Source: Pontibacter kalidii
GTDB lineage: Bacteria > Bacteroidota > Bacteroidia > Cytophagales > Hymenobacteraceae
Reading direction: 5' to 3'
DNA length: 64,000 nucleotides
Assembly (NCBI RefSeq): GCF_026278245.1
Contig: NZ_CP111079.1
Location: 2,792,501 to 2,856,500, forward strand
Position 1 is the stretch's first letter, and every line of letters starts with the position of its first letter. The notes beneath the pieces were generated by a model. The model was not told the origin of the DNA. It was given only the letters and a program-made list of their open reading frames with translations, and ran no database searches. Made by a program: the position numbers and the translations under genes. This document shows positions 1 through 64,000 of this stretch, piece by piece.

Positions 1-425
1 TTCAGGCTACTTATGCCATGCTAAAGTATTTTTACTTCTCTTTTAAAGCCTTCAAATATGTGGTGACAGAATAGGTGGCAAAATTTTGTATAACACCTGT
101 TATCACCGATGATGATATATCACCAATACGCTATATACGCTGCAAACGTACGTCTTCAAACCCTTGAAGTAGTTAAGAACTCACTGAAGCCCGGCTCAAG
201 GTATAACACAAACAAAAAAGTCTTGTAAGCTAATAACTTGCAGAGTTTTTTGATATTAGGGGGCTGATGAGGGGACGGACTACTGCTGGCCCTGAAACAT
301 CTTGCGGTGGTAGCAATTCACCTGAGTCAATGATGGCCACCAGGCCTTTTCCCCTAGTATCACGGCGCGAAATAAAAGTGCAGACGGGACTGAGCGAATA
401 GTTCGGGAGCAAGTGCTTCTTTTAC
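1..425. other. Non-coding left edge
   Basis: No gene is supported here. A 60-codon minus-strand open frame at 230-412 has no recognisable family, no promoter and low-complexity composition. The AAGTATAA octamer is absent. The stretch lies downstream of the recombinase relic and may be leftover mobile-element DNA. Confidence 0.5.
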
Positions 426-742
426 TTATTCCTCCTTTGCTGTAAGCCGCTCCCGGAGCCGCTGCATACCCTCCCCTACCTTCACATACAATATTTTAGC
501 ATTATGCTGCTTACTTCTCAGGTTTGTATGCCCCTGCGTCTTCAACACGCTCTCCATAGGCACCCCGTTAAGAAGCATAGCAGGCAGTATGGAGGTCATC
601 TGCTTGGATCCCGCGCAGGCGGCTTGTTGCCAGCTCTGCCCGCCTACCGGCTACAGTGACACGCAGGCAGATCTGTACGGGCCTGTCTGGAGTTTTTCGG
701 TTTCTTCACGTTGAAGAGGAGACTGAAAACGGTGCTTCTAAC
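426..742 (-). pseudogene. Collapsed tyrosine recombinase (integrase) relic
   Basis: The minus strand carries two recognisable ends of a Bacteroidota tyrosine recombinase with the middle missing. From about 742 it reads RSTVFSLLFNVKKPKNSR, then after a +1 shift QICLRVTVAGRRAELATSR. This is the arm-binding N-terminal domain typical of these integrases. From about 592 to the TAA at 426-428 another frame reads NGVPMESVLKTQGHTNL, followed by QHNAKI and a charged tail, which is the C-terminal catalytic end. The family normally has QHYAKI here, with Tyr as nucleophile; this copy has Asn. The central catalytic domain is deleted, there are at least two frame changes, and the nucleophile is lost, so it cannot be active. 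Confidence 0.75.
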
Positions 743-930
743 GGTGACATAAAAGGTTTAATAAAAGTAGCCTTGCAGTAAACCGCACTCAAGGCATACT
801 TCTTCTGTATACCTTGCATATCAACGAGTCACATATATATCCAATGAGTCAATGGGGACTTTTGGGATACTCACCTGGCTACTTACCTAAAGTATTGGAA
901 AAGGTGAAGAATTTAGGAGCCCCTCGAAAA

Positions 931-968
931 CAAAAAAGCCTGCAAACGAAGAGCTTGCAGGCTTTTTT
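931..968 (-). terminator. Intrinsic terminator downstream of the tmRNA-like fragment
   Basis: Arms AAAAGCCTGCAA and TTGCAGGCTTTT form a strong hairpin with A/T tracts on both sides. It sits just 3' of the tmRNA-like fragment on the minus strand, where a native RNA-gene terminator would be expected. Confidence 0.8.
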
Positions 969-987
969 CTGATTATGGCATTCCTAC

Positions 988-1050
988 CAGCAGAGATGCA
1001 GGGATACGAACCCTAGTCCAGACAATCTCGACGAGCCTACCTAAACTTTA
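988..1050 (-). ncRNA. tmRNA 3'-end-like fragment (possible attachment-site remnant)
   Basis: Read on the minus strand this has a stretch like the segment before the tmRNA T-arm (GTAGGCTCGTCGAGATTG, then TCTGGAC). A good T-arm follows (TAGGG, loop TTCGTAT, CCCTG) and then CATCTCTGC, which resembles the CATCTCCA 3' acceptor strand of Bacteroidota ssrA. The next 330 bases upstream contain no 5' acceptor strand, tag frame or pseudoknots that I can recognise, so this is not an intact ssrA. ssrA 3' ends are common integration sites for tyrosine recombinases and a decayed one lies 250 bases away, so an att remnant is plausible. A degenerate tRNA is the alternative. Confidence 0.4.
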
Positions 1051-1390
1051 AAGGTTAAAATTAGTATGGTACTAATTGTGTAAAATCTATGCAAAGGTAT
1101 TGGAACATCTCGTCCCATTTACGATTAATAAGGCTTTTCCTTCTGCGAGCAAGCTATTTCACAGTTGTACTTCCTATTTTCAAATGTAGAGTAACCAATT
1201 TTAGGCACAAACTACTCGCTCAATAATGGTAATGTAGCTAGTAAATCTTCTGGTGACCTTTGTCAATGGCATTAATGAGGAGTTTAGCTGCCATTCCAAT
1301 TTTAGGATAAAGCTAATTGATACTTAGAATTGTGTCCCACTTTTCCTTTAGAACAGCAATATAAAACCTGTGTGCAAAATGTGTGCACAT
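1051..1390. other. Intergenic, no recognised gene
   Basis: AT-rich DNA between the tmRNA-like fragment and the tRNA-Arg terminator. It holds a short palindromic stretch GTGTGCAAAATGTGTGCAC near 1370-1388. Neither strand has an open frame of recognisable family. It may be degraded mobile-element DNA. Confidence 0.5.
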
Positions 1391-1428
1391 AAAAAAAAGC
1401 ACCTATAAGTTTTACCTTATAAGTGCTT
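1391..1428 (-). terminator. Terminator of tRNA-Arg
   Basis: AAGCAC-TATAAG and CTTATAAGTGCTT form a hairpin followed on the minus strand by a run of eight T. The same style of hairpin (AGCACTTA/TAAGTGCT with T-run) recurs at 34387-34420 and 36493-36526. Confidence 0.8.
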
Positions 1429-1438
1429 AATTTTCAGG

Positions 1439-1512
1439 TGATCCCGTTTGGATTCGAACCAAAGACCTACTGCTTAGAAGGCAGTTGCTCTATCCAGCTG
1501 AGCTACGAGACC
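1439..1512 (-). tRNA. tRNA-Arg (anticodon UCU)
   Basis: A 74-base cloverleaf. Acceptor arms GGTCTCG and CGGGATC pair over 7 bp, D-arm contains AGCTCAGCTGGATAGAGC, anticodon loop is CTTCTAA (UCU), and T-loop is GGTTCGAATCC. No CCA is encoded. It is the last gene of the leftward tRNA cluster. Confidence 0.95.
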
Positions 1513-1550
1513 AGCGTTTGTCAGGAGAGCGGTTGCTCTACCCTTTAAAC

Positions 1551-1582
1551 AAAAAATTTCGGAATCTCTTCCGAAATTTTTT
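1551..1582 (-). terminator. Terminator of tRNA-Pro
   Basis: AAATTTCGGAA and TTCCGAAATTT form a near-perfect hairpin with A and T tracts on either side, just 3' of tRNA-Pro on the minus strand. Confidence 0.8.
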
Positions 1583-1584
1583 AG

Positions 1585-1658
1585 TCGGGGTGGCAGGATT
1601 CGAACCTACGACCTCCACATCCCAAATGTGGCGCGATACCGGGCTACGCTACACCCCG
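1585..1658 (-). tRNA. tRNA-Pro (anticodon UGG)
   Basis: Acceptor arms CGGGGTG and CACCCCG pair over 7 bp. The anticodon stem CCACA/TGTGG encloses the loop TTTGGGA (UGG). T-arm is GGTTCGAATCC, discriminator A, no encoded CCA. Confidence 0.95.
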
Positions 1659-1779
1659 AACTATTTTTCGCTTTCGGACTATCCGGTGTTAAACCGTTTC
1701 ATCTAATTGCGATGCAAAGGTAAGTGAAGATTTCAGATTTGCAAAAGCTTTTTTTAACTTTTTTCGTCGTCATCTTACA

Positions 1780-1868
1780 GCGGAGAAGGGGGGATTCGAA
1801 CCCCCGGTACCGTTACCAGTACGGCAGTTTAGCAAACTGCTGGTTTAAGCCACTCACCCACCTCTCCG
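1780..1868 (-). tRNA. tRNA-Ser (anticodon GCU)
   Basis: An 89-base class II tRNA with a long variable arm. Acceptor arms CGGAGAG and TTCTCCG pair over 7 bp. Anticodon stem GCAGT/ACTGC encloses TTGCTAA (GCU). The variable stem is followed by the T-arm GGGGGTTCGAATCCCCC. Confidence 0.95.
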
Positions 1869-2154
1869 TGGAAATCCCTTACTGCTTAAGAGACTGCAAA
1901 CATACTACATCGATCTGTACAACGCAATACCCTGCCGTAAAATTCCTTCCAAACATTTCACGCCACCCGCCCCACTGAAAGCTAACTCCTTGATACAGCA
2001 AAGCTTCTTATAGGTAAGAAACCCAAAAAAAATGTTCAACCCAGATTTATACTTGCGATAAAGCCCACCACGTTGGGAAAAGGAGCCATTCTATACTTGT
2101 TCATGCCTTGGTTTACCCTATGCCGGCACCTGCTACAGTCTGGTTGCGGTTTAG

Positions 2155-2162
2155 TATATTTG
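2155..2162 (+). promoter_or_regulatory. -7 box TATATTTG for the batB-batC operon
   Basis: Exact match to the Bacteroidota -7 consensus TAnnTTTG, 44 bases before the ATG at 2207. The upstream in-frame ATG at 2108 would lie before this promoter, which supports the 2207 start. No clear TTG is seen at the -33 spacing. Confidence 0.5.
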
Positions 2163-2206
2163 TGGCTGGCATGCGTGGTGCAGCGCCGCTTGCCTATTTA
2201 TGTAAC

Positions 2207-3178
2207 ATGACCTGGTACCAAACCCTCACCTTACTGGAGATCCTGTTCGGCGCAACCTTCCTTGTGCTGTACGTAGGCTATCTGCTGCGCGTGCGCAGGG
2301 TGGCGCTTTTTTTTATGCAGCGGCCATACGGGGTTTGGTTTAAGTTCCTGCTGCGCCACCTCTACCTCATCCTGCTCATCATCGCCATACTTGGCCCCTC
2401 CTTCGGGGCTATGAAAAAAGAGATCCGGACCATTGGCAAAGACCTGTATGTTGCCGTAGACCTTTCCCAGTCCATGAACGCCACGGATATACAGCCCTCG
2501 CGGCTGGAGCAGGCAAAGCACATAACGAAGCGCCTCATCAGCCGCTTCAACTCCGACCGCATCGGCTTGATGGTCTTCTCCAACGAGGCCTATATCCAGA
2601 GCCCCCTCACCTTCGACCAGAACGCCCTGCTGCTGCATACCCAGACGCTTCGCACCGGCCTCCTCCCCCACTCCGGCACCGATTACGCCCCCGTGCTGCA
2701 ACTGGCGCTCGACAAGCTCAGGCAAAAGTCCAACACTGCGGAGGAAGAGCAGAAAGCGCGGGTGCTGGTGCTGATAAGCGATGGCGAGGACTTTGGCGGT
2801 AACGTTAAGAAACTGGCGGAGCAACTGCGCGAGGAGAACATCCGGGTTTATACCTTGGGAATCGGCACCACCGACGGCAGCCGCATACCGGTGGCACAGG
2901 GTTTTAAAACAGACAGCGAGGGCAATGAGGTGATTTCCCGGCTAAATCCGGAGCCCTTGGTGCAGCTGGCGGAGCTGACCGGCGGAACATACTTTGAGGT
3001 GAACGGCCGGGTGAGCGAGGTGAGCAAGCTCATCAGCACCATCAATAAAATTGAGGGGGAGCTGCGAGAGAGTAAAACCATAGACGTTACGGCCAACAAG
3101 TACATTTATCCTCTGGCGCTAGCGCTGCTGCTGATCCTGCTCGATATCCTGATCACCGTTAAGCTAATTCGGATATGA
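2207..3178 (+). CDS. batB: VWA-domain membrane protein, BatB-like
   Basis: A 323-residue inner-membrane protein with a von Willebrand factor A domain facing the periplasm. Membrane segments lie near residues 8-28 and 50-67 and at the C-terminus (about 300-320). The MIDAS metal motif is D85-L-S87-Q-S89, with later MIDAS loops in SGTDYAPV and SDGEDFG. In Bacteroidota, BatB belongs to the MoxR/BatA-E 'aerotolerance' group, thought to act in envelope stress; its molecular role is not settled. The stop overlaps the next gene's ATG (ATGA at 3175). The MoxR, DUF58, BatA, BatD and BatE partners are not in the window. I chose 2207 over 2108 because of the promoter and because the first membrane segment then starts at the N-terminus. 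Confidence 0.85.
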   Translation: MTWYQTLTLLEILFGATFLVLYVGYLLRVRRVALFFMQRPYGVWFKFLLRHLYLILLIIAILGPSFGAMKKEIRTIGKDLYVAVDLSQSMNATDIQPSRLEQAKHITKRLISRFNSDRIGLMVFSNEAYIQSPLTFDQNALLLHTQTLRTGLLPHSGTDYAPVLQLALDKLRQKSNTAEEEQKARVLVLISDGEDFGGNVKKLAEQLREENIRVYTLGIGTTDGSRIPVAQGFKTDSEGNEVISRLNPEPLVQLAELTGGTYFEVNGRVSEVSKLISTINKIEGELRESKTIDVTANKYIYPLALALLLILLDILITVKLIRI

Positions 3179-4110
3179 AAACAATCGCCATGGCAGCCAT
3201 ACTTCTTGTCAGCCTGTTTAGCGGCGGCATATCCATCATTACGCGCATTAACCAGCATGCCGAAGAGGCGGCCATCGCCTATCAGCGCAAAGATTACATA
3301 GAGGCCATCGCCTCCTACAATTACCTGCTGGATGACCTGGAGGTGGATGATGACCTGCTGCGCCTGAACCTGGCCCACTCCTATTACCAGGCGGGGCTGC
3401 TGCCACAGGCCACTTCGGCTTACCAATACCTGGCAGACCACCCCACCCCGCACCTGCGTGCGCTAGCGCACCTGCAGCTGGGCAACATCCACACGAAGCA
3501 GAAGAAGTATAAACGGGCCCTCTCGCTCTACAAACTGGCCCTGGTGGCCGAGCCCGGCAACGACGCGGCCAGGTATAACTTTGAGCTCCTGAAAAAGTAC
3601 CTGTTGCTGCACCCCGAGGCCGCTGAGGAACAGCAACAGGAGGCACCGGAGCAGGAAAATAATGCTGAGCAGGATCAACAGCAGCAGCCTGCAGAGGAGG
3701 ACCTGGCGCCGCAGCCCCAGAAGAATCCCGACGAGCAGGGCGAGCAGCAGGAAATCGACCAGCCGGCGCCGGCCCAGAATGGCCAACAACAGCAAGCAGG
3801 GAGCAGCGAACAGCAGCTGAGCGATCAGGAGCGGGAGGAGATTGCCGGTGAAGCGGATGGTGACACAGAAGGGCTGCAACTCAATAACCCGTTCGATAAG
3901 AGCGGCCAGCAGCACAGGGGCAGCTCGGAGGAAGTATCGGAAGAGGACCAGCAGGCACAGATGCGTCGCGCCAGGCTGCGCCAGGCCAACATGAGCCCCG
4001 AGAAAGCCAGGCTCCTGCTCGATGCCATGCGCAACGCAGAACTGCAGTACATACAGCAGCTTCCCAAAAAACCGACCCGCCAGCCGGACCCCAGCAAGCC
4101 GGACTGGTAG
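3175..4110 (+). CDS. batC: TPR protein, BatC-like
   Basis: A 311-residue exported protein with an N-terminal hydrophobic segment (about residues 5-22). Roughly three tetratricopeptide repeats follow over residues 30-145 (for example YIEAIASYNYLLDDLE and YKRALSLYKLALVAEPGN). The tail, residues 150-300, is low-complexity, rich in Gln, Glu and Pro, and probably disordered. TPR plus an acidic/Q-rich tail after BatB is the usual form of BatC, a presumed periplasmic scaffold. It is translationally coupled to batB by a 4-base overlap. No terminator is obvious before the tetR promoter. Confidence 0.8.
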   Translation: MKTIAMAAILLVSLFSGGISIITRINQHAEEAAIAYQRKDYIEAIASYNYLLDDLEVDDDLLRLNLAHSYYQAGLLPQATSAYQYLADHPTPHLRALAHLQLGNIHTKQKKYKRALSLYKLALVAEPGNDAARYNFELLKKYLLLHPEAAEEQQQEAPEQENNAEQDQQQQPAEEDLAPQPQKNPDEQGEQQEIDQPAPAQNGQQQQAGSSEQQLSDQEREEIAGEADGDTEGLQLNNPFDKSGQQHRGSSEEVSEEDQQAQMRRARLRQANMSPEKARLLLDAMRNAELQYIQQLPKKPTRQPDPSKPDW

Positions 4111-4161
4111 GCGCTGAAGTACATACACCTTCTTTAATTTTTAATCCCATTTGCTTATCAC

Positions 4162-4175
4162 AAACCAATCGGTTT
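4162..4175. promoter_or_regulatory. TetR operator 1 (AAACCAATCGGTTT)
   Basis: A palindrome with arms AAACC/GGTTT, 33 bases upstream of tetR and directly upstream of its -7 box. A near copy, AAACCGATCGGTCT, lies upstream of the next gene at 4819-4832. The match between the two sites supports one regulator controlling both promoters. Confidence 0.65.
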
Positions 4176-4179
4176 ATTT

Positions 4180-4187
4180 TACGTTTG
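4180..4187 (+). promoter_or_regulatory. -7 box TACGTTTG for tetR
   Basis: Matches TAnnTTTG, 20 bases before the ATG. Operator 1 ends 4 bases upstream, so bound repressor would cover the promoter. Confidence 0.6.
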
Positions 4188-4207
4188 CCAAAGTATAAGC
4201 AACACCC

Positions 4208-4801
4208 ATGAGCAAGGCAGACCGGACACGGCAACTGATCATAGAGAAATCGGCCCACCTTTTTAACCAGAAAGGGTATGCCGGCACATCTATGCAGGAT
4301 ATCATGGGGGCTACCGGACTCACGAAAGGAGGGATTTACGGCCACTTCGACAGCAAAGAGGAGATCGCCCTGGAGGCATTTGAGCACGCGGCCGCCCACC
4401 TGATGCAGTTGCTGGGCGACAGCATTACGCCTCATACTTCTGCCACGAAAAAATTAGAGGCGCTTCTCGCTTTCTACAAAACCTACCTCTACGCCCCACC
4501 TATTCAGGGAGGTTGCCCCGTATTGAACACTTCGGTTGAGGCCGACGACACCAACCCACTCCTCCGGGCCAGTGTGGTGAGGGTGCTGAATAAACTACAC
4601 AAGTCCGTGGCTAACATTGTGCGGCTGGGCTTAACTCAAGGTGAGTTCAAGGCAATTGCGGATGCGGAGCGTTTCGCCATCCTTTTTGTAAGTATGATTG
4701 AGGGCGGCGTGATGGTGTCGAAAGCCTACGGGGAGGCAAAGTACCTGCATACCGTGCTGCAACACCTGCAGCAGCTCATACAGCAGGAACTTAAAGTTTA
4801 A
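4208..4801 (+). CDS. TetR/AcrR-family transcriptional regulator
   Basis: A 197-residue one-component repressor of usual family length. Residues 8-55 form the TetR helix-turn-helix, with the typical run GYAGTSMQDIMGATGLTKGGIYGHFDSKEE. The rest is a helical ligand-binding and dimerisation domain; the ligand cannot be read from sequence. Matching palindromes lie upstream of this gene (4162) and the next one (4819). I infer that it represses itself and the thioesterase gene, which might respond to an acyl or acyl-CoA compound. Confidence 0.88.
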   Translation: MSKADRTRQLIIEKSAHLFNQKGYAGTSMQDIMGATGLTKGGIYGHFDSKEEIALEAFEHAAAHLMQLLGDSITPHTSATKKLEALLAFYKTYLYAPPIQGGCPVLNTSVEADDTNPLLRASVVRVLNKLHKSVANIVRLGLTQGEFKAIADAERFAILFVSMIEGGVMVSKAYGEAKYLHTVLQHLQQLIQQELKV

Positions 4802-4818
4802 TTTTTTTACCTGTTTAT

Positions 4819-4832
4819 AAACCGATCGGTCT
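4819..4832. promoter_or_regulatory. TetR operator 2 (AAACCGATCGGTCT)
   Basis: The core ACCGATCGGT is a perfect 10-base palindrome, 34 bases upstream of the thioesterase ATG at 4866. It shares AAACCnATCGGT with operator 1. Confidence 0.65.
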
Positions 4833-4865
4833 TTTTTCTTATTACACCACTTAACAACTAAACCT

Positions 4866-5375
4866 ATGCAAGAGACAACAAGTATCGCACAGCAACTGGA
4901 GAGCAAGGCCCGCATTCGTTTTGAGGACTGCGACCCCTTTGGGCACCTGAACAACGGCCGCTACATCGATTATTTCATGAACGCCCGGGAAGATCAGCTG
5001 CGGGACAATTATCAACTGGATATTTACGCCCACATGCAGCAAACCGGCAACGTGTGGGTGGTAGCGTCTAGCCAGGTTGCCTACCTGCAGGAAGTAAAAA
5101 TGAACGAAGAAATTACTATCCGGACCAACCTGCGCTGGTTTACAGAATCCGACTTGTTTATGGAGGGGATGATGCTTGACCCTGAGACAGGCCGGGTAAA
5201 GGCGGCAGTGTGGTTGCGCTTTGCCTACTTACATGTGCACAAAGCTATAAAAGCCAGTCATGAGCCACAGCTGATGGAGCTGTTCCGGGCCGCCGCCGTG
5301 ATGGGAAACGGAAAGCCTGACCAGTATTTTGAACAGCGCGTAAAGGAGCTGCGATCGCTTACCGTGCCAGCATAA
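4866..5375 (+). CDS. Acyl-CoA thioesterase, 4HBT hotdog fold
   Basis: A 169-residue cytoplasmic protein of the YbgC/4-hydroxybenzoyl-CoA thioesterase type, predicted to hydrolyse acyl-CoA to free acid and CoA. The signature RFEDCDPFGHLNNGRYIDYF is near residues 18-37. D23 is in the position of the catalytic Asp of DxDxxGHxNN enzymes. The hotdog fold continues through the strand VWVVASSQVAYLQEVKMNEEITI. It lies 64 bases after tetR and carries a matching TetR operator, so it is the likely regulated target. The substrate is unknown. Confidence 0.85.
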   Translation: MQETTSIAQQLESKARIRFEDCDPFGHLNNGRYIDYFMNAREDQLRDNYQLDIYAHMQQTGNVWVVASSQVAYLQEVKMNEEITIRTNLRWFTESDLFMEGMMLDPETGRVKAAVWLRFAYLHVHKAIKASHEPQLMELFRAAAVMGNGKPDQYFEQRVKELRSLTVPA

Positions 5376-5540
5376 GCAAACCGGAAAGGCAGCCTGGCGC
5401 TCACTACACCAAGGCGCGCAGGCAGCCTCTCTAGCTGAACATTACTCGCTCCAGGCAGTTTTATTTTACAAGATTACACTTGCGGATTAAACCTTTACCC
5501 ACCTGAGCCATCCAAACAGTCCCTTACTATCAATTCAACT

Positions 5541-6179
5541 ATGAAAGAGCAACTAAGACAGGTGCTGGAGGTGCTGAACCTTGCCGAGAAACTGAAGTAT
5601 GAACTGCGCCACAGCTGGCTTTCCAACGGCAGGCAGGAGAGCGTAGCCGAGCATACCTGGCGCATGTCGCTGATGGTGGTGCTGCTGGAGCCTTACCTGG
5701 ACCATGAGATAGAGGTGGCCCGCACCCTGAAGATGGTCATCATACACGACCTGGTGGAAGCGGAAGCCGGCGATGTGCCAGCTTTTGAGGTAACCACTCC
5801 TGAACTGAAGGAGCAGAAGCGCCAGAGGGAGTTGCAGGCCATCGAGCGCCTCCGCACCACGCTGGGCAACGGCCTGGGGCAGCATGTGTATGAGCTCTGG
5901 CACGAGTTCGAGGATAAGCTTACGTACGAGTCCCGCGTGGCCAACGCCCTTGACAAGCTGGAGGTGCGCATACAGCACAATAACGCCGACATCAGCACCT
6001 GGCTGGAGGTAGAGCAGGAGTTTGTTTTCCTGATGGGCCAGCACACCGAGTTCGACGCCTGCCTGCACCAGCTGAAGGAGCTGATAGAGGCCCAGGCGGT
6101 GCAGAAGATGGAGGCTGCCGGCATAAGCGTGGCAGCCGTAAAACAGCGAATCATAGCAAAGCCACAGGCCGTCGTATAA
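5541..6179 (+). CDS. HD-domain phosphohydrolase (HDDC2/YfbR-like)
   Basis: A 212-residue cytoplasmic metal-dependent HD phosphohydrolase resembling the 5'-deoxynucleotidase family (YfbR, human HDDC2), which removes phosphate from deoxynucleoside monophosphates. Metal ligands visible are H24 (RHSW), H38 (AEHTWR) and the H69-D70 pair in VIIHDLVEAEAGD. EAEAGD is diagnostic for HDDC2-type proteins. It has its own 165-base upstream gap and no operon partner. Substrate assignment is from family knowledge only. Confidence 0.85.
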   Translation: MKEQLRQVLEVLNLAEKLKYELRHSWLSNGRQESVAEHTWRMSLMVVLLEPYLDHEIEVARTLKMVIIHDLVEAEAGDVPAFEVTTPELKEQKRQRELQAIERLRTTLGNGLGQHVYELWHEFEDKLTYESRVANALDKLEVRIQHNNADISTWLEVEQEFVFLMGQHTEFDACLHQLKELIEAQAVQKMEAAGISVAAVKQRIIAKPQAVV

Positions 6180-6245
6180 GCACAGGAGAAGTGTTTGCTC
6201 CGTGCAACTCCGCGCTTTTGCCATGCATTTCGTGGCAGAAATGAG

Positions 6246-6253
6246 TACCTTTG
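6246..6253 (+). promoter_or_regulatory. -7 box TACCTTTG for the DUF983 gene
   Basis: Matches TAnnTTTG, 27 bases before the ATG at 6281. A TTG lies at 6218-6220, a spacing of 25, longer than the usual 17-23. Confidence 0.5.
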
Positions 6254-6280
6254 CCTTAACAAACAAAAGGAGGGATTCCC

Positions 6281-6676
6281 ATGCTAAGCCAAGGCTCCAA
6301 ACTATACAGTATCCTGAACTATAAGTGCCCCAGATGCCACAAGGGAGACCTTTTCATCCATAAAGGTTGGAGCTACACCAGGTTCAGCGAAATGCCCGAA
6401 GAGTGCCCCTGCTGCCACCAACGCTACGAGCCCGAGCCGGGCTTTTACTACGGAGCTATGTACGTGAGCTACGGCATCACAACCGCTATACTGATCACTA
6501 TTCTGGTTGCCCTGAGCGTGCTACTGGAGGAGGTGACCATGCTATGGTTCCTTGGCTCCCTCAGTGTTGCCCTACTGCTTTTCTACCCGTTCATCTTCAG
6601 AATGTCGCGGGCGATCTGGTTTAACTTTTTCGTGCACTATAACAAAGACGTCGCCGCCTCAGCACGCTGCCAATAA
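6281..6676 (+). CDS. DUF983 membrane protein with zinc ribbon
   Basis: A 131-residue protein of the DUF983 family, function unknown. A cysteine cluster C16-P-R-C19 with C42-P-C44-C45 looks like a small zinc ribbon. Two membrane helices follow, near residues 58-82 and 86-106. The conserved GFYYGAMYVSYG stretch at the start of the first helix is typical of Bacteroidota members. It stands alone between a promoter and the degraded region downstream. Confidence 0.85.
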   Translation: MLSQGSKLYSILNYKCPRCHKGDLFIHKGWSYTRFSEMPEECPCCHQRYEPEPGFYYGAMYVSYGITTAILITILVALSVLLEEVTMLWFLGSLSVALLLFYPFIFRMSRAIWFNFFVHYNKDVAASARCQ

Positions 6677-6724
6677 ACTTCTTTCGTGGAAATGTTGCTC
6701 CCTGGCGCTGCACAGCCGGTTTTC

Positions 6725-6865
6725 TTATAGTTTGATGTCCGGCGTATAGGCCACCTCCAGCACAAAGCCGTTCGGGTCGCGGAAATCTATAGTGTAGTAG
6801 TGTGGCATAGGCTGCGGCCCGTGGTTAATATCGGCGTTTATACTTTTATAACTCAGGTGGCGATG
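6725..6865 (-). pseudogene. C-terminal fragment of a VOC/glyoxalase-family protein
   Basis: The minus strand ending at the TAA at 6725-6727 reads about 45 residues, including HYYTIDFRDPNGFVLEV then AYTPDIKL. This is the last beta-alpha-beta-beta unit of a VOC (glyoxalase/bleomycin resistance) protein, with the usual DPxGxxxE ending. No start codon or N-terminal half can be found upstream, where the sequence turns into hairpins and octamer copies. It is a truncated remnant. Confidence 0.7.
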
Positions 6866-6914
6866 TTTGCGGAAGCATAAACTTATACCTGGCCCCAGGC
6901 CTTTTCATCTGGCG

Positions 6915-7046
6915 CAAGTCTCCAGACTTGTTTCCTATTATGGTGTCGGGTTTGCAACCCGACTGGCTTGAAAAGCCATACTTTTATACTTGCTGTTCCG
7001 GACATGCTTGTCCGGAACTACTTCTGCTGCGGATTTCCGAATCCGC
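6915..7046. repeat. Array of four different perfect hairpins (REP-like)
   Basis: Four compact palindromes follow each other in 132 bases: CAAGTCTCCAGACTTG (6915-6930), GTCGGGTTTGCAACCCGAC (6945-6963), arms GTTCCGGACA/TGTCCGGAAC with loop TGCT (6995-7018), and arms GCGGATT/AATCCGC (7029-7046). Sequences differ but size and spacing are alike, as in REP clusters mobilised by RAYT transposases. No transposase is nearby. They occupy the place of the missing half of the VOC gene. Confidence 0.75.
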
Positions 7047-7189
7047 GTAAGCCATACTTTATGCTTGCTGGTTTATCCTTCCCTAGCAGCTGCTTCCTGC
7101 AACTGGAACCAAGCTATACTTTCAAAACACCGCTGATCCTGTAGTTCCCACAAACCTACAGTTCCATCTCATACTTTGGCTCCCTCCAG

Positions 7190-7500
7190 CCCGGGAGGGC
7201 TCGTCTTCCCGCATCGCGCTGTGTACATTTCCTTTGCTGTCGCAATTTCGCTAAAGCGAAACCGGAAATCTACAAGGCGCTCAACGGAAAGACTGGGTAT
7301 CATTTCGATAGCTGCTGCTATACAATAGGAACCAAGCTCCCTCCCCTGTTCTTAGGGGAGGGCTGGGGTGGGGTGAAATTCCCCTCTCTGGAAGGGCCAA
7401 GGGTGGGTTTATACTTAAATAGGGACAGGTCGCGACCAGTTCACCGCTTTAGCGATGCCACAAGTATAAGAGGTTTTATACTTATACTTTGGCAAATGTC
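7190..7500 (+). repeat. Dispersed composite repeat, copy A
   Basis: This stretch matches 44715-45030 in reverse orientation over about 300 degenerate bases. Shared blocks in order are GAGGGCTCGTC, GCATCGCGCTG, AGGCGCTCAAC, ACTGGGTATCATTTCGATAG, a C-rich/G-rich hairpin ending GGGGTGG, and AGGGACARGTCGCRACC. No open frame is conserved between the copies, so it is probably a non-coding repeat family. Confidence 0.7.
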
Positions 7501-7839
7501 TTTTGCCCGGAATCCCTGACAACTCCCTTCGGGGTAGAGGTGGGTAATCGCAACTTGAGTTTTATACTTTCGAGCCCCTACCCTGTCCACTACCTGGCCG
7601 ACCGATGCCCACGCCATACTTGTATGCCATACTTTAAATTTGCGTTTGATGTCTGCTAAAGTATAAAAACCCAAAAAAAGAGAATGCATGGAAGGCTATA
7701 CTTCTACTTTCTTTGCGGGGAACTACCGGCGATGACGTATAAGTTTCCCTGAAATACTCGGTGATACTTGCCATACTAATACTTGCTGCGTTCATACTTT
7801 ATACTTCCCTCTCCTCAGATTTATACTTATACTTGCCGG
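7501..7839. other. Intergenic, rich in the octamer
   Basis: No gene is supported; an 82-codon minus-strand frame at 7441-7689 has no family resemblance. Several TTATACTT copies lie here, including two in tandem just upstream of the thioesterase start. TATACTTG (7828-7835) ends 4 bases before that ATG and could act as a variant -7 box. Confidence 0.5.
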
Positions 7840-8277
7840 ATGCAATACCAGGAACATTACCAGCGGCTGGAGCGGCTCTACCACCAGGCAAAGGTGCAGG
7901 AGCTGTTCAGTGGCAGCAGCATACAGGTTAGCCACAGCCGCGCTGAAATCACCCTGCCGGTCCAGGAAAAGTACTTCCATGGGGCCAACGCCCTGCACGG
8001 GGCCGTCTACTTTAAATTGCTCGATGATGCCGCTTACTTTGCCGTAGCCTCTGTGGTGCGCGATGTATTCATCGTTACGGCCTCTTTTCAACTGAACCTG
8101 GTGCGCCCGGTAACCGGCGGCGAGCTCAAAGCTGTGGGTATCCTTCGCTCCCAAAGCAAGAACCTGTTCATCGCCGAAGCAACGCTCTACAATGAGCGCG
8201 GCAAAGAGGTAGCCTTCGGCACCGGCCAGTTTGTTCGCACCACGCAGCCGCTCGAGAGTTTGCAGGGATACGTTTGA
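7840..8277 (+). CDS. PaaI-family hotdog thioesterase
   Basis: A 145-residue hotdog protein of the PaaI/acyl-CoA thioesterase type, presumed to hydrolyse acyl-CoA esters in the cytoplasm. The core HGANALHGAVYFKLLDDAAYFA contains the G-x-x-H-G-(G/A) loop and the D-x-A helix of the family, followed by ASFQLNLVRPVTGGELKAVG. I chose ATG 7840 (MQYQEHY) over an in-frame start at 7783, because the extra 19 residues are encoded by octamer-rich intergenic DNA. No operon partner is evident. Confidence 0.82.
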   Translation: MQYQEHYQRLERLYHQAKVQELFSGSSIQVSHSRAEITLPVQEKYFHGANALHGAVYFKLLDDAAYFAVASVVRDVFIVTASFQLNLVRPVTGGELKAVGILRSQSKNLFIAEATLYNERGKEVAFGTGQFVRTTQPLESLQGYV

Positions 8278-8370
8278 GTTAGAGAGTTGGGGAGTTTAGG
8301 AGTTAGAGAGTTGTAAAGACGCAATAACGTTGCGCCTTTATAGTTAGAAAGTTAAAAAGTTAGAAGGTTA
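8277..8370. repeat. GTTAGAGA-type low-complexity repeat with REP-like hairpin
   Basis: Imperfect tandem units of GTTAGAGAGTTGGGGAGTT run from the stop codon of the thioesterase to about 8370. In the middle is the hairpin AAAGACGCAA-TAACG-TTGCGCCTTT (about 8315-8338). Related low-complexity DNA is at 11768-11806 and, on the other strand, at 41785-41850. Confidence 0.7.
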
Positions 8371-8399
8371 GAAAGTATAAAACCGTACTTTGGTTTAGT

Positions 8400-8673
8400 G
8401 CCCTCGCTCGCCTCCGGCGCGTGTGAGTTATCATGTGGCGTCCCGCCACGTTACGCTGCAAGTATAAAGTATGGCCTGAAGTATAATTCCACTATGAATT
8501 CATTTATGCGCATCAGATGCCTTGCCAAGTAAAGCCAATTCCCCTCCTTGGAGGGGTAGGGGTGGGTTAATGTTTTTTAGATGCGCACGAGCCACTCAAT
8601 ACTAGTATAAAGTATAATCCGAAGCGGCCAGAGGCCTTGGGGAAGCTCACACGTGCCAGAGGCGAGCGAGGGC
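8400..8673. mobile_element. Small non-coding element bounded by 30-bp inverted repeats (MITE-like)
   Basis: The left end at 8400-8429 starts GCCCTCGCTCGCCTC. The right end at 8644-8673 reads the same on the opposite strand, with about 3 mismatches in 30. The ~215 bases between have no open frame. They hold a CCCCTCCTTGGAGGGG hairpin followed by TAGGGGTGGGTT, also found in the composite repeats, and several octamer copies. No target-site duplication is clear. A MITE or an old REP-type unit both fit. Confidence 0.5.
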
Positions 8674-8725
8674 TGTATATAGAATGATCCTCCAAAGTAT
8701 AAAATCATACTTCAGGCAACCGCAT

Positions 8726-8762
8726 AAAAAAACGGGAGCAAGTATAACCTGCTCCCGTTTTC
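8726..8762. terminator. Terminator with the octamer in its loop
   Basis: Arms AAAACGGGAGCA and TGCTCCCGTTTT, with loop containing AAGTATAA (8740-8747). It lies 20 bases past the stop of the minus-strand S9 peptidase gene and has T-runs on both strands. Confidence 0.85.
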
Positions 8763-8782
8763 TGTTTATCTAAAGTATAAAA

Positions 8783-11656
8783 CTACTCCTTTGCCTCTCC
8801 GGCTACCTCAGGCTCCCTTACCAGCTCCAGGCCGTAGTCTTTGCCTTTGATAACCGATGGCACGCCCTGCTCCATCCATTTCGGGGCCGGGGCTCCTTTC
8901 AGGTAATGGTCGAAGAACTGCGACATGCGCACCGAAAGGTCTTTGCGGTTCTTGCGCTGCATCAGGTTGTGCTCCTCGCCATTGTACACCAGCATCCAGA
9001 CAGGCTTGTTGAGGCGGCGCAGCGCCATAAAGTACTCGATACCCTGGTACCAAGGCACGGCTCCGTCGTTGTCGTTGTGCATGATCAGCAGCGGTGTCTG
9101 TACGCGGTCGGCAAAGAAGAGCGGCGAGTTCTCGATAAACTGCATCGGCTTCTCCCACAGCGTACCGCCAATGCGGCTTTGCGTGCGCTCGTACTGGAAC
9201 TGGCGGCTCAGACCCGTGCCCCAACGGATACCGCCGTACGCACTCGTCATGTTCGATACCGGTGCGCCGGCCATGGCCGCCTTGAACAAATGTGTTCGGG
9301 TAACCATGTAGGCGATCTGGTAGCCGCCCCAGCTCTGGCCCTGCAATGCCATGTTCCTGTCATCTACAAAGCCCTGCTGCACCAGCATTTGTACACCCGG
9401 TATAATGCAGTCCATGGCGCTCTCGCCCGGGTAACCATTCTGGTACACGATGTCCGGCACGAACACCAGGTAATCGTTGCTCACAAACAGCGGGATGTTG
9501 ATCGTAGAAGCGCTTGGGGCCGGCACGCGGTGGTTGTGTATGCCATCCGAGGAGCGCTCATAAAAATACACCAGCATCGGGTACTTCTTATTCGCATCAA
9601 AGTTCTCGGGCTTGTAGAGCAGCCCCTGCAGCGGAATACCGTCCGTGGATTTCCAGTTCACCAGCTCCACTGTGCCCCACTTATACTCCGCCGCCTGCGG
9701 GTTGGCGTCCGTCAGCTGCTGCACGTTGGCAAAGCTCAGGTCCGAAGTATACAGGTCGTTATAGTTCCTGAAATCGCCGCGGCGGAAGGTAACCAGGTTG
9801 TTGTCTTTGGCTTTACTGAGCGAAGTATAGGCATGGTCAGAGCTGATGAGCTGCTCCGGTTTTGCCTCTTTGCTCACATACTCCTTGTAGTAGCCGTCGG
9901 CTTTTGTGCCAATGTTAAAGCCGCTCAGGTACAGCTCGGCGTTGGCAGGTATAAACTTCTGCTCCGGGTCCAGCTTTTCATAGCGCAGGCGCAGGTTGTG
10001 CTGGCGCCCATAGGTGTCAGTCAGGTTCACAGCGGCCTTTTTGCCCGTAGGGTCCAGCTTCCATATGTCGTGCTTGTCGTATACCAGCAGGTGGCTGTCG
10101 TTTTCTACCCAGCCCCCGAAACCGTAGTCGTCCGGAAGCATCGGCATGTCGAAATCCTCCTCGTAAAAAGGCACTCCTACTTTTTTTGTCAGGTTGATAT
10201 TGGCGCCTCCCTTGGTGCTCATGGCGTGCCAGCTGCTGTCCATCGGCTCATACCAGTACACGTACTTGCCCATCGGCGAAAGGCGCGGGTTACCTCTTGA
10301 TTCCGTCAGTACCTGTTTGGTCGTTCCCTTCTTCAGGTCGATCAGGTAGGCGTCCTTGCGGGTCGGGGTGTCGTAACCGATCGTGATTTTATACTTCTCG
10401 TCGCTCACGCCTAGCGCCACATCCCCGGTCTTGTAGGCATCCAGGTACACATCCGGCATCTCCAGGGTGGCCAGCTGCTGCATTTTGCCCCCTCTCAAAT
10501 CGTACATGGCCAGGAAGGAGCGCTTCAGGGTGCGGTCGTTCTGTTTGAGCTGCATGGGCTGTATCAACGGATCTTTGTAGGTCCAGATATCCAGGCTTAC
10601 CTTGTCCTCCTCCAGCTGCGTGGTGTCTTTCTCGTAGCGCACCGGGCGCGGGAACGTGCCGAAGAACAGGCGCTTGCCATCCTCGGAGAATATCAGGCTG
10701 CCGTGCTCGCTCACCATCCAGTCCTGCGGCATGCCTTTGGCTACGGTATCGGCCAGCACCTGGCTTTCGCGGCTTTTGGTGTTCCAGTAGTTCAGGCTGA
10801 AGTAGCGGATGTCGGCTTTCAGCGTATCGGCAGTGGCCACGTAAGCCAGTTGGTTTCCGGCCTTGTCGGTGCTGATGCCTTTGTAGGAGACCAGGCCCGT
10901 ATCGATCGGCATTTCCTTCAGCTCGGAAGTACTGAAAGCAAATACCCCGGCCTGGTGCAGTGAGTCCAGCTCATCCTTCACGAAGTACAGCATGTTGCCC
11001 TGCTCCGAGAAAATATAGTCCACCACGCGCGGGAAACGGTGCTCCTGTCCGGTGCTGAGATTGCGCAGCACCAGGTCGGTACCCTTGGCATCCTTGTTTT
11101 TCTTTAGGGTTGATTTCTTTTCCCCAGTTTTTTCCGCGCCTGCTGCGGTTGTGTCTTTCTTAGCTTCCTTCTTCTCCGGCAGCGGCTTCTCCAGGTGGTA
11201 GGCCAGCCAGCCGCTTCCCTCCTTCGGCAACTTATACGACTGCACCCGCGGCACCTTTACCACCCTCATGTCTTCCAGGCTCACAATCGCCAGGGAGTCT
11301 TTGGGCAGGTCATCGCCCTTTTTCTTCTTCAGCTTCAGGGCGCGCACTTTCTGGTGCTCCGGCTTTATCTGGAAAACGGCAAAGCGGCTGTCGTTGCTGA
11401 AGCTGGCCTTGGAACCACGGTTATACTTAGCTGTGGCGTTGTTGACCATACTGCGGATGTAGAGGTCGCCATCGCCCTCCTGTGGGTTGATGTTGTAGAG
11501 CACAAACTTGCCGTTGTGGGAAATCTTATCCCCACTCAGGCCATTCCAGCTGTCGTACACATCGTGGGTAAGCGTTTTTTTGGCTGTCTGCTGTTGCGCC
11601 TCGGCCTGCAGCAGGCCAGCGCTGAAGACAACAGCCAGGCATAAAAGTTTCTTCAT
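8783..11656 (-). CDS. S9 (prolyl oligopeptidase) family serine peptidase, exported
   Basis: A 957-residue exported peptidase. The signal peptide MKKLLCLAVVFSAGLLQAEA precedes a long beta-propeller region. The C-terminal alpha/beta-hydrolase domain (about residues 690-940) carries the nucleophile in GQSWGGYQ (Ser near 770), the Asp in HNDNDGAVPW and the His in NGEEHNL. It probably cleaves oligopeptides in the periplasm, like DPP4 and acylaminoacyl-peptidase relatives. At about 950 residues it is larger than DPP4 but usual for this Bacteroidota subgroup. I chose ATG 11656 because an upstream in-frame ATG at 11719 would put 21 residues before the signal peptide. It is monocistronic. Confidence 0.88.
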   Translation of the reverse strand: MKKLLCLAVVFSAGLLQAEAQQQTAKKTLTHDVYDSWNGLSGDKISHNGKFVLYNINPQEGDGDLYIRSMVNNATAKYNRGSKASFSNDSRFAVFQIKPEHQKVRALKLKKKKGDDLPKDSLAIVSLEDMRVVKVPRVQSYKLPKEGSGWLAYHLEKPLPEKKEAKKDTTAAGAEKTGEKKSTLKKNKDAKGTDLVLRNLSTGQEHRFPRVVDYIFSEQGNMLYFVKDELDSLHQAGVFAFSTSELKEMPIDTGLVSYKGISTDKAGNQLAYVATADTLKADIRYFSLNYWNTKSRESQVLADTVAKGMPQDWMVSEHGSLIFSEDGKRLFFGTFPRPVRYEKDTTQLEEDKVSLDIWTYKDPLIQPMQLKQNDRTLKRSFLAMYDLRGGKMQQLATLEMPDVYLDAYKTGDVALGVSDEKYKITIGYDTPTRKDAYLIDLKKGTTKQVLTESRGNPRLSPMGKYVYWYEPMDSSWHAMSTKGGANINLTKKVGVPFYEEDFDMPMLPDDYGFGGWVENDSHLLVYDKHDIWKLDPTGKKAAVNLTDTYGRQHNLRLRYEKLDPEQKFIPANAELYLSGFNIGTKADGYYKEYVSKEAKPEQLISSDHAYTSLSKAKDNNLVTFRRGDFRNYNDLYTSDLSFANVQQLTDANPQAAEYKWGTVELVNWKSTDGIPLQGLLYKPENFDANKKYPMLVYFYERSSDGIHNHRVPAPSASTINIPLFVSNDYLVFVPDIVYQNGYPGESAMDCIIPGVQMLVQQGFVDDRNMALQGQSWGGYQIAYMVTRTHLFKAAMAGAPVSNMTSAYGGIRWGTGLSRQFQYERTQSRIGGTLWEKPMQFIENSPLFFADRVQTPLLIMHNDNDGAVPWYQGIEYFMALRRLNKPVWMLVYNGEEHNLMQRKNRKDLSVRMSQFFDHYLKGAPAPKWMEQGVPSVIKGKDYGLELVREPEVAGEAKE

Positions 11657-11767
11657 ATCGGGTGAAACTGATTGATAAGTAGGTATGAGTTGCGAATAAA
11701 GATAAGGATAAACTGCCAAAGGTGCAGCCGCTGTTTGGATTAGACGCCCGAAACTGCCGGAGGTTTA

Positions 11768-11806
11768 AAAGAGTTAGAGAGTTGGGGAGTTAGAGAGTTA
11801 GAGAGT
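11768..11806. repeat. GAGTTAGAGAGTTGGGG low-complexity repeat
   Basis: Short direct units of GTTAGAGAGTTGGG and GTTAGAGA, as at 8277-8370. Confidence 0.65.
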
Positions 11807-11853
11807 CGTGTTCTGGTAGCGCATGATCTATTGCCTTAGTTTTGCGTTTATAC

Positions 11854-11882
11854 TTGTCAGATAGCCAGCGCTTATACTTTTG
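11854..11882 (+). promoter_or_regulatory. Bacteroidota promoter TTG-N18-TACTTTTG for the thiolase
   Basis: TTG at 11854-11856 and TACTTTTG at 11875-11882 with an 18-base spacer fit the Bacteroidota -33/-7 consensus. The octamer TTATACTT overlaps both elements. Confidence 0.6.
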
Positions 11883-12070
11883 CGTAAATCTATGCGGTAT
11901 TTTTAATGCCGGACGGCACCTTGCCAGCTACGCAACAAGCTGCCCTGACAGTCAGACACTCGCAGGAGCTGCGCACACGGCGAGGTCTTTCGGGATAGCT
12001 AACGCTCGTTTGTTTTTGAGCGCAAATCCCTGTAACTTCACAACAAAACCCAATAAAGTAAATCAAAACT

Positions 12071-13255
12071 ATGCAAACGAAAGAAGTATATATCATTTCG
12101 GCGGTTCGTACCCCCATCGGTTCCTTTGGCGGTGCCCTGGCCAGCCTCTCGGCTACCCAGCTTGGTGCGGCAGCTATTAAAGGAGCCCTGGAGAAGGCCG
12201 GCGTGGATAAAAAAGAAGTGCAGGAGGTGATCATGGGCAACGTGATCTCTGCCAACCTGGGGCAGGCCCCTGCACGCCAAGCAGCTATTTTTGCCGGACT
12301 GGGCCATGAGGTGGAGTGTACGACCATCAACAAAGTATGCGCCTCCGGCTCTAAGGCCATCATGTTCGCGGCGCAGGCCATTATGCTGGGCCATAAGGAT
12401 GTGATCGTGGCGGGCGGCATGGAGAGCATGAGCAACGTGCCTTACTACCTCGACAAAGCCCGTTTCGGTTCTAAGCTGGGCCATGGCCAGATGATCGACG
12501 GCCTGCTGAAAGACGGCCTGTGGGACGTGTACAACGATTTCCATATGGGTAACGCGGCCGAGAACACGGCCCGTGAGCTGAAGATCACGCGCGAGATGCA
12601 GGATGAGTACGCCGTCAACTCCTACAAAAAGGTAGCCGAGGCCTCGAAGGCTGGCCTGCTGAAGGACGAGATCGTGGCCGTGGAAGTTCCGCAACGCGGC
12701 AAAGACCCCATGGTAGTAGCGGAAGATGAAGAGTTCTCTAAAGTTAACTTCGATAAAATCCCTGGCCTGAAGCCTGTCTTCGACAAGGCCGGTACGGTAA
12801 CGGCTGCCAACGCCTCCACCCTGAACGATGGTGCCGCTGCGCTGGTGCTGATGAGCAAGGAGAAAGCTGAAGAGCTGGGCGTGAAGCCAATTGCCAAGAT
12901 CCGTGGTTTTGCCGATGCCGAGCAGGACCCGATCTGGTTCACCACTACCCCATCGCTGGCTATTCCGAAGGCGCTGAAGAACGCCGGAGTAGATGCCTCC
13001 GAGGTGGATTTCTATGAAATCAACGAGGCCTTCTCGGTAGTATCCATCGCCAACAACCAGAAACTGGGCCTGGAAGGCGGCAACGTGAACGTGTTTGGCG
13101 GTGCTGTATCGCTGGGCCACCCGCTGGGGGCTTCCGGGGCGCGTATCGTCGCCACGCTCTGCAACGTGCTGGATAAGAAAGGTGGCAAAATCGGTGTAAC
13201 CGGTATCTGCAACGGCGGCGGCGGTGCCTCTGCCATCGTGATCGAGAAAGTATAA
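12071..13255 (+). CDS. Acetyl-CoA C-acetyltransferase (thiolase)
   Basis: A 394-residue thiolase that joins two acetyl-CoA into acetoacetyl-CoA, or cleaves 3-ketoacyl-CoA in the reverse direction. The nucleophile C90 lies in NKVCASGSKA, H350 in GHPLGASGAR, and the acid-base C380 in GICNGGGGAS. All are intact and at family-typical positions. No fatty-acid oxidation genes adjoin it, so biosynthetic (AtoB/PhaA) and degradative (FadA) roles cannot be separated. The final codons and stop AAA-GTA-TAA contain an octamer copy, and a strong terminator follows. Confidence 0.93.
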   Translation: MQTKEVYIISAVRTPIGSFGGALASLSATQLGAAAIKGALEKAGVDKKEVQEVIMGNVISANLGQAPARQAAIFAGLGHEVECTTINKVCASGSKAIMFAAQAIMLGHKDVIVAGGMESMSNVPYYLDKARFGSKLGHGQMIDGLLKDGLWDVYNDFHMGNAAENTARELKITREMQDEYAVNSYKKVAEASKAGLLKDEIVAVEVPQRGKDPMVVAEDEEFSKVNFDKIPGLKPVFDKAGTVTAANASTLNDGAAALVLMSKEKAEELGVKPIAKIRGFADAEQDPIWFTTTPSLAIPKALKNAGVDASEVDFYEINEAFSVVSIANNQKLGLEGGNVNVFGGAVSLGHPLGASGARIVATLCNVLDKKGGKIGVTGICNGGGGASAIVIEKV

Positions 13256-13281
13256 ACTGCCCTTGGGCATACATTTTGCGG

Positions 13282-13317
13282 GAAGCCTTACGTTTAGCGC
13301 GTAAGGCTTCTTTTTTT
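13282..13317 (+). terminator. Terminator of the thiolase gene
   Basis: GAAGCCTTAC(G) and (C)GTAAGGCTTC pair around a short loop, followed by seven T. Confidence 0.9.
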
Positions 13318-13349
13318 ATACCTTAGCCATCCAATTAAACTGTTTCCTA

Positions 13350-13357
13350 TACTTTTG
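13350..13357 (+). promoter_or_regulatory. -7 box TACTTTTG for the HEAT-repeat gene
   Basis: Matches TAnnTTTG. It touches an in-frame ATG at 13358, which would fall at or before the transcription start, so the ATG at 13382 is preferred. Confidence 0.5.
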
Positions 13358-13381
13358 ATGTTTATCAATGTTAAATCACCT

Positions 13382-13915
13382 ATGTCATTAGAAACCGAAC
13401 TAGCTAAATTCTGGGAGTGGGCAGGTATGACGCCAGACACTTACACTGAAAACAGAGGTTTAGGTGAGTGGGAAGTAGAATACCCTGGTTGGGATGCCTT
13501 GTATAAGGCTGCAAATGAAGCGGTAGAACAGCTTAATAAGGAGTTCAACCACGACCTGGCCCAGCTGCTCGTTTATGCGCTTGCCATAGATAATGAATCC
13601 GGGCAAGTCCTTAGGAGCATCGAGGAGAAACTAGAGAGCAAGCTTCGGTTCGTTAAAAAGGCCGTTAACTCTAACCAGCCACAGGCTAAATGGCAGATGG
13701 CTGAGTTGCTTGGAAATGCTGACGTGGAGAACAGGGAGCAGCTTCTCGTTAACCTGATAAACCGCAACGACGACAAGTATGTGAAGAGAAGGGCATTGCT
13801 GAGTTTGGGCAAGGTCAACCCTACAAAAGCGGTTGAACTGGCTCAGAAGTTTCTAAAAGATACGGACCCGTTCCTGAGGTTAGTATCAAAGGAGATCATC
13901 AAAAAGAAAGTATAA
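13382..13915 (+). CDS. HEAT-repeat-like protein
   Basis: A 177-residue soluble protein, all-helical by composition. The second half (about residues 90-177) contains two to three HEAT-type repeats (for example YVKRRALLSLGKVNPTKAVE and LKDTDPFLRLVSKEIIKK). The first half contains a Trp-rich stretch FWEWAG/YPGWDALYKAANEA. HEAT proteins of this size usually serve as binding scaffolds, and I cannot name the partner. The final codons AAA-GTA-TAA again form an octamer copy. The gap to the next gene is 34 bases, so co-transcription is possible. Confidence 0.7.
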   Translation: MSLETELAKFWEWAGMTPDTYTENRGLGEWEVEYPGWDALYKAANEAVEQLNKEFNHDLAQLLVYALAIDNESGQVLRSIEEKLESKLRFVKKAVNSNQPQAKWQMAELLGNADVENREQLLVNLINRNDDKYVKRRALLSLGKVNPTKAVELAQKFLKDTDPFLRLVSKEIIKKKV

Positions 13916-13949
13916 CCTTATACCGTATTACCAGACAGTTTTATTCCCT

Positions 13950-15275
13950 ATGGCGAAATTGCTCTCACTCCTGCCTGCTGCTTTACTCTTTAGTTCCCTG
14001 GCTTTCGGGCAGGACAAACGAAAGGTCGTAACCTATTACGATGATAATTATACCCAGGTGAAGGAAGAGTATTTCATCACACCGGACTCAGCCATAGTGG
14101 GTTATTACAACCGTTACTACCCTACCGGCGAGCGCGAAGCGCTGATTAAGTTTGTGGCCGGCAAAAAGGACAGTGTATACACTGAGTTCTACCCGAGCGG
14201 CCAACCCAAGCTGCAGCTCACCTACCAGCAGGATGTAAAGCAGGGCCCCTTTAAAGCCTACCGCCCCGACGGCAAACTGTTGCAGGAAGGCTACTTTGAG
14301 AACGACAAGCAGAGCAAGCTCTACAAAACCTACAACCCGGATGGCACCCTGCAAAAGGAAACGGAGTTCGTGAACGGTTTCCCGGAAGGCGTGGTGCGTG
14401 AGTATTACCCGTCGGGCAAGCTGAAGTCTGAGATGACCTACCGCAACAGCAAGCAGAACGGCCCGGCCAAAACGTACTATACCAACGGCAACCCCGAGAC
14501 AGAGGCCAGCTACAGCAACGGTATGCTGCAAGGATCCTACAAAACCTTCTACGACAACGGCCAGGTGCAGACGGAGGTGCAGAATGTAGCCGGCGAGAAG
14601 CAGGGCACTTACAAAAGCTACTACCGCAGCGGCAAGCTCAGCACCGAAGGCCAGTTTGTAGCCGGCAAGATGCACGGCCCGGCCAAATCATACTTTGAGA
14701 GTGGGCAGACACGCAGCGTCATCAACTATAAAAACGGCGAAATAAACGGCACCGCGCAGTATTTCTATGAAGACGGAAAGCTGAAGGAAGAGATCACGAC
14801 CAGCAGCAACGGCTCTACGGCGAAAACCCTGCGCTACTTCCCTAGCGGCCACCTGCAGGCCGAGGAGCAGCTGAAAGACAAGAAAAAGCAGGGTAACTGG
14901 AAAATATACTTTGATGCCCCGGGCAAAAAGGTACAGCTCAGCGAGAACTACAACGCCGACAGGCTCACCGGTGAGCGCCTGAGCTACTACGACAACGGCC
15001 AGATACAGGAAAAGCAGGTGTATGAGAGCGGCAAGATCATTGGCGTAAGTTATACGTACTACCCGTCCGGCAAGGTGAAATCCGAAACCAACCACAAGGA
15101 TGGCCTGCGCTTTGGGCCTTACAAGGCTTACTTTGAGGATGGTAAAACAGAAGTGCTGGGTCAGTTCCGTAATAACCGCGAAACCGGCACCTGGAAGTAC
15201 CATAGCCTCGAGGGCAAGGTGGTTAAAACGCGCCTTTACCGCAACGGCCAGGTGATGGAGGAAAAGGACAAATAA
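13950..15275 (+). CDS. YwqK-family MORN_2 repeat protein, exported
   Basis: A 441-residue exported protein. After the signal peptide (MAKLLSLLPAALLFSSLAFGQ) come about fifteen tandem MORN_2 (YwqK-type) repeats of the form YYxxGKLKxExxYxNGxxxGxxKxY, filling the rest of the protein. In Bacillus the name comes from a toxin-immunity neighbour, but in Bacteroidota most copies stand alone with unknown function. There is no toxin gene nearby, so no antitoxin role is claimed. Repeats of this kind form an elongated beta-solenoid. An octamer follows the stop, then a strong terminator. Confidence 0.85.
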   Translation: MAKLLSLLPAALLFSSLAFGQDKRKVVTYYDDNYTQVKEEYFITPDSAIVGYYNRYYPTGEREALIKFVAGKKDSVYTEFYPSGQPKLQLTYQQDVKQGPFKAYRPDGKLLQEGYFENDKQSKLYKTYNPDGTLQKETEFVNGFPEGVVREYYPSGKLKSEMTYRNSKQNGPAKTYYTNGNPETEASYSNGMLQGSYKTFYDNGQVQTEVQNVAGEKQGTYKSYYRSGKLSTEGQFVAGKMHGPAKSYFESGQTRSVINYKNGEINGTAQYFYEDGKLKEEITTSSNGSTAKTLRYFPSGHLQAEEQLKDKKKQGNWKIYFDAPGKKVQLSENYNADRLTGERLSYYDNGQIQEKQVYESGKIIGVSYTYYPSGKVKSETNHKDGLRFGPYKAYFEDGKTEVLGQFRNNRETGTWKYHSLEGKVVKTRLYRNGQVMEEKDK

Positions 15276-15288
15276 GTATAAAACACTG

Positions 15289-15326
15289 CAGCAAAGGCAC
15301 CCGCACACGGGTGCTTTTGCTGTTTT
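15289..15326 (+). terminator. Terminator of the YwqK-family gene
   Basis: Arms CAGCAAAGGCACCCG and CGGGTGCTTTTGCTG form a long hairpin, followed by TTTTAG. Confidence 0.85.
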
Positions 15327-15381
15327 AGCCTAAGGCACTACCTTAACCATAGCTATACTTAACTGCTGCCCATACCACCAG

Positions 15382-16284
15382 ATGATCATTGACTTCAGAC
15401 TAAGCGTATTTCAGGCCGTAGCCGAGAAGCTGAGCTTTACGAAAGCTGCCCACGCCCTTTTTATCTCGCAGCCAGCCGTTACCAGGCACATAAATGAGTT
15501 GGAGAAGCAAATTGGAAAGCCACTCTTCCACCGGCACGGTAGCCGGATAAGCCTGACGAGCGAAGGGAAATTACTACAGGAGTATGCCCGGCAGATTCTG
15601 TCGCTCTACCAAAGCCTGAGCGAGGAGATAGGGCACCTGCAGCAACAGCAGGCCGGACTATTGCGCATTGGAGCTAGCACCACCATTGCCCAATATATTC
15701 TGCCCCCGCTGCTGGCCCAATTTAAAAAAAGCTACCCCAGCGTGCAGCTTACCCTCATTAGCGAAAACACAGAGCACATAGAGGCGTTGCTGCAGGACGG
15801 CAGCATTGATGTAGGCATGGTGGAAGGCGAAACCCAGCTTCCGCAGCTGCACTACGAGCCTTTTGTGCAGGATGAGCTGGTCCTCGTGACCAGCATCAGC
15901 AACTTGAATTCCCTTACAACCGAAATCACGCCTCAGGATTTACTTCATGTTCCGCTGGTATTGCGCGAGCCTGGCTCAGGAACGCGAGATATTGTAGAAG
16001 CGGCACTGGAAAAGCTACAACTCCGCCGCAAAGACCTGCAGGTAGAAATTGAGCTAGGCAGCACCGAAAGTATAAAACAGTACCTGCTGCACTCCCATGC
16101 CTACGCTTTCCTGTCTGTACATACCATAGCTGGCGAACTGGCTGCGGGTAAACTGAAGATAGTTGAAATCACCGGGCCTGCCATGCACCGCACGTTCCGG
16201 TTTTGTATGCGGCACGGGCAACATGCGCGGCTGGTGCTCCAGTTCTGCCAGTTTTGCCGCAACCGTTATAACCCCTTGTTATAA
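15382..16284 (+). CDS. LysR-family transcriptional regulator
   Basis: A 300-residue LysR regulator of usual length. The winged helix-turn-helix occupies residues 1-60 (FQAVAEKLSFTKAAHALFISQPAVTRHINELE). The substrate-binding domain runs from about residue 88 (GLLRIGASTTIAQYILPPLLAQF). It resembles the CysB/YeiE-like subgroup. The next gene, 53 bases on in the same direction, is a YeiH-type transporter; this LysR-YeiH pairing is common in bacteria and suggests the regulator controls the transporter. The inducer is unknown. Confidence 0.88.
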   Translation: MIIDFRLSVFQAVAEKLSFTKAAHALFISQPAVTRHINELEKQIGKPLFHRHGSRISLTSEGKLLQEYARQILSLYQSLSEEIGHLQQQQAGLLRIGASTTIAQYILPPLLAQFKKSYPSVQLTLISENTEHIEALLQDGSIDVGMVEGETQLPQLHYEPFVQDELVLVTSISNLNSLTTEITPQDLLHVPLVLREPGSGTRDIVEAALEKLQLRRKDLQVEIELGSTESIKQYLLHSHAYAFLSVHTIAGELAAGKLKIVEITGPAMHRTFRFCMRHGQHARLVLQFCQFCRNRYNPLL

Positions 16285-16301
16285 GCCATCAGCATATATG
16301 A

Positions 16302-16333
16302 TTGGCCCTGCCTTGCCGCCTCACTTAACTTTG
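16302..16333 (+). promoter_or_regulatory. Promoter TTG-N21-TAACTTTG for yeiH
   Basis: TTG at 16302-16304 and TAACTTTG at 16326-16333 match the -33/-7 consensus. Only 4 bases separate the box from the ATG, so the transcript would be leaderless or nearly so. Confidence 0.5.
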
Positions 16334-16337
16334 TAGC

Positions 16338-17291
16338 ATGAAAACTATCAAACAACGGCAGGCAAAAGCATACACCTCCATATACATTAAGAAAGCTGCC
16401 TTTATACTTGCGCTAGGCCTGTGCACTACCCCCTGGGTTACTAGTCCAGCAGCCTTGGTGGCAGGGTTTCTGTTCACTCATTTTCTGGGGCATCCTTTTT
16501 TACACCTGAACCATAAAGCCACTAACTGGCTGCTGAAGGCCTCGGTGGTGGGGCTGGGCTTCAGCATGAATCTGCAAAACGCTGTTGTGGCGGGCCAAGA
16601 CGGGCTGCTGCTGACACTGGGAACTATAGCAGTCGTACTCACGGCCGGATTTTTACTAGGGCGCCTGCTGCACATCAATGCCAGAACAGCACACTTACTG
16701 GCATCCGGTACAGCCATTTGCGGGGGCAGTGCCATTGCTGCCGTGGCCCCGGTAATTGATGCCTGCGAAAAAGAAATTTCCGTATCGCTTGGCACTGTGT
16801 TCCTGCTCAACTCGGTGGCACTGCTGGTATTTCCGCCTCTTGGGCATTTCCTAGGGCTTACGCAGCATCAGTTTGGGCTTTGGGCTGCCGTAGCCATACA
16901 TGATACCAGTTCAGTAGTAGGAGCCGCTGCCGCCTATGGCCAGCAGGCCCTGGAGGTGGCAACTGTCGTGAAGCTGGCCCGGGCCCTTTGGATTATCCCT
17001 GTATCGCTCCTCTCTGCCATATTATTCTGCGGCAAAAACAAGAAAATCAGCATCCCCTGGTTTATAGGCTTATTTGTACTGGCCATGCTGGCTAACAGCT
17101 ACTTACCCTATGTAGCCTCGTTCAACCAGCCTGTTACTACTATGGCCCGTGCAGCGCTGGTAGCCACGCTCTTCCTGATTGGTTCCGGCCTGTCCGTCGA
17201 AAAAATCCGTGCAGTAGGCTGGCGGCCCCTCGTTCTCGGGCTCGGGCTATGGGTACTGGTTTCAGTAGTATCCTTGCTGGTGATTATGTAA
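16338..17291 (+). CDS. YeiH/UPF0324 family putative sulfate exporter
   Basis: A 317-residue integral membrane protein with about nine to ten helices, of the UPF0324/YeiH family often annotated as a putative sulfate exporter. Characteristic stretches are LLKASVVGLGFSMNLQ, LASGTAICGGSAIAAVAPVI (the conserved GTAICGGSAI signature) and AVAIHDTSSVVGAAAAYG. Transport of sulfate or other sulfur oxyanions is from family naming only and weakly proven. It follows the LysR gene and ends at a strong terminator. Confidence 0.88.
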   Translation: MKTIKQRQAKAYTSIYIKKAAFILALGLCTTPWVTSPAALVAGFLFTHFLGHPFLHLNHKATNWLLKASVVGLGFSMNLQNAVVAGQDGLLLTLGTIAVVLTAGFLLGRLLHINARTAHLLASGTAICGGSAIAAVAPVIDACEKEISVSLGTVFLLNSVALLVFPPLGHFLGLTQHQFGLWAAVAIHDTSSVVGAAAAYGQQALEVATVVKLARALWIIPVSLLSAILFCGKNKKISIPWFIGLFVLAMLANSYLPYVASFNQPVTTMARAALVATLFLIGSGLSVEKIRAVGWRPLVLGLGLWVLVSVVSLLVIM

Positions 17292-17322
17292 GGAACAGAC
17301 AGCCGCCTCACCGACAGTAGCT

Positions 17323-17363
17323 AAAACAGAAAAGCGCTCTAAACAGGGTGCTTTTCTGTTTTA
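17323..17363 (+). terminator. Terminator of yeiH
   Basis: AAAACAGAAAAGC and GCTTTTCTGTTTT form a 13-bp stem with a 14-base loop. Confidence 0.85.
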
Positions 17364-17451
17364 AAGATACCAGCCCCGCCCGTTCCATAACTATGATGGA
17401 TGGGCAGGCGTACCATCAGCAAAAGCAACGTATAAATTTAAGCGATACAAA

Positions 17452-18510
17452 ATGACAACGGATGAAAACAAACACAGCGGCGCCCGCAAGGGGGTAGCTG
17501 TTATTACCGGAGCCTCTGCTGGTCTGGGGCGTGCCTGCGCCCGCGAGTTTGCCAGGCAGGGGTATGATGTGGGGCTGCTGGCCCGTGGTGTGGAAGGACT
17601 GGAAGGTGCCAAGCGCGAGGTGGAGCAAATGGGCCGCAGGGCCGTGTATGTGCCCGTAGATGTGGCTGATGCCCAGGCTGTGGAGGATGCCGCTACAAGG
17701 ATTGAACAGGAACTGGGAGAGATAGAGGTGTGGGTGAACAACGCCATGAACAGCGTTTTCAGCCCGGTAAAGGAAATGGAGCCGGATGACTATAAGCGCG
17801 TCACCGATGTGACCTACCTGGGCCAGGTATACGGCACCCTGTCGGCCCTGAAGCGGATGCAGCCCCGCGACCGCGGCTCGATCGTGCTGGTGGGGTCGGC
17901 GCTCGCGTACCGGGGCATCCCGCTGCAATCGGCCTACTGCGGGGCCAAGCACGCCATCCAGGGCTTCTACGACTCGCTGCGCACCGAACTCATACACGAC
18001 AAGAGCAACGTGAAAATCACCATGGTGCAACTGCCCGCCATGAACACAACCCAGTTTATGTTCGTGAAGTCGCGGTTACCGAACAAGCCCCGACCGATGG
18101 GTACTATTTTCCAGCCGGAAGTGGCAGCCGAGGTAATCGTGTATGCCGCTGAGCACGAGCGCCGCGAGTACCGCGTGGGCTATCCTACCCTGAAAGCGAT
18201 CATCGGCAACAAAATTGCGCCATGGTATGCAGACCTGGTACTGGCCCGGGACGGCTTTAAGGGACAGCAGACGGACGAGCCCGAGGATCCGAACCGCCAG
18301 AACAACCTGTATGCGCCGCTACCCGGCGACCACGGCGCCCACGGCACCTTCGACGACAAGGCCACTTACACCAGTCCGCAGGTATGGCTGAGCCTGCACC
18401 GCCAGGAAGTGCTGACAGGGGCTCTGGCTATCGGGGCTCTGGCACTGGGCGGTATACTTTCCAGGAAATGGTCAAGGGATGAGGAGGACGTGCTGAATTA
18501 TGAGATATAA
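17452..18510 (+). CDS. SDR-family oxidoreductase with C-terminal hydrophobic segment
   Basis: A 352-residue short-chain dehydrogenase. The NAD(P) motif is T19-G-A-S-A-G-L-G26, the NNA motif is at 96-98, and the catalytic residues S149, Y162 and K166 are intact. Unlike classical 250-residue SDRs it has about 100 extra C-terminal residues. They end in a hydrophobic stretch (VLTGALAIGALALGGIL) and a basic-then-acidic tail, which suggests membrane anchoring. The substrate cannot be inferred. A terminator shared with the convergent cupin gene follows. Confidence 0.88.
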   Translation: MTTDENKHSGARKGVAVITGASAGLGRACAREFARQGYDVGLLARGVEGLEGAKREVEQMGRRAVYVPVDVADAQAVEDAATRIEQELGEIEVWVNNAMNSVFSPVKEMEPDDYKRVTDVTYLGQVYGTLSALKRMQPRDRGSIVLVGSALAYRGIPLQSAYCGAKHAIQGFYDSLRTELIHDKSNVKITMVQLPAMNTTQFMFVKSRLPNKPRPMGTIFQPEVAAEVIVYAAEHERREYRVGYPTLKAIIGNKIAPWYADLVLARDGFKGQQTDEPEDPNRQNNLYAPLPGDHGAHGTFDDKATYTSPQVWLSLHRQEVLTGALAIGALALGGILSRKWSRDEEDVLNYEI

Positions 18511-18527
18511 GTATACTTTCAGAAACA

Positions 18528-18566
18528 AAAAAGGCCGCTACCTTACCAGTAGCGGCCTCTCCTTTT
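18528..18566. terminator. Bidirectional terminator between SDR and cupin genes
   Basis: AGGCCGCTAC and GTAGCGGCCT form the stem, with an A-run before and a T-rich run after, so it can stop both converging genes. Confidence 0.85.
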
Positions 18567-18582
18567 CTTCTGAAGGAATAAC

Positions 18583-19089
18583 TTAGCGACCGAAGTCGTC
18601 CTGCACCCGTACAATATCCTCTTCGTCGGATGGATGAGCGACATCGGTGTGCTGCCAGATTTCGGCCAGTACGCCCCAGTCGCTCAAACCCACCAGGCGG
18701 TGGCGCTCCCCTTGCTGCAGCTTTATCTGGTCGCCGGGCTGAAGCACTTTCTGCTCGCCTTCCTCATCGGTGTTGCTGGTAACCACGGCTACCGTGCCTT
18801 TTACGGCACGCCATATCTCGGCTCTGCGGTGATGGTACTGCCACGACAGCCTTTTCTCCGGAGCCACCACCAGGATCTTTGGGCTCAGCTTGCCGGAGAT
18901 CTTCAGCTCATCTACCGAAATACCGTTAAAGTAGGTATCGGCAAACCGCTGTGCCTGCGCCTCATCTATCACAAAAAAGCCACCCCAGGGGCGCGACCGG
19001 TCCTGTTTGTCTATGCTAAAGCCCTTGGCCTGAAGCTCCTGCTCCAGTTCCCCGAATAGCTTTTCCTTCATGTCTGTTACTGACGCCAT
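18583..19089 (-). CDS. Cupin-domain protein, mannose-6-phosphate isomerase-like
   Basis: A 168-residue single-domain cupin resembling the C-terminal domain of type II mannose-6-phosphate isomerase/ManC; Bacteroidota copies are often annotated 'phosphoheptose isomerase'. The PWGGFFV entry motif, the metal-ligand strands YHHRRAEIWR and the second motif GDQIKLQQGERHRLVG are present. No guanylyltransferase domain is fused, so an isomerase activity is only presumed. An in-frame ATG six codons downstream (MKEKLFG) is a possible alternative start. Confidence 0.75.
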   Translation of the reverse strand: MASVTDMKEKLFGELEQELQAKGFSIDKQDRSRPWGGFFVIDEAQAQRFADTYFNGISVDELKISGKLSPKILVVAPEKRLSWQYHHRRAEIWRAVKGTVAVVTSNTDEEGEQKVLQPGDQIKLQQGERHRLVGLSDWGVLAEIWQHTDVAHPSDEEDIVRVQDDFGR

Positions 19090-19343
19090 ATCTACTCTGT
19101 CGTTTCTGATTTAGTGTTCGAATTATTTCAAGAATTGAAGATAGCAATACGGAATAAACCTGAGAAGTTTTCAGTAAAAAGATTGTGTTAACTGGCGCGC
19201 CTGAAGTATAAAGGCAGTGTTTATAATGACTCCATACGTTCCACTTGCCCGGATGCACGCATAAACACCGCCTCTCTGTAGCACTTAATATAGATTATGT
19301 TTACTATATTTATATAACTCAATCCTTCTAAAACGATAAAGCT

Positions 19344-19991
19344 ATGGAACGCAAGCTACAGATTACGGGCAGGGGCAAACTGGCTGTTGCACCCGACATG
19401 GTCATACTTTCCTTTGATGCCTCGGCGCACGAGTGGGAGTACGAGAAAACAGTAAATGCGCTGAACAGGAAGGTGGAGGAGCTCCGCACGATTGTTGAGG
19501 CGGTGGGCGTGGAGCGAAAGAACCTGAAGACAAAGGACTTCAGCATCCGGAAAGAAACCGCCCGCAACAAGCAAACCGATACCTATGAGTTCAACGGCTT
19601 CAGGGCCTCGCACCACCTGGAACTGGAGCTGCCCCTGGACAAAAGCCTCATCAACCAGCTGCTGGTCCAGGTGGCCAAAAGCATGGAAAACCTCGACTTT
19701 AGCATCGCCTTCGGGGTTAAAGACGCATCTGAGCAACAGCAGCAGCTTATTCTGCTGGCCATCGCCAAGGCGAAGGAAAATGCCGCCCTCATTGCCGGGG
19801 CCACCGGGGTGGAGCTGCTGGAGATCCTCGACATCGACTACTCCTACCGCGAACTCACCATCCGCTCGCAGCACCACGACTACGCCCTATACGCAGCCGA
19901 TGTGAAGTCTACCTACGAAGCCACTCCGGACTTTGAACCCGATAACATTGATGTGACGGAAACGGTGACGATTACGTGGCGGATTGGGTAG
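19344..19991 (+). CDS. SIMPL-domain (DUF541) protein
   Basis: A 215-residue protein covering one SIMPL/DUF541 domain. The family start ITGRGKLAVAPDMVILSFDA and the internal YEFNGFRASHHLELELP are visible. Other SIMPL proteins are periplasmic and oligomeric (Brucella BP26), but this one lacks a signal peptide, so a cytoplasmic location is likely. It is monocistronic; a weak hairpin terminator follows near 20152. Confidence 0.82.
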   Translation: MERKLQITGRGKLAVAPDMVILSFDASAHEWEYEKTVNALNRKVEELRTIVEAVGVERKNLKTKDFSIRKETARNKQTDTYEFNGFRASHHLELELPLDKSLINQLLVQVAKSMENLDFSIAFGVKDASEQQQQLILLAIAKAKENAALIAGATGVELLEILDIDYSYRELTIRSQHHDYALYAADVKSTYEATPDFEPDNIDVTETVTITWRIG

Positions 19992-20151
19992 GGAAAGGGT
20001 GGAGTGCCGGTTAAAAGGAGGATAGAGTGAGATAACCGTACATTAAACCCATTTAACTGATCCTCAATGGTATTTTAAAAATAATATATTCCTAAAGATT
20101 TATTGCTTATAAATACACCTATAACACTTTAAATAAACTATACCATGGAGT

Positions 20152-20178
20152 AGCCATCTAGTAATCAGATGGCTTTTG
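20152..20178 (+). terminator. Weak terminator downstream of the SIMPL gene
   Basis: AGCCATCT and AGATGGCT form an 8-bp hairpin followed by TTTTGGG. It lies 160 bases after the stop. Confidence 0.45.
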
Positions 20179-20195
20179 GGCATTAAGTGACAGGC

Positions 20196-21287
20196 CTAAT
20201 CCGCCTTTATTTTATACTTCTTAAGTATAGATACGATCTGTGGCTTTAGCTGCAGCAGCATGCGGTCGAAGCCCAGGTCATTCGGGTGCGAGCCATCCAC
20301 CGTGCCTTCATGGTCATCGCCCAGTTGCTTCTTGTATGAGAGCAAGTATAAATCCTTCACACCGCTGCGCAGTAGTTTGTTTACCTCCTCCTCTATCTGC
20401 TTGTTTTGCGCCTTCACTCTGTTCCCTATCACCTGGTCGAAAGCCCCGTTTTCACGGACAGTGCTTGGAATAACCAGGATGGGCGCCTTCGGATGATGCT
20501 GCCGGATGGTGTTCACCAGGTAGGCGGTGCGCTCGCGGATCTCCTCAGGGGAGGAATTAGGCACGCAGTCCAGCACGAAGGCATCTGCCTCGACCGTGGT
20601 GATCATGTCGGCCACTGCCTTCTCCATCTTGGCGCTGCCACTCAGGCCCAGGTTCAGAAAGTTCAGGCCCGTGTCCCGGCTCAGGCGGGCGGGATAGGCC
20701 ATTCCTGGTCTGCTGGCCGAGGCACCTTGCAGGATACTGGAGCCATACATGAGGATGCGCTTCTCGAAAGGGTCAGGCAAGGGCTGTATCGAGGCTCCCT
20801 CCGCTACCCCGATCTCCAGGTTGGTTGCCTCGTCATACAAAGGCAGGTAAAGCAGGCACTCTTTCTCCCCCTCCGCCATGTTACGCACCAGGGTATACTC
20901 CGTACAGTCGCCGTCGGGCCTTCCTACACCGGCAAATTGCCACCGGCCATCCTTTTTGATGTAGAGGTCAAGCCCCTCATAAGCAATGGCCGTCATGTTG
21001 GATAAGGCAGTACGCGGACCGGTACACCACTTCGCCGAGATAGACGTGCTGTTGGTCTTAAAGGCAATAGCCAGGCCTGCTGAATTGGTCAATAGCCGGT
21101 TTACCGCCTTGGGCATCCCCGGGTACGCCGCCGTGTCCACCCTGTGGTAAACCTGTGGGGTGGGCATTATTTTCCCGACCAGTGTCAACTCAGTGGCAGA
21201 AGTATAAACAGTGGACTGTGCATTGGATAAGGCAGCAGTAGCGGCGAAAAGTACAGCCAGTGCCCATTTCACAAGATAAAATTTCAT
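20196..21287 (-). CDS. Exported SGNH/GDSL-family hydrolase (PUL member)
   Basis: A 363-residue exported esterase. The signal peptide (1-23) ends ALSNAQ. Residues 30-170 form a beta-sandwich like the N-terminal domain of PUL-linked SGNH hydrolases. The SGNH domain follows: nucleophile S184 in YGSSILQG, Gly in LGLSGSA, Asn in CVPNSS, and D331-x-x-H334 in DGSHPND. Family members remove acetyl or other acyl groups from glycans. It is the last gene of the minus-strand SusC/SusD locus, so deacylation of the imported glycan is the likely role. Confidence 0.85.
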   Translation of the reverse strand: MKFYLVKWALAVLFAATAALSNAQSTVYTSATELTLVGKIMPTPQVYHRVDTAAYPGMPKAVNRLLTNSAGLAIAFKTNSTSISAKWCTGPRTALSNMTAIAYEGLDLYIKKDGRWQFAGVGRPDGDCTEYTLVRNMAEGEKECLLYLPLYDEATNLEIGVAEGASIQPLPDPFEKRILMYGSSILQGASASRPGMAYPARLSRDTGLNFLNLGLSGSAKMEKAVADMITTVEADAFVLDCVPNSSPEEIRERTAYLVNTIRQHHPKAPILVIPSTVRENGAFDQVIGNRVKAQNKQIEEEVNKLLRSGVKDLYLLSYKKQLGDDHEGTVDGSHPNDLGFDRMLLQLKPQIVSILKKYKIKAD

Positions 21288-21372
21288 ACTTCGGGAGTAA
21301 AAACTTTAAAATCGATTTCGCATTGGATTTTCTGATCAGGGAGCAGCCTGGTGAAGTAAAACATAAAAGGAA

Positions 21373-21401
21373 GCAGGTATGAAGTATAACCCCATACCTG
21401 C
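21373..21401 (-). terminator. Hairpin with the octamer in its loop, after the NAGPA gene
   Basis: GCAGGTATG and CATACCTGC pair around a loop holding AAGTATAA (21382-21389). On the minus strand it is followed by CTTCCTTTTATG, a weak U-tract. Confidence 0.65.
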
Positions 21402-21429
21402 CTCGCATACCTTTTGGATTTCTTAGCGG

Positions 21430-22311
21430 TTAGTTCTGCACAAAGGCTACGGCTGTCGCTACGCCGCGCTCTCCTGCATGATCAAACTTCTTGTTGTCGC
21501 AAGGGTAGTTCACCACGCCCCTGTTTCTGATCCAGGCCGTAGAGGAACCCCCTCCATCTAGGTTCATGGCCTCCACGCAGCCTAGCGCGTGCATCACCGT
21601 CGCCAGTTCCTCGGTCGTCATGCCATGCGCCTCGGTGAACCTGCCATCCACCACCACGGCAATAAGATGATTGTCGGCCGTAATGCCCACAGCCGTTCTG
21701 GGGTGGCGGTTGGTGTTGAAAACTTCCTGCACCTGATCTACCGGCTTATTTTCTAAAACGAGCAATGGGCCGGATGCCAGCAGGGTGTGGGCCTGGGTTA
21801 GAGCGCTCCAGCCTGCTGCGGGCTTCTTCACAACGGAGATGCTTCCGTCCGCTCCAATGGCAAAGCCAGCGTTCTCCCGGTAGGGGGTAAAGCCGCTCCG
21901 GGTGGTGTTTATGATCTCCCCGTTTTTCTTGAAGAAGACCGTGGAACCACCTTTCGAAGTGTCAAAAAAAGACCCGTTGATAGCCACTGTGGCACCTACA
22001 CTGGCAGCTGCTTCGCTTGTTTTGATAAAGCCCGAGGTCACATGCGGCACCTCCACGTTCATACCCGCATCGTTCAGGTCAATATCCAGAATGGTGATGC
22101 TTTGATTGGAGCTAAAAAGGTCTTTAAAGTGCTTGTACTTCCATACAATGGCCTCCGACACTTTCTTGGTTTCCCAATCCGCACTGGCCACCTGTTCGGC
22201 AGCTGTTTTAGGCGCCTCTACAACCGGAGGTGCGGATGGGGTAACATCATCATTGGAGCACCCAACCAAAACCATGGCCGGGATTAAGAATAGGGCTAAA
22301 AGCTTTTTCAT
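21430..22311 (-). CDS. Phosphodiester glycosidase family lipoprotein (NAGPA/DUF2233)
   Basis: A 293-residue lipoprotein (lipobox LVGCSN, C18). The body is an NAGPA-type domain: the conserved VAINGSFFDTSKGG, the HPRTAVGI stretch, and the signature EAMNLDGGGSSTAW. The mammalian relative, the mannose-6-phosphate uncovering enzyme, removes GlcNAc from a phosphodiester, and bacterial members are predicted to cut sugar-phosphodiester bonds. Its place in a SusC/SusD locus points to a phosphodiester-containing glycan as substrate. I chose ATG 22311 because it places the lipobox correctly; an ATG 11 codons upstream is less fitting. Confidence 0.85.
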   Translation of the reverse strand: MKKLLALFLIPAMVLVGCSNDDVTPSAPPVVEAPKTAAEQVASADWETKKVSEAIVWKYKHFKDLFSSNQSITILDIDLNDAGMNVEVPHVTSGFIKTSEAAASVGATVAINGSFFDTSKGGSTVFFKKNGEIINTTRSGFTPYRENAGFAIGADGSISVVKKPAAGWSALTQAHTLLASGPLLVLENKPVDQVQEVFNTNRHPRTAVGITADNHLIAVVVDGRFTEAHGMTTEELATVMHALGCVEAMNLDGGGSSTAWIRNRGVVNYPCDNKKFDHAGERGVATAVAFVQN

Positions 22312-22362
22312 GCTACTTATGTTTACTTCGATGCTGACTGGCAAGTGCTTCAGTATGGTATC

Positions 22363-23616
22363 TTATTGCTTTCCAAGTATGGCTTCTGGCCAGGCCAACT
22401 CTATTTTCTTCGGATAGCCCGGCTCGAGCTTGGGCGCCTTGTCCCCTGAAATGATTACATATTCTTTCCCCCTGAACAGGTAAATTTTGTTCTCTTTGCT
22501 GTTGTAGTCGGCGGCGTCCAGATCGCCGCTCCCCCAGGCAAAAGGCCAGTCAGGCACAAAAGTGTTGATTTTCTTGGGGAAGCCGGCGGCAATGCTGTGG
22601 TTCCTGGCAGACAGCTGCAGGTACTCCTCTCCTTTAAAAAGAAAAATCTCCCGGCTCTTCGGGTGAAAGAAGGCAGCATCCAGGAAGCCACTCTGCCAAT
22701 TCGCCGGCAGGTTCTTCACCAGGTCCGACAACGGCTTCGGGTAGCCGGCATCCAGTGCTTTGGCCTCAGGCGAGAATCGGGCATATTCCCCTCCCCTGAA
22801 TATGTATACTTTGTTGTCGATGCTGTTATGATAAGCGGCATCCACCGCGCCGGCCCAGTTAGCAGGTATAGCCGGCAGGGCTTGGGCAACCCGCTGGACT
22901 TTTCCCTCGCCCGGCTCTGCTGCACCTTGCACAGACACTACCTCGCCCATCAAGCGATAAGAGGTGATAGGTCCCTTCTTTTTGTTCTCCACAGAAAAGC
23001 TGGCGCCAACCAGGGGCCAAAGGGCTTTGGCACCAAAGGCATCACTGCCCACGGTAGGATCGAAGATATTGGTATAGTTTACCTTGTCGGTATTTTTAGG
23101 AAGAATGCCCCCTTCAATATGGTATACCGCTGTAACGCTGTCGTTTTCGGTAAAGCGAGCGGCCACCGGAATGGCGTGCCAGTGGTTTGAAACCACATAC
23201 AGCTTATCCCCCGGGCTGATGACGCTGGAGCCGTCCGCCTTTCTGAGCATCCTGCTGTAAACGTAGTTCTGCACCGTGTTCTTAGATTTCTCTTCTTTAA
23301 AGATGATCTCCGCAGGAACTCCTTTTTCAACCAGCAAGCTTGTCATTTCTGTTGCCTCGCAGATGGCTGACTGGTGCGCGGCACAACCGCCTGAAACAAT
23401 GATATAATCGAACGGGACAGCGGACTTGTAGAGCCTGTAGCCAATGTCAACTCTTTCCACCAGCGTCTTCTTATCGGCGGAACCTAGAATAAGCATGCCG
23501 TTCTTTCTGCCCGCCGCACCCTGCTGCCCAAATGCCTGAAAAACGAACAAGCTTAAAAACAAAACTAAGACTAGCCTGGCGGTTTGAAAATTTCGGTAAA
23601 ATTTACTTTTCATCAT
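22363..23616 (-). CDS. DUF218 (ElyC/SanA/YdcF) domain fused to three hemopexin repeats
   Basis: A 417-residue exported protein. After a signal peptide (1-31), residues 38-225 match the DUF218/YdcF/SanA fold, including VSGGC (74-78), the EEKSKNT stretch (108-114) and SNHWHAIP (143-150), conserved in the family's active-site region. Residues 255-307, 308-361 and 362-412 are three hemopexin-like repeats, each with DAA, then YIFRGGEY, FLFKGEEY or YLFRGKEY, then a GYPK/GFPK turn. Hemopexin repeats form propeller blades that bind proteins or sugars; four make a full propeller, so three is unusual. I know no described DUF218-hemopexin fusion. The context suggests glycan binding plus an unknown envelope hydrolase activity. 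Confidence 0.8.
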   Translation of the reverse strand: MMKSKFYRNFQTARLVLVLFLSLFVFQAFGQQGAAGRKNGMLILGSADKKTLVERVDIGYRLYKSAVPFDYIIVSGGCAAHQSAICEATEMTSLLVEKGVPAEIIFKEEKSKNTVQNYVYSRMLRKADGSSVISPGDKLYVVSNHWHAIPVAARFTENDSVTAVYHIEGGILPKNTDKVNYTNIFDPTVGSDAFGAKALWPLVGASFSVENKKKGPITSYRLMGEVVSVQGAAEPGEGKVQRVAQALPAIPANWAGAVDAAYHNSIDNKVYIFRGGEYARFSPEAKALDAGYPKPLSDLVKNLPANWQSGFLDAAFFHPKSREIFLFKGEEYLQLSARNHSIAAGFPKKINTFVPDWPFAWGSGDLDAADYNSKENKIYLFRGKEYVIISGDKAPKLEPGYPKKIELAWPEAILGKQ

Positions 23617-23715
23617 AAGCTGTTGGTATCACCAAAGGGGGCGCAGCTACCGCGCCGTACTTCCGGTCATGCTTTTATACTTCAGTAGACACTCCTCCAT
23701 TTTGAGGGTAAGTAT

Positions 23716-23758
23716 AAACAGATACGGAGAGCTATACTGCAGCTCTCCGTATCTGTTT
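23716..23758 (-). terminator. Internal hairpin terminator within the PUL
   Basis: AAACAGATACGGAGAGCT and AGCTCTCCGTATCTGTTT form an 18-bp stem with TATACT in the loop, 8 bases past the stop of the beta-helix lipoprotein gene. It may lower expression of the three distal genes. Confidence 0.8.
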
Positions 23759-23765
23759 CAAAAGT

Positions 23766-25451
23766 TTACTGGCCAGCCACCAGGGCTCCCATGGTGCGCA
23801 ATCCGGAGCGGCTGTTTTTCAGCAGGTCAGCCGAGATCAGGCTGGCCTCTACTGCAGGTTTAAGGCTGTTGCCAACCCTTACCAGGTCCTCCGTTGTCAT
23901 CCCATGCTCTAGCGCAGGATTGTTTTCTCCAACAGGAAGGTATTCTGTATTTAACATCGTGCCCGCATTAAAGCTGGCGCCTTCTATTGCTTCCCCTCCT
24001 GCATTATAGGCTACGCTTCCTAACACCGACGACTGAATAACGGGTGCCGGAGCATCGGTTTCATACACATCCACATCAGGTCCGTCGTTTGCCTGCACGT
24101 TGCCTGAGATAATGGAGTTGTAGATGCTCACCTTGTTGACTCCGGCTCTTCGGTAAACCCCACCGCCCGGGCCTGCGATGGTATTTCCGGTGATAGTGGT
24201 ATTGACAATGCTCGCTTCGTTGTTATCATACATCATCACGCCGCCACCGCCGTTTTTGGAGGTACTACTGTTATTGATGATGAGGCAGTTCACTAACAGT
24301 CCTTTTGAATTGGCCCTGATGTAAAAGGCGGCACCATAAGACCGGCCCTGGTTATCTGCGATCACCGAGTTATACATGTTAACCGTAGCATCCGGGTAAC
24401 CGTGCACACCGGCTGCTGTCCCTCCCGAGTTGCCACTTACCTCAGAATCATAGATATGGGCCTCGGACTCGCTGATCCATACCCCCCCGGCATTTCCAGA
24501 GGAGGCGTTGTTGTTTATCTTACTGTTGCGGATGGTCACCACCGAGCCGTCGAAGGCGTAAAGACCCGCCACGTTCTTATCCGATTTGTTTTCCACAATC
24601 TCGGTGTTGAGTATGTCCACCACGGCGTTGCCAATGGTTACGCCGCCGCCATAGTCTCTCCGGAAGTTCGTCCCGTTGATGGTAGCAGAAGAGGTTGCCG
24701 TACCGGCCTTGCCATCAGTGATGCGCAGGCCTTCGAGTACCACTTTCTGGCCTTCTGTCTTAGGTGCCGATACGGTCACCACGTGGTAGGCCACTCCTCC
24801 ACCGGAAAGGATGGTGGCATGCTGTTGATGATTTGCCTCACTGCCTTCGGCAGCATCGGCCGGGTAGCCTCCTTTCAGCCGCACATACTTGCCTATTTCA
24901 AAAGTTACGTCCCCGGCATCTGTGGCATCGCCACCCGTAACGGTTACAGTAGGCGTGTAGATGCCCTCGGCAATGTGAATCGTATTCCCGCTAACCGCTA
25001 TGGCCAGAGCGTTCTCCAGGCTGGTGGCCTCCTCCCAGGAGTATCCCTCTCCGGATGCACCCACCTTCACGTAAATGTCGTCCCTGTTTCCGGCTTCCTG
25101 CACCACCTGAATTTCTTGCTGCGTCACCCCGTTTGCAGAGACTGTGATTTTGGCAGTTCTTTCGTCGTCGTCGTTTTCCAGCACGGTGAATGCAAGACTA
25201 ATCTTTCCTTTTTCCCCGCTTGTTTCGTCAAAAACGATCCAGTCTGCGTCCGAGGCGACCTGCCAGGGCTGGTTGGTTAAAAACACGATGGTGTGTTTGC
25301 TGCTGGTGTTAGCCACAGAGAACGTTTCGTTCTCCAGAAACAGCTTCGGCTCAACCGCATCCTCATCCTCTTTACAGCCGGATAGGTTCAGAAGTAGAAG
25401 GGCTCCCAGCAGGAACCGTGTGATATAATTGAAGTATAACATTTTGTCCAT
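23766..25451 (-). CDS. BACON-domain, right-handed beta-helix surface lipoprotein
   Basis: A 561-residue lipoprotein (lipobox LLNLSGCK). Residues about 35-120 form a BACON domain (NQPWQVASDADWIVF), a beta-sandwich linked to glycan or mucin binding in Bacteroidota. Residues 125-470 form a right-handed parallel beta-helix of the kind in surface-exposed Pmp-like proteins, with rungs such as VVDILNTEIVENKSDKNVAG and AHIYDSEVSGNSGG. Beta-helices of this kind can be polysaccharide lyases or binding proteins; I see no catalytic signature, so binding is more likely. It probably takes the place of the SusE/SGBP-type surface glycan-binding protein. Confidence 0.8.
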   Translation of the reverse strand: MDKMLYFNYITRFLLGALLLLNLSGCKEDEDAVEPKLFLENETFSVANTSSKHTIVFLTNQPWQVASDADWIVFDETSGEKGKISLAFTVLENDDDERTAKITVSANGVTQQEIQVVQEAGNRDDIYVKVGASGEGYSWEEATSLENALAIAVSGNTIHIAEGIYTPTVTVTGGDATDAGDVTFEIGKYVRLKGGYPADAAEGSEANHQQHATILSGGGVAYHVVTVSAPKTEGQKVVLEGLRITDGKAGTATSSATINGTNFRRDYGGGVTIGNAVVDILNTEIVENKSDKNVAGLYAFDGSVVTIRNSKINNNASSGNAGGVWISESEAHIYDSEVSGNSGGTAAGVHGYPDATVNMYNSVIADNQGRSYGAAFYIRANSKGLLVNCLIINNSSTSKNGGGGVMMYDNNEASIVNTTITGNTIAGPGGGVYRRAGVNKVSIYNSIISGNVQANDGPDVDVYETDAPAPVIQSSVLGSVAYNAGGEAIEGASFNAGTMLNTEYLPVGENNPALEHGMTTEDLVRVGNSLKPAVEASLISADLLKNSRSGLRTMGALVAGQ

Positions 25452-25512
25452 GACTTGATTCTGTTTTAGTGATCAGAGGCATCCGCCACAACAGGCATTT
25501 ATACTTGCCTGC

Positions 25513-26475
25513 CTACTTGCTATTGCTATAGTTGCTGTAAAGCGTCTGGTAGCAGGTTAAGAGGTCTTTTTCATCTTCGAAAGCACTCTCATACATAAAG
25601 GGGCCGGTATAGCCAACCTGGTCCAATGCTGCCAGAATGGCGTTCCAGTCGTTTTTCCCCTCACCCGAGCAAGGGAAAAAGTGGTTCTCCGCCGCCCCTG
25701 TGCCATCGGCGATGTGCACCGTTTTCAGGCGGCTCCCCATAGCCTTGATCAGGTTCTCCGGGTTCTTGATGTGGTTCATGTCGATGGCCGAGTAGATGGT
25801 TTTGGGCAGCCGGGCGAAGATCTCCTGGGTCTCCTCCACTGTGCGCATCAGCGGCCGCTCCCTGCCGTTGCTGGCCGTCAGCTCGGGGCCAAGCATGTTC
25901 TCTAGCACCATGGTGGCCTTGATGCCCCGTACCGCTTCATCGAGCGCTATGGCAGACTTAATCAACTGGCTTTTGCGCATGTCCCGCTCGTTAAGCCCCA
26001 GGTAATAGCTTGGATGGAAGAGGATGACCTCCGGCTCAAGAATCTTCAGGAAGCCGATCAGTTTCTTGTGCTTTTCCACCACATCCTGCCGGTCCTCCTC
26101 ATTGATGATCGAAAGGTCGATGTTCTGGCCATACGGCATATGCACCGACCATACCTTAATACCGGCCGCATCGGCCGCTTTCTTGGCGTCAGTCAGCTTT
26201 TTAATGATTTCCTCATCTGAAAGCCTGAACTTCCGGTTGCCATCCAGGAAAGTAGCCATCCCCGAGGCCTCCACATAGGTTATTCCCACCGATTTGGCAT
26301 ACTGAAGCTTCTCAGGCGTGAAGTTGCCGATGCCCAGACCATAGCCGACTTCCAAGGGAACCACAGGTGTTTCCGTCTCGGGTTCTTCCGGCTCAGGCGA
26401 ATCCTTTCCCGAATCGCACGCGCTGAAGCTCAGCAGGCAGGTAAGTAGTATCGTTAACATTTCAGTTCGTATCAT
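25513..26475 (-). CDS. Xylose-isomerase-like TIM-barrel lipoprotein
   Basis: A 320-residue protein with a lipobox (LLSFSAC), an acidic linker (about residues 22-42), then a sugar phosphate isomerase/epimerase-type TIM barrel. Likely metal ligands are the Glu in MVLENMLG, the Asp in AIDMNHIKN, the His in TVHIADGTG and the Glu in MYESAFED; HFFPCSGEGKNDW is the usual loop near the active site. It may isomerise, epimerise or cleave a released sugar in the periplasm or at the outer membrane. The gap to susD is 13 bases, so it is co-transcribed. Confidence 0.83.
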   Translation of the reverse strand: MIRTEMLTILLTCLLSFSACDSGKDSPEPEEPETETPVVPLEVGYGLGIGNFTPEKLQYAKSVGITYVEASGMATFLDGNRKFRLSDEEIIKKLTDAKKAADAAGIKVWSVHMPYGQNIDLSIINEEDRQDVVEKHKKLIGFLKILEPEVILFHPSYYLGLNERDMRKSQLIKSAIALDEAVRGIKATMVLENMLGPELTASNGRERPLMRTVEETQEIFARLPKTIYSAIDMNHIKNPENLIKAMGSRLKTVHIADGTGAAENHFFPCSGEGKNDWNAILAALDQVGYTGPFMYESAFEDEKDLLTCYQTLYSNYSNSK

Positions 26476-26488
26476 AAGTGTGAAATTT

Positions 26489-28225
26489 TTATTCCCAGTT
26501 AGGGTTCTGCACCAGCTTCTCGTTCAGCCTCAGGTCCTCGATCGGGAGCGGGTAGTAATAATCCCGGCTTTCGTCGAAATAACCGCCCAGCTGGAAGGGA
26601 TTCAGGTAGCCGGAGGTGCCGTTGGTTAATGGCCTTTGCTGAACGTTGATGATGGTGGAGGCCTCTTTAGGTGCGCCAGCCGCGTTACCATCGTGCAGGA
26701 ACACGTCCGTCTTGCCGTCGTTGTTGAAGTCGTGGGCGCCAAGGCCTGAGAAGTAGATACCCAGCATCGGCTGCTCGATCTTTTTGCCCTCTTTCCAGCG
26801 CATGAGGTCATCCCATCGGTGGCCCTCGTTGAAGAGCTCAATTCTGCGCTCGCGTCTGATCTCCAGAATAACGCCTTTGTTGGCTCCCTGATCCACGTTC
26901 GGGTACATTTCGGCCAGGTAAGGATCCGGGTTGGCATTGGCCTGCGCCAGGTCAAGGTGCGGCATGCCGACCCTGTCTCGGAGCTTATTGATGCTGATAT
27001 CCAGGTCCTGCTGCGTAAGGGTTCCTAACTCGGCTTTGGCTTCTGCCAGTATCAGCAAGGCTTCGGCATAACGGAAAATAATGATGTCGAAGTAAGCGGC
27101 GCTCCACTGGTCTCTGGACGGAAGGGCCTTGATTACCCGGTAGCCTGTGGTGGTACCGTTTAGGTTTACAGGCTCGCGGGTGCTCTCGCCGTATACGGTG
27201 AAGTCGGGCCCGGCCGTAGTTTGGGTCAGGCGGGGATCGCGGTTTTGCATCTCCTCATAGAATCCCTTCGTCTCATAACCCGGGATGTCAGTGAACCTGC
27301 TGCCGTCCTTCATCAGGTAGCTGTTGATCACGTCCTTGGTAATGCCCCAGGCTCCCTGGGTTGGCGCCGTCATCAGATAGCCCAGGTTGTGCTGGCCCAG
27401 TTCTGAGTCAAAGTCTCTGGCAAGTATGGTCTCGGTCGCGTCCTGGTTGTTTCTGGCGAACAACTCGCGGTAAGCGCTGTTTACCCCTCCGGTGGTAAAT
27501 AAGCGATAGGCCCCGGAATTGATCAGTTCCTGGGAGGCAGCGGCAGCTTCCTGCAGCAGTTCTTCGTAATCGCCCAGCCCATGGTACTTCCGGAATGTAC
27601 CTTCATACAAGGCAATTCTGGCCTTCAGCAGCAGCGCCGTATACTTGGTGATGCGGTTGAGCTTCACCTCCGCCGGGATGTTTTCGATGGCAAAGTTGAT
27701 GTCAGCCATCACAGAATCGATCACCACTTTCCTGGAATCGCGCGCCTTGTACAAATCAGGGTCGCCAGCCTCCAGTACTTTGCTGTACCAAGGCACATCG
27801 CCAAAGCGCTGCACCTTTTCGAAGTAGAAGTAGGCTCTGAAGAAGCGGGCGATGCCGCCATACTTGCGCTTCGCCGCCTCGTCGGGCACCTGGTGGTAAT
27901 TTTGCAGAAAGAAGTTTATGTCCCGGAGTTTTCCCCAGGACCATCCCCCACTGCCCCGGTTAGTCGGCACAATGCGGCCGCCCCTTACCCTCTCGGATGC
28001 AATCAGCGGCAGGATGTTATCCGAGGAGGCATCATCGCTATACACCGCGGTGGTTGGCAGCATGGAATAAAAATCATTGGTTGCCACTTCCAGGTCGGTG
28101 GCCGTTTTAAAGAAGAACTCCGCATCTACCACATCCTTAGGTGGCCGGTCCAGGAACTCTTTCTCACAACCCGAGAACAGGATGGCAATTAGCGCGAAAA
28201 CGGAAGTTATGTATATTCTATTCAT
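26489..28225 (-). CDS. SusD/RagB-family nutrient-binding outer-membrane lipoprotein
   Basis: A 578-residue SusD-type lipoprotein (lipobox LFSGCEK). The N-terminal TPR-rich region includes FRAYFYFEKVQRFGDVPW, which is diagnostic. The C-terminal region contains LRDRVGMPHLDLAQ, ILEIRRERRIELFNEGHRWDDLMRW and the closing YYPLPIEDLRLN, all SusD hallmarks. It captures glycan at the cell surface and forms the lid over SusC. An in-frame ATG six codons upstream (28243) is possible. It follows susC by 27 bases. Confidence 0.95.
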   Translation of the reverse strand: MNRIYITSVFALIAILFSGCEKEFLDRPPKDVVDAEFFFKTATDLEVATNDFYSMLPTTAVYSDDASSDNILPLIASERVRGGRIVPTNRGSGGWSWGKLRDINFFLQNYHQVPDEAAKRKYGGIARFFRAYFYFEKVQRFGDVPWYSKVLEAGDPDLYKARDSRKVVIDSVMADINFAIENIPAEVKLNRITKYTALLLKARIALYEGTFRKYHGLGDYEELLQEAAAASQELINSGAYRLFTTGGVNSAYRELFARNNQDATETILARDFDSELGQHNLGYLMTAPTQGAWGITKDVINSYLMKDGSRFTDIPGYETKGFYEEMQNRDPRLTQTTAGPDFTVYGESTREPVNLNGTTTGYRVIKALPSRDQWSAAYFDIIIFRYAEALLILAEAKAELGTLTQQDLDISINKLRDRVGMPHLDLAQANANPDPYLAEMYPNVDQGANKGVILEIRRERRIELFNEGHRWDDLMRWKEGKKIEQPMLGIYFSGLGAHDFNNDGKTDVFLHDGNAAGAPKEASTIINVQQRPLTNGTSGYLNPFQLGGYFDESRDYYYPLPIEDLRLNEKLVQNPNWE

Positions 28226-28252
28226 CTTTTTCGTTGATATCATCAGGGTGAA

Positions 28253-31200
28253 TTAAAGGGTCACGTTGATACCCATTGAATAAGTTTTACCCATAGGATA
28301 AGATCTCAAATCAGCTCTGCCGACAGCGCTTCCGGGGTTAGAGTAGTTGATGGCTGACCCTGCCTGCTCCGGATCGACATATCTGGTCAGGTCCCCGAAT
28401 CGCCAGGTGAGCAGGTTCTCCCCGCTAAAGTATACCCGCAGTTTTTTCACGCTGACTTTTGAGGTCAGTGCCTCCGGTAAAGTATAGCCGAAGGTCATGT
28501 TCTTCACGCGCAGGTACCCGATGTTCTCCAGGTAATAGTCGTTCATCTCATACAGGGAGCGGCCGCCGTTCAGGGATGCATAACCTCTTTCAATTTGCGG
28601 GTATTTACCGGGCTTCTCCGGGGTCCAGGCGTTATCCACCAGGTCTTCCCTCAGGAAAGACAAGTATGGACGCTGGTAGGTGCCCCAGTAAATATCACCG
28701 GTTGGGTACCAGTTCTGCTTGGCTACTCCGGCACCGGCAACAGAGAGGTCAAAGCCTTTCCAACTGGCGCTCACGTTAAAGCCAAACGGGAACTTCGGCA
28801 TGGCATTCCCGATCGGCTGCAGGTCGCCATGGTCTTCTAAAGTATAGTTACCCCGGTCTATCCTGCCGTCTCCGTCTACATCCACATATTTGATGTCACC
28901 GGCGCGAAGCTTGTTCCAGTCGTTGTTCTGCACCACGTTCAGGATGTAGTTGTACACATTGCCCAGGCTGTTGGAAGGGTTTACAAAAGAGTTCTGGTAG
29001 GCCTGTGCCTCCTCATCCGACTGAAACTGCCCGGCTACATGGTAACCCCAGATCTGTCCCAACTCCTGTCCTTCCCAGTAAGTGCTCATCAGGCCGTTCG
29101 GGTTGTCGAACTTGGTAATGACACCTTTGAAGTTAGACACGCTGCCCGTGGCTGAAACACGAAGTGGCGAGCCTCCTACCTCAAAGCTGTTGTTATAGCT
29201 CAGGCTCAGGTCAAAGCCCCTGTTTCTAAGGGAGGCTAAGTTCTCCCTCGGCTCAGCGGCACCGAAAACTCCGGGCAGCGGCGTGCCGGGCAGGTACATA
29301 TCTTCTGTTTTCTTCTCATACACATCGATGGAGGCCATCAGTCTATTGCGGAGGAAGCCCAGGTCAGCACCGAAGTTGATGGTGCTGGTTGTCTCCCAGC
29401 TCACTACTTTAGGGAGCGGGTTAGGCGCGCTGGCATAGATGATGGGCTGGCCATTGTCCAACCAATTAGATTTGCCAATGCTCATGGTCTGCTGGAAAGT
29501 GTTGGTGGAGATATTTTGGTTGCCCAAGGAGCCATACGAGGCTCTTAGCTTGAAGAAACTCACGGCGTTCTCCAGCGGCTCCCAGAAGCTTTCCCGGTTT
29601 ACCTGCCAGCCTGCCGATACCGATGGGAACCAGCCCCACCTGCTCTCAGTTGGGAAGCGTGAAGAGCCGTCGTATCGGGCATTTACCTCCAGCAGGTACT
29701 TGCCGTCGTAATCATAGTTGAAGCGTCCGAAGTACCCTCGTACGGCCCAGCGCTCCGAGGCTCCGTCTGCAGCCATGATCTCTGTACCAAGTGCCAGGTT
29801 AGCAAGATCTCTGATCAGCAGCCCCCCTTGCTGGGCAAAAACGCGGTCCCGCTCAAACTCCTCCTGGTTAAAACCTGCCATGAGCTTGAAGTTATGGTCG
29901 TTGGCCACGCTCAGCGAGTAAGTACCGTAGGTGTTCAAAGCGTTATAGTTGTCCTTCCAGCGCCACTCGCCAAGCCGATTGACACCAGCAGTCTGCCGAT
30001 CCAGACGCGTGCTGGTCAGGTACTCAAACTCGTTAAGGCGGGTAGAGCTGGCCTGATTATTAAACCTGTTGCTGTAGTTGAAGTTGAACTCGAGATTTTT
30101 CAGGGGATTAACCTTCGCCCTGAAGGTGTTCGTGAGCTCCTCGATATTTTTGCGCTCCCAGTTCTGCCCATACTCCATGGCAGCCGGTCCGCCCTGCCCG
30201 AACACGTCGGTAGGCACACCGTCAATCATGTTAGGTGCAAACGGGTAGAGTTGGTACCAGGTGGTTGTGCTCCAAATACCGCCGTAGCCGTTTCGGAAGC
30301 CGCCGAACTCCTCGTCTTTCTCCTGGTTGAAGAGGATATTATTAGACAACTCCAGCCATTTGTTAGGTTTAAAGGTGACATTGGCCTTCAGGTTGTAGCG
30401 GTCCATGCCCCCCTCGGCGATGTTGTTGATCGTTTCCCTGTCATAAACCCTTCCGGACAGGTAACCTCTTAACTTCTCGGTTCCCCCGGATACGGAGATG
30501 TTGTGCATGTTGGAATACTGGTACTTTTTGAATAGGTAATCGTACCAGTTGGTGTTGTAGAAGAACTTATAGGTTCCGTTTGCCTGCAGCTCATGGAAAG
30601 GCTCAATTTCGCCGTTAGCTACCATCCGGATCGTCTCCCAGTCCAGGTCATTGTAGCCGGTGTAGGTGGTACCATTATACCCGAACAGGGCAGCATCCAC
30701 GGTCTTTCCATACTTGTAGGGATCTGAAATGAAATCCGTTCTGGTGGTGGGGGTGGTCCAGGCAAAGTTGTTGGAATAGTTCACCACCATCTCGCCCGCC
30801 TTACCGGTCTTGGTGGTGATCAGGATAACACCAAAGGCACCTCTGGCACCATAGATGGCGGCAGAAGCAGCATCTTTCAGCACTGTCACGCTTTCCACAT
30901 CCTGCGGGTTCACCCGGGTGATATCCCCCTCAATGCCATCAATGAGCACGAGTGGCCCGCCTCCGTTAATGGAGTTGAAGCCTCTTATGTTGATATCAGG
31001 GGTTGCCGTGGGGTCGCCGTCATTTACCTGGATGTTCAGGCCGGGCATCAGCCCCTGCAGGGAACTGGTAATGTCGTTGGCCGGGCGCAGGGCAATGTCC
31101 GCTGCGTTTATCTGATCCACGGCACCGGTCAGGTTGGCTTTCTTCTGCGTACCATAGCCCACGATCACCACTTCCTCCAGCGCCTTAGCATCTTCACCCA

Positions 31201-31804
31201 GTGTTACATTGATGTCGACACGGTTGTTGATGGGAACTTCCTGGGCCTGAAAACCAATGTAGGAGAACACAAGGGTGCCGTTGCCATCAGGCACCGTGAT
31301 AGAGTAATTTCCTTCGCTATCGGTGGGTGCTCCTCTGTTTGTCCCCTTCAGCACTACCGTAACGCCAGGCAGCGCAACACCATCCTTGTCTGTTACCTTT
31401 CCTTTCACCGTAAGAGCATTCTGCTGCGGCCACTTCTCCTCCACAGGCTTAACCACGATGGTGTTCTCAACCAAACTATAGGTTAAAGGCTGGTTTTCAA
31501 AGCATTCTGCCAGTGCCCGCTCCAGCGTCGCATCCTGTAGGTTAAGTGTAACCGGATGGGCTTGCTGCAACTGCTCGTCGTTATACAGGAAAAGGTAGCC
31601 ACTCTGCTTACTGATGTCCTTGAACACCTTCTTCAGGGGGGCATTCTGCTCCGTAATAGAGATACCCTGGGAGTAGGCATAGGCTGGCACCTGCAGGATC
31701 GTCATGAACAGCGCCAAGGCCACGAACCGCAGGACCAGAAATGGATTGGGCAGCAATTCACCGAGCCCCCTACTGCTCTTGAATAGTAGAATTTGTTTCA
31801 TCAT
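28253..31804 (-). CDS. SusC/RagA-family TonB-dependent transporter with STN domain
   Basis: An 1183-residue outer-membrane transporter. Domain order is signal peptide (about 20-45), STN/secretin-N domain (about 50-120), CarboxypepD_reg-like domain (about 130-215, KGKVTDKDGVALPGVTVVLKGT), TonB box region (EEVVIVGYGTQKKANLTG), plug (about 218-335) and 22-strand barrel to a C-terminal aromatic-rich end. It imports oligosaccharide together with SusD. The STN domain means it can signal to the FecR anti-sigma factor encoded just upstream, which in turn controls the ECF sigma factor at 33744. Usual length and intact. Confidence 0.96.
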   Translation of the reverse strand: MMKQILLFKSSRGLGELLPNPFLVLRFVALALFMTILQVPAYAYSQGISITEQNAPLKKVFKDISKQSGYLFLYNDEQLQQAHPVTLNLQDATLERALAECFENQPLTYSLVENTIVVKPVEEKWPQQNALTVKGKVTDKDGVALPGVTVVLKGTNRGAPTDSEGNYSITVPDGNGTLVFSYIGFQAQEVPINNRVDINVTLGEDAKALEEVVIVGYGTQKKANLTGAVDQINAADIALRPANDITSSLQGLMPGLNIQVNDGDPTATPDINIRGFNSINGGGPLVLIDGIEGDITRVNPQDVESVTVLKDAASAAIYGARGAFGVILITTKTGKAGEMVVNYSNNFAWTTPTTRTDFISDPYKYGKTVDAALFGYNGTTYTGYNDLDWETIRMVANGEIEPFHELQANGTYKFFYNTNWYDYLFKKYQYSNMHNISVSGGTEKLRGYLSGRVYDRETINNIAEGGMDRYNLKANVTFKPNKWLELSNNILFNQEKDEEFGGFRNGYGGIWSTTTWYQLYPFAPNMIDGVPTDVFGQGGPAAMEYGQNWERKNIEELTNTFRAKVNPLKNLEFNFNYSNRFNNQASSTRLNEFEYLTSTRLDRQTAGVNRLGEWRWKDNYNALNTYGTYSLSVANDHNFKLMAGFNQEEFERDRVFAQQGGLLIRDLANLALGTEIMAADGASERWAVRGYFGRFNYDYDGKYLLEVNARYDGSSRFPTESRWGWFPSVSAGWQVNRESFWEPLENAVSFFKLRASYGSLGNQNISTNTFQQTMSIGKSNWLDNGQPIIYASAPNPLPKVVSWETTSTINFGADLGFLRNRLMASIDVYEKKTEDMYLPGTPLPGVFGAAEPRENLASLRNRGFDLSLSYNNSFEVGGSPLRVSATGSVSNFKGVITKFDNPNGLMSTYWEGQELGQIWGYHVAGQFQSDEEAQAYQNSFVNPSNSLGNVYNYILNVVQNNDWNKLRAGDIKYVDVDGDGRIDRGNYTLEDHGDLQPIGNAMPKFPFGFNVSASWKGFDLSVAGAGVAKQNWYPTGDIYWGTYQRPYLSFLREDLVDNAWTPEKPGKYPQIERGYASLNGGRSLYEMNDYYLENIGYLRVKNMTFGYTLPEALTSKVSVKKLRVYFSGENLLTWRFGDLTRYVDPEQAGSAINYSNPGSAVGRADLRSYPMGKTYSMGINVTL

Positions 31805-31924
31805 ACAAAAGGTTTTGGGTAATTGGTAAGGTCAAATTATAAGTGATTGTACTAGCGATCATACTTCGCGTAAATGCGCAGCATAATTATAGCTCCTGTT
31901 AAGTGGTGCAGGTATATCTTCCTG

Positions 31925-33115
31925 CTATTGGCTGGAGACGATAATCTTTCGCCCCTCCGTCCTGAATTCTATCGCGCGGGTCAAAGCCAGCATTTCCAGC
32001 ACCTTATCAATCTCCGTGTCACGGGAGATAATGCCCGAGAAATGCTTCGTTGGCACCTCTCCACTGTAAGACGCCTCGATGCCGTACCATCTCTCCAGTT
32101 GCCGCATCACCGTACCTATGTCCGCATTATTGAAGTAAAAAAGTCCATTTTTCCAGGCGACCGCCTCGTCAACATCTACCTCTTTCAGCAGGATATCTTT
32201 TCCTATACTAGCTTGCTGACCAGGCACCAACACCTTCGTGGCATTGCCATTCCCCACTTTCACAGAGCCTTCCAGCAACGTGGTGGTAATGCGCCCTTCG
32301 TTGGCATAGGACATCACGTTGAAGTGGGTTCCCAACACTTCCACGGTCGCCGAGTTTACCTTAACTATAAATGGTTTCTGTTGATTCTTAGCGATCTCGA
32401 AGTAGCCCTCCCCGGTCAGCTCCACGACCCGCTCTCGCGCTACAAAAGCCGAAGGAAAATGCAGCGAGGACGCTGAGTTTAGCCACACCTTGCTGCCATC
32501 GGGCAACACAACCTGGTACTGCCCCCCCACAGGTGTTGAAATAGTGTTGAAAAAGACCTGCTCGCTCCTGTTATCGGCTATTTCAAAAGATACCAGGCCA
32601 TCCTTTTTCGATACCCTTACCCCTTTTTCTTCGCGCACCGTGCCGTTATCCAGCTCCTCCAGCACAAAAAAAGACCCGTCGCTGAAGGTAAGCATCGCCT
32701 TATCTCCGCCCGGTAGGATCTCCTCTGCCTGTTGCTCCGGCGCTATCCTGGCTGTACCTGCTAGCTGGCTGTGCTTCCTTACCTGTGTCTGGTAGACAAC
32801 AAGTGAGGTAGCAAGTATAAGTGTGATGACCGCAGCATACTTCCATAAGGCTGTATGTCTCCAGAGGCTTCTTGTTTGCTCCTCCTGCGCTACCGTTTGT
32901 GAAGCAACTCGCTGCCAGGCCGCATCAGTGTCCAGAGAGGAAAAGAAGGCCAGCGCTTGCTCATGCTCACCTTTAATTTTCTCAAACAGGCGTCTGTTCC
33001 CTTCCCCGCTGCTTAGCCACAGCTCCAGCTCTTTCTCCTCCTGAGGCGAAAGCTCGCCTCTCAGATGCCTCAGTATGAGGTTGGCTTTATCGAATTGTTC
33101 TTGATTGCTCTCCAT
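31925..33115 (-). CDS. FecR-family anti-sigma factor
   Basis: A 396-residue inner-membrane anti-sigma factor. A cytoplasmic N-terminal helix region (LRGELSPQEEKELELWLSS) binds the sigma factor. One membrane helix (YAAVITLILATSLVVY) follows near residue 95, then the FecR domain (TPVGGQYQVVLPDGSKVWLN; FIVKVNSATVEVLGTHFNV) and a C-terminal DUF4974 domain that contacts the STN of SusC. I chose ATG 33115 (MESNQEQ) as the likely start; an ATG 8 codons upstream is possible. The order susC-fecR with the sigma gene divergent is the usual trans-envelope switch of PULs. Confidence 0.92.
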   Translation of the reverse strand: MESNQEQFDKANLILRHLRGELSPQEEKELELWLSSGEGNRRLFEKIKGEHEQALAFFSSLDTDAAWQRVASQTVAQEEQTRSLWRHTALWKYAAVITLILATSLVVYQTQVRKHSQLAGTARIAPEQQAEEILPGGDKAMLTFSDGSFFVLEELDNGTVREEKGVRVSKKDGLVSFEIADNRSEQVFFNTISTPVGGQYQVVLPDGSKVWLNSASSLHFPSAFVARERVVELTGEGYFEIAKNQQKPFIVKVNSATVEVLGTHFNVMSYANEGRITTTLLEGSVKVGNGNATKVLVPGQQASIGKDILLKEVDVDEAVAWKNGLFYFNNADIGTVMRQLERWYGIEASYSGEVPTKHFSGIISRDTEIDKVLEMLALTRAIEFRTEGRKIIVSSQ

Positions 33116-33743
33116 AGTGGTCGTATGCAGTAAAGACACCTATGAAGGCAAAGTGGGTGAAAGGCTACTTAATTTTTTTGCGGTTGGTGAGAAACAGCTA
33201 TCGCAGGCCCCGAAGGCTTAAAGGCTGCCCAAGCCTGTGGTGCTTGCCCCTGGCAGTTGCCGCGGGCGGTTTTGTGCTTGGCCACTGCCACATTTCCAAA
33301 TGTAACATTATCTTAACCTGTTGTATTAGCTCCAAAACCAGCATTTGCCCTAGCTTTGGTGAAGTTAATAGAAGGGGTGGAAGGCTCTAAGAAAGGACCA
33401 TGCCTGTCAAACCAATCCAGAGGCGTAAGAACAAAATTCCGGATAACCTCAACCTATGGAGCTGCTCGTGTGGAAGATGGCCAGCCACACCAACAGGAGG
33501 GCTTGACATCATAACTAACTATACAGCTGCTGCATACTAATTGAGCGAGTACTTGCTTTTATAGCTATATAAGTATAAAGAAACCCGATTTTTTAATTAT
33601 GTTTATGGCTCTGCAAAATCAAAAGGAGGTGTCATACATAGAAAACACCTTTGTTTAAAGTATAGAAAGCGTAAAAGTTGAAGGCTTTAGGCCAGAGGAA
33701 AGATTCCGGAAGTATAAGGTAGTATTCTTAAAATTTAGTTGAG
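33116..33743. other. 628-base divergent region between fecR and the ECF sigma gene
   Basis: No open frame here has a recognisable family. Two octamer copies lie at about 33567 and 33710. I see no exact TAnnTTTG box; TATGTTTA near 33598 is one mismatch off. The length is unusual for a sigma/FecR pair, which is often adjacent or overlapping, and leaves room for extra regulatory sites. Confidence 0.5.
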
Positions 33744-34301
33744 ATGAGCATTTACAAAGATCCGTCTATGTTGGAAGAGGGTCTGTTCTTAAAGCAGCTT
33801 TTTGACCGTTATTATGCCCGATTGGTTTACTTTTCCGCTCAGATTGTGGGGAGCAAGGAGGCTGCCGAAGACATAGCGCAGGATGCCTTCATTAAGTGCT
33901 GGAACCAGAGGGAGGAGATTGATAAACATGAGCTGGCTATTAAAAGCTACCTCTACAGCACGGTAAAACACGCCAGCCTGAATGCAGTGCGCCATCAGAA
34001 GGTGAAAGCCAACTACGCCATGCATGTTAACCATATGTCGGTTACGGAAGAAAGCCTGGATGAAGCCATTATTTTCTCAGAGGTACTCGCTGAACTGCAT
34101 CACGCCCTGGACACCCTTCCCGAGAGTTGCCAGCGCATCTCCAGAATGGGTTACCTGGAGGAGATGAAGAATGGGGAGATCGCTGAGGAACTCGGTATTT
34201 CTATAAACACCGTAAAGACACAAAAGCAAAGGGCCTTGCAACTGCTTCGCCTCAAGCTCAAACCCGGGCTGTATACCTTTCTGCTTTTGATGAACCAGTA
34301 A
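33744..34301 (+). CDS. ECF RNA polymerase sigma factor (FecI-like)
   Basis: A 185-residue ECF sigma factor of the FecI-like PUL group. Region 2 is near residues 15-85 (LFDRYYARLVYFSAQIVGSKEAAEDIAQDAFIKCW) and region 4 near 115-170 (LPESCQRISRMGYLEEMKNGEIAEELGISINTVKTQKQRAL). It is predicted to be held by the FecR protein encoded divergently and to switch on the SusC/SusD operon when the transporter binds its glycan. The ATG is preceded by AGTTGAG, a weak ribosome site. Confidence 0.92.
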   Translation: MSIYKDPSMLEEGLFLKQLFDRYYARLVYFSAQIVGSKEAAEDIAQDAFIKCWNQREEIDKHELAIKSYLYSTVKHASLNAVRHQKVKANYAMHVNHMSVTEESLDEAIIFSEVLAELHHALDTLPESCQRISRMGYLEEMKNGEIAEELGISINTVKTQKQRALQLLRLKLKPGLYTFLLLMNQ

Positions 34302-34386
34302 GACGCAGGGTGCAGTTACCCAGAAGAACCACCACTTCACCACCATCCTCCCCCAGCAGCACTTCTCCACAGGAATTGCATCAAAT

Positions 34387-34420
34387 AAAAAAGCACTTAC
34401 ATCTTCCGGACATAAGTGCT
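34387..34420 (-). terminator. AGCACTTA/TAAGTGCT terminator hairpin
   Basis: The stem AGCACTTA/TAAGTGCT with A-run to the left (T-run on the minus strand) ends the STAS-like gene. Stem and loop are nearly identical to the tRNA-Met terminator at 36493-36526, so the cassette has been duplicated. Confidence 0.75.
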
Positions 34421-34426
34421 AGTATG

Positions 34427-34837
34427 CTAACGTGCCTTTTCTCGAAGCCACGCCTCCGCTTCCGATTCTTCGGAAAATACCTTTATCTCAAGCTCGTGTT
34501 TAGCAAGTTCGTAAAATGCATTAAAGGAGCGCCGCCCATAAATACCCGGACCTTGCACATATGCGTAGTAACGAACCCCATGAGCTTTGGCCTGTGGCAC
34601 CCATTTTTGGATCAGCCAGTTTACGGCTATCTCCCAGGGACCAACTAGTTCGCGGTTGCTGTTCAGAAAGCCCTTGCAGGACTTTTCTTGCAGCATCGCC
34701 AGAGTCTGCTTGCCACCGATCATAACCGTTTCCAGGGACTGTAGGCCTATCCAATTGGTAGCGACAAAGGAGTTGTCGGGTGTTCTTCTCACCTCGCAGA
34801 ATACATCTCCATTTGCTTTCCTCAGCTCCTTATACAT
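34427..34837 (-). CDS. STAS/SEC14 (SpoIIAA-like) domain protein
   Basis: A 136-residue soluble protein resembling the Bacteroidota STAS/SEC14-type (SpoIIAA-like, DUF3478) family: TNWIGLQSLETVMIGGKQTLAMLQ, then LNSNRELVGPWEIAVNWL and a C-terminal SEESEAEAWLR. Some members bind small ligands or act as partner-switch proteins, but this protein's function is unknown. I chose the internal ATG 34837 (MYKELRKA) because similar proteins start there; the upstream ATG at 34870 adds 11 residues. The next leftward gene upstream encodes an RsbQ-type hydrolase. Confidence 0.6.
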   Translation of the reverse strand: MYKELRKANGDVFCEVRRTPDNSFVATNWIGLQSLETVMIGGKQTLAMLQEKSCKGFLNSNRELVGPWEIAVNWLIQKWVPQAKAHGVRYYAYVQGPGIYGRRSFNAFYELAKHELEIKVFSEESEAEAWLREKAR

Positions 34838-34931
34838 TATAGAAGGTACTTGTTCCTTTTTCTTAAACACGCAATTACTCGTTCCGACAGCCTCCCCGGG
34901 CTTCCTTTCAGCACGTTGAAGTGCGTTCGTT

Positions 34932-35720
34932 TTACAGGAAGCTTTTCATCGCTGCTATCGTTTCCTCAGGCGCACTCAAGTTTGGGCAATGGCCTGTTGC
35001 TTGCAGTACCATCAGCCTGCTTCCCTGAATGTGCTGATGCGTATACTCCCCTACGGATAAAGGGGCAATTGCGTCGTCCGAGCATTGCAAGATCAATGCT
35101 TCGGTCTTCACCAACGGCAAATCTTTTCGATGATCAGAGAGAAAGGTGAGGTGAGCAAAGTCCCGGGCTATTCCTTCGTGGCTCTTGCAGAAACTCCCAG
35201 CCAGCTCCTGGCTCAGCTCAGGCCGATCAGAATTCCCCATAATGACAGGAGCAATGGTGTTAGCCCAGCCCAGGTAATCACCTTCCAGCGACTCAAGCAA
35301 GCCTTCTATCGCCTCCCTGGTAAAGCCGCCAACATAATCTCCGTCGTTGATGAAGCTAGGCGATGGGCTGATTAGCACTAGTTTCGAAAAGCGCTCTGGT
35401 TCCTTGATGGCGGCCAGTACCCCGATCATGGCACTTACCGAGTGGCCCACGAAGATTACGTCCTGCAACCCGAGCTCCTGGCATATCTCCAGGATATCGG
35501 CAGCATAGGCCTGCAAGGAAGAGTAGTGCTCCTTCGTATAGGTGGCTGTGTCGGAGTTGCCAAAGCCAATGTGGTCAAAGAGAATTATCCGATAGTCTTC
35601 TTCGAAGGCTGGCGTGATATGGCGCCACATGTTCTGGTCGCATCCGTAGCCATGGGCAAACAGCATCGGCTGCTGGCCTTTGCCTTTTACCGTTATGTTG
35701 TTTCTTTTAAGTACATTCAT
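34932..35720 (-). CDS. RsbQ/KAI2-like alpha/beta hydrolase
   Basis: A 262-residue hydrolase of the RsbQ/DAD2/KAI2 family. The oxyanion loop is AHGYGCDQNMW (22-32). The nucleophile S94 lies in VGHSVSAMIG, the acid is D215 or D216 in CSDDAIAP, and H244 in GHCPNLS. The DQNMWR, FDHIGFGNSD and SDRPELSQELAGSFC stretches are RsbQ hallmarks. In Bacillus, RsbQ supplies a small-molecule signal to the RsbP phosphatase in energy-stress control of sigma-B. No RsbP-like gene adjoins it here, but a STAS-like protein is encoded downstream in the same direction. Confidence 0.85.
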   Translation of the reverse strand: MNVLKRNNITVKGKGQQPMLFAHGYGCDQNMWRHITPAFEEDYRIILFDHIGFGNSDTATYTKEHYSSLQAYAADILEICQELGLQDVIFVGHSVSAMIGVLAAIKEPERFSKLVLISPSPSFINDGDYVGGFTREAIEGLLESLEGDYLGWANTIAPVIMGNSDRPELSQELAGSFCKSHEGIARDFAHLTFLSDHRKDLPLVKTEALILQCSDDAIAPLSVGEYTHQHIQGSRLMVLQATGHCPNLSAPEETIAAMKSFL

Positions 35721-36492
35721 AGGGAGTTTGTGATCCGGTTCGTTGTCTGTTAAAGAATTTGTCTGAAGTCAAAGGGTATCGTCTGCGCCTAATGCTCTGC
35801 CTTTGGCCCCATCACCGAGCAGCTGCCTCCGAAAGACCATCGGTTCTGAGTAAGGCCCGTAGGCTGAAGCTTCGCCGAAGCATTCCGGGGTACCGGTCAT
35901 GTTGGCAACATGGGGTGACTACCCGTGAAATACGTAATCCATAGAGGGGTTCCAGAAACCAAACCTATGGGTCAGACGGGCAGCTATAGGTATGCGCCTG
36001 GAGGATATTGGTACATGCCCCCGTTCCCGTCCCGGCTGCCCTGGCCCACCTGTTGCTATAGTCAGAAGTACCCTCCTTACTACTTGTCTTATAGCTCGTG
36101 TCTCACCTCAAAGGTAGCAATACAATCGGACTAAAAACAGGGTTGCTGCTAAAAGGCCTTTTCTAAATGCTATTACTAGCGTGTCCAATCCAATCTCTCC
36201 TCCTCCATGACCGGGTTTCAAAGCAGCTGTATCCTTAAAGGGTGTCTTTATGGCAGGTTTATTCAAGCATATACCTCGTACGAACCTCCTTTACCACACA
36301 GGAAAAAAAATTGCTGAGTACCTACAGATGCGTGGTAAAAGGTGTAGAATTTTACGATAAAGGCAGTTTAAGCAGCAAGCAGGGGAAGTGTATGTTCTGT
36401 TAGCTCTTGAAAGAGAGATTACTTCGGGAGCGGTTTATTTTAACCGGAACAGGAATGAACGCAAAAGCAGCAGAAACAACCTGCCTGTAAAC
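35721..36492. other. 770-base intergenic region, no gene recognised
   Basis: Several short open frames exist but none has a recognisable family. A hairpin CATGTTGGCAACATG lies near 35898-35912, and the imperfect palindrome CCATAG...CTATGG spans 35939-35970. The octamer is absent. This may be old mobile or duplicated DNA next to a tRNA gene. Confidence 0.5.
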
Positions 36493-36526
36493 AAAAAAGC
36501 ACTTACATCTCCCGGACGTAAGTGCT
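36493..36526 (-). terminator. Terminator of tRNA-Met/Ile2
   Basis: AGCACTTAC and GTAAGTGCT form the stem, followed on the minus strand by a T-run. It is nearly identical in stem and loop to 34387-34420. Confidence 0.8.
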
Positions 36527-36537
36527 TGATTTTCAAG

Positions 36538-36611
36538 TGGGCCCAGCTGGAATCGAACCAGCCACCTACTGATTATGAGTCAGTTGCTCTAACCGAATGA
36601 GCTATAGGCCC
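36538..36611 (-). tRNA. tRNA with CAU anticodon (elongator Met or Ile2)
   Basis: Acceptor arms GGGCCTA and TGGGCCC pair over 7 bp. Anticodon stem CTGA/TCAG (with C/A next to the loop) encloses CTCATAA (CAU). The first pair is a normal G-C, so it is not an initiator. CAU may be read as Met or, after lysidine modification, as Ile (AUA). The T-arm GCTGG/CCAGC recalls Ile2, but the choice is uncertain. Confidence 0.9.
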
Positions 36612-36702
36612 TTTCCCTTCTTAAGAAGTGCTTCCTTTGAAATGGGAGTGCAATTTTACATATTTGCATTCAATATTTCAAATACTAACAGCTAATTTTT
36701 TC

Positions 36703-37335
36703 GTGGACCTGACACAAATCAACAATATCATTTTCGACCTGGGTGGCGTCATCATCAACTTAGACTACGACAAAAGCATACAGGAGCTGCAGAAGCTCTG
36801 TAAGGATAACTGCAACATTGCCTACAGCCAGAAAGAGCAAGCACACCTGTTCGACCTGCTGGAGACCGGCGCCTGCACAAACGAGGAGTTCCGCCAGGGC
36901 CTGCGCGAAGCTTACAAGCTGGAGGCCACCGACGAGGAGATAGACGAGGCCTGGAACGCCATGCTGCTCGATATTCCGCAGGAGCGCATCGACCTGCTGC
37001 TGGAGCTGGGCAAGAAGTACCGCATTTTCCTGCTGAGCAACACCAACGACATCCACCTGCAGCGCTTTAACCAGATCGTGGCCCACAGCTTCACCATTCC
37101 AAGCCTCGACTCGCTGTTCGAGAAAACTTATTACTCGCACCTAGTGGGCAAGCGAAAGCCGGATGCCGCCATTTTTGAGCAGATACTGGCCGAGAACAAC
37201 CTCCAAAAGTCAGAGACCCTGTTTATTGACGACAGCATCCAGCACATCCACAGCGCCAACAGCCTGGGCATCCATACCCTGCACCTGCAGCCGCCGCTAA
37301 CCATCAACGCGTTTTTTGCGGATGTTGCCCTCTAG
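36703..37335 (+). CDS. HAD-superfamily hydrolase (IA type)
   Basis: A 210-residue cytoplasmic HAD phosphatase. Motif I is FDLGGVIINLD (the second Asp position is N-L-D shifted, as in HAD-IA variant 3/YihX-like proteins), motif II is LLSNTND, the conserved Lys lies in VGKRKPDAAIF, and motif IV is FIDDS. It may act on sugar phosphates such as glucose-1-phosphate, as YihX does, or on nucleotides. I propose the GTG at 36703 (VDLTQINNIIFDLGG), because motif I usually begins about ten residues from the start. An in-frame ATG at 36628 adds 25 atypical residues. The 3' end overlaps the next gene by 14 bases. Confidence 0.83.
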   Translation: MDLTQINNIIFDLGGVIINLDYDKSIQELQKLCKDNCNIAYSQKEQAHLFDLLETGACTNEEFRQGLREAYKLEATDEEIDEAWNAMLLDIPQERIDLLLELGKKYRIFLLSNTNDIHLQRFNQIVAHSFTIPSLDSLFEKTYYSHLVGKRKPDAAIFEQILAENNLQKSETLFIDDSIQHIHSANSLGIHTLHLQPPLTINAFFADVAL

Positions 37336-38608
37336 GCGGCAGCAACCCTGGCTTCACCTGCTGCTGTTCTGCCTCACGCTGGTCACCACGACTATTGCCG
37401 GGGCCGAATGGCGGTACGGAAAGCTGTTTTTCCTGGGGCCCGAAGGCTTCAGCTGGACGGGTACGCTCTCCTGGGCCGAGTTTCTGGGCGGTTTATACTT
37501 TTCGCTACCCTTCCTGGGCGTGCTCACAGTGCATGAGTTCGGGCATTATTTCACGGCCCGCTACTACCGCACCGCCGTCACGCTGCCCTACTACATCCCG
37601 CTGTGGTTCGGCATCACCTCCTCTCTTGGCACGATGGGGGCCTTCATCCGGATAAAGGAGCGCATCTTCTCGCGGAAGCAGTTCTTCGACATCGGTATTG
37701 CCGGTCCACTGGCAGGTTTTGTGGTGGCTATTCCGCTGCTGTTTTATGGTTTTACCCACCTGCCCGAGCCGGAGTACATCTTCAGCATACACCCGGAGTA
37801 CGAGCGCTACGGGCTGGATTATGCGCAGCATGTGTACCAGCAGGGCTTCGGCAACTTCGCGCTGGGCAAGAACCTGCTGTTCATACTTTTCGAGCAGTAC
37901 GTAGCCGATCCGGCGCTGGTGCCAAACCAGTACGAGGTCATCCACTACCCGTTCGTGTTTGCGGGCTTCCTGGCCTTGTTCTTTACAGCGCTTAACCTGC
38001 TCCCCATCGGGCAGCTGGACGGCGGCCACGTGCTGTACGGGCTTATCGGATACCGACGTTTTAACCAGCTATCTCCTATCTTTTTCGCGCTGTTTATACT
38101 TTATGCCGGGCTTGGGGTGATATCGCCCTACACGGAGCCCATGTGGTCTGAGGAGCTGCTGGTGCTGTTTGCACCGTTCGCCTACTGGGCTTACACCAAG
38201 CTACTGGGCAACCGCAACCACGCCCTGGGCGCCACCCTGACCATGCTGCTGCTGCAGTACGGCTTGGCTGGCTTCTTTCCGGAGTTGGAGGCCTACTTCT
38301 GGCTTTGGCCTTACTACGTGCTGTATCTGGTGTTCGTGCTGCAGCCAGCTACGCCAAAGCTTAAGTATAGTTTATACCTGGCCGGGGTGGTGCTGGTGGC
38401 GCAGGTGCTGATTTCGCTGGTCTTTCCTGAGTCTGATGGGTACAGCGGCTGGCTGGTGTTCGGTTTGCTGCTCTCCCGCGTGATGGGGATCTTCCATCCC
38501 TCCTGCCCCGACGAGCGCCCGCTCTCGCCGCTTCGCAAGGCACTGGGTATACTGGCGTTCCTCATCTTCCTGCTCTGTTTTACCCCTGCGCCTTTTATCA
38601 TTGAGTAG
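37322..38608 (+). CDS. Site-2 protease-family M50 metalloprotease (EGY-like)
   Basis: A 428-residue integral membrane protease. The zinc motif is H71-E-F-G-H75 in VLTVHEFGHYFTARYY, and the third ligand region is LLPIGQLDGGHVLYG (Asp near 232). LPYYIPLWFGITSSLGTMGAFI between them marks the subgroup related to plant EGY proteases. About eight membrane helices are visible. Such enzymes cut membrane-embedded regulators or signal remnants; the target here is unknown. Its ATG lies inside the end of the HAD gene, so the two are translationally coupled. Confidence 0.88.
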   Translation: MLPSRRQQPWLHLLLFCLTLVTTTIAGAEWRYGKLFFLGPEGFSWTGTLSWAEFLGGLYFSLPFLGVLTVHEFGHYFTARYYRTAVTLPYYIPLWFGITSSLGTMGAFIRIKERIFSRKQFFDIGIAGPLAGFVVAIPLLFYGFTHLPEPEYIFSIHPEYERYGLDYAQHVYQQGFGNFALGKNLLFILFEQYVADPALVPNQYEVIHYPFVFAGFLALFFTALNLLPIGQLDGGHVLYGLIGYRRFNQLSPIFFALFILYAGLGVISPYTEPMWSEELLVLFAPFAYWAYTKLLGNRNHALGATLTMLLLQYGLAGFFPELEAYFWLWPYYVLYLVFVLQPATPKLKYSLYLAGVVLVAQVLISLVFPESDGYSGWLVFGLLLSRVMGIFHPSCPDERPLSPLRKALGILAFLIFLLCFTPAPFIIE

Positions 38609-38640
38609 GACTCAAATCCTTGCAACGTAGAAAACCTGTA

Positions 38641-38678
38641 AAAAAAGGGAGCGGCCGTTATAGCCGCTCCCTTTATAC
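38641..38678. terminator. Bidirectional terminator between M50 and rhodanese genes
   Basis: GGGAGCGGC and GCCGCTCCC form the stem, with six A before and TTTATACTTT after. It serves both convergent units. Confidence 0.88.
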
Positions 38679-38696
38679 TTTGTTTTATATTTATAC

Positions 38697-39002
38697 TTAG
38701 GCCTGATACCCCATGATGCCGCCCACCAGGTTGCGGACGTTGGAGAAGCCCTGCTGCATCAGAAATGCCCTGGCTGAGGCAGAGCGGGCGCCGGAGCGGC
38801 ACTGCACAATTACTTCCTTTTCTTTCAGGTCTTCCAGCTCGTCCAGGCGCTGCGGCAGGGTGCCAAGCGGTATGTTCGTAGCCCCGGGTATATTAGACTC
38901 CTGGTGCTCCCAGTCTTCGCGTACATCTATTATGACAGGAGTTTCACCTTTGCTCAGGCGCTCCTTCAGTTCTTCTGCGGTGATGTCTGCTGATGCGATC
39001 AT
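38697..39002 (-). CDS. Rhodanese-like sulfurtransferase domain protein
   Basis: A 101-residue single rhodanese domain. The active-site cysteine C68 sits in CRSGARS, and the WEHxESxIPGATNIPLG motif is intact, so persulfide transfer is plausible. It is the last gene of a four-gene minus-strand group and starts 3 bases after the stop of the T9SS-sorted protein gene, so they are certainly co-transcribed. Confidence 0.9.
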   Translation of the reverse strand: MIASADITAEELKERLSKGETPVIIDVREDWEHQESNIPGATNIPLGTLPQRLDELEDLKEKEVIVQCRSGARSASARAFLMQQGFSNVRNLVGGIMGYQA

Positions 39003-39005
39003 AGT

Positions 39006-40826
39006 TTAGTTCGTTAGGATTATTTTCTTCGTGATAACGGCTTTTCTATTTTGAATACGCAAAGTATAAACTCCCGGTGACAAATGCTCTATCTGCAGGG
39101 CATCCCGGCTGTTTTTATACTTTTGAGCATGTACCTGTCGTCCCAGCAGGTCGTATACCTGCACCAGCTCATAGGGCTCGCTCAGGTATACCTGGCCGCG
39201 GCTTGGGTTCGGGAACACGCGCATGGCGGCACTATACCGATCCTCCTCCACGCCCAATGGCTCCTGGCCTGTCATCACCGGGCGCATCATAATGGCCCCC
39301 TCCAGCGTGTTTTCCTCGGTCCAGCCCCCCGAAGCGGTGTAGGTGAACCTGCGGCCGGTTGCAGGCTCATTCTTATCAAAGCCGATGTTGACGTACCTGC
39401 TCCCCGGCTGCGTCCAGCCGATGTAAAAGCTGCCCTGCACCCGCACCGGCTGCGTCAGCTCCACCTCGTAAAAATCGTTCAGCGTGTCGGAGTACTGTAT
39501 CTGGAAGCTCTGCTGGTGCAGCGACTCGCCCGGCAGGCCGTTCGCATCGCCCCAGACCCTGAAGGTGATGGAGGTACCCGAGATGTCGGGCCCTACCCTC
39601 GGAAAGTATACCCGAAAAGCCCTTACCTGGTCTACCAGGTGCAGGTCGAAGCGCTGGGCCACCTGCGTGTTGCCGGTGCCCAGAAAGCTGAAGCCAGCCT
39701 CAGCCGTCCCGTCATCCAGGGCATAGTAATCAGAGAACACTGTGCTGCGTTCAGTGATGTCGTTGGCCCGCTGCAGGGCATTCTGCTCTTTCGTGTTGAG
39801 CCAGATGCCATGCACCAGCGCAAAGCTATCGGTGGCGGGCAGGGTGATGCTCTCCAGGCCAGGTGTGCCCGCGATCTGGTACTGCCGCGCCAGCGCCGGT
39901 ATTAGCGCCTGCTCGCGCAGGAACGTGTCGGCCACAGAGGCTCCCGCGTTACGGATATAGCCCCTCCAACTGATGGCCCCAGGGAAATCACCGAGGTTGT
40001 TGAGCGTTGCCTGCACCTCTTCGGCCAGTTCTGCCTCCGGGTTCTCACGGAACTGGCGGGCGGGCATGGCGGTGTAGTTTTTCAGCAGCCTGCTTATACT
40101 TTGGCTGATGGCAATGTCGCGGGTGGTGTTTTGGCCCTTGCGGCGGTTCTTGTCCAGCTCCACGTAGTCCAGGTTCCAGACATCGGCCATACCATTGCGC
40201 AGGCCCACGTTGCGGAATCGGAACCTAAAATCGCTGTGGAAGTACCTCGCCTCCCGAAGCCCCACAAACACCTGCGCAAAATCTGTCACCTCGCCCACTG
40301 CCGCTTGGTGCCATACTTCCTGCCAGGCGCCGGTGTTGTCCAGGAACTCCAGCGCCAGGTAGCGCAGGTTACTCTCTGTTCGGTCCGGTACATCGCCCAG
40401 GCCGCCCGACTGCCAGTAAAAGCTCAGATACACCGAGTCGGCGGGTGTGAGGCCTCCCAAAAGTATAGGCGCAGAAGTGAGCGTGTCAGAAGGTCCGGCG
40501 GCTAAGGAATTGGGGGCATAGGCCTGGCCCTTGGCATCCAGCCCATCCAGGGTAGCCACATTTTTGGTGATGGGCCGCAGCGCATAGCGGTTGTTGATGA
40601 ACACCCCAGTGGTGCTCCAGCGCGCGGTGTTCAGGCTGTCGGCCTCTGCAAAGTCATCGAAGAAAGGAAGTGCTTGCTCCGCAGCAAGCCGCAGCTGCTT
40701 TGCCACCGGTTTATACTTCTGCGGCTGGCTCGCCTGCTGCTGCAGCGGCTGCAGCACGGCCTGTGCAGCGGCCCCGGAGGCAGCACTGCCGAGTATAAGA
40801 AGTATGAGCGCCAGCTGTTTTTTCAT
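39006..40826 (-). CDS. T9SS-secreted protein with type A sorting domain
   Basis: A 606-residue secreted protein. The signal peptide (MKKQLALILLILGSAASGAAA) leads to a long beta-rich region with no family I recognise. The C-terminal ~75 residues are a type IX sorting domain (MRVFPNPSRGQVYLS; VQVYDLLGRQV; LSPGVYTLRIQ; ITKKIILTN). The protein should cross the outer membrane by the T9SS and be anchored or released. I chose ATG 40826 because an ATG 17 codons upstream precedes the signal peptide. It is co-encoded with PASTA and Ddl proteins, suggesting an envelope role. Confidence 0.85.
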   Translation of the reverse strand: MKKQLALILLILGSAASGAAAQAVLQPLQQQASQPQKYKPVAKQLRLAAEQALPFFDDFAEADSLNTARWSTTGVFINNRYALRPITKNVATLDGLDAKGQAYAPNSLAAGPSDTLTSAPILLGGLTPADSVYLSFYWQSGGLGDVPDRTESNLRYLALEFLDNTGAWQEVWHQAAVGEVTDFAQVFVGLREARYFHSDFRFRFRNVGLRNGMADVWNLDYVELDKNRRKGQNTTRDIAISQSISRLLKNYTAMPARQFRENPEAELAEEVQATLNNLGDFPGAISWRGYIRNAGASVADTFLREQALIPALARQYQIAGTPGLESITLPATDSFALVHGIWLNTKEQNALQRANDITERSTVFSDYYALDDGTAEAGFSFLGTGNTQVAQRFDLHLVDQVRAFRVYFPRVGPDISGTSITFRVWGDANGLPGESLHQQSFQIQYSDTLNDFYEVELTQPVRVQGSFYIGWTQPGSRYVNIGFDKNEPATGRRFTYTASGGWTEENTLEGAIMMRPVMTGQEPLGVEEDRYSAAMRVFPNPSRGQVYLSEPYELVQVYDLLGRQVHAQKYKNSRDALQIEHLSPGVYTLRIQNRKAVITKKIILTN

Positions 40827-40938
40827 CCCAGGTATAAATATAAGGCAAAAGGTAGCATTTCCGCTACTCTGATGCAAACCACAGGGTTGTCTCAGTCTCT
40901 AAAAACGTACTACTTCTGCTTTTATGTATAGAGGCAAC

Positions 40939-40967
40939 AAAAACGCCTGCCGTTGCTGGCAGGCGCT
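40939..40967 (-). terminator. Terminator after the PASTA gene
   Basis: AACGCCTGCC and GGCAGGCGCT pair around TTGCT; the minus strand continues with TTTTTG. A TTATACTT octamer lies between the PASTA stop and this hairpin. The T9SS gene 113 bases downstream may therefore depend on read-through or its own promoter. Confidence 0.75.
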
Positions 40968-40989
40968 CCTGTTTATACTTTGTCAAAGC

Positions 40990-41766
40990 TTACTCTATAC
41001 CTTGCACCGGCTCCTGACCGGCCACCCAGAGGTCCACCATTTCGCCTATGCGAATTTTGGCGCCAACCTCGGCGAAAGGGCGCTGCCGAACCACGGTACC
41101 ATCGGGCTCGTTGCTGCCCTGTACATAAAAAACGTTACCGATCTGCAGCCCCTGCCCTACCAGCAGCACAGAGGCCTCATCTACCGGCATGCCTACAACC
41201 TTCGGCATCTCGAACTCTGTCTCACCTAGGCCATCGCCCACATGCAGGTCCACCAAAGCCCCTTTCGGCACCATGTCGCCCGGTTTTATTTCCTTGCCAT
41301 CCACAAACTGCTTCAGCACGGCATTCTGCTGCAGGTCCGGCACATACGTAATCTTGCCCTTGCGCAGGTCGTAGCTTTTCAGGATAAGCTCCGCGTTCTT
41401 CACCGATCCGTCGATGAGCCGTGGCATCTTGATCATCGGCGGGTTCTTCATGTTCACCGAGATGTAGATCTTGCGGTTCTCCTTCACCTTGGAGCCCGGG
41501 GCAGGGTCCTGTGTCAGGATCTGGAACGGCTTCTGGTCCGGCTTATAGGTAGAGTCGTTGATGAAGTAGCGCAGGTTCTGCTCCTCGAGCAACATTTCGG
41601 CGTCCTGCAGCTGCATGCCGGTTATCTTAGGCACCGAGATGCTCTCCCCGTGGTTGGTGGTAGAGGGCAGGTAATAGTAAAAGAAACCTAAGATCAGGGC
41701 CGCCACAACAACGCCCATGATCAGCAGGTGCCCTATCACACCTAAAAATGAATTCGATTTAAACAT
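40990..41766 (-). CDS. PASTA-domain membrane protein
   Basis: A 258-residue bitopic protein with one N-terminal membrane helix (about residues 10-33) and three PASTA domains at about 40-105, 110-180 and 185-252 (each ending VxVxxG-like, for example IYISVNMKN, VDLHVGDGL and VDLWVAGQ). PASTA domains bind muropeptides or beta-lactams. In Bacteroidota this gene often lies next to ddl, and no kinase domain is fused. A role in sensing or organising peptidoglycan synthesis is inferred. Confidence 0.88.
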   Translation of the reverse strand: MFKSNSFLGVIGHLLIMGVVVAALILGFFYYYLPSTTNHGESISVPKITGMQLQDAEMLLEEQNLRYFINDSTYKPDQKPFQILTQDPAPGSKVKENRKIYISVNMKNPPMIKMPRLIDGSVKNAELILKSYDLRKGKITYVPDLQQNAVLKQFVDGKEIKPGDMVPKGALVDLHVGDGLGETEFEMPKVVGMPVDEASVLLVGQGLQIGNVFYVQGSNEPDGTVVRQRPFAEVGAKIRIGEMVDLWVAGQEPVQGIE

Positions 41767-41784
41767 GCGTATTTTGGTTGCTGA

Positions 41785-41850
41785 TTGTTAGTTAATAGAT
41801 CTTCTCAACTCCCTAACTCCCAAACTTTCTAAGTCTCTAATTCCTAAATT
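41785..41850. repeat. AACTCCC/TCTCTAA low-complexity repeat (reverse of GTTAGAGA type)
   Basis: Units such as CAACTCCCTAACTCCCAAACTTTCTAAGTCTCTAATTCC are the reverse complement of the GTTAGAGAGTTGGGG repeats at 8277 and 11768. It separates ddl from the PASTA gene and runs over the ddl stop codon. Confidence 0.6.
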
Positions 41851-44546
41851 TCTGCCTTCATACGGTTGCGCTCTATGCCGTAGGTCAGGATGCGGTCGAT
41901 GAAGTCATAGGGTTTGTAACCGTTGATGGCGGTCTGGTGGAAAATACAGGTGGCCGGCGTCATACCTGGCAGCGAGTTCACCTCAATAATGATGGTCTCC
42001 ACCTCTTCGTTCTCCAGCACGCGCACAAAAGCGTCGATGCGGGCATATCCTTCGATGTTCAAAATCTGGGCCACACGCCGCAGGTCCTCCTTTACTTTGT
42101 CAGAGATCTGCTGGCGGCGCTCCGGATCAGTGGCATAACGCGCAGGCGTGATGTTCTGTCCCTCCCCGGCCAGGAATTTCTCCTCCAGCGACAGCACTTC
42201 GCCCTCAGCCAGGGCCTCTGAGGCCTCGAATACCTCGTAACCCACCGTGCCATCCGGGTTATACTTGGTTAGCAAACCGCCCGTGATCTCCAGGAAGTGC
42301 TTCGCACCGTTCCTGCTGATGAGCGTTTCTACCAGGAAGCCTGCTTTATTCGGGAATTCTTCTTTAAAACCAAGCGAAAGCGTGCGGGCACACTCCGTAT
42401 CCAGCTCCTCCATCTCCCGGAAAATCAGCGTGGTAAACGCTTCCAGTTCCTGGCGGTTCTTGATCTTCTTCACCGCAGAGCTACAGCCATCGTCGGCAGG
42501 CTTGGCAATGAACGGGTACTTGAATTCCGCCTCCAGGCTTTGGAAGAAAGCTTCTTTATCCTGCAGCCAGTCCTCTTTCCAGGCCATTTTATGATGTGCC
42601 ACCGGCACGCCATGCCTGGCCAGGATTTCGTTGGTTTCATACTTGTTGATGGTGATCTGCGAAGAGCGGATGCCGGAACCGTTGTAGGGGATGTATAGTT
42701 TTTCCAACTCCTGCTGCAGCGCCCCGTCCTCTCCCGGACGACCGTGCAACGCGATGAACACCACGTCCACCAGGTTCTTCAGCTGATCGAAGGAGATACG
42801 CTGCGGCTCCTGCAGGCTGCGGCCCGTATACTTGCGTGTTATGCTTGCTGCCTCCTCCGTAATCTGGGCCAGCACCGGGTGCGGCTTACCCCCCTGCTCA
42901 AAGTATAACACCTTCTCTTTGATGTCGTCGGCGTTGTCTTTCAGCATGATGTTGATCGGGATAGCGTACAGGCGGTGCGCCTCGTTGCTTCCGGTCAGGA
43001 AGATGGGCAGCGGCTCATACTTTACAGAAGACGACAGCTTCTCGTAAATATTGCGCCCGCTCTCCACGGAAATATGGCGCTCCGAAGAATAACCACCCAT
43101 GATCACACCCACGCGGATCTTCTCCTGGCGGTGCGCCTGCTCGTCTTTTATACTCTTATCCAGCTGCTGCAGCAAGCGCGACAGCCTTACCGTATCCTTC
43201 CCGGTCTTCAGGCGCTCAGCCACCGAGGTGCGGATAATGTAGGTCAGGAACTGCGACGGATTCAGCCCGATCTCAGCTGCCTGGTGGAAGAAGAACGACG
43301 AGGGCAGCATGCCCGAGGTCGTGTTCGGGTCGTTGAGGAAAATCTCGCCACCCTCGGTAATAAAGCCGTCCAGGCGGGCGTACACGTTGAACCCGAAGGC
43401 CGTAAACAGCCTGCTGGTGGCTTTTCGTATCTCTTGTATCTGCTCGGTTGGCAGGTTGATCGGCGTGATCTTGCGGCTCAGGCCCGGCAGGTATTTGGAG
43501 CGGTAGTCGAATACTTCGCTACCCTTCACGATCTCGGTTGGCGGCAGGGCAATAGGCTGGCCCTGCTCATCCTGCACCACGATGCACGAGAACTCCCGGC
43601 CCTGGATAAAGGCCTCTACCAGCACCTGCTGCTCGTGTTCCACGTTTGTCAGCGTGATGCTGTCGGTGGCGGTAGCGCTGAACGTATGGTTGATGTGGTT
43701 GAAAAGCTCCTCCGGGTGGTAGATGATCTGGCCATTCTCCAGCACCACCGGCATACCGATGCCCTCGCGGATGTCCACGAGATGCTTCATGCTCATCAGC
43801 TGCTTCTCCTCACCCATCGCCAGCCACTGGCTCTTGTAAATGGTTTTGGTGAAGAAGCTGCGCTCCATGCCGGCCTCAAAAGCATCAAAATCATCTTCCT
43901 TGATAATGGATACCCCAATAGACGAGCCCTGGTGCGGAGCCTTCAGCACCAGCGGCAAACTTAGGGCTGCCTTCAGCTGCTCGAAAATCTGGCGGCGGTT
44001 CTCCTTATTACTCCAATTGGTGTATTGTATGGTTCTGTAGTCCGGCGTCGGGAAGCCGTGCTGCTTGAGCATCTCCTTCTGCGCTGCTTTGTCAATACCA
44101 ATGGCTGAGGGAAGTATACCTGATCCGGAATACGGAATGTGGTACCACTCCAGCAAACCCTGGATGCTGCCATCTTCGCCATAGGGGCCGTGCAGCGCCA
44201 GAAATGCAAAGTCGAAATGGTTTTTAAACTCATTCGGCTGCAGACGCTTACCCGCTTTGGCTATGATCTTGTCCTGCTGGGCTATACTAAGTTCACCCAG
44301 CGACTCCAGGTAAATCTGCAGGCCGTGCTCGCTCTCCGGCAGCGCCTCCACGGGCGGGTAAAAATCGCGGATGGTGCCCTTGTAGATGAACTGCCAGTCG
44401 AGCAGTATGAAGTTGCCCAGGCTGTCAACAAACACGGGTACAGCCTCGAAAAGAGACTTGTCCAGGTTATCGTATACCGTACGGCCACCTGCAAACGAGA
44501 TTTCGCGCTCGCGCGACGGGCCACCAAAGATGATTCCTACTTTCAT
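41844..44546 (-). CDS. Tandem double-module D-alanine--D-alanine ligase (900 residues)
   Basis: Two complete Ddl-like ATP-grasp modules in one chain, residues 1-447 and about 477-900, against a usual Ddl length of 300-380. Module 1 has GIIFGGPSREREIS, LALHGPYGEDGSIQGLLE, APHQGSSIGVS and LNDPNTTSGMLPSS. Module 2 has GVIMGGYSSERHIS, IALHGRPGEDGALQQELE, PADDGCSSAV and EVNSLPGMTPATC. The canonical final motif (E/D)xNTLPGMT is well kept in module 2 and changed in module 1, whereas GEDGxIQG is kept in module 1 and changed in module 2. The modules may therefore share the work or act on different substrates. The predicted product is D-Ala-D-Ala for cell-wall precursors. It has its own promoter box and is followed by the PASTA gene. 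Confidence 0.85.
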   Translation of the reverse strand: MKVGIIFGGPSREREISFAGGRTVYDNLDKSLFEAVPVFVDSLGNFILLDWQFIYKGTIRDFYPPVEALPESEHGLQIYLESLGELSIAQQDKIIAKAGKRLQPNEFKNHFDFAFLALHGPYGEDGSIQGLLEWYHIPYSGSGILPSAIGIDKAAQKEMLKQHGFPTPDYRTIQYTNWSNKENRRQIFEQLKAALSLPLVLKAPHQGSSIGVSIIKEDDFDAFEAGMERSFFTKTIYKSQWLAMGEEKQLMSMKHLVDIREGIGMPVVLENGQIIYHPEELFNHINHTFSATATDSITLTNVEHEQQVLVEAFIQGREFSCIVVQDEQGQPIALPPTEIVKGSEVFDYRSKYLPGLSRKITPINLPTEQIQEIRKATSRLFTAFGFNVYARLDGFITEGGEIFLNDPNTTSGMLPSSFFFHQAAEIGLNPSQFLTYIIRTSVAERLKTGKDTVRLSRLLQQLDKSIKDEQAHRQEKIRVGVIMGGYSSERHISVESGRNIYEKLSSSVKYEPLPIFLTGSNEAHRLYAIPINIMLKDNADDIKEKVLYFEQGGKPHPVLAQITEEAASITRKYTGRSLQEPQRISFDQLKNLVDVVFIALHGRPGEDGALQQELEKLYIPYNGSGIRSSQITINKYETNEILARHGVPVAHHKMAWKEDWLQDKEAFFQSLEAEFKYPFIAKPADDGCSSAVKKIKNRQELEAFTTLIFREMEELDTECARTLSLGFKEEFPNKAGFLVETLISRNGAKHFLEITGGLLTKYNPDGTVGYEVFEASEALAEGEVLSLEEKFLAGEGQNITPARYATDPERRQQISDKVKEDLRRVAQILNIEGYARIDAFVRVLENEEVETIIIEVNSLPGMTPATCIFHQTAINGYKPYDFIDRILTYGIERNRMKAEI

Positions 44547-44551
44547 TATCG

Positions 44552-44559
44552 CAAAGGTA
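44552..44559 (-). promoter_or_regulatory. -7 box TACCTTTG for ddl
   Basis: Matches TAnnTTTG on the minus strand, 5 bases before the ATG at 44546, suggesting a leaderless or nearly leaderless mRNA. Confidence 0.5.
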
Positions 44560-44714
44560 GTAAATGAGGGGCTTAAGTTAAGTAGAATTTAGGAGCTTAA
44601 AAAAATGCCACGGTTTATACTTTAAACAGCTGCACCAACGCTACTCCAAAAGCGTTTCCGCAGCGAAGGTTTATATACTTTATACAGGCTTGTGGTTCTT
44701 TTCTGCTGTACCGG

Positions 44715-45030
44715 GTCCAACCACCCCTGCCCCTCCTTATCCAAGGAGGGGAGCTCGGTTCAAGTTGCATAAGCCAAAGTATAAGTTTCATCGCCGCTGC
44801 TTTGCGTGGACAGGTTGCGACTTGTCCCTACAAGCATGAAACCCACCCCTGCCCCCTTCAAAGGGGGACTTATACTTGTTCCATAGCAATGGCCGTGGCT
44901 ATCGAAATGATACCCAGTCCTTGGGTTGAGCGCCTATGCGAGTTTTTCCGGTGACGAGCGGCAGCGAGACAGCCCGAGGGACGAGGGCAGGAAAAGCTCC
45001 CAGCGCGATGCCAAAGGACGAGCCCTCTCG
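44715..45030 (-). repeat. Dispersed composite repeat, copy B
   Basis: The reverse complement of this stretch aligns with 7190-7500. Matching blocks are GAGGGCTCGTC, GCATCGCGCTG, AGGCGCTCAAC, ACTGGGTATCATTTCGATAG, a C/G hairpin with CAGGGGTGGGTT, and AGGGACAAGTCGCAACC. It contains two CCCCTCC...GGAGGGG-type hairpins next to ACCCCTGCCCC. Confidence 0.7.
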
Positions 45031-45351
45031 GGCTTGAGAGCAGAAAGTATACTATGGAACAAGTTGGTTGTAAAGCCGTGGAGGAACAGCGGCTAGCAAG
45101 TATAGCTTGTGTCAAGATGCGGGAAGCAAGGGCTAAGAGAGGCACAAGCGGACGCTTGCGCCAGAGAAGGCTTTCACCCTCCATAACCAAGGCACTTCAG
45201 GTGCCAGACGCCCGCAGGACCTTCCGACGCTGCGAGGTCTATAAAAACAGAAAAGCCACTGGCTTGCGGCACAGCGGCTAATCCTCCTTTGGCTATTCGT
45301 TTATACTTGTGAACGTAGACAAACAACGCGCGAGTATTGCTTTAAGTCTCT
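45031..45351. other. Intergenic region downstream of dnaB
   Basis: No gene is supported. It holds short palindromes such as CAAGCGGACGCTTG and GCACTTCAGGTGC and one octamer copy near 45299. No clear dnaB terminator is seen. Confidence 0.5.
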
Positions 45352-46929
45352 TTAAAACGGTGGTTCTTCGTCAAAGTTGGATGTCGGGAAGCCTCCACCA
45401 CCACTGCCCCCGTCGTTCATGCGGCTGCCTAAACGGATGGCGCCCGGTGTCTCGGTATCGAAGGTGCTGTTTGGCAGTGCATTGAAACCGCCCATGGCAT
45501 CCCCCCCGAAATCATTATCCAGGTTCGTAAACTTAGTATACTTGCCGATAAATTTCAACTGCACGTTCTCCAGCGAGCCGTTACGATGCTTGGCAATGAT
45601 CACCTCGCCTACACCAGCCGTCGGGTTACCCATCTCATCCTCGGTGATGCCATAGTATTCCGGACGGTAGAGGAAGCACACCATGTCGGCGTCCTGCTCT
45701 ATGGAGCCGGATTCACGAAGGTCAGAGAGCTGCGGGCGTTTATCACCGCCACGAGTCTCTACGGCACGGCTCAGCTGCGAGAGCGCGATCACCGGCACGT
45801 TCAGCTCCTTGGCCAGCATTTTAAGGGCACGCGAAATGGAGGCGATCTCCTGCTCACGGTTACCGCCACTCTTGCCGTCGGCATTGCCGCTCATCAGCTG
45901 CAGGTAGTCGATGATGATCATCTGGATATCGTACTGCGCCTTCAATCGACGGCACTTGGTGCGCAACTCACGGATCGAGAGGCCCGGCGTGTCGTCGATA
46001 TAAATTGGCGCCTCAGTTAATTTGGCGATCTTATGGTTGAGCTGGGCCCACTCATACTCTTCCAGGCTTCCTTTCTTGATCTTCTCCGACTCCAGCTCCG
46101 CCTCCGAGGAAATCAGACGATTCACCAGCTGCAACGAGGACATCTCCAGGGAGAAAATAGCCACTCCTTTGCCAAAATCCACGGCGGCATTGCGCATCAC
46201 TGAGAGTACGAAGGCCGTTTTACCCATCGCCGGACGTGCGGCAAGTATAACCAGGTCAGATTTTTGCCAGCCGGAAGTCACGCGGTCCAGGGCCGTCAGG
46301 CCGGTCGGCACGCCCGTCAAACCGTCCGACTGCTTGCGCTTTTCCTCCAGCTCCTTGATGGCCATGTGCATGAGCGAGCGCATGTCGTCGAAGTTCTTAC
46401 GGATGTTGGACTCCGATACTTCATAGAGCTTGGCCTCTGTCTTATCGAGCAGCTCGAACACGTCGGTGGTATCCTCGAAAGCGCTGGAAAGCACCTCGGA
46501 GGAAATAGAGATCAAATCGCGTTTGATGGAGTTCTCCGTGATAATTCGGGCGTGGTACTCGATGTTAGCGGCAGAGTTAACACGGGTCGTCAGCTGTGTT
46601 ACGTAGTAGGCGCCGCCAGCCAGCTCCAGTTCCCCGTGCTCGCGCAGCTCCTGCGTTACCGTCAGAATATCAATAGGTTCCGATTTATCGAATAGAGCAA
46701 GTATGGCCTTGAAAATACGCTGGTGCGACTCTTTGTAGAAACTCTGCGGGCGCAGAATATCAATCACATTGGTCAGGGCATCCTTTTCCAGCATTAGAGC
46801 GCCTAGCACGGCCTCCTCCAAATCAAGTGCCTGCGGTGGCTTCTTGCCCAACTCCGAAACTACGGGGGCTTTTTTCTGCCATCCGTTGCGGTTGCCCGCA
46901 GGCCGCACATTCATTTTCATCTCCTCCAT
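45352..46929 (-). CDS. dnaB: Replicative DNA helicase DnaB
   Basis: A 525-residue hexameric 5'-3' helicase that unwinds DNA at the replication fork. The N-terminal domain (about 35-140: LEEAVLGALMLEKDALTNVIDIL) contacts primase. The RecA-like C-terminal domain has Walker A ARPAMGKT (231-238), Walker B MIIIDYLQLMSG, and RESGSIEQDADMV. The acidic/Gly-rich tail is of usual length. No intein is present. The start is uncertain: ATG 46929 lies 5 bases after a -7 box, and ATGs at 46920 and 46914 are alternatives. Confidence 0.97.
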   Translation of the reverse strand: MEEMKMNVRPAGNRNGWQKKAPVVSELGKKPPQALDLEEAVLGALMLEKDALTNVIDILRPQSFYKESHQRIFKAILALFDKSEPIDILTVTQELREHGELELAGGAYYVTQLTTRVNSAANIEYHARIITENSIKRDLISISSEVLSSAFEDTTDVFELLDKTEAKLYEVSESNIRKNFDDMRSLMHMAIKELEEKRKQSDGLTGVPTGLTALDRVTSGWQKSDLVILAARPAMGKTAFVLSVMRNAAVDFGKGVAIFSLEMSSLQLVNRLISSEAELESEKIKKGSLEEYEWAQLNHKIAKLTEAPIYIDDTPGLSIRELRTKCRRLKAQYDIQMIIIDYLQLMSGNADGKSGGNREQEIASISRALKMLAKELNVPVIALSQLSRAVETRGGDKRPQLSDLRESGSIEQDADMVCFLYRPEYYGITEDEMGNPTAGVGEVIIAKHRNGSLENVQLKFIGKYTKFTNLDNDFGGDAMGGFNALPNSTFDTETPGAIRLGSRMNDGGSGGGGFPTSNFDEEPPF

Positions 46930-46934
46930 AAGCA

Positions 46935-46942
46935 CAAAGATA
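46935..46942 (-). promoter_or_regulatory. -7 box TATCTTTG for dnaB
   Basis: Matches TAnnTTTG on the minus strand, 5 bases before the first in-frame ATG; transcription would start at or within the first codons. Confidence 0.5.
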
Positions 46943-47105
46943 TATCCTTATATATCCTGCACCCGAAAAATGTTCGTAAAAATTGCCCACCCGGCTATCA
47001 ACACCCGCACACAGGGCTTTACACAGGATATCCACATCAATATACACATATCCACAATGTATCCACATATTAGCGTATAGCTATTTTAAATTAGCCAAGT
47101 ACTTA

Positions 47106-47113
47106 TAACTTTG
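47106..47113 (+). promoter_or_regulatory. -7 box TAACTTTG for mpl
   Basis: Matches TAnnTTTG, 25 bases before the ATG at 47139. Confidence 0.55.
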
Positions 47114-47138
47114 CCTGATTAGTACACACTTGTTGCAT

Positions 47139-48524
47139 ATGGAGAAGAAGGATTTTCAGCACATACACCTTATCGCCGTGGGCGGTAGCATCATGCACAA
47201 CCTGGCGCTGGCCCTGCACGACAAGGGCCAGCAAGTGACGGGTTCGGATGATGAAATTTACGAACCGGCCAGGAGCCGACTGGCCGCCGCGGGCATTCTA
47301 CCGGAGCAGGAAGGCTGGTTTCCGGAGAAACTGAACGACCGGCCGGACGCGGTCATACTGGGCATGCACGCCCGCGCCGACAACCCGGAGCTGAAGCGCG
47401 CCCAGGAGCTGAACCTGCCGATCTACTCCTTCCCCGAGTTCATCTATGAGCAGAGCCGCGACAAGCAGCGCGTGGTGATAGGCGGCAGCCACGGCAAAAC
47501 AACCATCACTAGCATGATCATGCACGTGCTCCGGCACATCGGCCGCAAGTTCGATTATGCGGTGGGCGCACAGTTGGAGGGCTTCGACCGCATGGTAAAA
47601 CTCTCCGACGATGCACCGGTGATCATTATTGAGGGGGATGAGTACCTCTCGGACCCGATCAAGCGGGTACCCAAGTTCCACCTCTACCATCACCACATCG
47701 GCGTGATCAGCGGCATCAGCTGGGACCACATCAACGTGTTCCCGGACCCGGACATGTACCGCGACCAGTTCCGCATCTTTGCCGAGATGACGCCGAAGGC
47801 AGGCACCCTGATCTATAACCAGGACGATGAGCAGGTGCAGCTGGTGAGCGTGCCGCGCAACCCGGCCGATATTTCCTACATTGGCTACGGCGTACACGAG
47901 CATAGCATCCGAAACGGCAAAACCATCCTGCATACCAAGAAGGACGGCGATGTGGAGGTGCAGCTGTTCGGGGAGCACAACCTGCGCAACCTGAACGCGG
48001 CCAAGGAGGTGTGCAAGAAGATCGGCGTGAAAGCGTCAGATTTCTATGCGGCCATGAAAACCTTTAAGGGAGCGGCCAAGCGTCTGCAGAAGCTGGGAGA
48101 GTCGGGCACGGCCAACATTTACCGCGACTTTGCCCATGCCCCCTCCAAGGTAAAGGCCAGCACGGAGGCCGTAAAAAAGCAGTTCCCAGAGCGCGAGCTG
48201 GTGGCGGTGCTGGAGCTCCATACTTTCAGCAGCCTGAATAAGAAATTTATACCGCAGTACGCCGGTGCCCTGGCCCTGGCCGATGAGCCCATCGTGTTCT
48301 TCAGCCCCAAAACACTAGAACACAAGCGCATGGAGCCGCTGACGGAGCAGGAGCTGAGAGAGGCCTTTAAAAATCCTAACCTGAATGTATTCACCGACTC
48401 GGAGGCACTCGAGCAGCACTTGCTGGAGCGCAACTGGCAGAACGCCAACCTGCTCCTGATGAGCTCGGGCACTTATAACAACATTAATCTGGAGGCGCTA
48501 ACGCAGGCGGTTCTGAAAGCATAG
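47139..48524 (+). CDS. mpl: UDP-MurNAc:tripeptide ligase Mpl (Mur ligase family)
   Basis: A 461-residue Mur ligase that reattaches recycled L-Ala-gamma-D-Glu-meso-DAP to UDP-MurNAc. The N-terminal Rossmann motif AVGGSIMHNLALAL and the P-loop G115-G-S-H-G-K-T-T122 are clear. EGDEYLSD, the SWDHINVFPD metal/ATP motif, HNLRNLNAA and the Mpl-type YRDFAHAPSKVKAS also match. MurC shares the fold, but the AVGGSIMHN start and FAHAPSK favour Mpl. Its ATG follows a promoter by 25 bases, and the exonuclease gene begins 6 bases after its stop. Confidence 0.92.
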   Translation: MEKKDFQHIHLIAVGGSIMHNLALALHDKGQQVTGSDDEIYEPARSRLAAAGILPEQEGWFPEKLNDRPDAVILGMHARADNPELKRAQELNLPIYSFPEFIYEQSRDKQRVVIGGSHGKTTITSMIMHVLRHIGRKFDYAVGAQLEGFDRMVKLSDDAPVIIIEGDEYLSDPIKRVPKFHLYHHHIGVISGISWDHINVFPDPDMYRDQFRIFAEMTPKAGTLIYNQDDEQVQLVSVPRNPADISYIGYGVHEHSIRNGKTILHTKKDGDVEVQLFGEHNLRNLNAAKEVCKKIGVKASDFYAAMKTFKGAAKRLQKLGESGTANIYRDFAHAPSKVKASTEAVKKQFPERELVAVLELHTFSSLNKKFIPQYAGALALADEPIVFFSPKTLEHKRMEPLTEQELREAFKNPNLNVFTDSEALEQHLLERNWQNANLLLMSSGTYNNINLEALTQAVLKA

Positions 48525-48530
48525 ACAAGT

Positions 48531-49337
48531 ATGAAACTACACCTCAAGCGCCCCATCGTATTCTTCGACTTGGAAACCACCGGCACCGACATCGGCAAAG
48601 ACCGTATCGTGGAGCTGAGTGCCCTGAAGGTAATGCCCAACGGAGAGGAGATCCTGAAAACGCGCCGCATCCACCCTACCATCCCCATTCCACTGGAGTC
48701 GAGCCTGATCCACAAGATCTATGACGAGGACGTGGCCGACTGCCCTACCTTTAAGCAGGTAGCCCACGACCTAAGTAAGTTCCTGGAAGGGTGTGATTTG
48801 GGCGGCTATAACATCCTGCGCTTCGACATTCCGCTGCTGGCCGAGGAGTTCCTGCGCTGCGATATTGACTTTGACATCGAGAACCGTAACATCGTGGACG
48901 CCTGCCGCATTTTCCACCAGATGGAGCAGCGCACGCTGTCTGCGGCCTACAGGTTCTACTGCGACAAATCTTTGGATAACGCCCACAGCGCCGAGGCCGA
49001 CACCGTGGCCACCTACGAGATACTGAAGGCCCAGCTCGAACGCTACCAGGAAACGCCTTACGAGACATCGGAAGGCATCACCGAGTACCCGGTGCAGAAC
49101 GACATGGGCGCCCTGCACAAGTTCACGTTCCAGAAGACCGCTGACCTTTCGGGCCGCATTGTGTATAACAATTCCGGGCAGGAGGTTTTCAATTTCGGCA
49201 AGTATAAAAACGTGCCGGTGGAGGAAGTGCTGCAGAAAGAACCAAGCTACTACGACTGGATGATGAAAAGCGAGTTCCCGCTCTACACCAAGAAGATCCT
49301 GACCCGCATCAGATTGCGCGGCATGAAGGTATCTTAG
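48531..49337 (+). CDS. DEDDh 3'-5' exonuclease (DnaQ-like)
   Basis: A 268-residue exonuclease. ExoI is FFDLETTGTD (D13, E15), ExoII is GGYNILRFDIPLL, and ExoIII is the AHSAEADTVAT stretch with the DEDDh His and Asp. After residue ~175 comes a distinct C-terminal domain (VFNFGKYKNVPVEEVLQKEPSYYDWMMKSEFP), as in exodeoxyribonuclease X-like proteins. It probably trims or proofreads DNA 3' ends. It lies 6 bases after mpl, so they are co-transcribed. Confidence 0.9.
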   Translation: MKLHLKRPIVFFDLETTGTDIGKDRIVELSALKVMPNGEEILKTRRIHPTIPIPLESSLIHKIYDEDVADCPTFKQVAHDLSKFLEGCDLGGYNILRFDIPLLAEEFLRCDIDFDIENRNIVDACRIFHQMEQRTLSAAYRFYCDKSLDNAHSAEADTVATYEILKAQLERYQETPYETSEGITEYPVQNDMGALHKFTFQKTADLSGRIVYNNSGQEVFNFGKYKNVPVEEVLQKEPSYYDWMMKSEFPLYTKKILTRIRLRGMKVS

Positions 49338-49380
49338 CATAGTCAGTATGCAGCCGGGATAATTAAACCCCTACAGAAGT

Positions 49381-49430
49381 ATAAAAACAGAAGCGGCCAC
49401 TAAAGTATAGCGGCCGCTTCTGTTTTTATA
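49381..49430. terminator. Bidirectional terminator with octamer-like loop
   Basis: AAACAGAAGCGGCC and GGCCGCTTCTGTTTTT form the stem; the loop contains AAAGTATAG. Octamer copies flank both sides (AAGTATAA near 49378, TTATACTT near 49427). Confidence 0.88.
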
Positions 49431-49434
49431 CTTC

Positions 49435-50070
49435 TTAGTTACTTTTCTTACTATCCCGCTCACGGTTCGGGCGGAGCCTCGGGTTTTCCTTCAGCAGGGT
49501 GTTACCTTCAGCATACCGGTGCTCACAGTTGTTGCCGGGTGCCCGCGAGGAGCACTGGCAGCCGGTGATGCGGTTACCTGAGAAAGTAAAGTAGCAAAAG
49601 CCGCAACCAATGGAGGACTTACAAATATGCCGGGCTCCCTTGCTGCTCAGGTACAGGCTGTTGTCGGCAGCCAGGTCCAGTTCTAGCGCCATACTTCTGT
49701 AAGCGCCGTTCTGTATGCCCAGACCTACCAGGTAGTAAGCCGGGTCGTCCTCTTTCGTCTCCTGCACCTTCCGGATCATCACCCGATCTACCACGGTGCC
49801 ATCGCCAAACTCTTTGATGAAAGGTTGCATCAGCTGCTCTGTCGGCACGATATAGTCTACCGTATCAAACACGACCTGCGCCAGAAGCACGCCATCATAG
49901 GGCACCTCTGCCTCCAGTTCGCCACCTTCCGGGTTCTCCGCATTCTCCTCCTGTATAAACTCGCGGGTGGAGCAGGCGGAGGAGGCCAGCAGCAGGAAAA
50001 ACAGCAGGTACAGCAACCCGCTTCTGTTCAGGGTGGCGCCGAGGGCACGGCTTCTTCTGTCTGTGGTCAT
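49435..50070 (-). CDS. Lipoprotein of unknown function with C-terminal six-cysteine domain
   Basis: A 211-residue lipoprotein (lipobox LLLASSAC, C33). The middle is acidic then beta-rich, with no family I can name. Residues 148-185 hold six cysteines (C150, C156, C159, C171, C173, C182) and two His, in the arrangement HICKSSIGCGFC...GCQC...NNCEH. That could bind a metal or form disulfides. The tail is highly basic. The gene starts 11 bases after the stop of the M48 peptidase gene, so the two are co-transcribed and may act together in the periplasm. Confidence 0.75.
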   Translation of the reverse strand: MTTDRRSRALGATLNRSGLLYLLFFLLLASSACSTREFIQEENAENPEGGELEAEVPYDGVLLAQVVFDTVDYIVPTEQLMQPFIKEFGDGTVVDRVMIRKVQETKEDDPAYYLVGLGIQNGAYRSMALELDLAADNSLYLSSKGARHICKSSIGCGFCYFTFSGNRITGCQCSSRAPGNNCEHRYAEGNTLLKENPRLRPNRERDSKKSN

Positions 50071-50081
50071 GTTAGAGTTTA

Positions 50082-50876
50082 TTAGCGCTTGTAGTATTTG
50101 AGCGCCTCAGGCATGTGCTTCTGCAGATCTGCCTGTCTGGTACCGGCGCTAGGGTGCGTGGAAAGGAACTCCGGCGGGGCCTGACCACCGCTTTTGGCTT
50201 CCATACGCTTCCAGAAAGATACAGCTTCTTCTGGATTATATCCAGCCATCGCCATAAAAATTAGGCCCAGCCTGTCAGCCTCCGATTCCTGCGTGCGGCC
50301 ATACTTTAGCAGGCCCAACTGGGAGCCGGCACCATACACCGCCATCACCAGATTTTGCGCCGTACCCGGCTGCGCACCAGCCAGTGCCGACAGCGTCTGT
50401 CCACCGAACTGCTGCGCCAGTTGCTGGCTCATGCGCTCATTGCCATGCTTGGCTATGGCGTGGGCAATTTCGTGGCCCATGATCACGGCAAGGCCTGTCT
50501 CGTTCTGCGCCACCGGAAGTATACCGGTGTATACTACTGTTTTACCGCCTGCCATCGCCCATGCGTTCACCTGCTCATCCTCGATCAGGTTATGCTCCCA
50601 GGCAAAACCCTGCAGCTCACTGGACAGGCCGTTGGCTGCCATGTACTGCTCCACCGCCCGCTGTATGCGCTGGCCGGCACGCTTCACCATGGCCGTGGCC
50701 TGGGCATCGCGCGAGAGCTTGTTCTCCTTCAGGAATTGATTGTAGGCATCGTAGCTCAGCGATTGCATCTGCGCGTCAGACACCAGGTTAAGCTGTCGGC
50801 GGCCCGTGATCGGCACCGTCGTACAGGCCACAAACGTGACCACAGCTACTGTGAATACAATAATTTTCTTATACAT
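50082..50876 (-). CDS. M48-family metallopeptidase lipoprotein
   Basis: A 264-residue periplasmic zinc peptidase of the LoiP/YcaL type. Lipobox is TFVACTT (C18). The zinc motif is H135-E-I-A-H139 in VIMGHEIAHAIAKHGNERM, with the third ligand Glu in QESEADRLGLIFMA. Such lipoproteins degrade misfolded outer-membrane proteins. I chose ATG 50876 (MYKKIIVF); the frame is open 24 codons further, but that would bury the lipobox. Confidence 0.92.
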   Translation of the reverse strand: MYKKIIVFTVAVVTFVACTTVPITGRRQLNLVSDAQMQSLSYDAYNQFLKENKLSRDAQATAMVKRAGQRIQRAVEQYMAANGLSSELQGFAWEHNLIEDEQVNAWAMAGGKTVVYTGILPVAQNETGLAVIMGHEIAHAIAKHGNERMSQQLAQQFGGQTLSALAGAQPGTAQNLVMAVYGAGSQLGLLKYGRTQESEADRLGLIFMAMAGYNPEEAVSFWKRMEAKSGGQAPPEFLSTHPSAGTRQADLQKHMPEALKYYKR

Positions 50877-51198
50877 CGTCTTTAATGATTTAATGGCTTT
50901 TAAAACCCAATTCAAATTTTGAACCAAATTTCTGAAAACCGCCCGCAATTATATGAACAAATTAGCATAAAACTATACTTAAAAACCTGCTTTAACGTTG
51001 ATCTACTGATTCGCAATGGCTTAAAAAGTATGGTTCCTGCACACGTATACGACGCCTCCGATGCTTATAGTTATCAAGCTAGGCGCCTCTAGCAGTTGCA
51101 CTGGCCGGAGGTAAAACAAGTCTGAACACGAGGTGCCTAACACGCTACACCTCCTATATTTTTTTGAGGATTATGCTAGGGCTCTCCGTAAGAAGTCC
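50877..51198. other. Divergent intergenic region, no gene
   Basis: AT-rich with one near-octamer. No convincing promoter for the M48 gene was found. A -7 box for the downstream + strand gene is at 51199. Confidence 0.5.
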
Positions 51199-51206
51199 TA
51201 TTTTTG
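51199..51206 (+). promoter_or_regulatory. -7 box TATTTTTG for the FAH-family gene
   Basis: Matches TAnnTTTG, 26 bases before the ATG at 51233. It lies inside the frame that would be used by an earlier start at 51164, so the later start is preferred. Confidence 0.5.
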
Positions 51207-51232
51207 AGAATAGAACCGAAAAATCCCTTTAC

Positions 51233-51844
51233 ATGAAGATATTAGCCATCGGCAGGAACTATGCCGATCATATTGCCGAACTCCAGAACGAGGTGCCCGA
51301 CGAGCCTGTGATCTTTTTTAAACCCGACACAGCCGTCCTTCGCCACAACGAGCCCTTTTATTACCCGGAGTACAGCAACGACATTCACCACGAGGTGGAG
51401 CTGATTTTGCGCATCAGCCGCGAGGGCAAGAACATCGAGCAGAAATTCGCCCATAAGTACTACGACGCCATAGGCCTGGGCATTGATTTTACAGCCCGCG
51501 ACCTGCAGGCAAAAGCTAAAAGCAAGGGCCTACCCTGGACGCTGGCCAAAGGTTTTAACGGCTCGGCCCCTGTCTCCGAGTTTCTGCCGTTATCAGACTT
51601 CCCCGATCTGCAGAACATCAGTTTCAGGCTGGATGTGAACGGTGAGACGAGGCAACAGGGCAATTCTAAGATGATGCTCAACTCCTTTGACGACATCATC
51701 GCTTACATTTCTAAATTCATCACCCTGAAGAAAGGGGACATTATTTATACAGGAACACCTCAGGGCGTAGGCCCCGTTAAAATTGGAGACAGGCTGGAAG
51801 GATATGTTGAAGACAAGAAACTCCTCGATTTTGAAGTTAAATAA
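51233..51844 (+). CDS. Fumarylacetoacetate hydrolase family protein
   Basis: A 203-residue FAH-fold enzyme of the short (FAHD1-like) kind. Metal ligands are E54 and E56 in HHEVELILRI, with the Asp in IGLGIDFTARDLQ. WTLAKGFNGSAPVSEFLP, NGETRQQGNSKMM and IYTGTPQGVGPVKIGD are the remaining family blocks. FAHD1 relatives decarboxylate oxaloacetate or hydrolyse acylpyruvates, and the true substrate is open. The stop lies 41 bases inside the next gene, so translation is coupled to the M23 peptidase. Confidence 0.9.
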   Translation: MKILAIGRNYADHIAELQNEVPDEPVIFFKPDTAVLRHNEPFYYPEYSNDIHHEVELILRISREGKNIEQKFAHKYYDAIGLGIDFTARDLQAKAKSKGLPWTLAKGFNGSAPVSEFLPLSDFPDLQNISFRLDVNGETRQQGNSKMMLNSFDDIIAYISKFITLKKGDIIYTGTPQGVGPVKIGDRLEGYVEDKKLLDFEVK

Positions 51845-53744
51845 GAAGCGGATTGCCACAGCCATACTTGGTTTGTTTTCCAGCTTTGGCGCCATGGCCC
51901 AGATGCCGGCAGAGCCGCCCATGCCGGCCCCGGCCGACTACTTCCTCTTCCCGATAAAGCCGGGTGAGCGCAATTACCTGTCGGGCACCATGGGCGAGAT
52001 TCGCTCCAACCACTTCCACGGCGGGCTCGATATCAAGACCGATCAGCGCGTGGGCCTGAACGTACACGCCGCCGCCGACGGCTATATCTCACGGGTGAAG
52101 CAGTCTACCTACGGTTATGGCAACATCATCTATGTCACGCACCCCAACGGCCTGGTAACCACGTACGCGCACCTGCTGGAGTTTTACCAGCCGCTGGCCG
52201 ACCATGTGCTGCAAAAGCAGTACGAGAAGCAGACTTTTGAGCTGGAGCTGTTCCCGGAGCCAGGGCAGTTCCCTGTGAAACGCGGCGACGTGATCGGCCT
52301 ATCGGGTAACACCGGCGGCTCGGGTGGCCCGCACCTGCACTTCGAGATTCGCGACAAGGAAGACCGCCTGTACAACCCGCTGCGCTATACATTTAAGGAG
52401 GTGATCGACACCACGCCACCGGATATTTATAGTATAGGCATCGCGCCGCTTAACATCCACGCCAGGGTAAACAATGCGTTTGAGCGGGCCGAGCTGCGCA
52501 CCAAAAAGGTAGGCAATAACTATACGTTGACCGACACGGTTTTCGCCCACGGCCTGCTGGGGCTGGAACTGCAGACCATCGACCGCCTCGACGGCGCTGC
52601 CAACAAGAACGGCACGCAGGAGGTAACGCTGTTCGTGAACGGGGAGCAGATGTATAACCACTACATCGACAGGGTACCTTTTGAGCTGTCGCGGCAAGTG
52701 TCGCAGCACATCAATTACGGCCAGTACAGGCGCCGTGGCAGTACGTTCCAGAAAGCATTTGTGGATTACGGCAACGACCTGCCGCTCTACAAGGCCAATG
52801 GCAGCGATGGCCGCCTGAAGGTGCACCCGGACTCGGTTTACCAGGTAAAGCTGGTGGCCCGCGACTCCTATAACAACACTTCCTCCCTGAGCTTCACGGT
52901 GAAGGGCCAAAAACCGGCCTTTACCCAAACCAGGTCTGCCACGGTGAAGAAGCCAAGTATAAACTACGAGATCCTGGGCAATGTGCTGCGGATAAACGCC
53001 GCCGATACCAGCGCCACACCCAAGAACATCGAGCTGTTTGTAGGCGGTGAGGAATTGATGCTGGTACCCAGCTACGTGAGCAACTCCATTGCCGTGGGCC
53101 TGTATGACCTGCGCGCCGGCCTGCCCGACTCGATGCGCTTCTGCGGGCTGAGCACAAGCTTTGGCCTGGAGCAGATGGTGCCGCCGGCGCAGGAGTTCCA
53201 GTTCCGTAACAGTTACCTGAAACTGGGCTTCGACAAACAGAGCCTGTACGACACGTTATACTTACAAACGAGCCTGGAAAACGGTGTATTCACGATCGGT
53301 GATTATTTCACGCCGCTGCACAAGGCCATTAAGGTAACGCTAAAGGCCGACACCACCGGCATAGACAAGAGCAAGGCTGCCGTATACTTCCTGGGCACCG
53401 GGCGAGGCCGCGGCTTTACCGGGGGCAAGTGGGAGGGCAACACCATCACCTTCACCACCCGGAACATGGGTAAGTTTAAAGTGATGGAAGATACCAAGGC
53501 CCCGACCATACGGTTGATCAGCAAGAGCCGCAACGGCATCAGCTTTAAAATAGCAGACGATCTCTCGGGCCTGAACTCCTATAATGCCTGGGTGGACGGA
53601 AAGTGGATCCTGATGAAGTATGAGCACAAACAGGCCACGATCTGGTCCGAAAAGCTGGATAAAAACATACCTTTATCGGGTGAGGTGATCCTGAAGGTAA
53701 GGGATAATGCCGGCAATGAGGCGGTGTATACTACCAGAATTTAA
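51804..53744 (+). CDS. M23-family peptidase with long C-terminal region
   Basis: A 646-residue exported protein with signal peptide (about residues 15-33, IATAILGLFSSFGAMAQ). The LytM/M23 domain is N-terminal (about 50-190), with the first zinc ligands in NHFHGGLDIKTD and the last in GGPHLHFEIRD. The ~450-residue C-terminal region is beta-rich, with Ig-like stretches (for example VYQVKLVARDSYNNTSSLSF), and is of unknown function. It is a peptidoglycan endopeptidase or a regulator of one. The start at ATG 51804 overlaps the FAH gene by 41 bases; an earlier TTG at 51783 is possible. Confidence 0.88.
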   Translation: MLKTRNSSILKLNKKRIATAILGLFSSFGAMAQMPAEPPMPAPADYFLFPIKPGERNYLSGTMGEIRSNHFHGGLDIKTDQRVGLNVHAAADGYISRVKQSTYGYGNIIYVTHPNGLVTTYAHLLEFYQPLADHVLQKQYEKQTFELELFPEPGQFPVKRGDVIGLSGNTGGSGGPHLHFEIRDKEDRLYNPLRYTFKEVIDTTPPDIYSIGIAPLNIHARVNNAFERAELRTKKVGNNYTLTDTVFAHGLLGLELQTIDRLDGAANKNGTQEVTLFVNGEQMYNHYIDRVPFELSRQVSQHINYGQYRRRGSTFQKAFVDYGNDLPLYKANGSDGRLKVHPDSVYQVKLVARDSYNNTSSLSFTVKGQKPAFTQTRSATVKKPSINYEILGNVLRINAADTSATPKNIELFVGGEELMLVPSYVSNSIAVGLYDLRAGLPDSMRFCGLSTSFGLEQMVPPAQEFQFRNSYLKLGFDKQSLYDTLYLQTSLENGVFTIGDYFTPLHKAIKVTLKADTTGIDKSKAAVYFLGTGRGRGFTGGKWEGNTITFTTRNMGKFKVMEDTKAPTIRLISKSRNGISFKIADDLSGLNSYNAWVDGKWILMKYEHKQATIWSEKLDKNIPLSGEVILKVRDNAGNEAVYTTRI

Positions 53745-53753
53745 TTTGATACC

Positions 53754-53825
53754 GTAGCACGACACACGTAGCACGTAGCACGACTTCAGGAATTGGTGCA
53801 TTTCGTGCTACGTGTGTCGTGCTAC
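53754..53825. repeat. Perfect 22-bp inverted repeat, 72-base hairpin
   Basis: 53754-53775 and 53804-53825 are exact reverse complements over 22 bases, with a 28-base loop. The left arm contains GTAGCACG twice, and a third copy runs into the loop. It follows the M23 gene and precedes bcp by 17 bases. There is no U-tract, so it may be a REP-like element or mRNA stabiliser, not a classic terminator. Confidence 0.9.
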
Positions 53826-53842
53826 TTGATACGTAAACAACT

Positions 53843-54292
53843 ATGACACTAAACATCGGAGACAAAGCGCCTGCGTTTGAGGGCAGGGACCAGAACGGAA
53901 ACACCGTAAAACTGAGCGACTACCGCGGCAAGAAAGTGGTTCTATACTTCTACCCGAAGGACAACACCCCCGGCTGCACGACCCAGAGCTGCAACCTGCG
54001 CGACAACTACAGCGACCTTAAAAAAGCAGGTTACGAAGTGATCGGCGTGAGTATAGACAGCGAGAAATCACACCAGAACTTCATCAGTAAGTATGAACTG
54101 CCTTTTACGCTCCTTGCCGATACCGATAAGAAGATCGTGGAGCAGTACGGGGTGTGGCAGGAAAAATCGATGTATGGCCGCAAGTACATGGGCACCATGC
54201 GCTACACCTTCGTCATCGATGAGGAAGGGACAATCCAAGACATCATCACCAAGGTAAAAACAAAGGAGCACGCCGCCCAGCTACTGAAATAA
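53843..54292 (+). CDS. bcp: Thioredoxin-dependent thiol peroxidase (Bcp/PrxQ)
   Basis: A 149-residue peroxiredoxin that reduces hydrogen peroxide and organic hydroperoxides. The peroxidatic C45 and the resolving C50 lie five apart in NTPGCTTQSCNLRD, the atypical 2-Cys PrxQ arrangement. YFYPKD and the YGVWQEKSMYGRKYMGTMR stretch are further signatures. Cytoplasmic, usual length, followed by a strong terminator. Confidence 0.95.
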   Translation: MTLNIGDKAPAFEGRDQNGNTVKLSDYRGKKVVLYFYPKDNTPGCTTQSCNLRDNYSDLKKAGYEVIGVSIDSEKSHQNFISKYELPFTLLADTDKKIVEQYGVWQEKSMYGRKYMGTMRYTFVIDEEGTIQDIITKVKTKEHAAQLLK

Positions 54293-54299
54293 AACATTA

Positions 54300-54334
54300 A
54301 CGCAGCTGCCCTCTTCGGCAGCTGCGTTTTTTTG
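54300..54334 (+). terminator. Terminator of bcp
   Basis: CGCAGCTGCC and GGCAGCTGCG form a 10-bp stem followed by seven T. Confidence 0.92.
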
Positions 54335-54335
54335 T

Positions 54336-54343
54336 TATATTTG
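54336..54343 (+). promoter_or_regulatory. -7 box TATATTTG for the transketolase operon
   Basis: Matches TAnnTTTG, 100 bases before the GTG start at 54444. Confidence 0.45.
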
Positions 54344-54443
54344 GACATCTGTAGAAACATTCTTTCTGCAAGGTGGGCCGCTTGTGCTTTAAAGGATAAG
54401 ACCCGGAAATAGATTTTATTAATTCTTAACATAACCGAATACC

Positions 54444-55301
54444 GTGAACCCACATAACCTTAGCATCGAAGAGCTGAAGCAAACCGCCGCGCAGGTGCGC
54501 CGCGATATTGTGCGCATGGTGCATGCCGTGAACTCCGGCCACCCGGGCGGCTCGCTTGGCTGCACCGATTACTTCGTGTCACTGTACTTCAGGGTGATGA
54601 ACTACAGCACCGATTTTACGATGGACGGCCAGGGCGAAGACCTGTTCTTCCTTTCCAACGGCCACATCTCGCCGGTATGGTACTCTGCACTGGCCCGCGC
54701 CGGCTTCTTTGATGTAAAAGAGCTGGCCACGTTCCGCAAGCTGGACTCCAGGCTGCAGGGCCACCCGACCACGCACGAAGGCTTACCGGGCATTCGCATC
54801 GCCTCCGGCTCGCTGGGCCAGGGACTTTCTGTGGCCATCGGCGCGGCACAGGCCAAGAAGCTCAACAACGATAATAACCTGGTGTACGTGCTGATGGGCG
54901 ACGGCGAACTGGAGGAAGGCCAGATTTGGGAGGCCGCTATGTATGCCGCGCACCACAAAGTAGATAACATCATCGCCACCGTAGACAGAAACGGGCAGCA
55001 GATAGACGGCTCTACCGCAGAAGTAGCGGGCCTGGGCGACCTGCGCGCCAAATTCGAAGCCTTCGGCTGGCACGTGCTGGAGGCCGACGGCAACAACTTT
55101 GAGTTGCTGCTGCCTGCCCTGGAAGAGGCCAAGGCCACCACAGGCAAGGGCAAGCCGGTCATTATCCTGATGAACACGGAGATGGGCTTCGGCGTGGATT
55201 ATATGATGGGCTCGCACAAGTGGCACGGCGTGGCACCGAACGATGAGCAGTTGGAGATAGCCCTGCAGCAACTGGCCGTAGAACAAGCATCCGATTACTA
55301 A
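54444..55301 (+). CDS. Transketolase, N-terminal subunit
   Basis: A 285-residue thiamine-diphosphate-binding half of a split transketolase, which moves two-carbon ketol units in the pentose phosphate pathway. The GHPGGSLGCTDYF start and the ThDP/Mg motif GDGELEEGQIWEAAMYAAHHKVDNIIATVDRN are clear. It has a GTG start. The pyrimidine-binding half is encoded at 56803; a VWA gene lies between them, which is unusual because the two halves are normally adjacent. Confidence 0.93.
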   Translation: MNPHNLSIEELKQTAAQVRRDIVRMVHAVNSGHPGGSLGCTDYFVSLYFRVMNYSTDFTMDGQGEDLFFLSNGHISPVWYSALARAGFFDVKELATFRKLDSRLQGHPTTHEGLPGIRIASGSLGQGLSVAIGAAQAKKLNNDNNLVYVLMGDGELEEGQIWEAAMYAAHHKVDNIIATVDRNGQQIDGSTAEVAGLGDLRAKFEAFGWHVLEADGNNFELLLPALEEAKATTGKGKPVIILMNTEMGFGVDYMMGSHKWHGVAPNDEQLEIALQQLAVEQASDY

Positions 55302-55345
55302 GTTATACTTTCGGACCTGAGCCCACATCCTTCTGGTTTTAGCGC

Positions 55346-56737
55346 ATGGTAAGCTGGAGCAAAAGTATAGCCTCCCTTCTTTTTTTGCTGATGATTTCGG
55401 CAACGGGAGGCGCTTTTGCCCAGGATAAAAAACCGCAGCCTAAAACACGCATCCTCTTTCTGCTGGATGCCTCGGGAAGTATGATGGCCAAGTGGGAGAA
55501 CAGCGACCGCATGGCCGTCGCCAAAAGCCTGCTCAGCCACCTGGTGGACTCGCTCGACCAGTATGACAACGTGGAGGTGGCGCTGCGGGCCTACGGCCAC
55601 CAGTTTGGCCGTGAGCGTAACGACTGCAAGGACACAAAGCTGGAGGTGCCTTTCGGGGAGGATAATGCTGATGCTATCAAGAAAAAGCTGGATGCCATTG
55701 TGCCCCGGGGCAACACGCCCATCACCTACTCGCTGCAGCAGGCCGCCGGCGATTTTCCGGAGGACCGCTCCCGCAACGTGGTGATCCTGATTACGGACGG
55801 GCTGGAGTCCTGCGGCGGCGACCCTTGCGCCACCTCCGAGGCACTGCAGCGGAAGCGTATTTTCCTGCGCCCCTTCGTGATCGGCATCGGCATTGAGCCA
55901 GAGCAGGAGAAACAGCTCAACTGCATAGGCCAGTACTTTAACGCCGCCGACATCAAGACGTTTGAGACGGTGCTGACCGAGATCGTGACGCAGGCGCTGA
56001 GTCAGACCACCGTGAGCGTGGAGCTGCTTGACGAGCAGAACCGCCCCAGTGAAACGGGCGTGAACATGACCTTTGTGAACGCCCTGACCGGTGAGGCAGA
56101 GTATGATTACGTGCATTACCTGGATGCCAACGGAAAAACCGACGTGCTGGACGTGGATGCCCTCCTGCCCTACCACCTGCTGGTGAACACCACACCGCCG
56201 GTGCTGGAGCGCAACCTGAGCATCAGGCCGGGCAGAAACAATATAATAAAGGTAAAGGCGCCGCAGGGGGAGTTATACCTGCGCCAGGATGGTCCCTCGC
56301 CTTACAAGCTACTGAACGCCATCGTGCGCCAGGCAGGCTCTGAGAAGACCCTGAACGTGCAGCCCTTCGGCAACCGGCACAAGTACCTGGCGGGCAAGTA
56401 TGACCTGGAGATACTCACGATGCCGCGGATCATGCTCCGTAACGTGGAGCTGAAGCAGGGAGAGACGAACACTATCACCATCCCGCCGCCAGGCCAGCTG
56501 GCCATTCCCTCGCAGGTGCAAGGGTACGGCAGCGTGTACGAGCTGCACGAGAGTGGCGCCCAGCGCTGGCTTTACAACCTGCCGGAGGATAACAGCAAGG
56601 TCACCATGGCCCTGCAGCCCGGCAAGTATAAAATAGTGTACCGGATGAAATCCGCCCAGTCGAGCAAGTTCACTTTTGTGCAGGACTTCACCATACGATC
56701 GGGCGCAACCACTACCGTAAGGATTTTTAACAGATAA
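55346..56737 (+). CDS. Exported VWA-domain protein inserted between the transketolase subunits
   Basis: A 463-residue exported protein: signal peptide (about 1-25, ending GGAFAQ), VWA domain (about 33-215) with an intact MIDAS (D-A-S-G-S-M, plus NTPITYSL and TDGLES), then beta-rich repeats over about 225-463 (Ig or PEGA-like: LKQGETNTITIPPPGQ; LQPGKYKIVYRMKS). Extracytoplasmic VWA domains bind protein partners through metal. Nothing links it to sugar metabolism. It lies 44 bases after tktN and 65 before tktC, all in one direction. Confidence 0.85.
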   Translation: MVSWSKSIASLLFLLMISATGGAFAQDKKPQPKTRILFLLDASGSMMAKWENSDRMAVAKSLLSHLVDSLDQYDNVEVALRAYGHQFGRERNDCKDTKLEVPFGEDNADAIKKKLDAIVPRGNTPITYSLQQAAGDFPEDRSRNVVILITDGLESCGGDPCATSEALQRKRIFLRPFVIGIGIEPEQEKQLNCIGQYFNAADIKTFETVLTEIVTQALSQTTVSVELLDEQNRPSETGVNMTFVNALTGEAEYDYVHYLDANGKTDVLDVDALLPYHLLVNTTPPVLERNLSIRPGRNNIIKVKAPQGELYLRQDGPSPYKLLNAIVRQAGSEKTLNVQPFGNRHKYLAGKYDLEILTMPRIMLRNVELKQGETNTITIPPPGQLAIPSQVQGYGSVYELHESGAQRWLYNLPEDNSKVTMALQPGKYKIVYRMKSAQSSKFTFVQDFTIRSGATTTVRIFNR

Positions 56738-56802
56738 GGAGGCTTGCTAAAGTATAATTTAACCAGGCAGCGCCCTCTATAAGCTTAAGAAAAAATAGAC
56801 AG

Positions 56803-57756
56803 ATGAAAGAGTATACTTATACAGAGAAAAAAGACACGCGTTCCGGCTTCGGTGACGGTTTGTTAGAACTGGGCCGCCAGAACCCGAACGTGGTAGGCCT
56901 GTGCGCCGACCTGATCGGCTCCCTGAAAATGGGCGCTTTCCAGAAGGAATTCCCGGAGCGCTTCTTCCAGGTAGGTATTGCTGAGGCCAACATGATCGGC
57001 CTGGCAGCAGGGATGACCATCGGGGGTAAGATCCCGTTCACGGGCACCTTTGCCAACTTCTCCACCGGCCGCGTGTATGACCAGATCCGCCAGTCGGTGG
57101 CTTACTCGGGCAAGAACGTGAAGATCTGCGCCTCGCACGCGGGCCTCACCCTGGGCGAGGACGGTGCCACGCACCAGATCCTGGAAGACATCGGCATGAT
57201 GAAGATGCTACCCGGCATGACCGTGATCAACCCATGCGACTATAACCAGACCAAAGCCGCCACCATCGCCATTGCCGAACACGAGGCCCCCGTATACCTG
57301 CGCTTTGGCCGCCCGGTGGTGCCCATCTTCACCCCTGCCGACCAGAAGTTTGAAATTGGCAAGGCCGTGATGCTCAACGAGGGAACCGACGTGAGTATCT
57401 TCGCCACCGGCCACCTGGTGTGGAAAGCCATACTTGCCGGAAAGATTCTGGCTGACAAAGGCATCTCTGCCGAGATCATCAACATCCACACCATAAAGCC
57501 GCTGGATACAGAGGCGGTGCTGAAGTCGGTGGCCAAAACGGGCTGCGTGGTAACGGCAGAGGAACACAACCGCATCGGCGGCCTGGGCGACAGCATTGCG
57601 CAGGCGCTGGCCACCACCAAACCCGCCCCGCAGGAGTATGTGGCCGTTAACGATACCTTCGGCGAGTCAGCCACCCCGGATGAACTGATGGAGAAGTATG
57701 GCCTGACGGAGAATGACATTGTGGCCGCCGTGGAGCGCGCCATGAGCAGGAAATAA
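56803..57756 (+). CDS. Transketolase, C-terminal subunit
   Basis: A 317-residue second half of transketolase, with the pyrimidine-binding domain (VGLCADLIGSLKMG; QVGIAEANMIGLAAGMTIGGKIPFTGTFANF) and the C-terminal domain (ATGHLVWKAILAGKIL). It pairs with the 54444 product to make the active site. The GEDGATHQILEDIGMM and PVYLRFGRP signatures are present. Followed by a terminator. Confidence 0.93.
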   Translation: MKEYTYTEKKDTRSGFGDGLLELGRQNPNVVGLCADLIGSLKMGAFQKEFPERFFQVGIAEANMIGLAAGMTIGGKIPFTGTFANFSTGRVYDQIRQSVAYSGKNVKICASHAGLTLGEDGATHQILEDIGMMKMLPGMTVINPCDYNQTKAATIAIAEHEAPVYLRFGRPVVPIFTPADQKFEIGKAVMLNEGTDVSIFATGHLVWKAILAGKILADKGISAEIINIHTIKPLDTEAVLKSVAKTGCVVTAEEHNRIGGLGDSIAQALATTKPAPQEYVAVNDTFGESATPDELMEKYGLTENDIVAAVERAMSRK

Positions 57757-57782
57757 GCAGGCCCAGACCTGCGCAGCATCAT

Positions 57783-57818
57783 AAGAGGGAGGTACGGCGT
57801 TATCTCCCTCTGTTTTTA
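57783..57818 (+). terminator. Terminator of the transketolase operon
   Basis: AGAGGGAG and CTCCCTCT pair around 12 bases, followed by GTTTTT. Confidence 0.85.
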
Positions 57819-57889
57819 AGTATCATAGCCGTTGCCTCGGAATTAAAGTATAAACTGAGCCCGCCGTTTCTGTTTACCGATACCGCCCG

Positions 57890-58429
57890 TTGGAAGACAA
57901 AGAGCTACTTGAGAAATTTGCCCAGCCCGAGAGCCGCAACATGGCCTTTAACCAACTTGTGCGCAAGTACCAGGAGAAGATCTACTGGCACATCCGCAAG
58001 ATGGTGATCGACCATGACGATGCCGACGACCTGACGCAGGACGTGTTTCTGAAAGTATGGAAGAACCTCGACAACTTCCGCCAGGATGCCCAGCTCTATA
58101 CCTGGATCTACCGTATCGCCACCAACGAGTGCCTTTCCTTCCTCTCAAGCAAAAAGCGGAAATTTTTCCTGCCCCTCAACGACGTGACCGCCGAGCTGAT
58201 GGAAAAGGTGGAGGCCAGCCCTGAACTGGCTGGGGATGAGGTGCAGATGAAACTGCAGAAGGCCATCCTGCGCCTACCTGAAAAGCAACGCCTGGTGTTT
58301 AACATGAAGTATTTCGATGAAATGAAGTATGAGGAAATGTCCGAGATATTGGGCACATCCGTAGGGGCTTTGAAGGCATCTTACCACATCGCGGTAAAAA
58401 AAATTGAAGAATTTGTAAAGCAGGATTAA
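57890..58429 (+). CDS. ECF RNA polymerase sigma factor (envelope-stress type)
   Basis: A 179-residue sigma-E-like factor. Region 2 is FNQLVRKYQEKIYWHIRKMVIDHDDADDLTQDVFLKVWKNL split over about residues 20-60; region 4 is LRLPEKQRLVFNMKYFDEMKYEEMSEILGTSVGALKASYHIAVKKIEEF. The start is a TTG at 57890 (LEDKELLEKF), with no in-frame ATG until residue 18. It is followed by a small membrane protein and a Spy-like protein, a recurrent Bacteroidota trio that fits a sigma/anti-sigma/periplasmic sensor unit. Confidence 0.9.
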   Translation: MEDKELLEKFAQPESRNMAFNQLVRKYQEKIYWHIRKMVIDHDDADDLTQDVFLKVWKNLDNFRQDAQLYTWIYRIATNECLSFLSSKKRKFFLPLNDVTAELMEKVEASPELAGDEVQMKLQKAILRLPEKQRLVFNMKYFDEMKYEEMSEILGTSVGALKASYHIAVKKIEEFVKQD

Positions 58430-58472
58430 ACTATAGGGGGCAGCCCCTATCTAACAGGTAGAGTTCATAAAA

Positions 58473-58910
58473 ATGAAGAAAGAATTTAAGCTCAGCGATA
58501 TACCCAGGCGCAACCCTTACCAGGTACCGGAAGGCTACTTCGACCGGCTGCCAATGCGCGTGATGGAGCGTACTGCTGGCAGCGAGCAGGAACAGGTGGC
58601 TTGGCTGCCAAACCTGTGGCGCCCACTGCGCCTGGCTATAGCACCGCTGCTGTTACTGCTGCTGGTTTTCGTGGGCGTTTTCTACTATAGCATGACTGCC
58701 GGACAGGAGAGGCAGCTCATGAACCTGGCCACGATGTCGGATACCGAGATTGTGGATTACCTGAGTGCCTACACAACCATAGAGACAACAGACTTTGCCG
58801 AGCTAAGCACCCTGCGCGAGCAGGAACTTCCGGCTGAGGTCTTGAACGTAAGTGCCACGGCTGCCGAAGAGGAGCTGGAGTACTACCACCTGAACACACT
58901 TGATTACTAA
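58473..58910 (+). CDS. Small single-span membrane protein, putative anti-sigma factor
   Basis: A 145-residue protein: a cytoplasmic N-terminus with the recurrent motif NPYQVPEGYFDRLPMRVMER, one membrane helix (about residues 53-72) and an acidic C-terminal domain outside. The N-terminal motif is typical of the small proteins encoded after sigma-E-like genes in Bacteroidota. The anti-sigma role comes from position and topology, not from a recognised domain. Confidence 0.75.
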   Translation: MKKEFKLSDIPRRNPYQVPEGYFDRLPMRVMERTAGSEQEQVAWLPNLWRPLRLAIAPLLLLLLVFVGVFYYSMTAGQERQLMNLATMSDTEIVDYLSAYTTIETTDFAELSTLREQELPAEVLNVSATAAEEELEYYHLNTLDY

Positions 58911-58917
58911 TTCACCC

Positions 58918-59370
58918 ATGAAGCGTTTTACCTTTCTATTACTTTTTAGCTGCGCCCTGCTGTTTGGCAGCACCGTTGCCAAGGCCCAGGACAGCCGCAC
59001 GCAGGAGCGCCAGGAGAGTGTGGAGGCTGCCAAAACTGCCTTCCTTACCGATAAAATGGGACTCAGCTCGGAGCAATCGCAGAAGTTCTGGCCCCTCTAC
59101 AACGAGTATGAGGCCAAGCGCCGCAGCCTGATCAAAGGCTACCGCAGCGGCTACCGCCAGGATGTGGACGCCCTGAGCGAGCAGGAGGCAAAGTCGCGCA
59201 TCGACCACATGTTTATAACAAAGGATAAAGAACTGGAACTGGAGAAAGAGTACGCTGGCAGGTACCTGAAGGTCATCTCCTATAAGCAACTGATAAAGCT
59301 TTACCGCGGTGAGCGGGAATTTACAAAAATGCTCCTCAAGCGCCTGGACGACAAGAGAGCGAACGATTAA
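58918..59370 (+). CDS. Spy/CpxP-like periplasmic protein
   Basis: A 150-residue exported helical protein. After a signal peptide (1-24, ending VAKAQ) it has long charged helices with FLTDKMGLSSEQSQKFWPLYNEYEAKRRSL, which recalls the LTPEQ motif of CpxP/Spy chaperones and heavy-metal sensors. It probably monitors or buffers misfolded envelope proteins. ATG 58918 lies 8 bases after the anti-sigma stop. The operon ends in a terminator at 59399. Confidence 0.8.
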   Translation: MKRFTFLLLFSCALLFGSTVAKAQDSRTQERQESVEAAKTAFLTDKMGLSSEQSQKFWPLYNEYEAKRRSLIKGYRSGYRQDVDALSEQEAKSRIDHMFITKDKELELEKEYAGRYLKVISYKQLIKLYRGEREFTKMLLKRLDDKRAND

Positions 59371-59398
59371 GGTTAAAATTGGCTAAAGTTGAGAGTGG

Positions 59399-59429
59399 AA
59401 AGGGCGCTACCGTAATGGGGCGCCTTTTT
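59399..59429 (+). terminator. Terminator of the sigma/anti-sigma/Spy operon
   Basis: AAAGGGCGC and GGCGCCTTT pair around TACCGTAATG, followed by TTTTT. Confidence 0.75.
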
Positions 59430-59483
59430 CCGTTTCAGCGAAGTATAAACCTGAAGCCTTACAAGATGCCCCGGGTTTTATAC

Positions 59484-60203
59484 TTAGTATACATCCAGCA
59501 GGAAGTTGATATCGTCGGAAGGCTTAAACTCCATTGGCTTATCGCTTTGCAGAAAGACACGCGCCGTGTGTGGCCCCAGCAACTTCATTCTGTCGCCCTG
59601 TACGCGCAGCATGCTGCCCTCGCGCAGGCCGATGACCGGTTGTTGGTTGTGGTGGTGGAATTCGGCAATGCGGGTGTCGCGTGTCTCGCCCATGTGCGTG
59701 GAGCCCGGGTCCGGGTCCAGGAAATGCGGGTTGATGTTGAACGGTACCAGCTGCAGCGCATCGAAGGTTTTTACATGCACAATCGGCATGTCGTTGGTGG
59801 TGCCGATGGTTTTGCCCGCTACATTGGTGCCGGCGCTGGTGCCCATGTAAGGCATGCCCTGCCGCACACGCTCCCGCAGCGGCTCCACCAGCTTGTTCTG
59901 GTAGAGCTGGCGTAGCAGCACAAAGGTGTTTCCACCTCCGATAAACACCGCTTCCGCCTCTTTTACGGCTTTCGCCGCATCATCATGCTCATGCACGCCG
60001 CTCACACTTACGCCCCATTTCTCAAAGGCCTCGCGCGCTTTAGAAGTATAATCCTTATGCGATATCCCCCCCGGGCGGGCGTAGGGTATAAACAAGATGC
60101 TCTTTTTACCCTCCAGCAGGGCCCTTACCTCCTGCTCTGCATGCTCCAGGTAACCGGTGCCGTGCGTGGTAGAGGTGCTTATCAAAAGTAAGTTTCTGCT
60201 CAT
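59484..60203 (-). CDS. pepE: Dipeptidase E (S51 peptidase, PepE)
   Basis: A 239-residue cytoplasmic serine peptidase that cleaves Asp-X dipeptides. The nucleophile S123 lies in GTSAGTNVAG, followed by D138 and H160. The 15- and 22-residue spacings equal those of the Salmonella/E. coli Ser-Asp-His set (120, 135, 157). The family start FIGGGNTFVLL and NPHFLDPDPGSTHMGETRDTRI are clear. I chose ATG 60203, just after a -7 box; the frame is open further upstream but without homology. Confidence 0.92.
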   Translation of the reverse strand: MSRNLLLISTSTTHGTGYLEHAEQEVRALLEGKKSILFIPYARPGGISHKDYTSKAREAFEKWGVSVSGVHEHDDAAKAVKEAEAVFIGGGNTFVLLRQLYQNKLVEPLRERVRQGMPYMGTSAGTNVAGKTIGTTNDMPIVHVKTFDALQLVPFNINPHFLDPDPGSTHMGETRDTRIAEFHHHNQQPVIGLREGSMLRVQGDRMKLLGPHTARVFLQSDKPMEFKPSDDINFLLDVY

Positions 60204-60206
60204 ACC

Positions 60207-60214
60207 CAAAGATA
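60207..60214 (-). promoter_or_regulatory. -7 box TATCTTTG for pepE
   Basis: Matches TAnnTTTG on the minus strand, only 3 bases before the ATG at 60203; predicts a leaderless mRNA. Confidence 0.5.
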
Positions 60215-60482
60215 GGAAATTTGAGCATGAGCCGGCCAGGGGAAGTGGAAATTTGGGGGTGAGGGAGATGTAGGTATACTTCTTTTCAGCAGAAATTATA
60301 CTTGCGTTGAAATGGCACGGACTGCCGGCCCGCACCAACGCATCTTGCTAAAAAAGCACTTCCCTTTTGAGAGGGATTGGATGTAATTTATACTTGCTAT
60401 ACTTGCAGGGACAGGTGAGGCTGAAGAAGTATGATTCATACGGCTACAGCAAACTTTCCGTGTCCATTTCCTATTATCAGAT

Positions 60483-60743
60483 CTACCTATCCTTCTTCTG
60501 GGTCTTCAGCTTAAGCCTGATGGTTTCGAGGTATGGCTCCAGCTGGCGGTGGCTGGTGAGGGCACGCACAAGGCCGATACTTTTCAGGTCATACAAAAAC
60601 CAAAGCTCCACATAGAAGTCGTGAAGCCAGTAGAGGTCGATTTTGCACCAGCCCTTGATGCGATGATGCAGGTAATGGCCCTGATCCAGGGCCAGCGTTG
60701 CCTGCAGGTGCGGCGGCAACTCATTGAATTCTTCGGCACTCAT
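60483..60743 (-). CDS. Hypothetical 86-residue protein
   Basis: A small soluble protein rich in aromatic residues and His: GHYLHHRIKGWCKIDLYWLHDFYVELWFLYDLK, then a basic C-terminus (RLKLKTQKKDR). I recognise no family. The coding frame, ATG and composition look real. It stands alone, 41 bases from the neighbouring small gene's terminator. Aromatic/His density might mean metal, RNA or membrane-surface contact, but no function is claimed. Confidence 0.6.
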   Translation of the reverse strand: MSAEEFNELPPHLQATLALDQGHYLHHRIKGWCKIDLYWLHDFYVELWFLYDLKSIGLVRALTSHRQLEPYLETIRLKLKTQKKDR

Positions 60744-60784
60744 GGGTAAAATTCTGCTACACTGTCCAACAATTTAGTTAAAAA

Positions 60785-60812
60785 AAAGGCTGCACGGGGC
60801 AGCCTTTATAGT
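60785..60812 (-). terminator. Terminator of the 86-residue gene at 60837
   Basis: AAAGGCTGC and GCAGCCTTT pair around ACGGG; the minus strand continues with eight T. Confidence 0.85.
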
Positions 60813-60836
60813 TAACGTAAATTCTCAGATTTTGGT

Positions 60837-61097
60837 CTAGTTCAGGTGAAGCGTGTAGAGCTCGAAGCGTGTGGAAGCAAAGCTCCAGTGCGACGACGAC
60901 GGGTGAATCTCTACCCCGTCCTCATCCATAATCGTTACAGCAAACCCTTCGCCCTGGTTCAGGGGCTCCGTGAAATGCTTTACCGGGTACACCTTCCCTT
61001 CCTCAATCCACTCTTCCGGCTCGAAGGCTGGCATCGACGCATCCACACACTTTGCGTAGACGGCCATATAGCTTGGGGGTACGAATAAATTAACCAT
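60837..61097 (-). CDS. Hypothetical 86-residue protein
   Basis: A small acidic protein: MVNLFVPPSYMAVYAKCVDAS, then PAFEPEEWIEEGKVYPVKHFTEPLNQGEGFAVTI and a beta-rich end. Alternating strand pattern suggests a small beta-barrel (SH3-like). No family recognised. I chose ATG 61097; an upstream ATG at 61136 adds 13 residues. A strong terminator follows, which supports it being a real transcript. Confidence 0.6.
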   Translation of the reverse strand: MVNLFVPPSYMAVYAKCVDASMPAFEPEEWIEEGKVYPVKHFTEPLNQGEGFAVTIMDEDGVEIHPSSSHWSFASTRFELYTLHLN

Positions 61098-61327
61098 GTT
61101 AAGTAAACTTTCCTCTAATATAAATAATTCCTGCAAACCAGGAAACTATGCGCCAGATTTTAACGGCAGACAGGAAATGAAGCACAAAAAGCGTGCCTCC
61201 CGCGCTGTAAACCAGAACAGCGCCATAATTTAAGTTAAAACTGATGCCCGCGCAGGATTTGGCAGCTTAACTGGCAGATGTTCCGTAAGAATAAGTTCAG
61301 GTTTCTACACACTAAAAAAACAAGCTT

Positions 61328-62416
61328 ATGGAGGCATCTGCAGCACGAAACACAACCGGAAAACGACACACTTTTACCGCCGCCCCACGGGTATGGGGGC
61401 TCCAAACTATCTTCGTGAACCTATACTTCGCCGCCAACCCCGATGGCTCCTGGGTGCTGGTGGATACGGGCGTGCCCGGCTCTGCAAGCAAGATAAAACA
61501 GGCAGCGGCAGAGATCTTCGGGCCTGACAGCAAGCCGAGCGCCATTGTGCTCACCCACGGGCACTTCGACCACGTTGGTGCTGTTAAGGAACTGGCAGAG
61601 GAATGGGACGTTCCCGTGTACGCCCACCCGATGGAGCTGCCGTACCTGACCGGGCAGTCCAGCTACCCGCCGCCAGACCCAAGCGTGGGCGGCGGTGCCA
61701 TGGCCTATCTGTCGTTTACGTACCCTAAAAAGCCGATCGACATCAGGAACCGCGTGGAGTTGCTCCCCCCGGACGGCAGCGTACCGGGCCTGGAGGGATG
61801 GCGCTGGGTGCACACCCCCGGCCATACGGCGGGGCACGTTTCCCTGTTCCGCGAAGAAGACCGCACGTTGCTAGTAGGGGATGCCTTCGTGACGCGCCAT
61901 GGCGAATCGGCCATCGCCGTAATGACCCAGAAGCGCGAGGTGCACGGGCCACCGGCCTACTTCACGCCTGATTGGGGCTCTGCCCACCATTCCGTGGAAA
62001 CCCTCAGCAACCTGAACCCGGAGATAGCCGCCTCGGGCCACGGAATGCCCATGCAGGGCGAGGAGCTACGGCAGCAACTCGATCGGTTGGTGCATGATTT
62101 CTGGCTGGTGGCCGTGCCCAGGCACGGGCGCTATGTACATGAGCCCGCCGTGGTAGATGAGTATGGCGTGGTGTCGGTGCCGCCGCCGGTCAGCAACCCG
62201 GTGCCTACTGTGCTGGCTGTGGCAGGTGCCGTGGCGCTGGCGGGTGCCGCCTGGGTAGCCCTGAGCAAACGAAGTAACGACAAGAAAGGCGATGGCGACT
62301 ACCGCATGAAGTCGCGGCACAGCATGGCGCGGCGGCCTTACTCGCATAACCGCGCCCTGCGCGATACCCCACCGGATTACGACATCCCAACGGAACATAC
62401 GAATAACTATCCTTAA
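61328..62416 (+). CDS. Metallo-beta-lactamase-fold hydrolase with C-terminal anchor
   Basis: A 362-residue MBL protein. The metal motif is H77-G-H79-F-D81-H82, with further ligands in TPGHTAGHVS (near 165), VGDAF (near 183) and SGHGMPM (near 240). All ligands for a binuclear zinc site are present. After residue ~285 a hydrophobic segment (TVLAVAGAVALAGAAWVAL) and a basic, disordered tail suggest membrane attachment, recalling the C-terminus of the SDR at 17452. The substrate is unknown; glyoxalase-II-like and lactonase-like relatives have this layout. Confidence 0.87.
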   Translation: MEASAARNTTGKRHTFTAAPRVWGLQTIFVNLYFAANPDGSWVLVDTGVPGSASKIKQAAAEIFGPDSKPSAIVLTHGHFDHVGAVKELAEEWDVPVYAHPMELPYLTGQSSYPPPDPSVGGGAMAYLSFTYPKKPIDIRNRVELLPPDGSVPGLEGWRWVHTPGHTAGHVSLFREEDRTLLVGDAFVTRHGESAIAVMTQKREVHGPPAYFTPDWGSAHHSVETLSNLNPEIAASGHGMPMQGEELRQQLDRLVHDFWLVAVPRHGRYVHEPAVVDEYGVVSVPPPVSNPVPTVLAVAGAVALAGAAWVALSKRSNDKKGDGDYRMKSRHSMARRPYSHNRALRDTPPDYDIPTEHTNNYP

Positions 62417-62461
62417 AACGCAAAAGGGCCAGGATGATACTTCCTGGCCCTTTTGCGTTTA
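62415..62461. terminator. Bidirectional terminator between MBL and small basic protein genes
   Basis: AAACGCAAAAGGGCCAGGA and TCCTGGCCCTTTTGCGTTT form a 19-bp stem with GATACT in the loop. A TTATACTT octamer follows near 62459. Confidence 0.92.
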
Positions 62462-62475
62462 TACTTCTTGCTTCA

Positions 62476-62664
62476 TTAGCTGCCTGGATGGTTCTTCCTG
62501 CCCGAGCCGCTTTTGTTTCCGCCGCCGTCTTGCTTGTTCACGGTCGCCCAAGCACGCTTCTCTGCTTCTTCTTGGCTCACGCCGCGCTTTTCGTATCCTT
62601 CCTCAATGTGCTCGGCTTTGCGTTTCTGCTTATCGGTGTAAGCAGATTTATCTCCTCTTGGCAT
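62476..62664 (-). CDS. Small basic 'plasmid stabilization'-type protein (62 residues)
   Basis: A 62-residue, highly charged protein with the conserved pattern GDKSAYTDKQKRKAEHIEEGYEKRGVS...AEKRAWATVNK and a Gly/Ser-rich basic tail. Proteins of this type are widespread in soil bacteria under the name 'plasmid stabilization protein' or KGG-like, but their function is not established. I chose ATG 62664 (MPRGDKS); an ATG five codons upstream is possible. Confidence 0.75.
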   Translation of the reverse strand: MPRGDKSAYTDKQKRKAEHIEEGYEKRGVSQEEAEKRAWATVNKQDGGGNKSGSGRKNHPGS

Positions 62665-62793
62665 TTTCTCTCCTTTCAATTAAGTGATACATCTGTTCCG
62701 CATCCTCTGGCTCACATCAGTGTACGGGTATACTTCACAAAGAGATCAGAATTATACTTTGCCCTTGCTGTAGCTCTGTAGTAGAAGTATAAA

Positions 62794-64000
62794 CTAGGAC
62801 TGGCGCTGATGGAAGTATAACCGGAAGGTAGAGCCTTTCCCAACTTCACTCTCCACCTCTATTTTGTCCTCAGAGTTATCCAGGATGCGCCTGACAAGGT
62901 ATAGCCCCAGGCCCGTGCCCTCCACATGCGTATGCAGGCGTCTGAACATCGAAAAGATCTTTTTCTTGTGTTTTTCATCTATGCCCAGACCATTATCAGA
63001 CACCGACAGCACACACTGCCCTTCCTGCTTTTCCGTTTTGATTCTGATAAGCGGGCGGCGCTCAGGCGAGGCGTACTTTATGGCGTTGGAAACTAGGTTG
63101 AAGAGGATGCTCCGCAGGTTTTTGCGGGAATAATTTAAGTAACCGAGAGCCGAAAAATCTTTCTCAATAACGGCGTTGCAGGAGAAGATAAGGTTCTCCA
63201 GGCTGTCTTCCACATCCGTCATCAACTCCTCTAACTGCACCTTCTCCACCTGGTGCTCCTCATACTGCACCCTGGATATATCCGTCAGGTCTAATATGAT
63301 GCTGTTCAGGCGGTGGATGGATCTATCAATGCGGGTGATCACCTCCTGGTGCTTCTCCAGGTCCGGCCCCAGGTCCGACTTCAGTAAAGAGACCAGTCCC
63401 TCCAGGTTGGAGATGGGCGCCTTCAGGTCGTGGGAGGCGGTGTAAACAAAGTTGTCCAGGTCGGTGTTGATCTTGTGCAGCTCCTTGTTCTTTCGCATCA
63501 GCTCCTCGTTCTTCCTCTTCTCCGAGTTGTCGCGGGTGATCTTGGAGAAACCAAGGAGCTTTCTCTCTGCGTTGTAGACCGGCGTGATGATCACATTTGC
63601 CCAAAACGTGCTGCCATCTTTGCGTACGCGCCAGCCTTCATCCTCAAAGCGTCCATCCTGTAGGGCTTTGCTTATCTCATAGTCTGTATATTTTTTCTCC
63701 CTGGCATCCTGGGTATAAAAATTGGAAAAGTGCTTGCCTATGATTTCCTCTGCCTTGTAGCCTTTTATCTTCTCGGCACCCCGGTTCCAGGAGGCCACAA
63801 TGCCGTCGGGGGTAAGCATAAAGATGGCATAATCCCGCACACCCTCTGTTAGCAGCCGGGCCCGCTCTTCGCTATCCCGGAGCTCCGCCATGGTCCTCGA
63901 GAGTTTATCTTCCAGTATCTTCCGTTCGGTAAGGTCGCGCGTAATCTTAGAGAAGCCGATCAGCCTGCCATCCTCGGCGCTGCGAATGGCCGTGATGATC
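62794..64000 (-). CDS. PAS-domain sensor histidine kinase (cut by the window edge)
   Basis: The frame is open to the right edge, so the N-terminus is missing; at least 402 residues are visible. Upstream of the ATG at 63891 the same frame continues with the end of another PAS domain (RLIGFSKITRDLTERK), so the protein has at least two PAS domains. After the second PAS come the H-box YTASHDLKAPISNLEG, the N-box NLVSNAIKYASPE, the G1 box SVSDNGLGID and the G2 region GTGLGLYLV. It has no visible membrane helix or receiver domain. The signal and partner regulator are unknown. Confidence 0.9.
   Translation of the reverse strand, partial: IITAIRSAEDGRLIGFSKITRDLTERKILEDKLSRTMAELRDSEERARLLTEGVRDYAIFMLTPDGIVASWNRGAEKIKGYKAEEIIGKHFSNFYTQDAREKKYTDYEISKALQDGRFEDEGWRVRKDGSTFWANVIITPVYNAERKLLGFSKITRDNSEKRKNEELMRKNKELHKINTDLDNFVYTASHDLKAPISNLEGLVSLLKSDLGPDLEKHQEVITRIDRSIHRLNSIILDLTDISRVQYEEHQVEKVQLEELMTDVEDSLENLIFSCNAVIEKDFSALGYLNYSRKNLRSILFNLVSNAIKYASPERRPLIRIKTEKQEGQCVLSVSDNGLGIDEKHKKKIFSMFRRLHTHVEGTGLGLYLVRRILDNSEDKIEVESEVGKGSTFRLYFHQRQS

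What the first reader, a model, noticed from the sequence alone, without database searches (positions are those of the whole stretch)
1..64000. Hugely over-represented octamer AAGTATAA/TTATACTT
I counted about 75 exact copies by eye, close to equal on both strands, where about two are expected for an arbitrary 8-mer. Copies occur between genes, inside genes in several frames, as part of stop codons (13248, 13908) and in the loops of terminators (8740, 21382, and variants at 23731 and 49403). The density, about one per 850 bases, and presence in coding DNA recall DNA uptake sequences such as Haemophilus USS. A nucleoid-protein site, a modification site or a mutational relic are alternatives. 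TTATACTT(T/G) also overlaps the -7 box of some promoters.
Basis: partly seen in the sequence, partly recalled or inferred. Interest (0 to 1): 0.8.

Follow-up and report, generated by a model that had tools for sequence, protein, structure and literature searches.

The report
DNA-uptake-like watermark dialects in Pontibacter
An eight-letter DNA word is scattered thousands of times through this bacterium's chromosome but is almost absent from its plasmid, and sister species use different versions of it, which looks like a tag for recognising DNA of one's own kind during gene uptake, in a phylum where no such tag had been described.

Summary
The window has 76 exact AAGTATAA, 38 per strand (shuffles: 1); the Pontibacter genome has 5271, against 112 for the reversed word. 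There is no leading/lagging bias; enrichment over composition-matched words is equal in genes (26x) and between them (28x). The genome's conjugative plasmid has 4 copies where 87 are expected. Sites arise by substitution.

New: dialects. 40 of 50 genus genomes are rich in one of four words fitting A-NN-TATA-R (AAGTATAA, AACTATAG, AGGTATAG, ATATATAA), distributed by clade (8 changes; shuffled minimum 20); a few genomes mix two. None of 154 other family genomes is rich in AAGTATAA, but four Hymenobacter genomes are rich in an unrelated octamer, GGGGGCAA.

This matches DNA uptake sequences, reported only from Neisseriaceae and Pasteurellaceae. ComEC, DprA and a ComEA-like protein are present; no type IV pilus ATPase was found. 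One genome has exactly these three genes broken and a thinned word, but other genomes break that correlation. Receptor and uptake are unproven. Best reading (0.75): a pilus-independent self-DNA uptake word.

The parts
2047..2054 (-). AAGTATAA copy
3505..3512 (+). AAGTATAA copy
4191..4198 (+). AAGTATAA copy
6838..6845 (-). AAGTATAA copy
6984..6991 (-). AAGTATAA copy
7409..7416 (-). AAGTATAA copy
7462..7469 (+). AAGTATAA copy
7476..7483 (-). AAGTATAA copy
7482..7489 (-). AAGTATAA copy
7562..7569 (-). AAGTATAA copy
7659..7666 (+). AAGTATAA copy
7799..7806 (-). AAGTATAA copy
7821..7828 (-). AAGTATAA copy
7827..7834 (-). AAGTATAA copy
8373..8380 (+). AAGTATAA copy
8460..8467 (+). AAGTATAA copy
8479..8486 (+). 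AAGTATAA copy
8610..8617 (+). AAGTATAA copy
8695..8702 (+). AAGTATAA copy
8740..8747 (+). AAGTATAA copy, in the loop of a terminator-like hairpin
8773..8780 (+). AAGTATAA copy
10389..10396 (-). AAGTATAA copy
11421..11428 (-). AAGTATAA copy
11848..11855 (-). AAGTATAA copy
11872..11879 (-). AAGTATAA copy
13248..13255 (+). AAGTATAA copy supplying the stop codon of the thiolase ORF 12071-13255
13908..13915 (+). AAGTATAA copy supplying the stop codon of ORF 13355-13915
15274..15281 (+). AAGTATAA copy
16068..16075 (+). AAGTATAA copy
16402..16409 (-). AAGTATAA copy
19204..19211 (+). AAGTATAA copy
20212..20219 (-). AAGTATAA copy
20344..20351 (+). AAGTATAA copy
21200..21207 (+). AAGTATAA copy
21382..21389 (+). 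AAGTATAA copy, in the loop of a terminator-like hairpin
23675..23682 (-). AAGTATAA copy
23710..23717 (+). AAGTATAA copy
25432..25439 (+). AAGTATAA copy
25499..25506 (-). AAGTATAA copy
32813..32820 (+). AAGTATAA copy
33571..33578 (+). AAGTATAA copy
33710..33717 (+). AAGTATAA copy
37493..37500 (-). AAGTATAA copy
38094..38101 (-). AAGTATAA copy
38673..38680 (-). AAGTATAA copy
38691..38698 (-). AAGTATAA copy
39062..39069 (+). AAGTATAA copy
39115..39122 (-). AAGTATAA copy
40094..40101 (-). AAGTATAA copy
40711..40718 (-). AAGTATAA copy
40973..40980 (-). AAGTATAA copy
42259..42266 (-). AAGTATAA copy
42901..42908 (+). AAGTATAA copy
44615..44622 (-). AAGTATAA copy
44777..44784 (+). AAGTATAA copy
44870..44877 (-). 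AAGTATAA copy
45301..45308 (-). AAGTATAA copy
46243..46250 (+). AAGTATAA copy
49200..49207 (+). AAGTATAA copy
49377..49384 (+). AAGTATAA copy
49426..49433 (-). AAGTATAA copy
52955..52962 (+). AAGTATAA copy
53256..53263 (-). AAGTATAA copy
55303..55310 (-). AAGTATAA copy
56624..56631 (+). AAGTATAA copy
56750..56757 (+). AAGTATAA copy
57846..57853 (+). AAGTATAA copy
59441..59448 (+). AAGTATAA copy
59478..59485 (-). AAGTATAA copy
60044..60051 (+). AAGTATAA copy
60296..60303 (-). AAGTATAA copy
60388..60395 (-). AAGTATAA copy
62459..62466 (-). AAGTATAA copy
62752..62759 (-). AAGTATAA copy
62785..62792 (+). AAGTATAA copy
62813..62820 (+). AAGTATAA copy

Best explanation
AAGTATAA is the local dialect of a self-DNA uptake word. 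Inferred mechanism: a surface or outer-membrane DNA receptor (not identified) prefers double-stranded DNA carrying the word. The DNA then passes through a ComEA-like three-HhH protein and ComEC and is recombined with the help of DprA. Because imported fragments that carry the word replace homologous chromosome segments more often, mutations towards the word are amplified (molecular drive), so it accumulates on both strands wherever sequence constraint allows. When receptor specificity changes, the genome drifts to a new dialect; four dialects of one scaffold, A-NN-TATA-R, exist in the genus. Shown here: the distribution, the dialects, substitution origin, above-control conservation, near absence from a resident conjugative plasmid, and the presence of ComEC, DprA and a ComEA-like protein. 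Not shown: uptake, the receptor, and the drive itself.
For: 5271 copies, strands equal, 47x the reversed word. No leading/lagging bias, 475 against 473 of 948 in 40 stretches. Enrichment over 167 permuted words 25.7x in CDS and 28.2x between genes. Four dialects in 40 of 50 genus genomes, clade-wise: 8 Fitch changes, 1000 shuffles mean 24.7, minimum 20. Sites conserved above permuted control words in three dialect groups: 0.476 v 0.254 (12 of the 22 AAGTATAA genomes), 0.647 v 0.299 (12 of 12 AGGTATAG), 0.526 v 0.304 (5 of 5 AACTATAG) (pairs not independent). 1 of 108 sites in five conserved proteins touches an alignment gap against basal word-free species, background 7.2%. Conjugative plasmid C2: 4 copies in 73.8 kb, 87.5 expected; sampled second contigs of two other genomes 4 in 60 kb and 3 in 40 kb. 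ComEC with an uninterrupted full-length frame in 47 of 50, ComEA-like in 49 of 50, DprA in 48 of 50. In G166 exactly these three are broken among 32 conserved genes tested in four regions and its density is 0.46/kb against 0.71-1.44 in its eight closest relatives; unique new sites are rarer there, 5 against 277 control words v 79 against 1188 in seven relatives, p 0.001 (two sister pairs count some sites twice).
Against: No uptake assay and no receptor. Seven of the ten word-free species lie among word-bearing ones yet have intact ComEC, DprA and ComEA-like genes, so these genes do not predict the word. G147 has a density as low as G166's (0.45/kb) with all three intact; G186 keeps 5041 copies with broken comEC and dprA. 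The retention test in G166 did not show faster loss of word sites relative to control words: ratio 1.24 against 1.05-1.30 in seven relatives. G170, with intact genes, also gains few sites. The DUF5689 family of the proposed Riemerella surface DNA binder does not track the word (22 of 50). No type IV pilus ATPase, the engine of both known systems, was found. The fourth dialect, ATATATAA, is a low-complexity word picked after seeing a sample of G181 and is the weakest (8.5x its reversed control).
Confidence: 0.75

Rival explanations
1. A chromosome-organising or nucleoid protein binds the word and selection keeps thousands of sites; a protein change makes the dialect.
For: Thousands of sites spread over the chromosome, almost none on the plasmid; conserved above control words.
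Against: Enrichment is the same in CDS and intergenic DNA; spacing is clumped, not regular (gap CV 1.30; Fano 2.16), with no trend round the chromosome; ten species, seven of them nested, do without it.
Confidence: 0.09
2. A biased mutation, repair or modification process writes the word (a HIP1-like case) without any uptake function.
For: Sites arise by substitution; gains are biased towards the word, up to 15.7x an average control word.
Against: The resident conjugative plasmid is not written (4 of 87.5 expected), unless it arrived very recently; a mutational bias does not by itself explain conservation above control words or switches between words of one scaffold.
Confidence: 0.08
3. The word is a self-tag that spares DNA from a defence nuclease.
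For: Self-specific, dialectal, nearly absent from the plasmid.
Against: The untagged plasmid persists in the cell. No nuclease candidate was searched for.
Confidence: 0.04
4. A polar recombination or segregation motif (Chi or KOPS).
For: Short, non-palindromic, frequent.
Against: No strand bias relative to GC skew: 257/223 where skew is positive and 250/218 where it is negative.
Confidence: 0.02
5. A transcription signal (terminator or promoter element).
For: Some copies sit in terminator-like loops and stop codons; enrichment is higher in convergent (36x) than divergent (20x) spacers.
Against: 423 of 947 sampled copies lie inside my gene calls, in both orientations, and enrichment there is 26x.
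Confidence: 0.02

Closest known systems
DUS dialects of Neisseriaceae (PMC3630211: abstract and section 6 read)
   Same: Thousands of copies; related dialects that follow the phylogeny; one genome (S. muelleri) with two dialects at once, compare G159 and G191; family members without any.
   Different: 10-12-mers with a CTG core, receptor ComP, a type IV pilin; here an 8-9-mer A-NN-TATA-R in Bacteroidota, no type IV pilus ATPase found, receptor unknown, uptake untested.
USS of Pasteurellaceae, Hin and Apl types (passages of PMC1626085, PMC1939737 and PMC12616744 read)
   Same: Tested as not insertions; no orientation bias; more in non-coding DNA; not evenly spaced; dialects by clade.
   Different: 9-mer core in a longer consensus of about 17 bases and a predicted pilin receptor (ComN/PpdA); here hardly any flank consensus beyond one A on each side.
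Natural transformation of Riemerella anatipestifer (PMC8459023: abstract, passages and section 20 read; passages of PMC7965970 read)
   Same: Bacteroidota, no pilus homologs, needs ComEC, DprA and a periplasmic three-HhH protein; R. columbina prefers its own DNA.
   Different: The putative uptake words visible in the passage of PMC7965970 are A-rich 10-mers whose action is left open; no dialects in the passages seen.
HIP1 of cyanobacteria (recalled, nothing read)
   Same: A short word hugely over-represented.
   Different: HIP1 is a GC-rich palindrome with no dialect series known to me; AAGTATAA is not a palindrome.

Membership tests
DNA uptake sequence (DUS/USS) | Short non-palindromic word in hundreds to thousands of copies, far above expectation | tested here: met
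   5271 copies against 112 for the reversed word
DNA uptake sequence (DUS/USS) | Both strands, no orientation bias round the chromosome | tested here: met
   475 leading, 473 lagging in 40 stretches of 20 kb
DNA uptake sequence (DUS/USS) | In genes and between genes, denser between genes | tested here: met
   0.684/kb CDS, 2.81/kb intergenic; nearly equal enrichment once compared with permuted words
DNA uptake sequence (DUS/USS) | Sites arise by substitution, not insertion | tested here: met
   1 of 108 sites at an alignment gap; lost sites often differ by one base
DNA uptake sequence (DUS/USS) | Related dialects that follow the phylogeny | tested here: met
   Four words in 40 of 50 genomes, 8 changes against a shuffled minimum of 20
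DNA uptake sequence (DUS/USS) | Depleted in recently acquired mobile DNA | tested here: met
   Plasmid C2 4 copies against 87.5 expected; it encodes TraG, TraM, relaxase and transposases
DNA uptake sequence (DUS/USS) | Bearer has transformation genes | tested here: met
   ComEC, DprA and a ComEA-like protein in the own genome and nearly all others, but word-free species have them too
DNA uptake sequence (DUS/USS) | Type IV pilus with a pilin receptor, as in both known families | tested here: not met
   PF00437 gives only short Walker-box-region matches, 3 of 50 just over cut-off; pilins and secretins were not searched
DNA uptake sequence (DUS/USS) | The word raises DNA uptake or transformation | not testable with these tools
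   Needs an assay
Chi site | Polar with respect to replication | tested here: not met
   the definition is recalled
HIP1 | Palindromic GC-rich octamer | tested here: not met
   AAGTATAA is not its own reverse complement; the HIP1 definition is recalled

The most novel reading that the evidence does not exclude
Bacteroidota have evolved their own pilus-independent self-DNA recognition, separately from the two proteobacterial families. In Pontibacter it has run through at least four dialects of one A-NN-TATA-R scaffold, including mixed genomes caught between dialects and species that lost it, and an unrelated word (GGGGGCAA) rose the same way in a small Hymenobacter group. Dialects would act as mating barriers, read by an unknown class of outer-membrane DNA receptor.
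Probability: 0.6. Interest if true: 0.93.

Novelty: new variant of a known kind. Interest (0 to 1): 0.86.

Why it matters
[quoted passage not shown] A third, phylogenetically remote case without a type IV pilus ATPase would show that such words evolve repeatedly and do not depend on pilins. Fifty genomes with four dialects, mixed genomes, probable losses and one genome with a broken pathway form a natural experiment for finding the receptor by coevolution and for testing whether the word is a by-product of uptake bias or a mate-recognition signal. The word could also make these bacteria genetically tractable, and word-poor stretches flag foreign DNA.

Tried and rejected
Literature search with the octamer (27 papers, 20 listed): the listed titles are unrelated; none was opened. 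Searches for uptake sequences with Bacteroidetes/Bacteroidota, Pontibacter or Hymenobacter (one search listed 20 of 120) listed no title on such a word in this phylum beyond the Riemerella work; the k-mer table is in PMC7965970. A library of open-licence papers only.

Receptor hunt: the ComEC (11 genomes), DprA and ComEA-like (8 genomes each) neighbourhoods show no obvious receptor gene. DUF5689 (22 of 50 genomes) comes in two sorts: frames of 413-450 aa in 12 word-bearing genomes (in one of two loci examined the neighbour is SusD-like) and of 1099-1299 aa in 10 genomes, 5 of them word-free. Rejected as the receptor. ComEC, DprA and HhH presence do not separate bearers from non-bearers.

Erosion in G166 by site retention: negative, because G166 evolves faster at control words too. 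The gain test leans the expected way, but G170 is nearly as low.

Chi/KOPS polarity rejected; insertion of a mobile unit rejected; inverted-repeat terminator pairs rejected as the source: of neighbouring sites under 60 bp apart, 125 pairs are in the same orientation and 62 in opposite.

Limits of my own scripts: the gene calls are home-made and cover 77.5% of the sample, so some genes count as intergenic; in the gap test, proteins that could not be placed back on the DNA were dropped and their number was not printed.
Full report
OBSERVATION. AAGTATAA occurs 76 times in the window, 38 per strand; shuffles give 1.0 and an order-3 Markov model 6.7. No other 8-mer scores higher in the window. The genome holding the window has 5,054,860 bases in two contigs and 2681 + 2590 copies, against 51 + 61 for the reversed word. 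In 864 kb (40 evenly spaced stretches plus the window) there are 1024 copies against a Markov expectation of 87.8. The consensus is (A)AAGTATAA(A): the next base is A in 64% and the previous A in 42% of 1021 sites; beyond that no position carries more than 0.04 bit. Single-base variants AAGTATGA (5.1x), AAGTATAG (5.0x) and AAGTATAC (2.7x) are also in excess.

WHOSE GENOME. A search with the window's Mpl-like protein returns Pontibacter as the nearest named genus.

DISTRIBUTION. In 40 stretches of 20 kb there are 507 forward and 441 reverse copies, and no link to GC skew: leading 475, lagging 473. Counts per stretch run from 11 to 42 without a trend round the chromosome. In 864 kb the word lies 423 times in my CDS calls, 504 times between them and 20 times at edges. 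Against 167 permutations of the same letters the enrichment is 25.7x in CDS and 28.2x between genes; convergent spacers 36x, tandem 28x, divergent 20x. In five of six frames it is common; in the sixth, which would place TAA in frame, 12 copies remain; the window copies at 13248 and 13908 are of this kind and supply the stop codon. A few copies sit in loops of terminator-like hairpins, but close neighbours are mostly in the same orientation (125 of 187).

PLASMIDS. The second contig of the genome (73.8 kb) carries TraG, TraM, relaxase, ArdC, integrase and transposase genes among 20 ORFs scanned and only 4 copies; 87.5 are expected at the chromosomal density of 1.185 per kb. Sampled second contigs of two relatives have 4 in 60 kb and 3 in 40 kb; what they encode was not looked at. 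Inside the window the longest word-free stretch (7.3 kb, 25507-32812) covers a sugar-isomerase-like gene, a SusD-like gene, a large unscanned ORF and part of a FecR-like gene, which may be acquired DNA.

DIALECTS. Among 204 genomes of the family only the window's genus is rich in AAGTATAA; the 154 others stay at or below about 2.4 times the reversed word. Scanning syntenic 20-kb loci for top words showed that several genus members use other words. Whole-genome counts over the 50 genus genomes: AAGTATAA is the main word in 22 (2246-7030 copies); AACTATAG in 5 (6288-8208); AGGTATAG in 12 (2823-5222); ATATATAA in 1 (3231; 115-496 in the other 49). Ten have none: their highest ratio to the reversed word for any of the four is 4.8, against a lowest of 8.5 among bearers. 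All four words fit A-NN-TATA-R. The fourth was picked after seeing top words in 100 kb of G181 and then counted in all 50; it is of low complexity and the weakest. Four genomes mix two words: G159 (4476 AAGTATAA + 2002 AACTATAG), G191 (3911 + 2617), G161 (2125 + 6288) and, weakly, G195 (6128 + 907). In a 20-kb sample G159 uses AAGTATAA, AAGTATAG, AACTATAA and AACTATAG about equally (20, 15, 17, 15).

TREE. A tree from five proteins puts the AGGTATAG genomes in one clade and the AACTATAG genomes plus G159 and G191 in another, both with support 1.00; three word-free species are basal, seven word-free lie among bearers, though some deep nodes are weak (0.24-0.46). With five labels, mixed genomes labelled by their commoner word, the tree needs 8 changes; 1000 shuffles need 20 or more.

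ORIGIN AND MAINTENANCE OF SITES. In syntenic DNA round dnaB, sites of the own dialect are conserved more often than permuted control words: 0.476 v 0.254 (12 of 22 AAGTATAA genomes), 0.647 v 0.299 (12 AGGTATAG), 0.526 v 0.304 (5 AACTATAG); pairs of genomes are not independent. Sites are gained by substitution: 1 of 108 sites in five conserved proteins is at a gap against basal word-free species, where 7.2% of background windows are. New sites arise 3.0-15.7 times more often than an average control word in eight genomes.

MACHINERY. ComEC is found in 50 of 50 genomes and in an uninterrupted frame of at least 702 aa in 47 (G184 has 561 aa, G166 and G186 an internal stop). DprA is intact in 48, a ComEA-like protein with three HhH motifs and PF12836 and TIGR00426 matches in 49. 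A three-HhH protein is also essential for transformation in Riemerella, which has no pilus homologs (PMC8459023, passages). PF00437, the type IV pilus ATPase family, gives only short matches. In G166, a one-contig genome, dprA, the ComEA-like gene and comEC are the only broken genes among 32 conserved genes tested in four regions; in seven relatives 3 of 232 tests call a gene broken. Three of the four regions were chosen because they contain these genes. G166 has 0.46 copies per kb; its eight closest relatives have 0.71-1.44.

AGAINST. Seven nested word-free species keep all three genes; G147 is as thin as G166 with intact genes; G186 has broken comEC and dprA and 5041 copies of its word. Site retention in G166 is not lower relative to control words. 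So the link between these genes and the word rests on one suggestive genome, and the sequence-specific factor must be something else. The DUF5689 family does not track the word.

COMPARISON. The sequence-level hallmarks of Neisseria DUS and Haemophilus USS that I tested are met: no orientation bias, non-coding surplus, uneven spacing, not insertions (passages of PMC1939737 and PMC1626085), dialects by clade and genomes with two dialects (PMC3630211, section 6). The pilus is not met, and uptake is untested. I therefore call it a DUS-like word, not a member of the pilus-based systems. PMC12616744 (passage) says only the two proteobacterial families are known. My literature searches listed no earlier report for this phylum; they cover open-licence papers only, and most listed papers were not opened.

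WIDER. In one search two Hymenobacter loci showed GGGGGCAA as a top word. Over 204 family genomes four of the 120 g4 genomes (g4 taken as Hymenobacter, an inference) have 1836-2034 copies, strands equal, against 71-80 for the reversed word; none of the other 200 has more than 386. In the two loci 26 of 29 copies lie in ORFs, consensus GGGGGCAAA. So the phenomenon seems not to be confined to Pontibacter.

Noticed in passing
L087 and L089 (Hymenobacter sp. BT188, H. qilianensis); whole genomes G071, G072, G074, G096: Unrelated octamer GGGGGCAA(A) is over-represented about 23-28 times over its reversed control, equally on both strands, in 4 of 204 family genomes; a second possible uptake word.
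   Followed up: partly
L090 (Adhaeribacter terrigena): AAACGGTA occurs 12 times in 21 kb, 2.1 expected, dispersed on both strands.
   Followed up: no
L077 (Rufibacter immobilis): GCCCCTAA occurs 11 times in 21 kb, partly as inverted pairs 24 bp apart, more like a dispersed hairpin repeat.
   Followed up: no
G147:C1:1944098-1946633: 39 listed copies of AGGTATAG at about 66-bp spacing (the listing stops there), looking like the repeat of a CRISPR array.
   Followed up: no
window 25507-32812: Longest word-free stretch of the window (7.3 kb), over SusD-like and FecR-like genes and a large ORF; possibly acquired DNA.
   Followed up: partly
G166 (L229, L265, L273): comEC, dprA and the ComEA-like gene are all broken in one single-contig genome while the 29 other conserved genes tested are intact.
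   Followed up: yes
G186: Draft genome with broken comEC and dprA but intact ComEA-like gene and 5041 copies of its word; recent loss or sequence errors.
   Followed up: no
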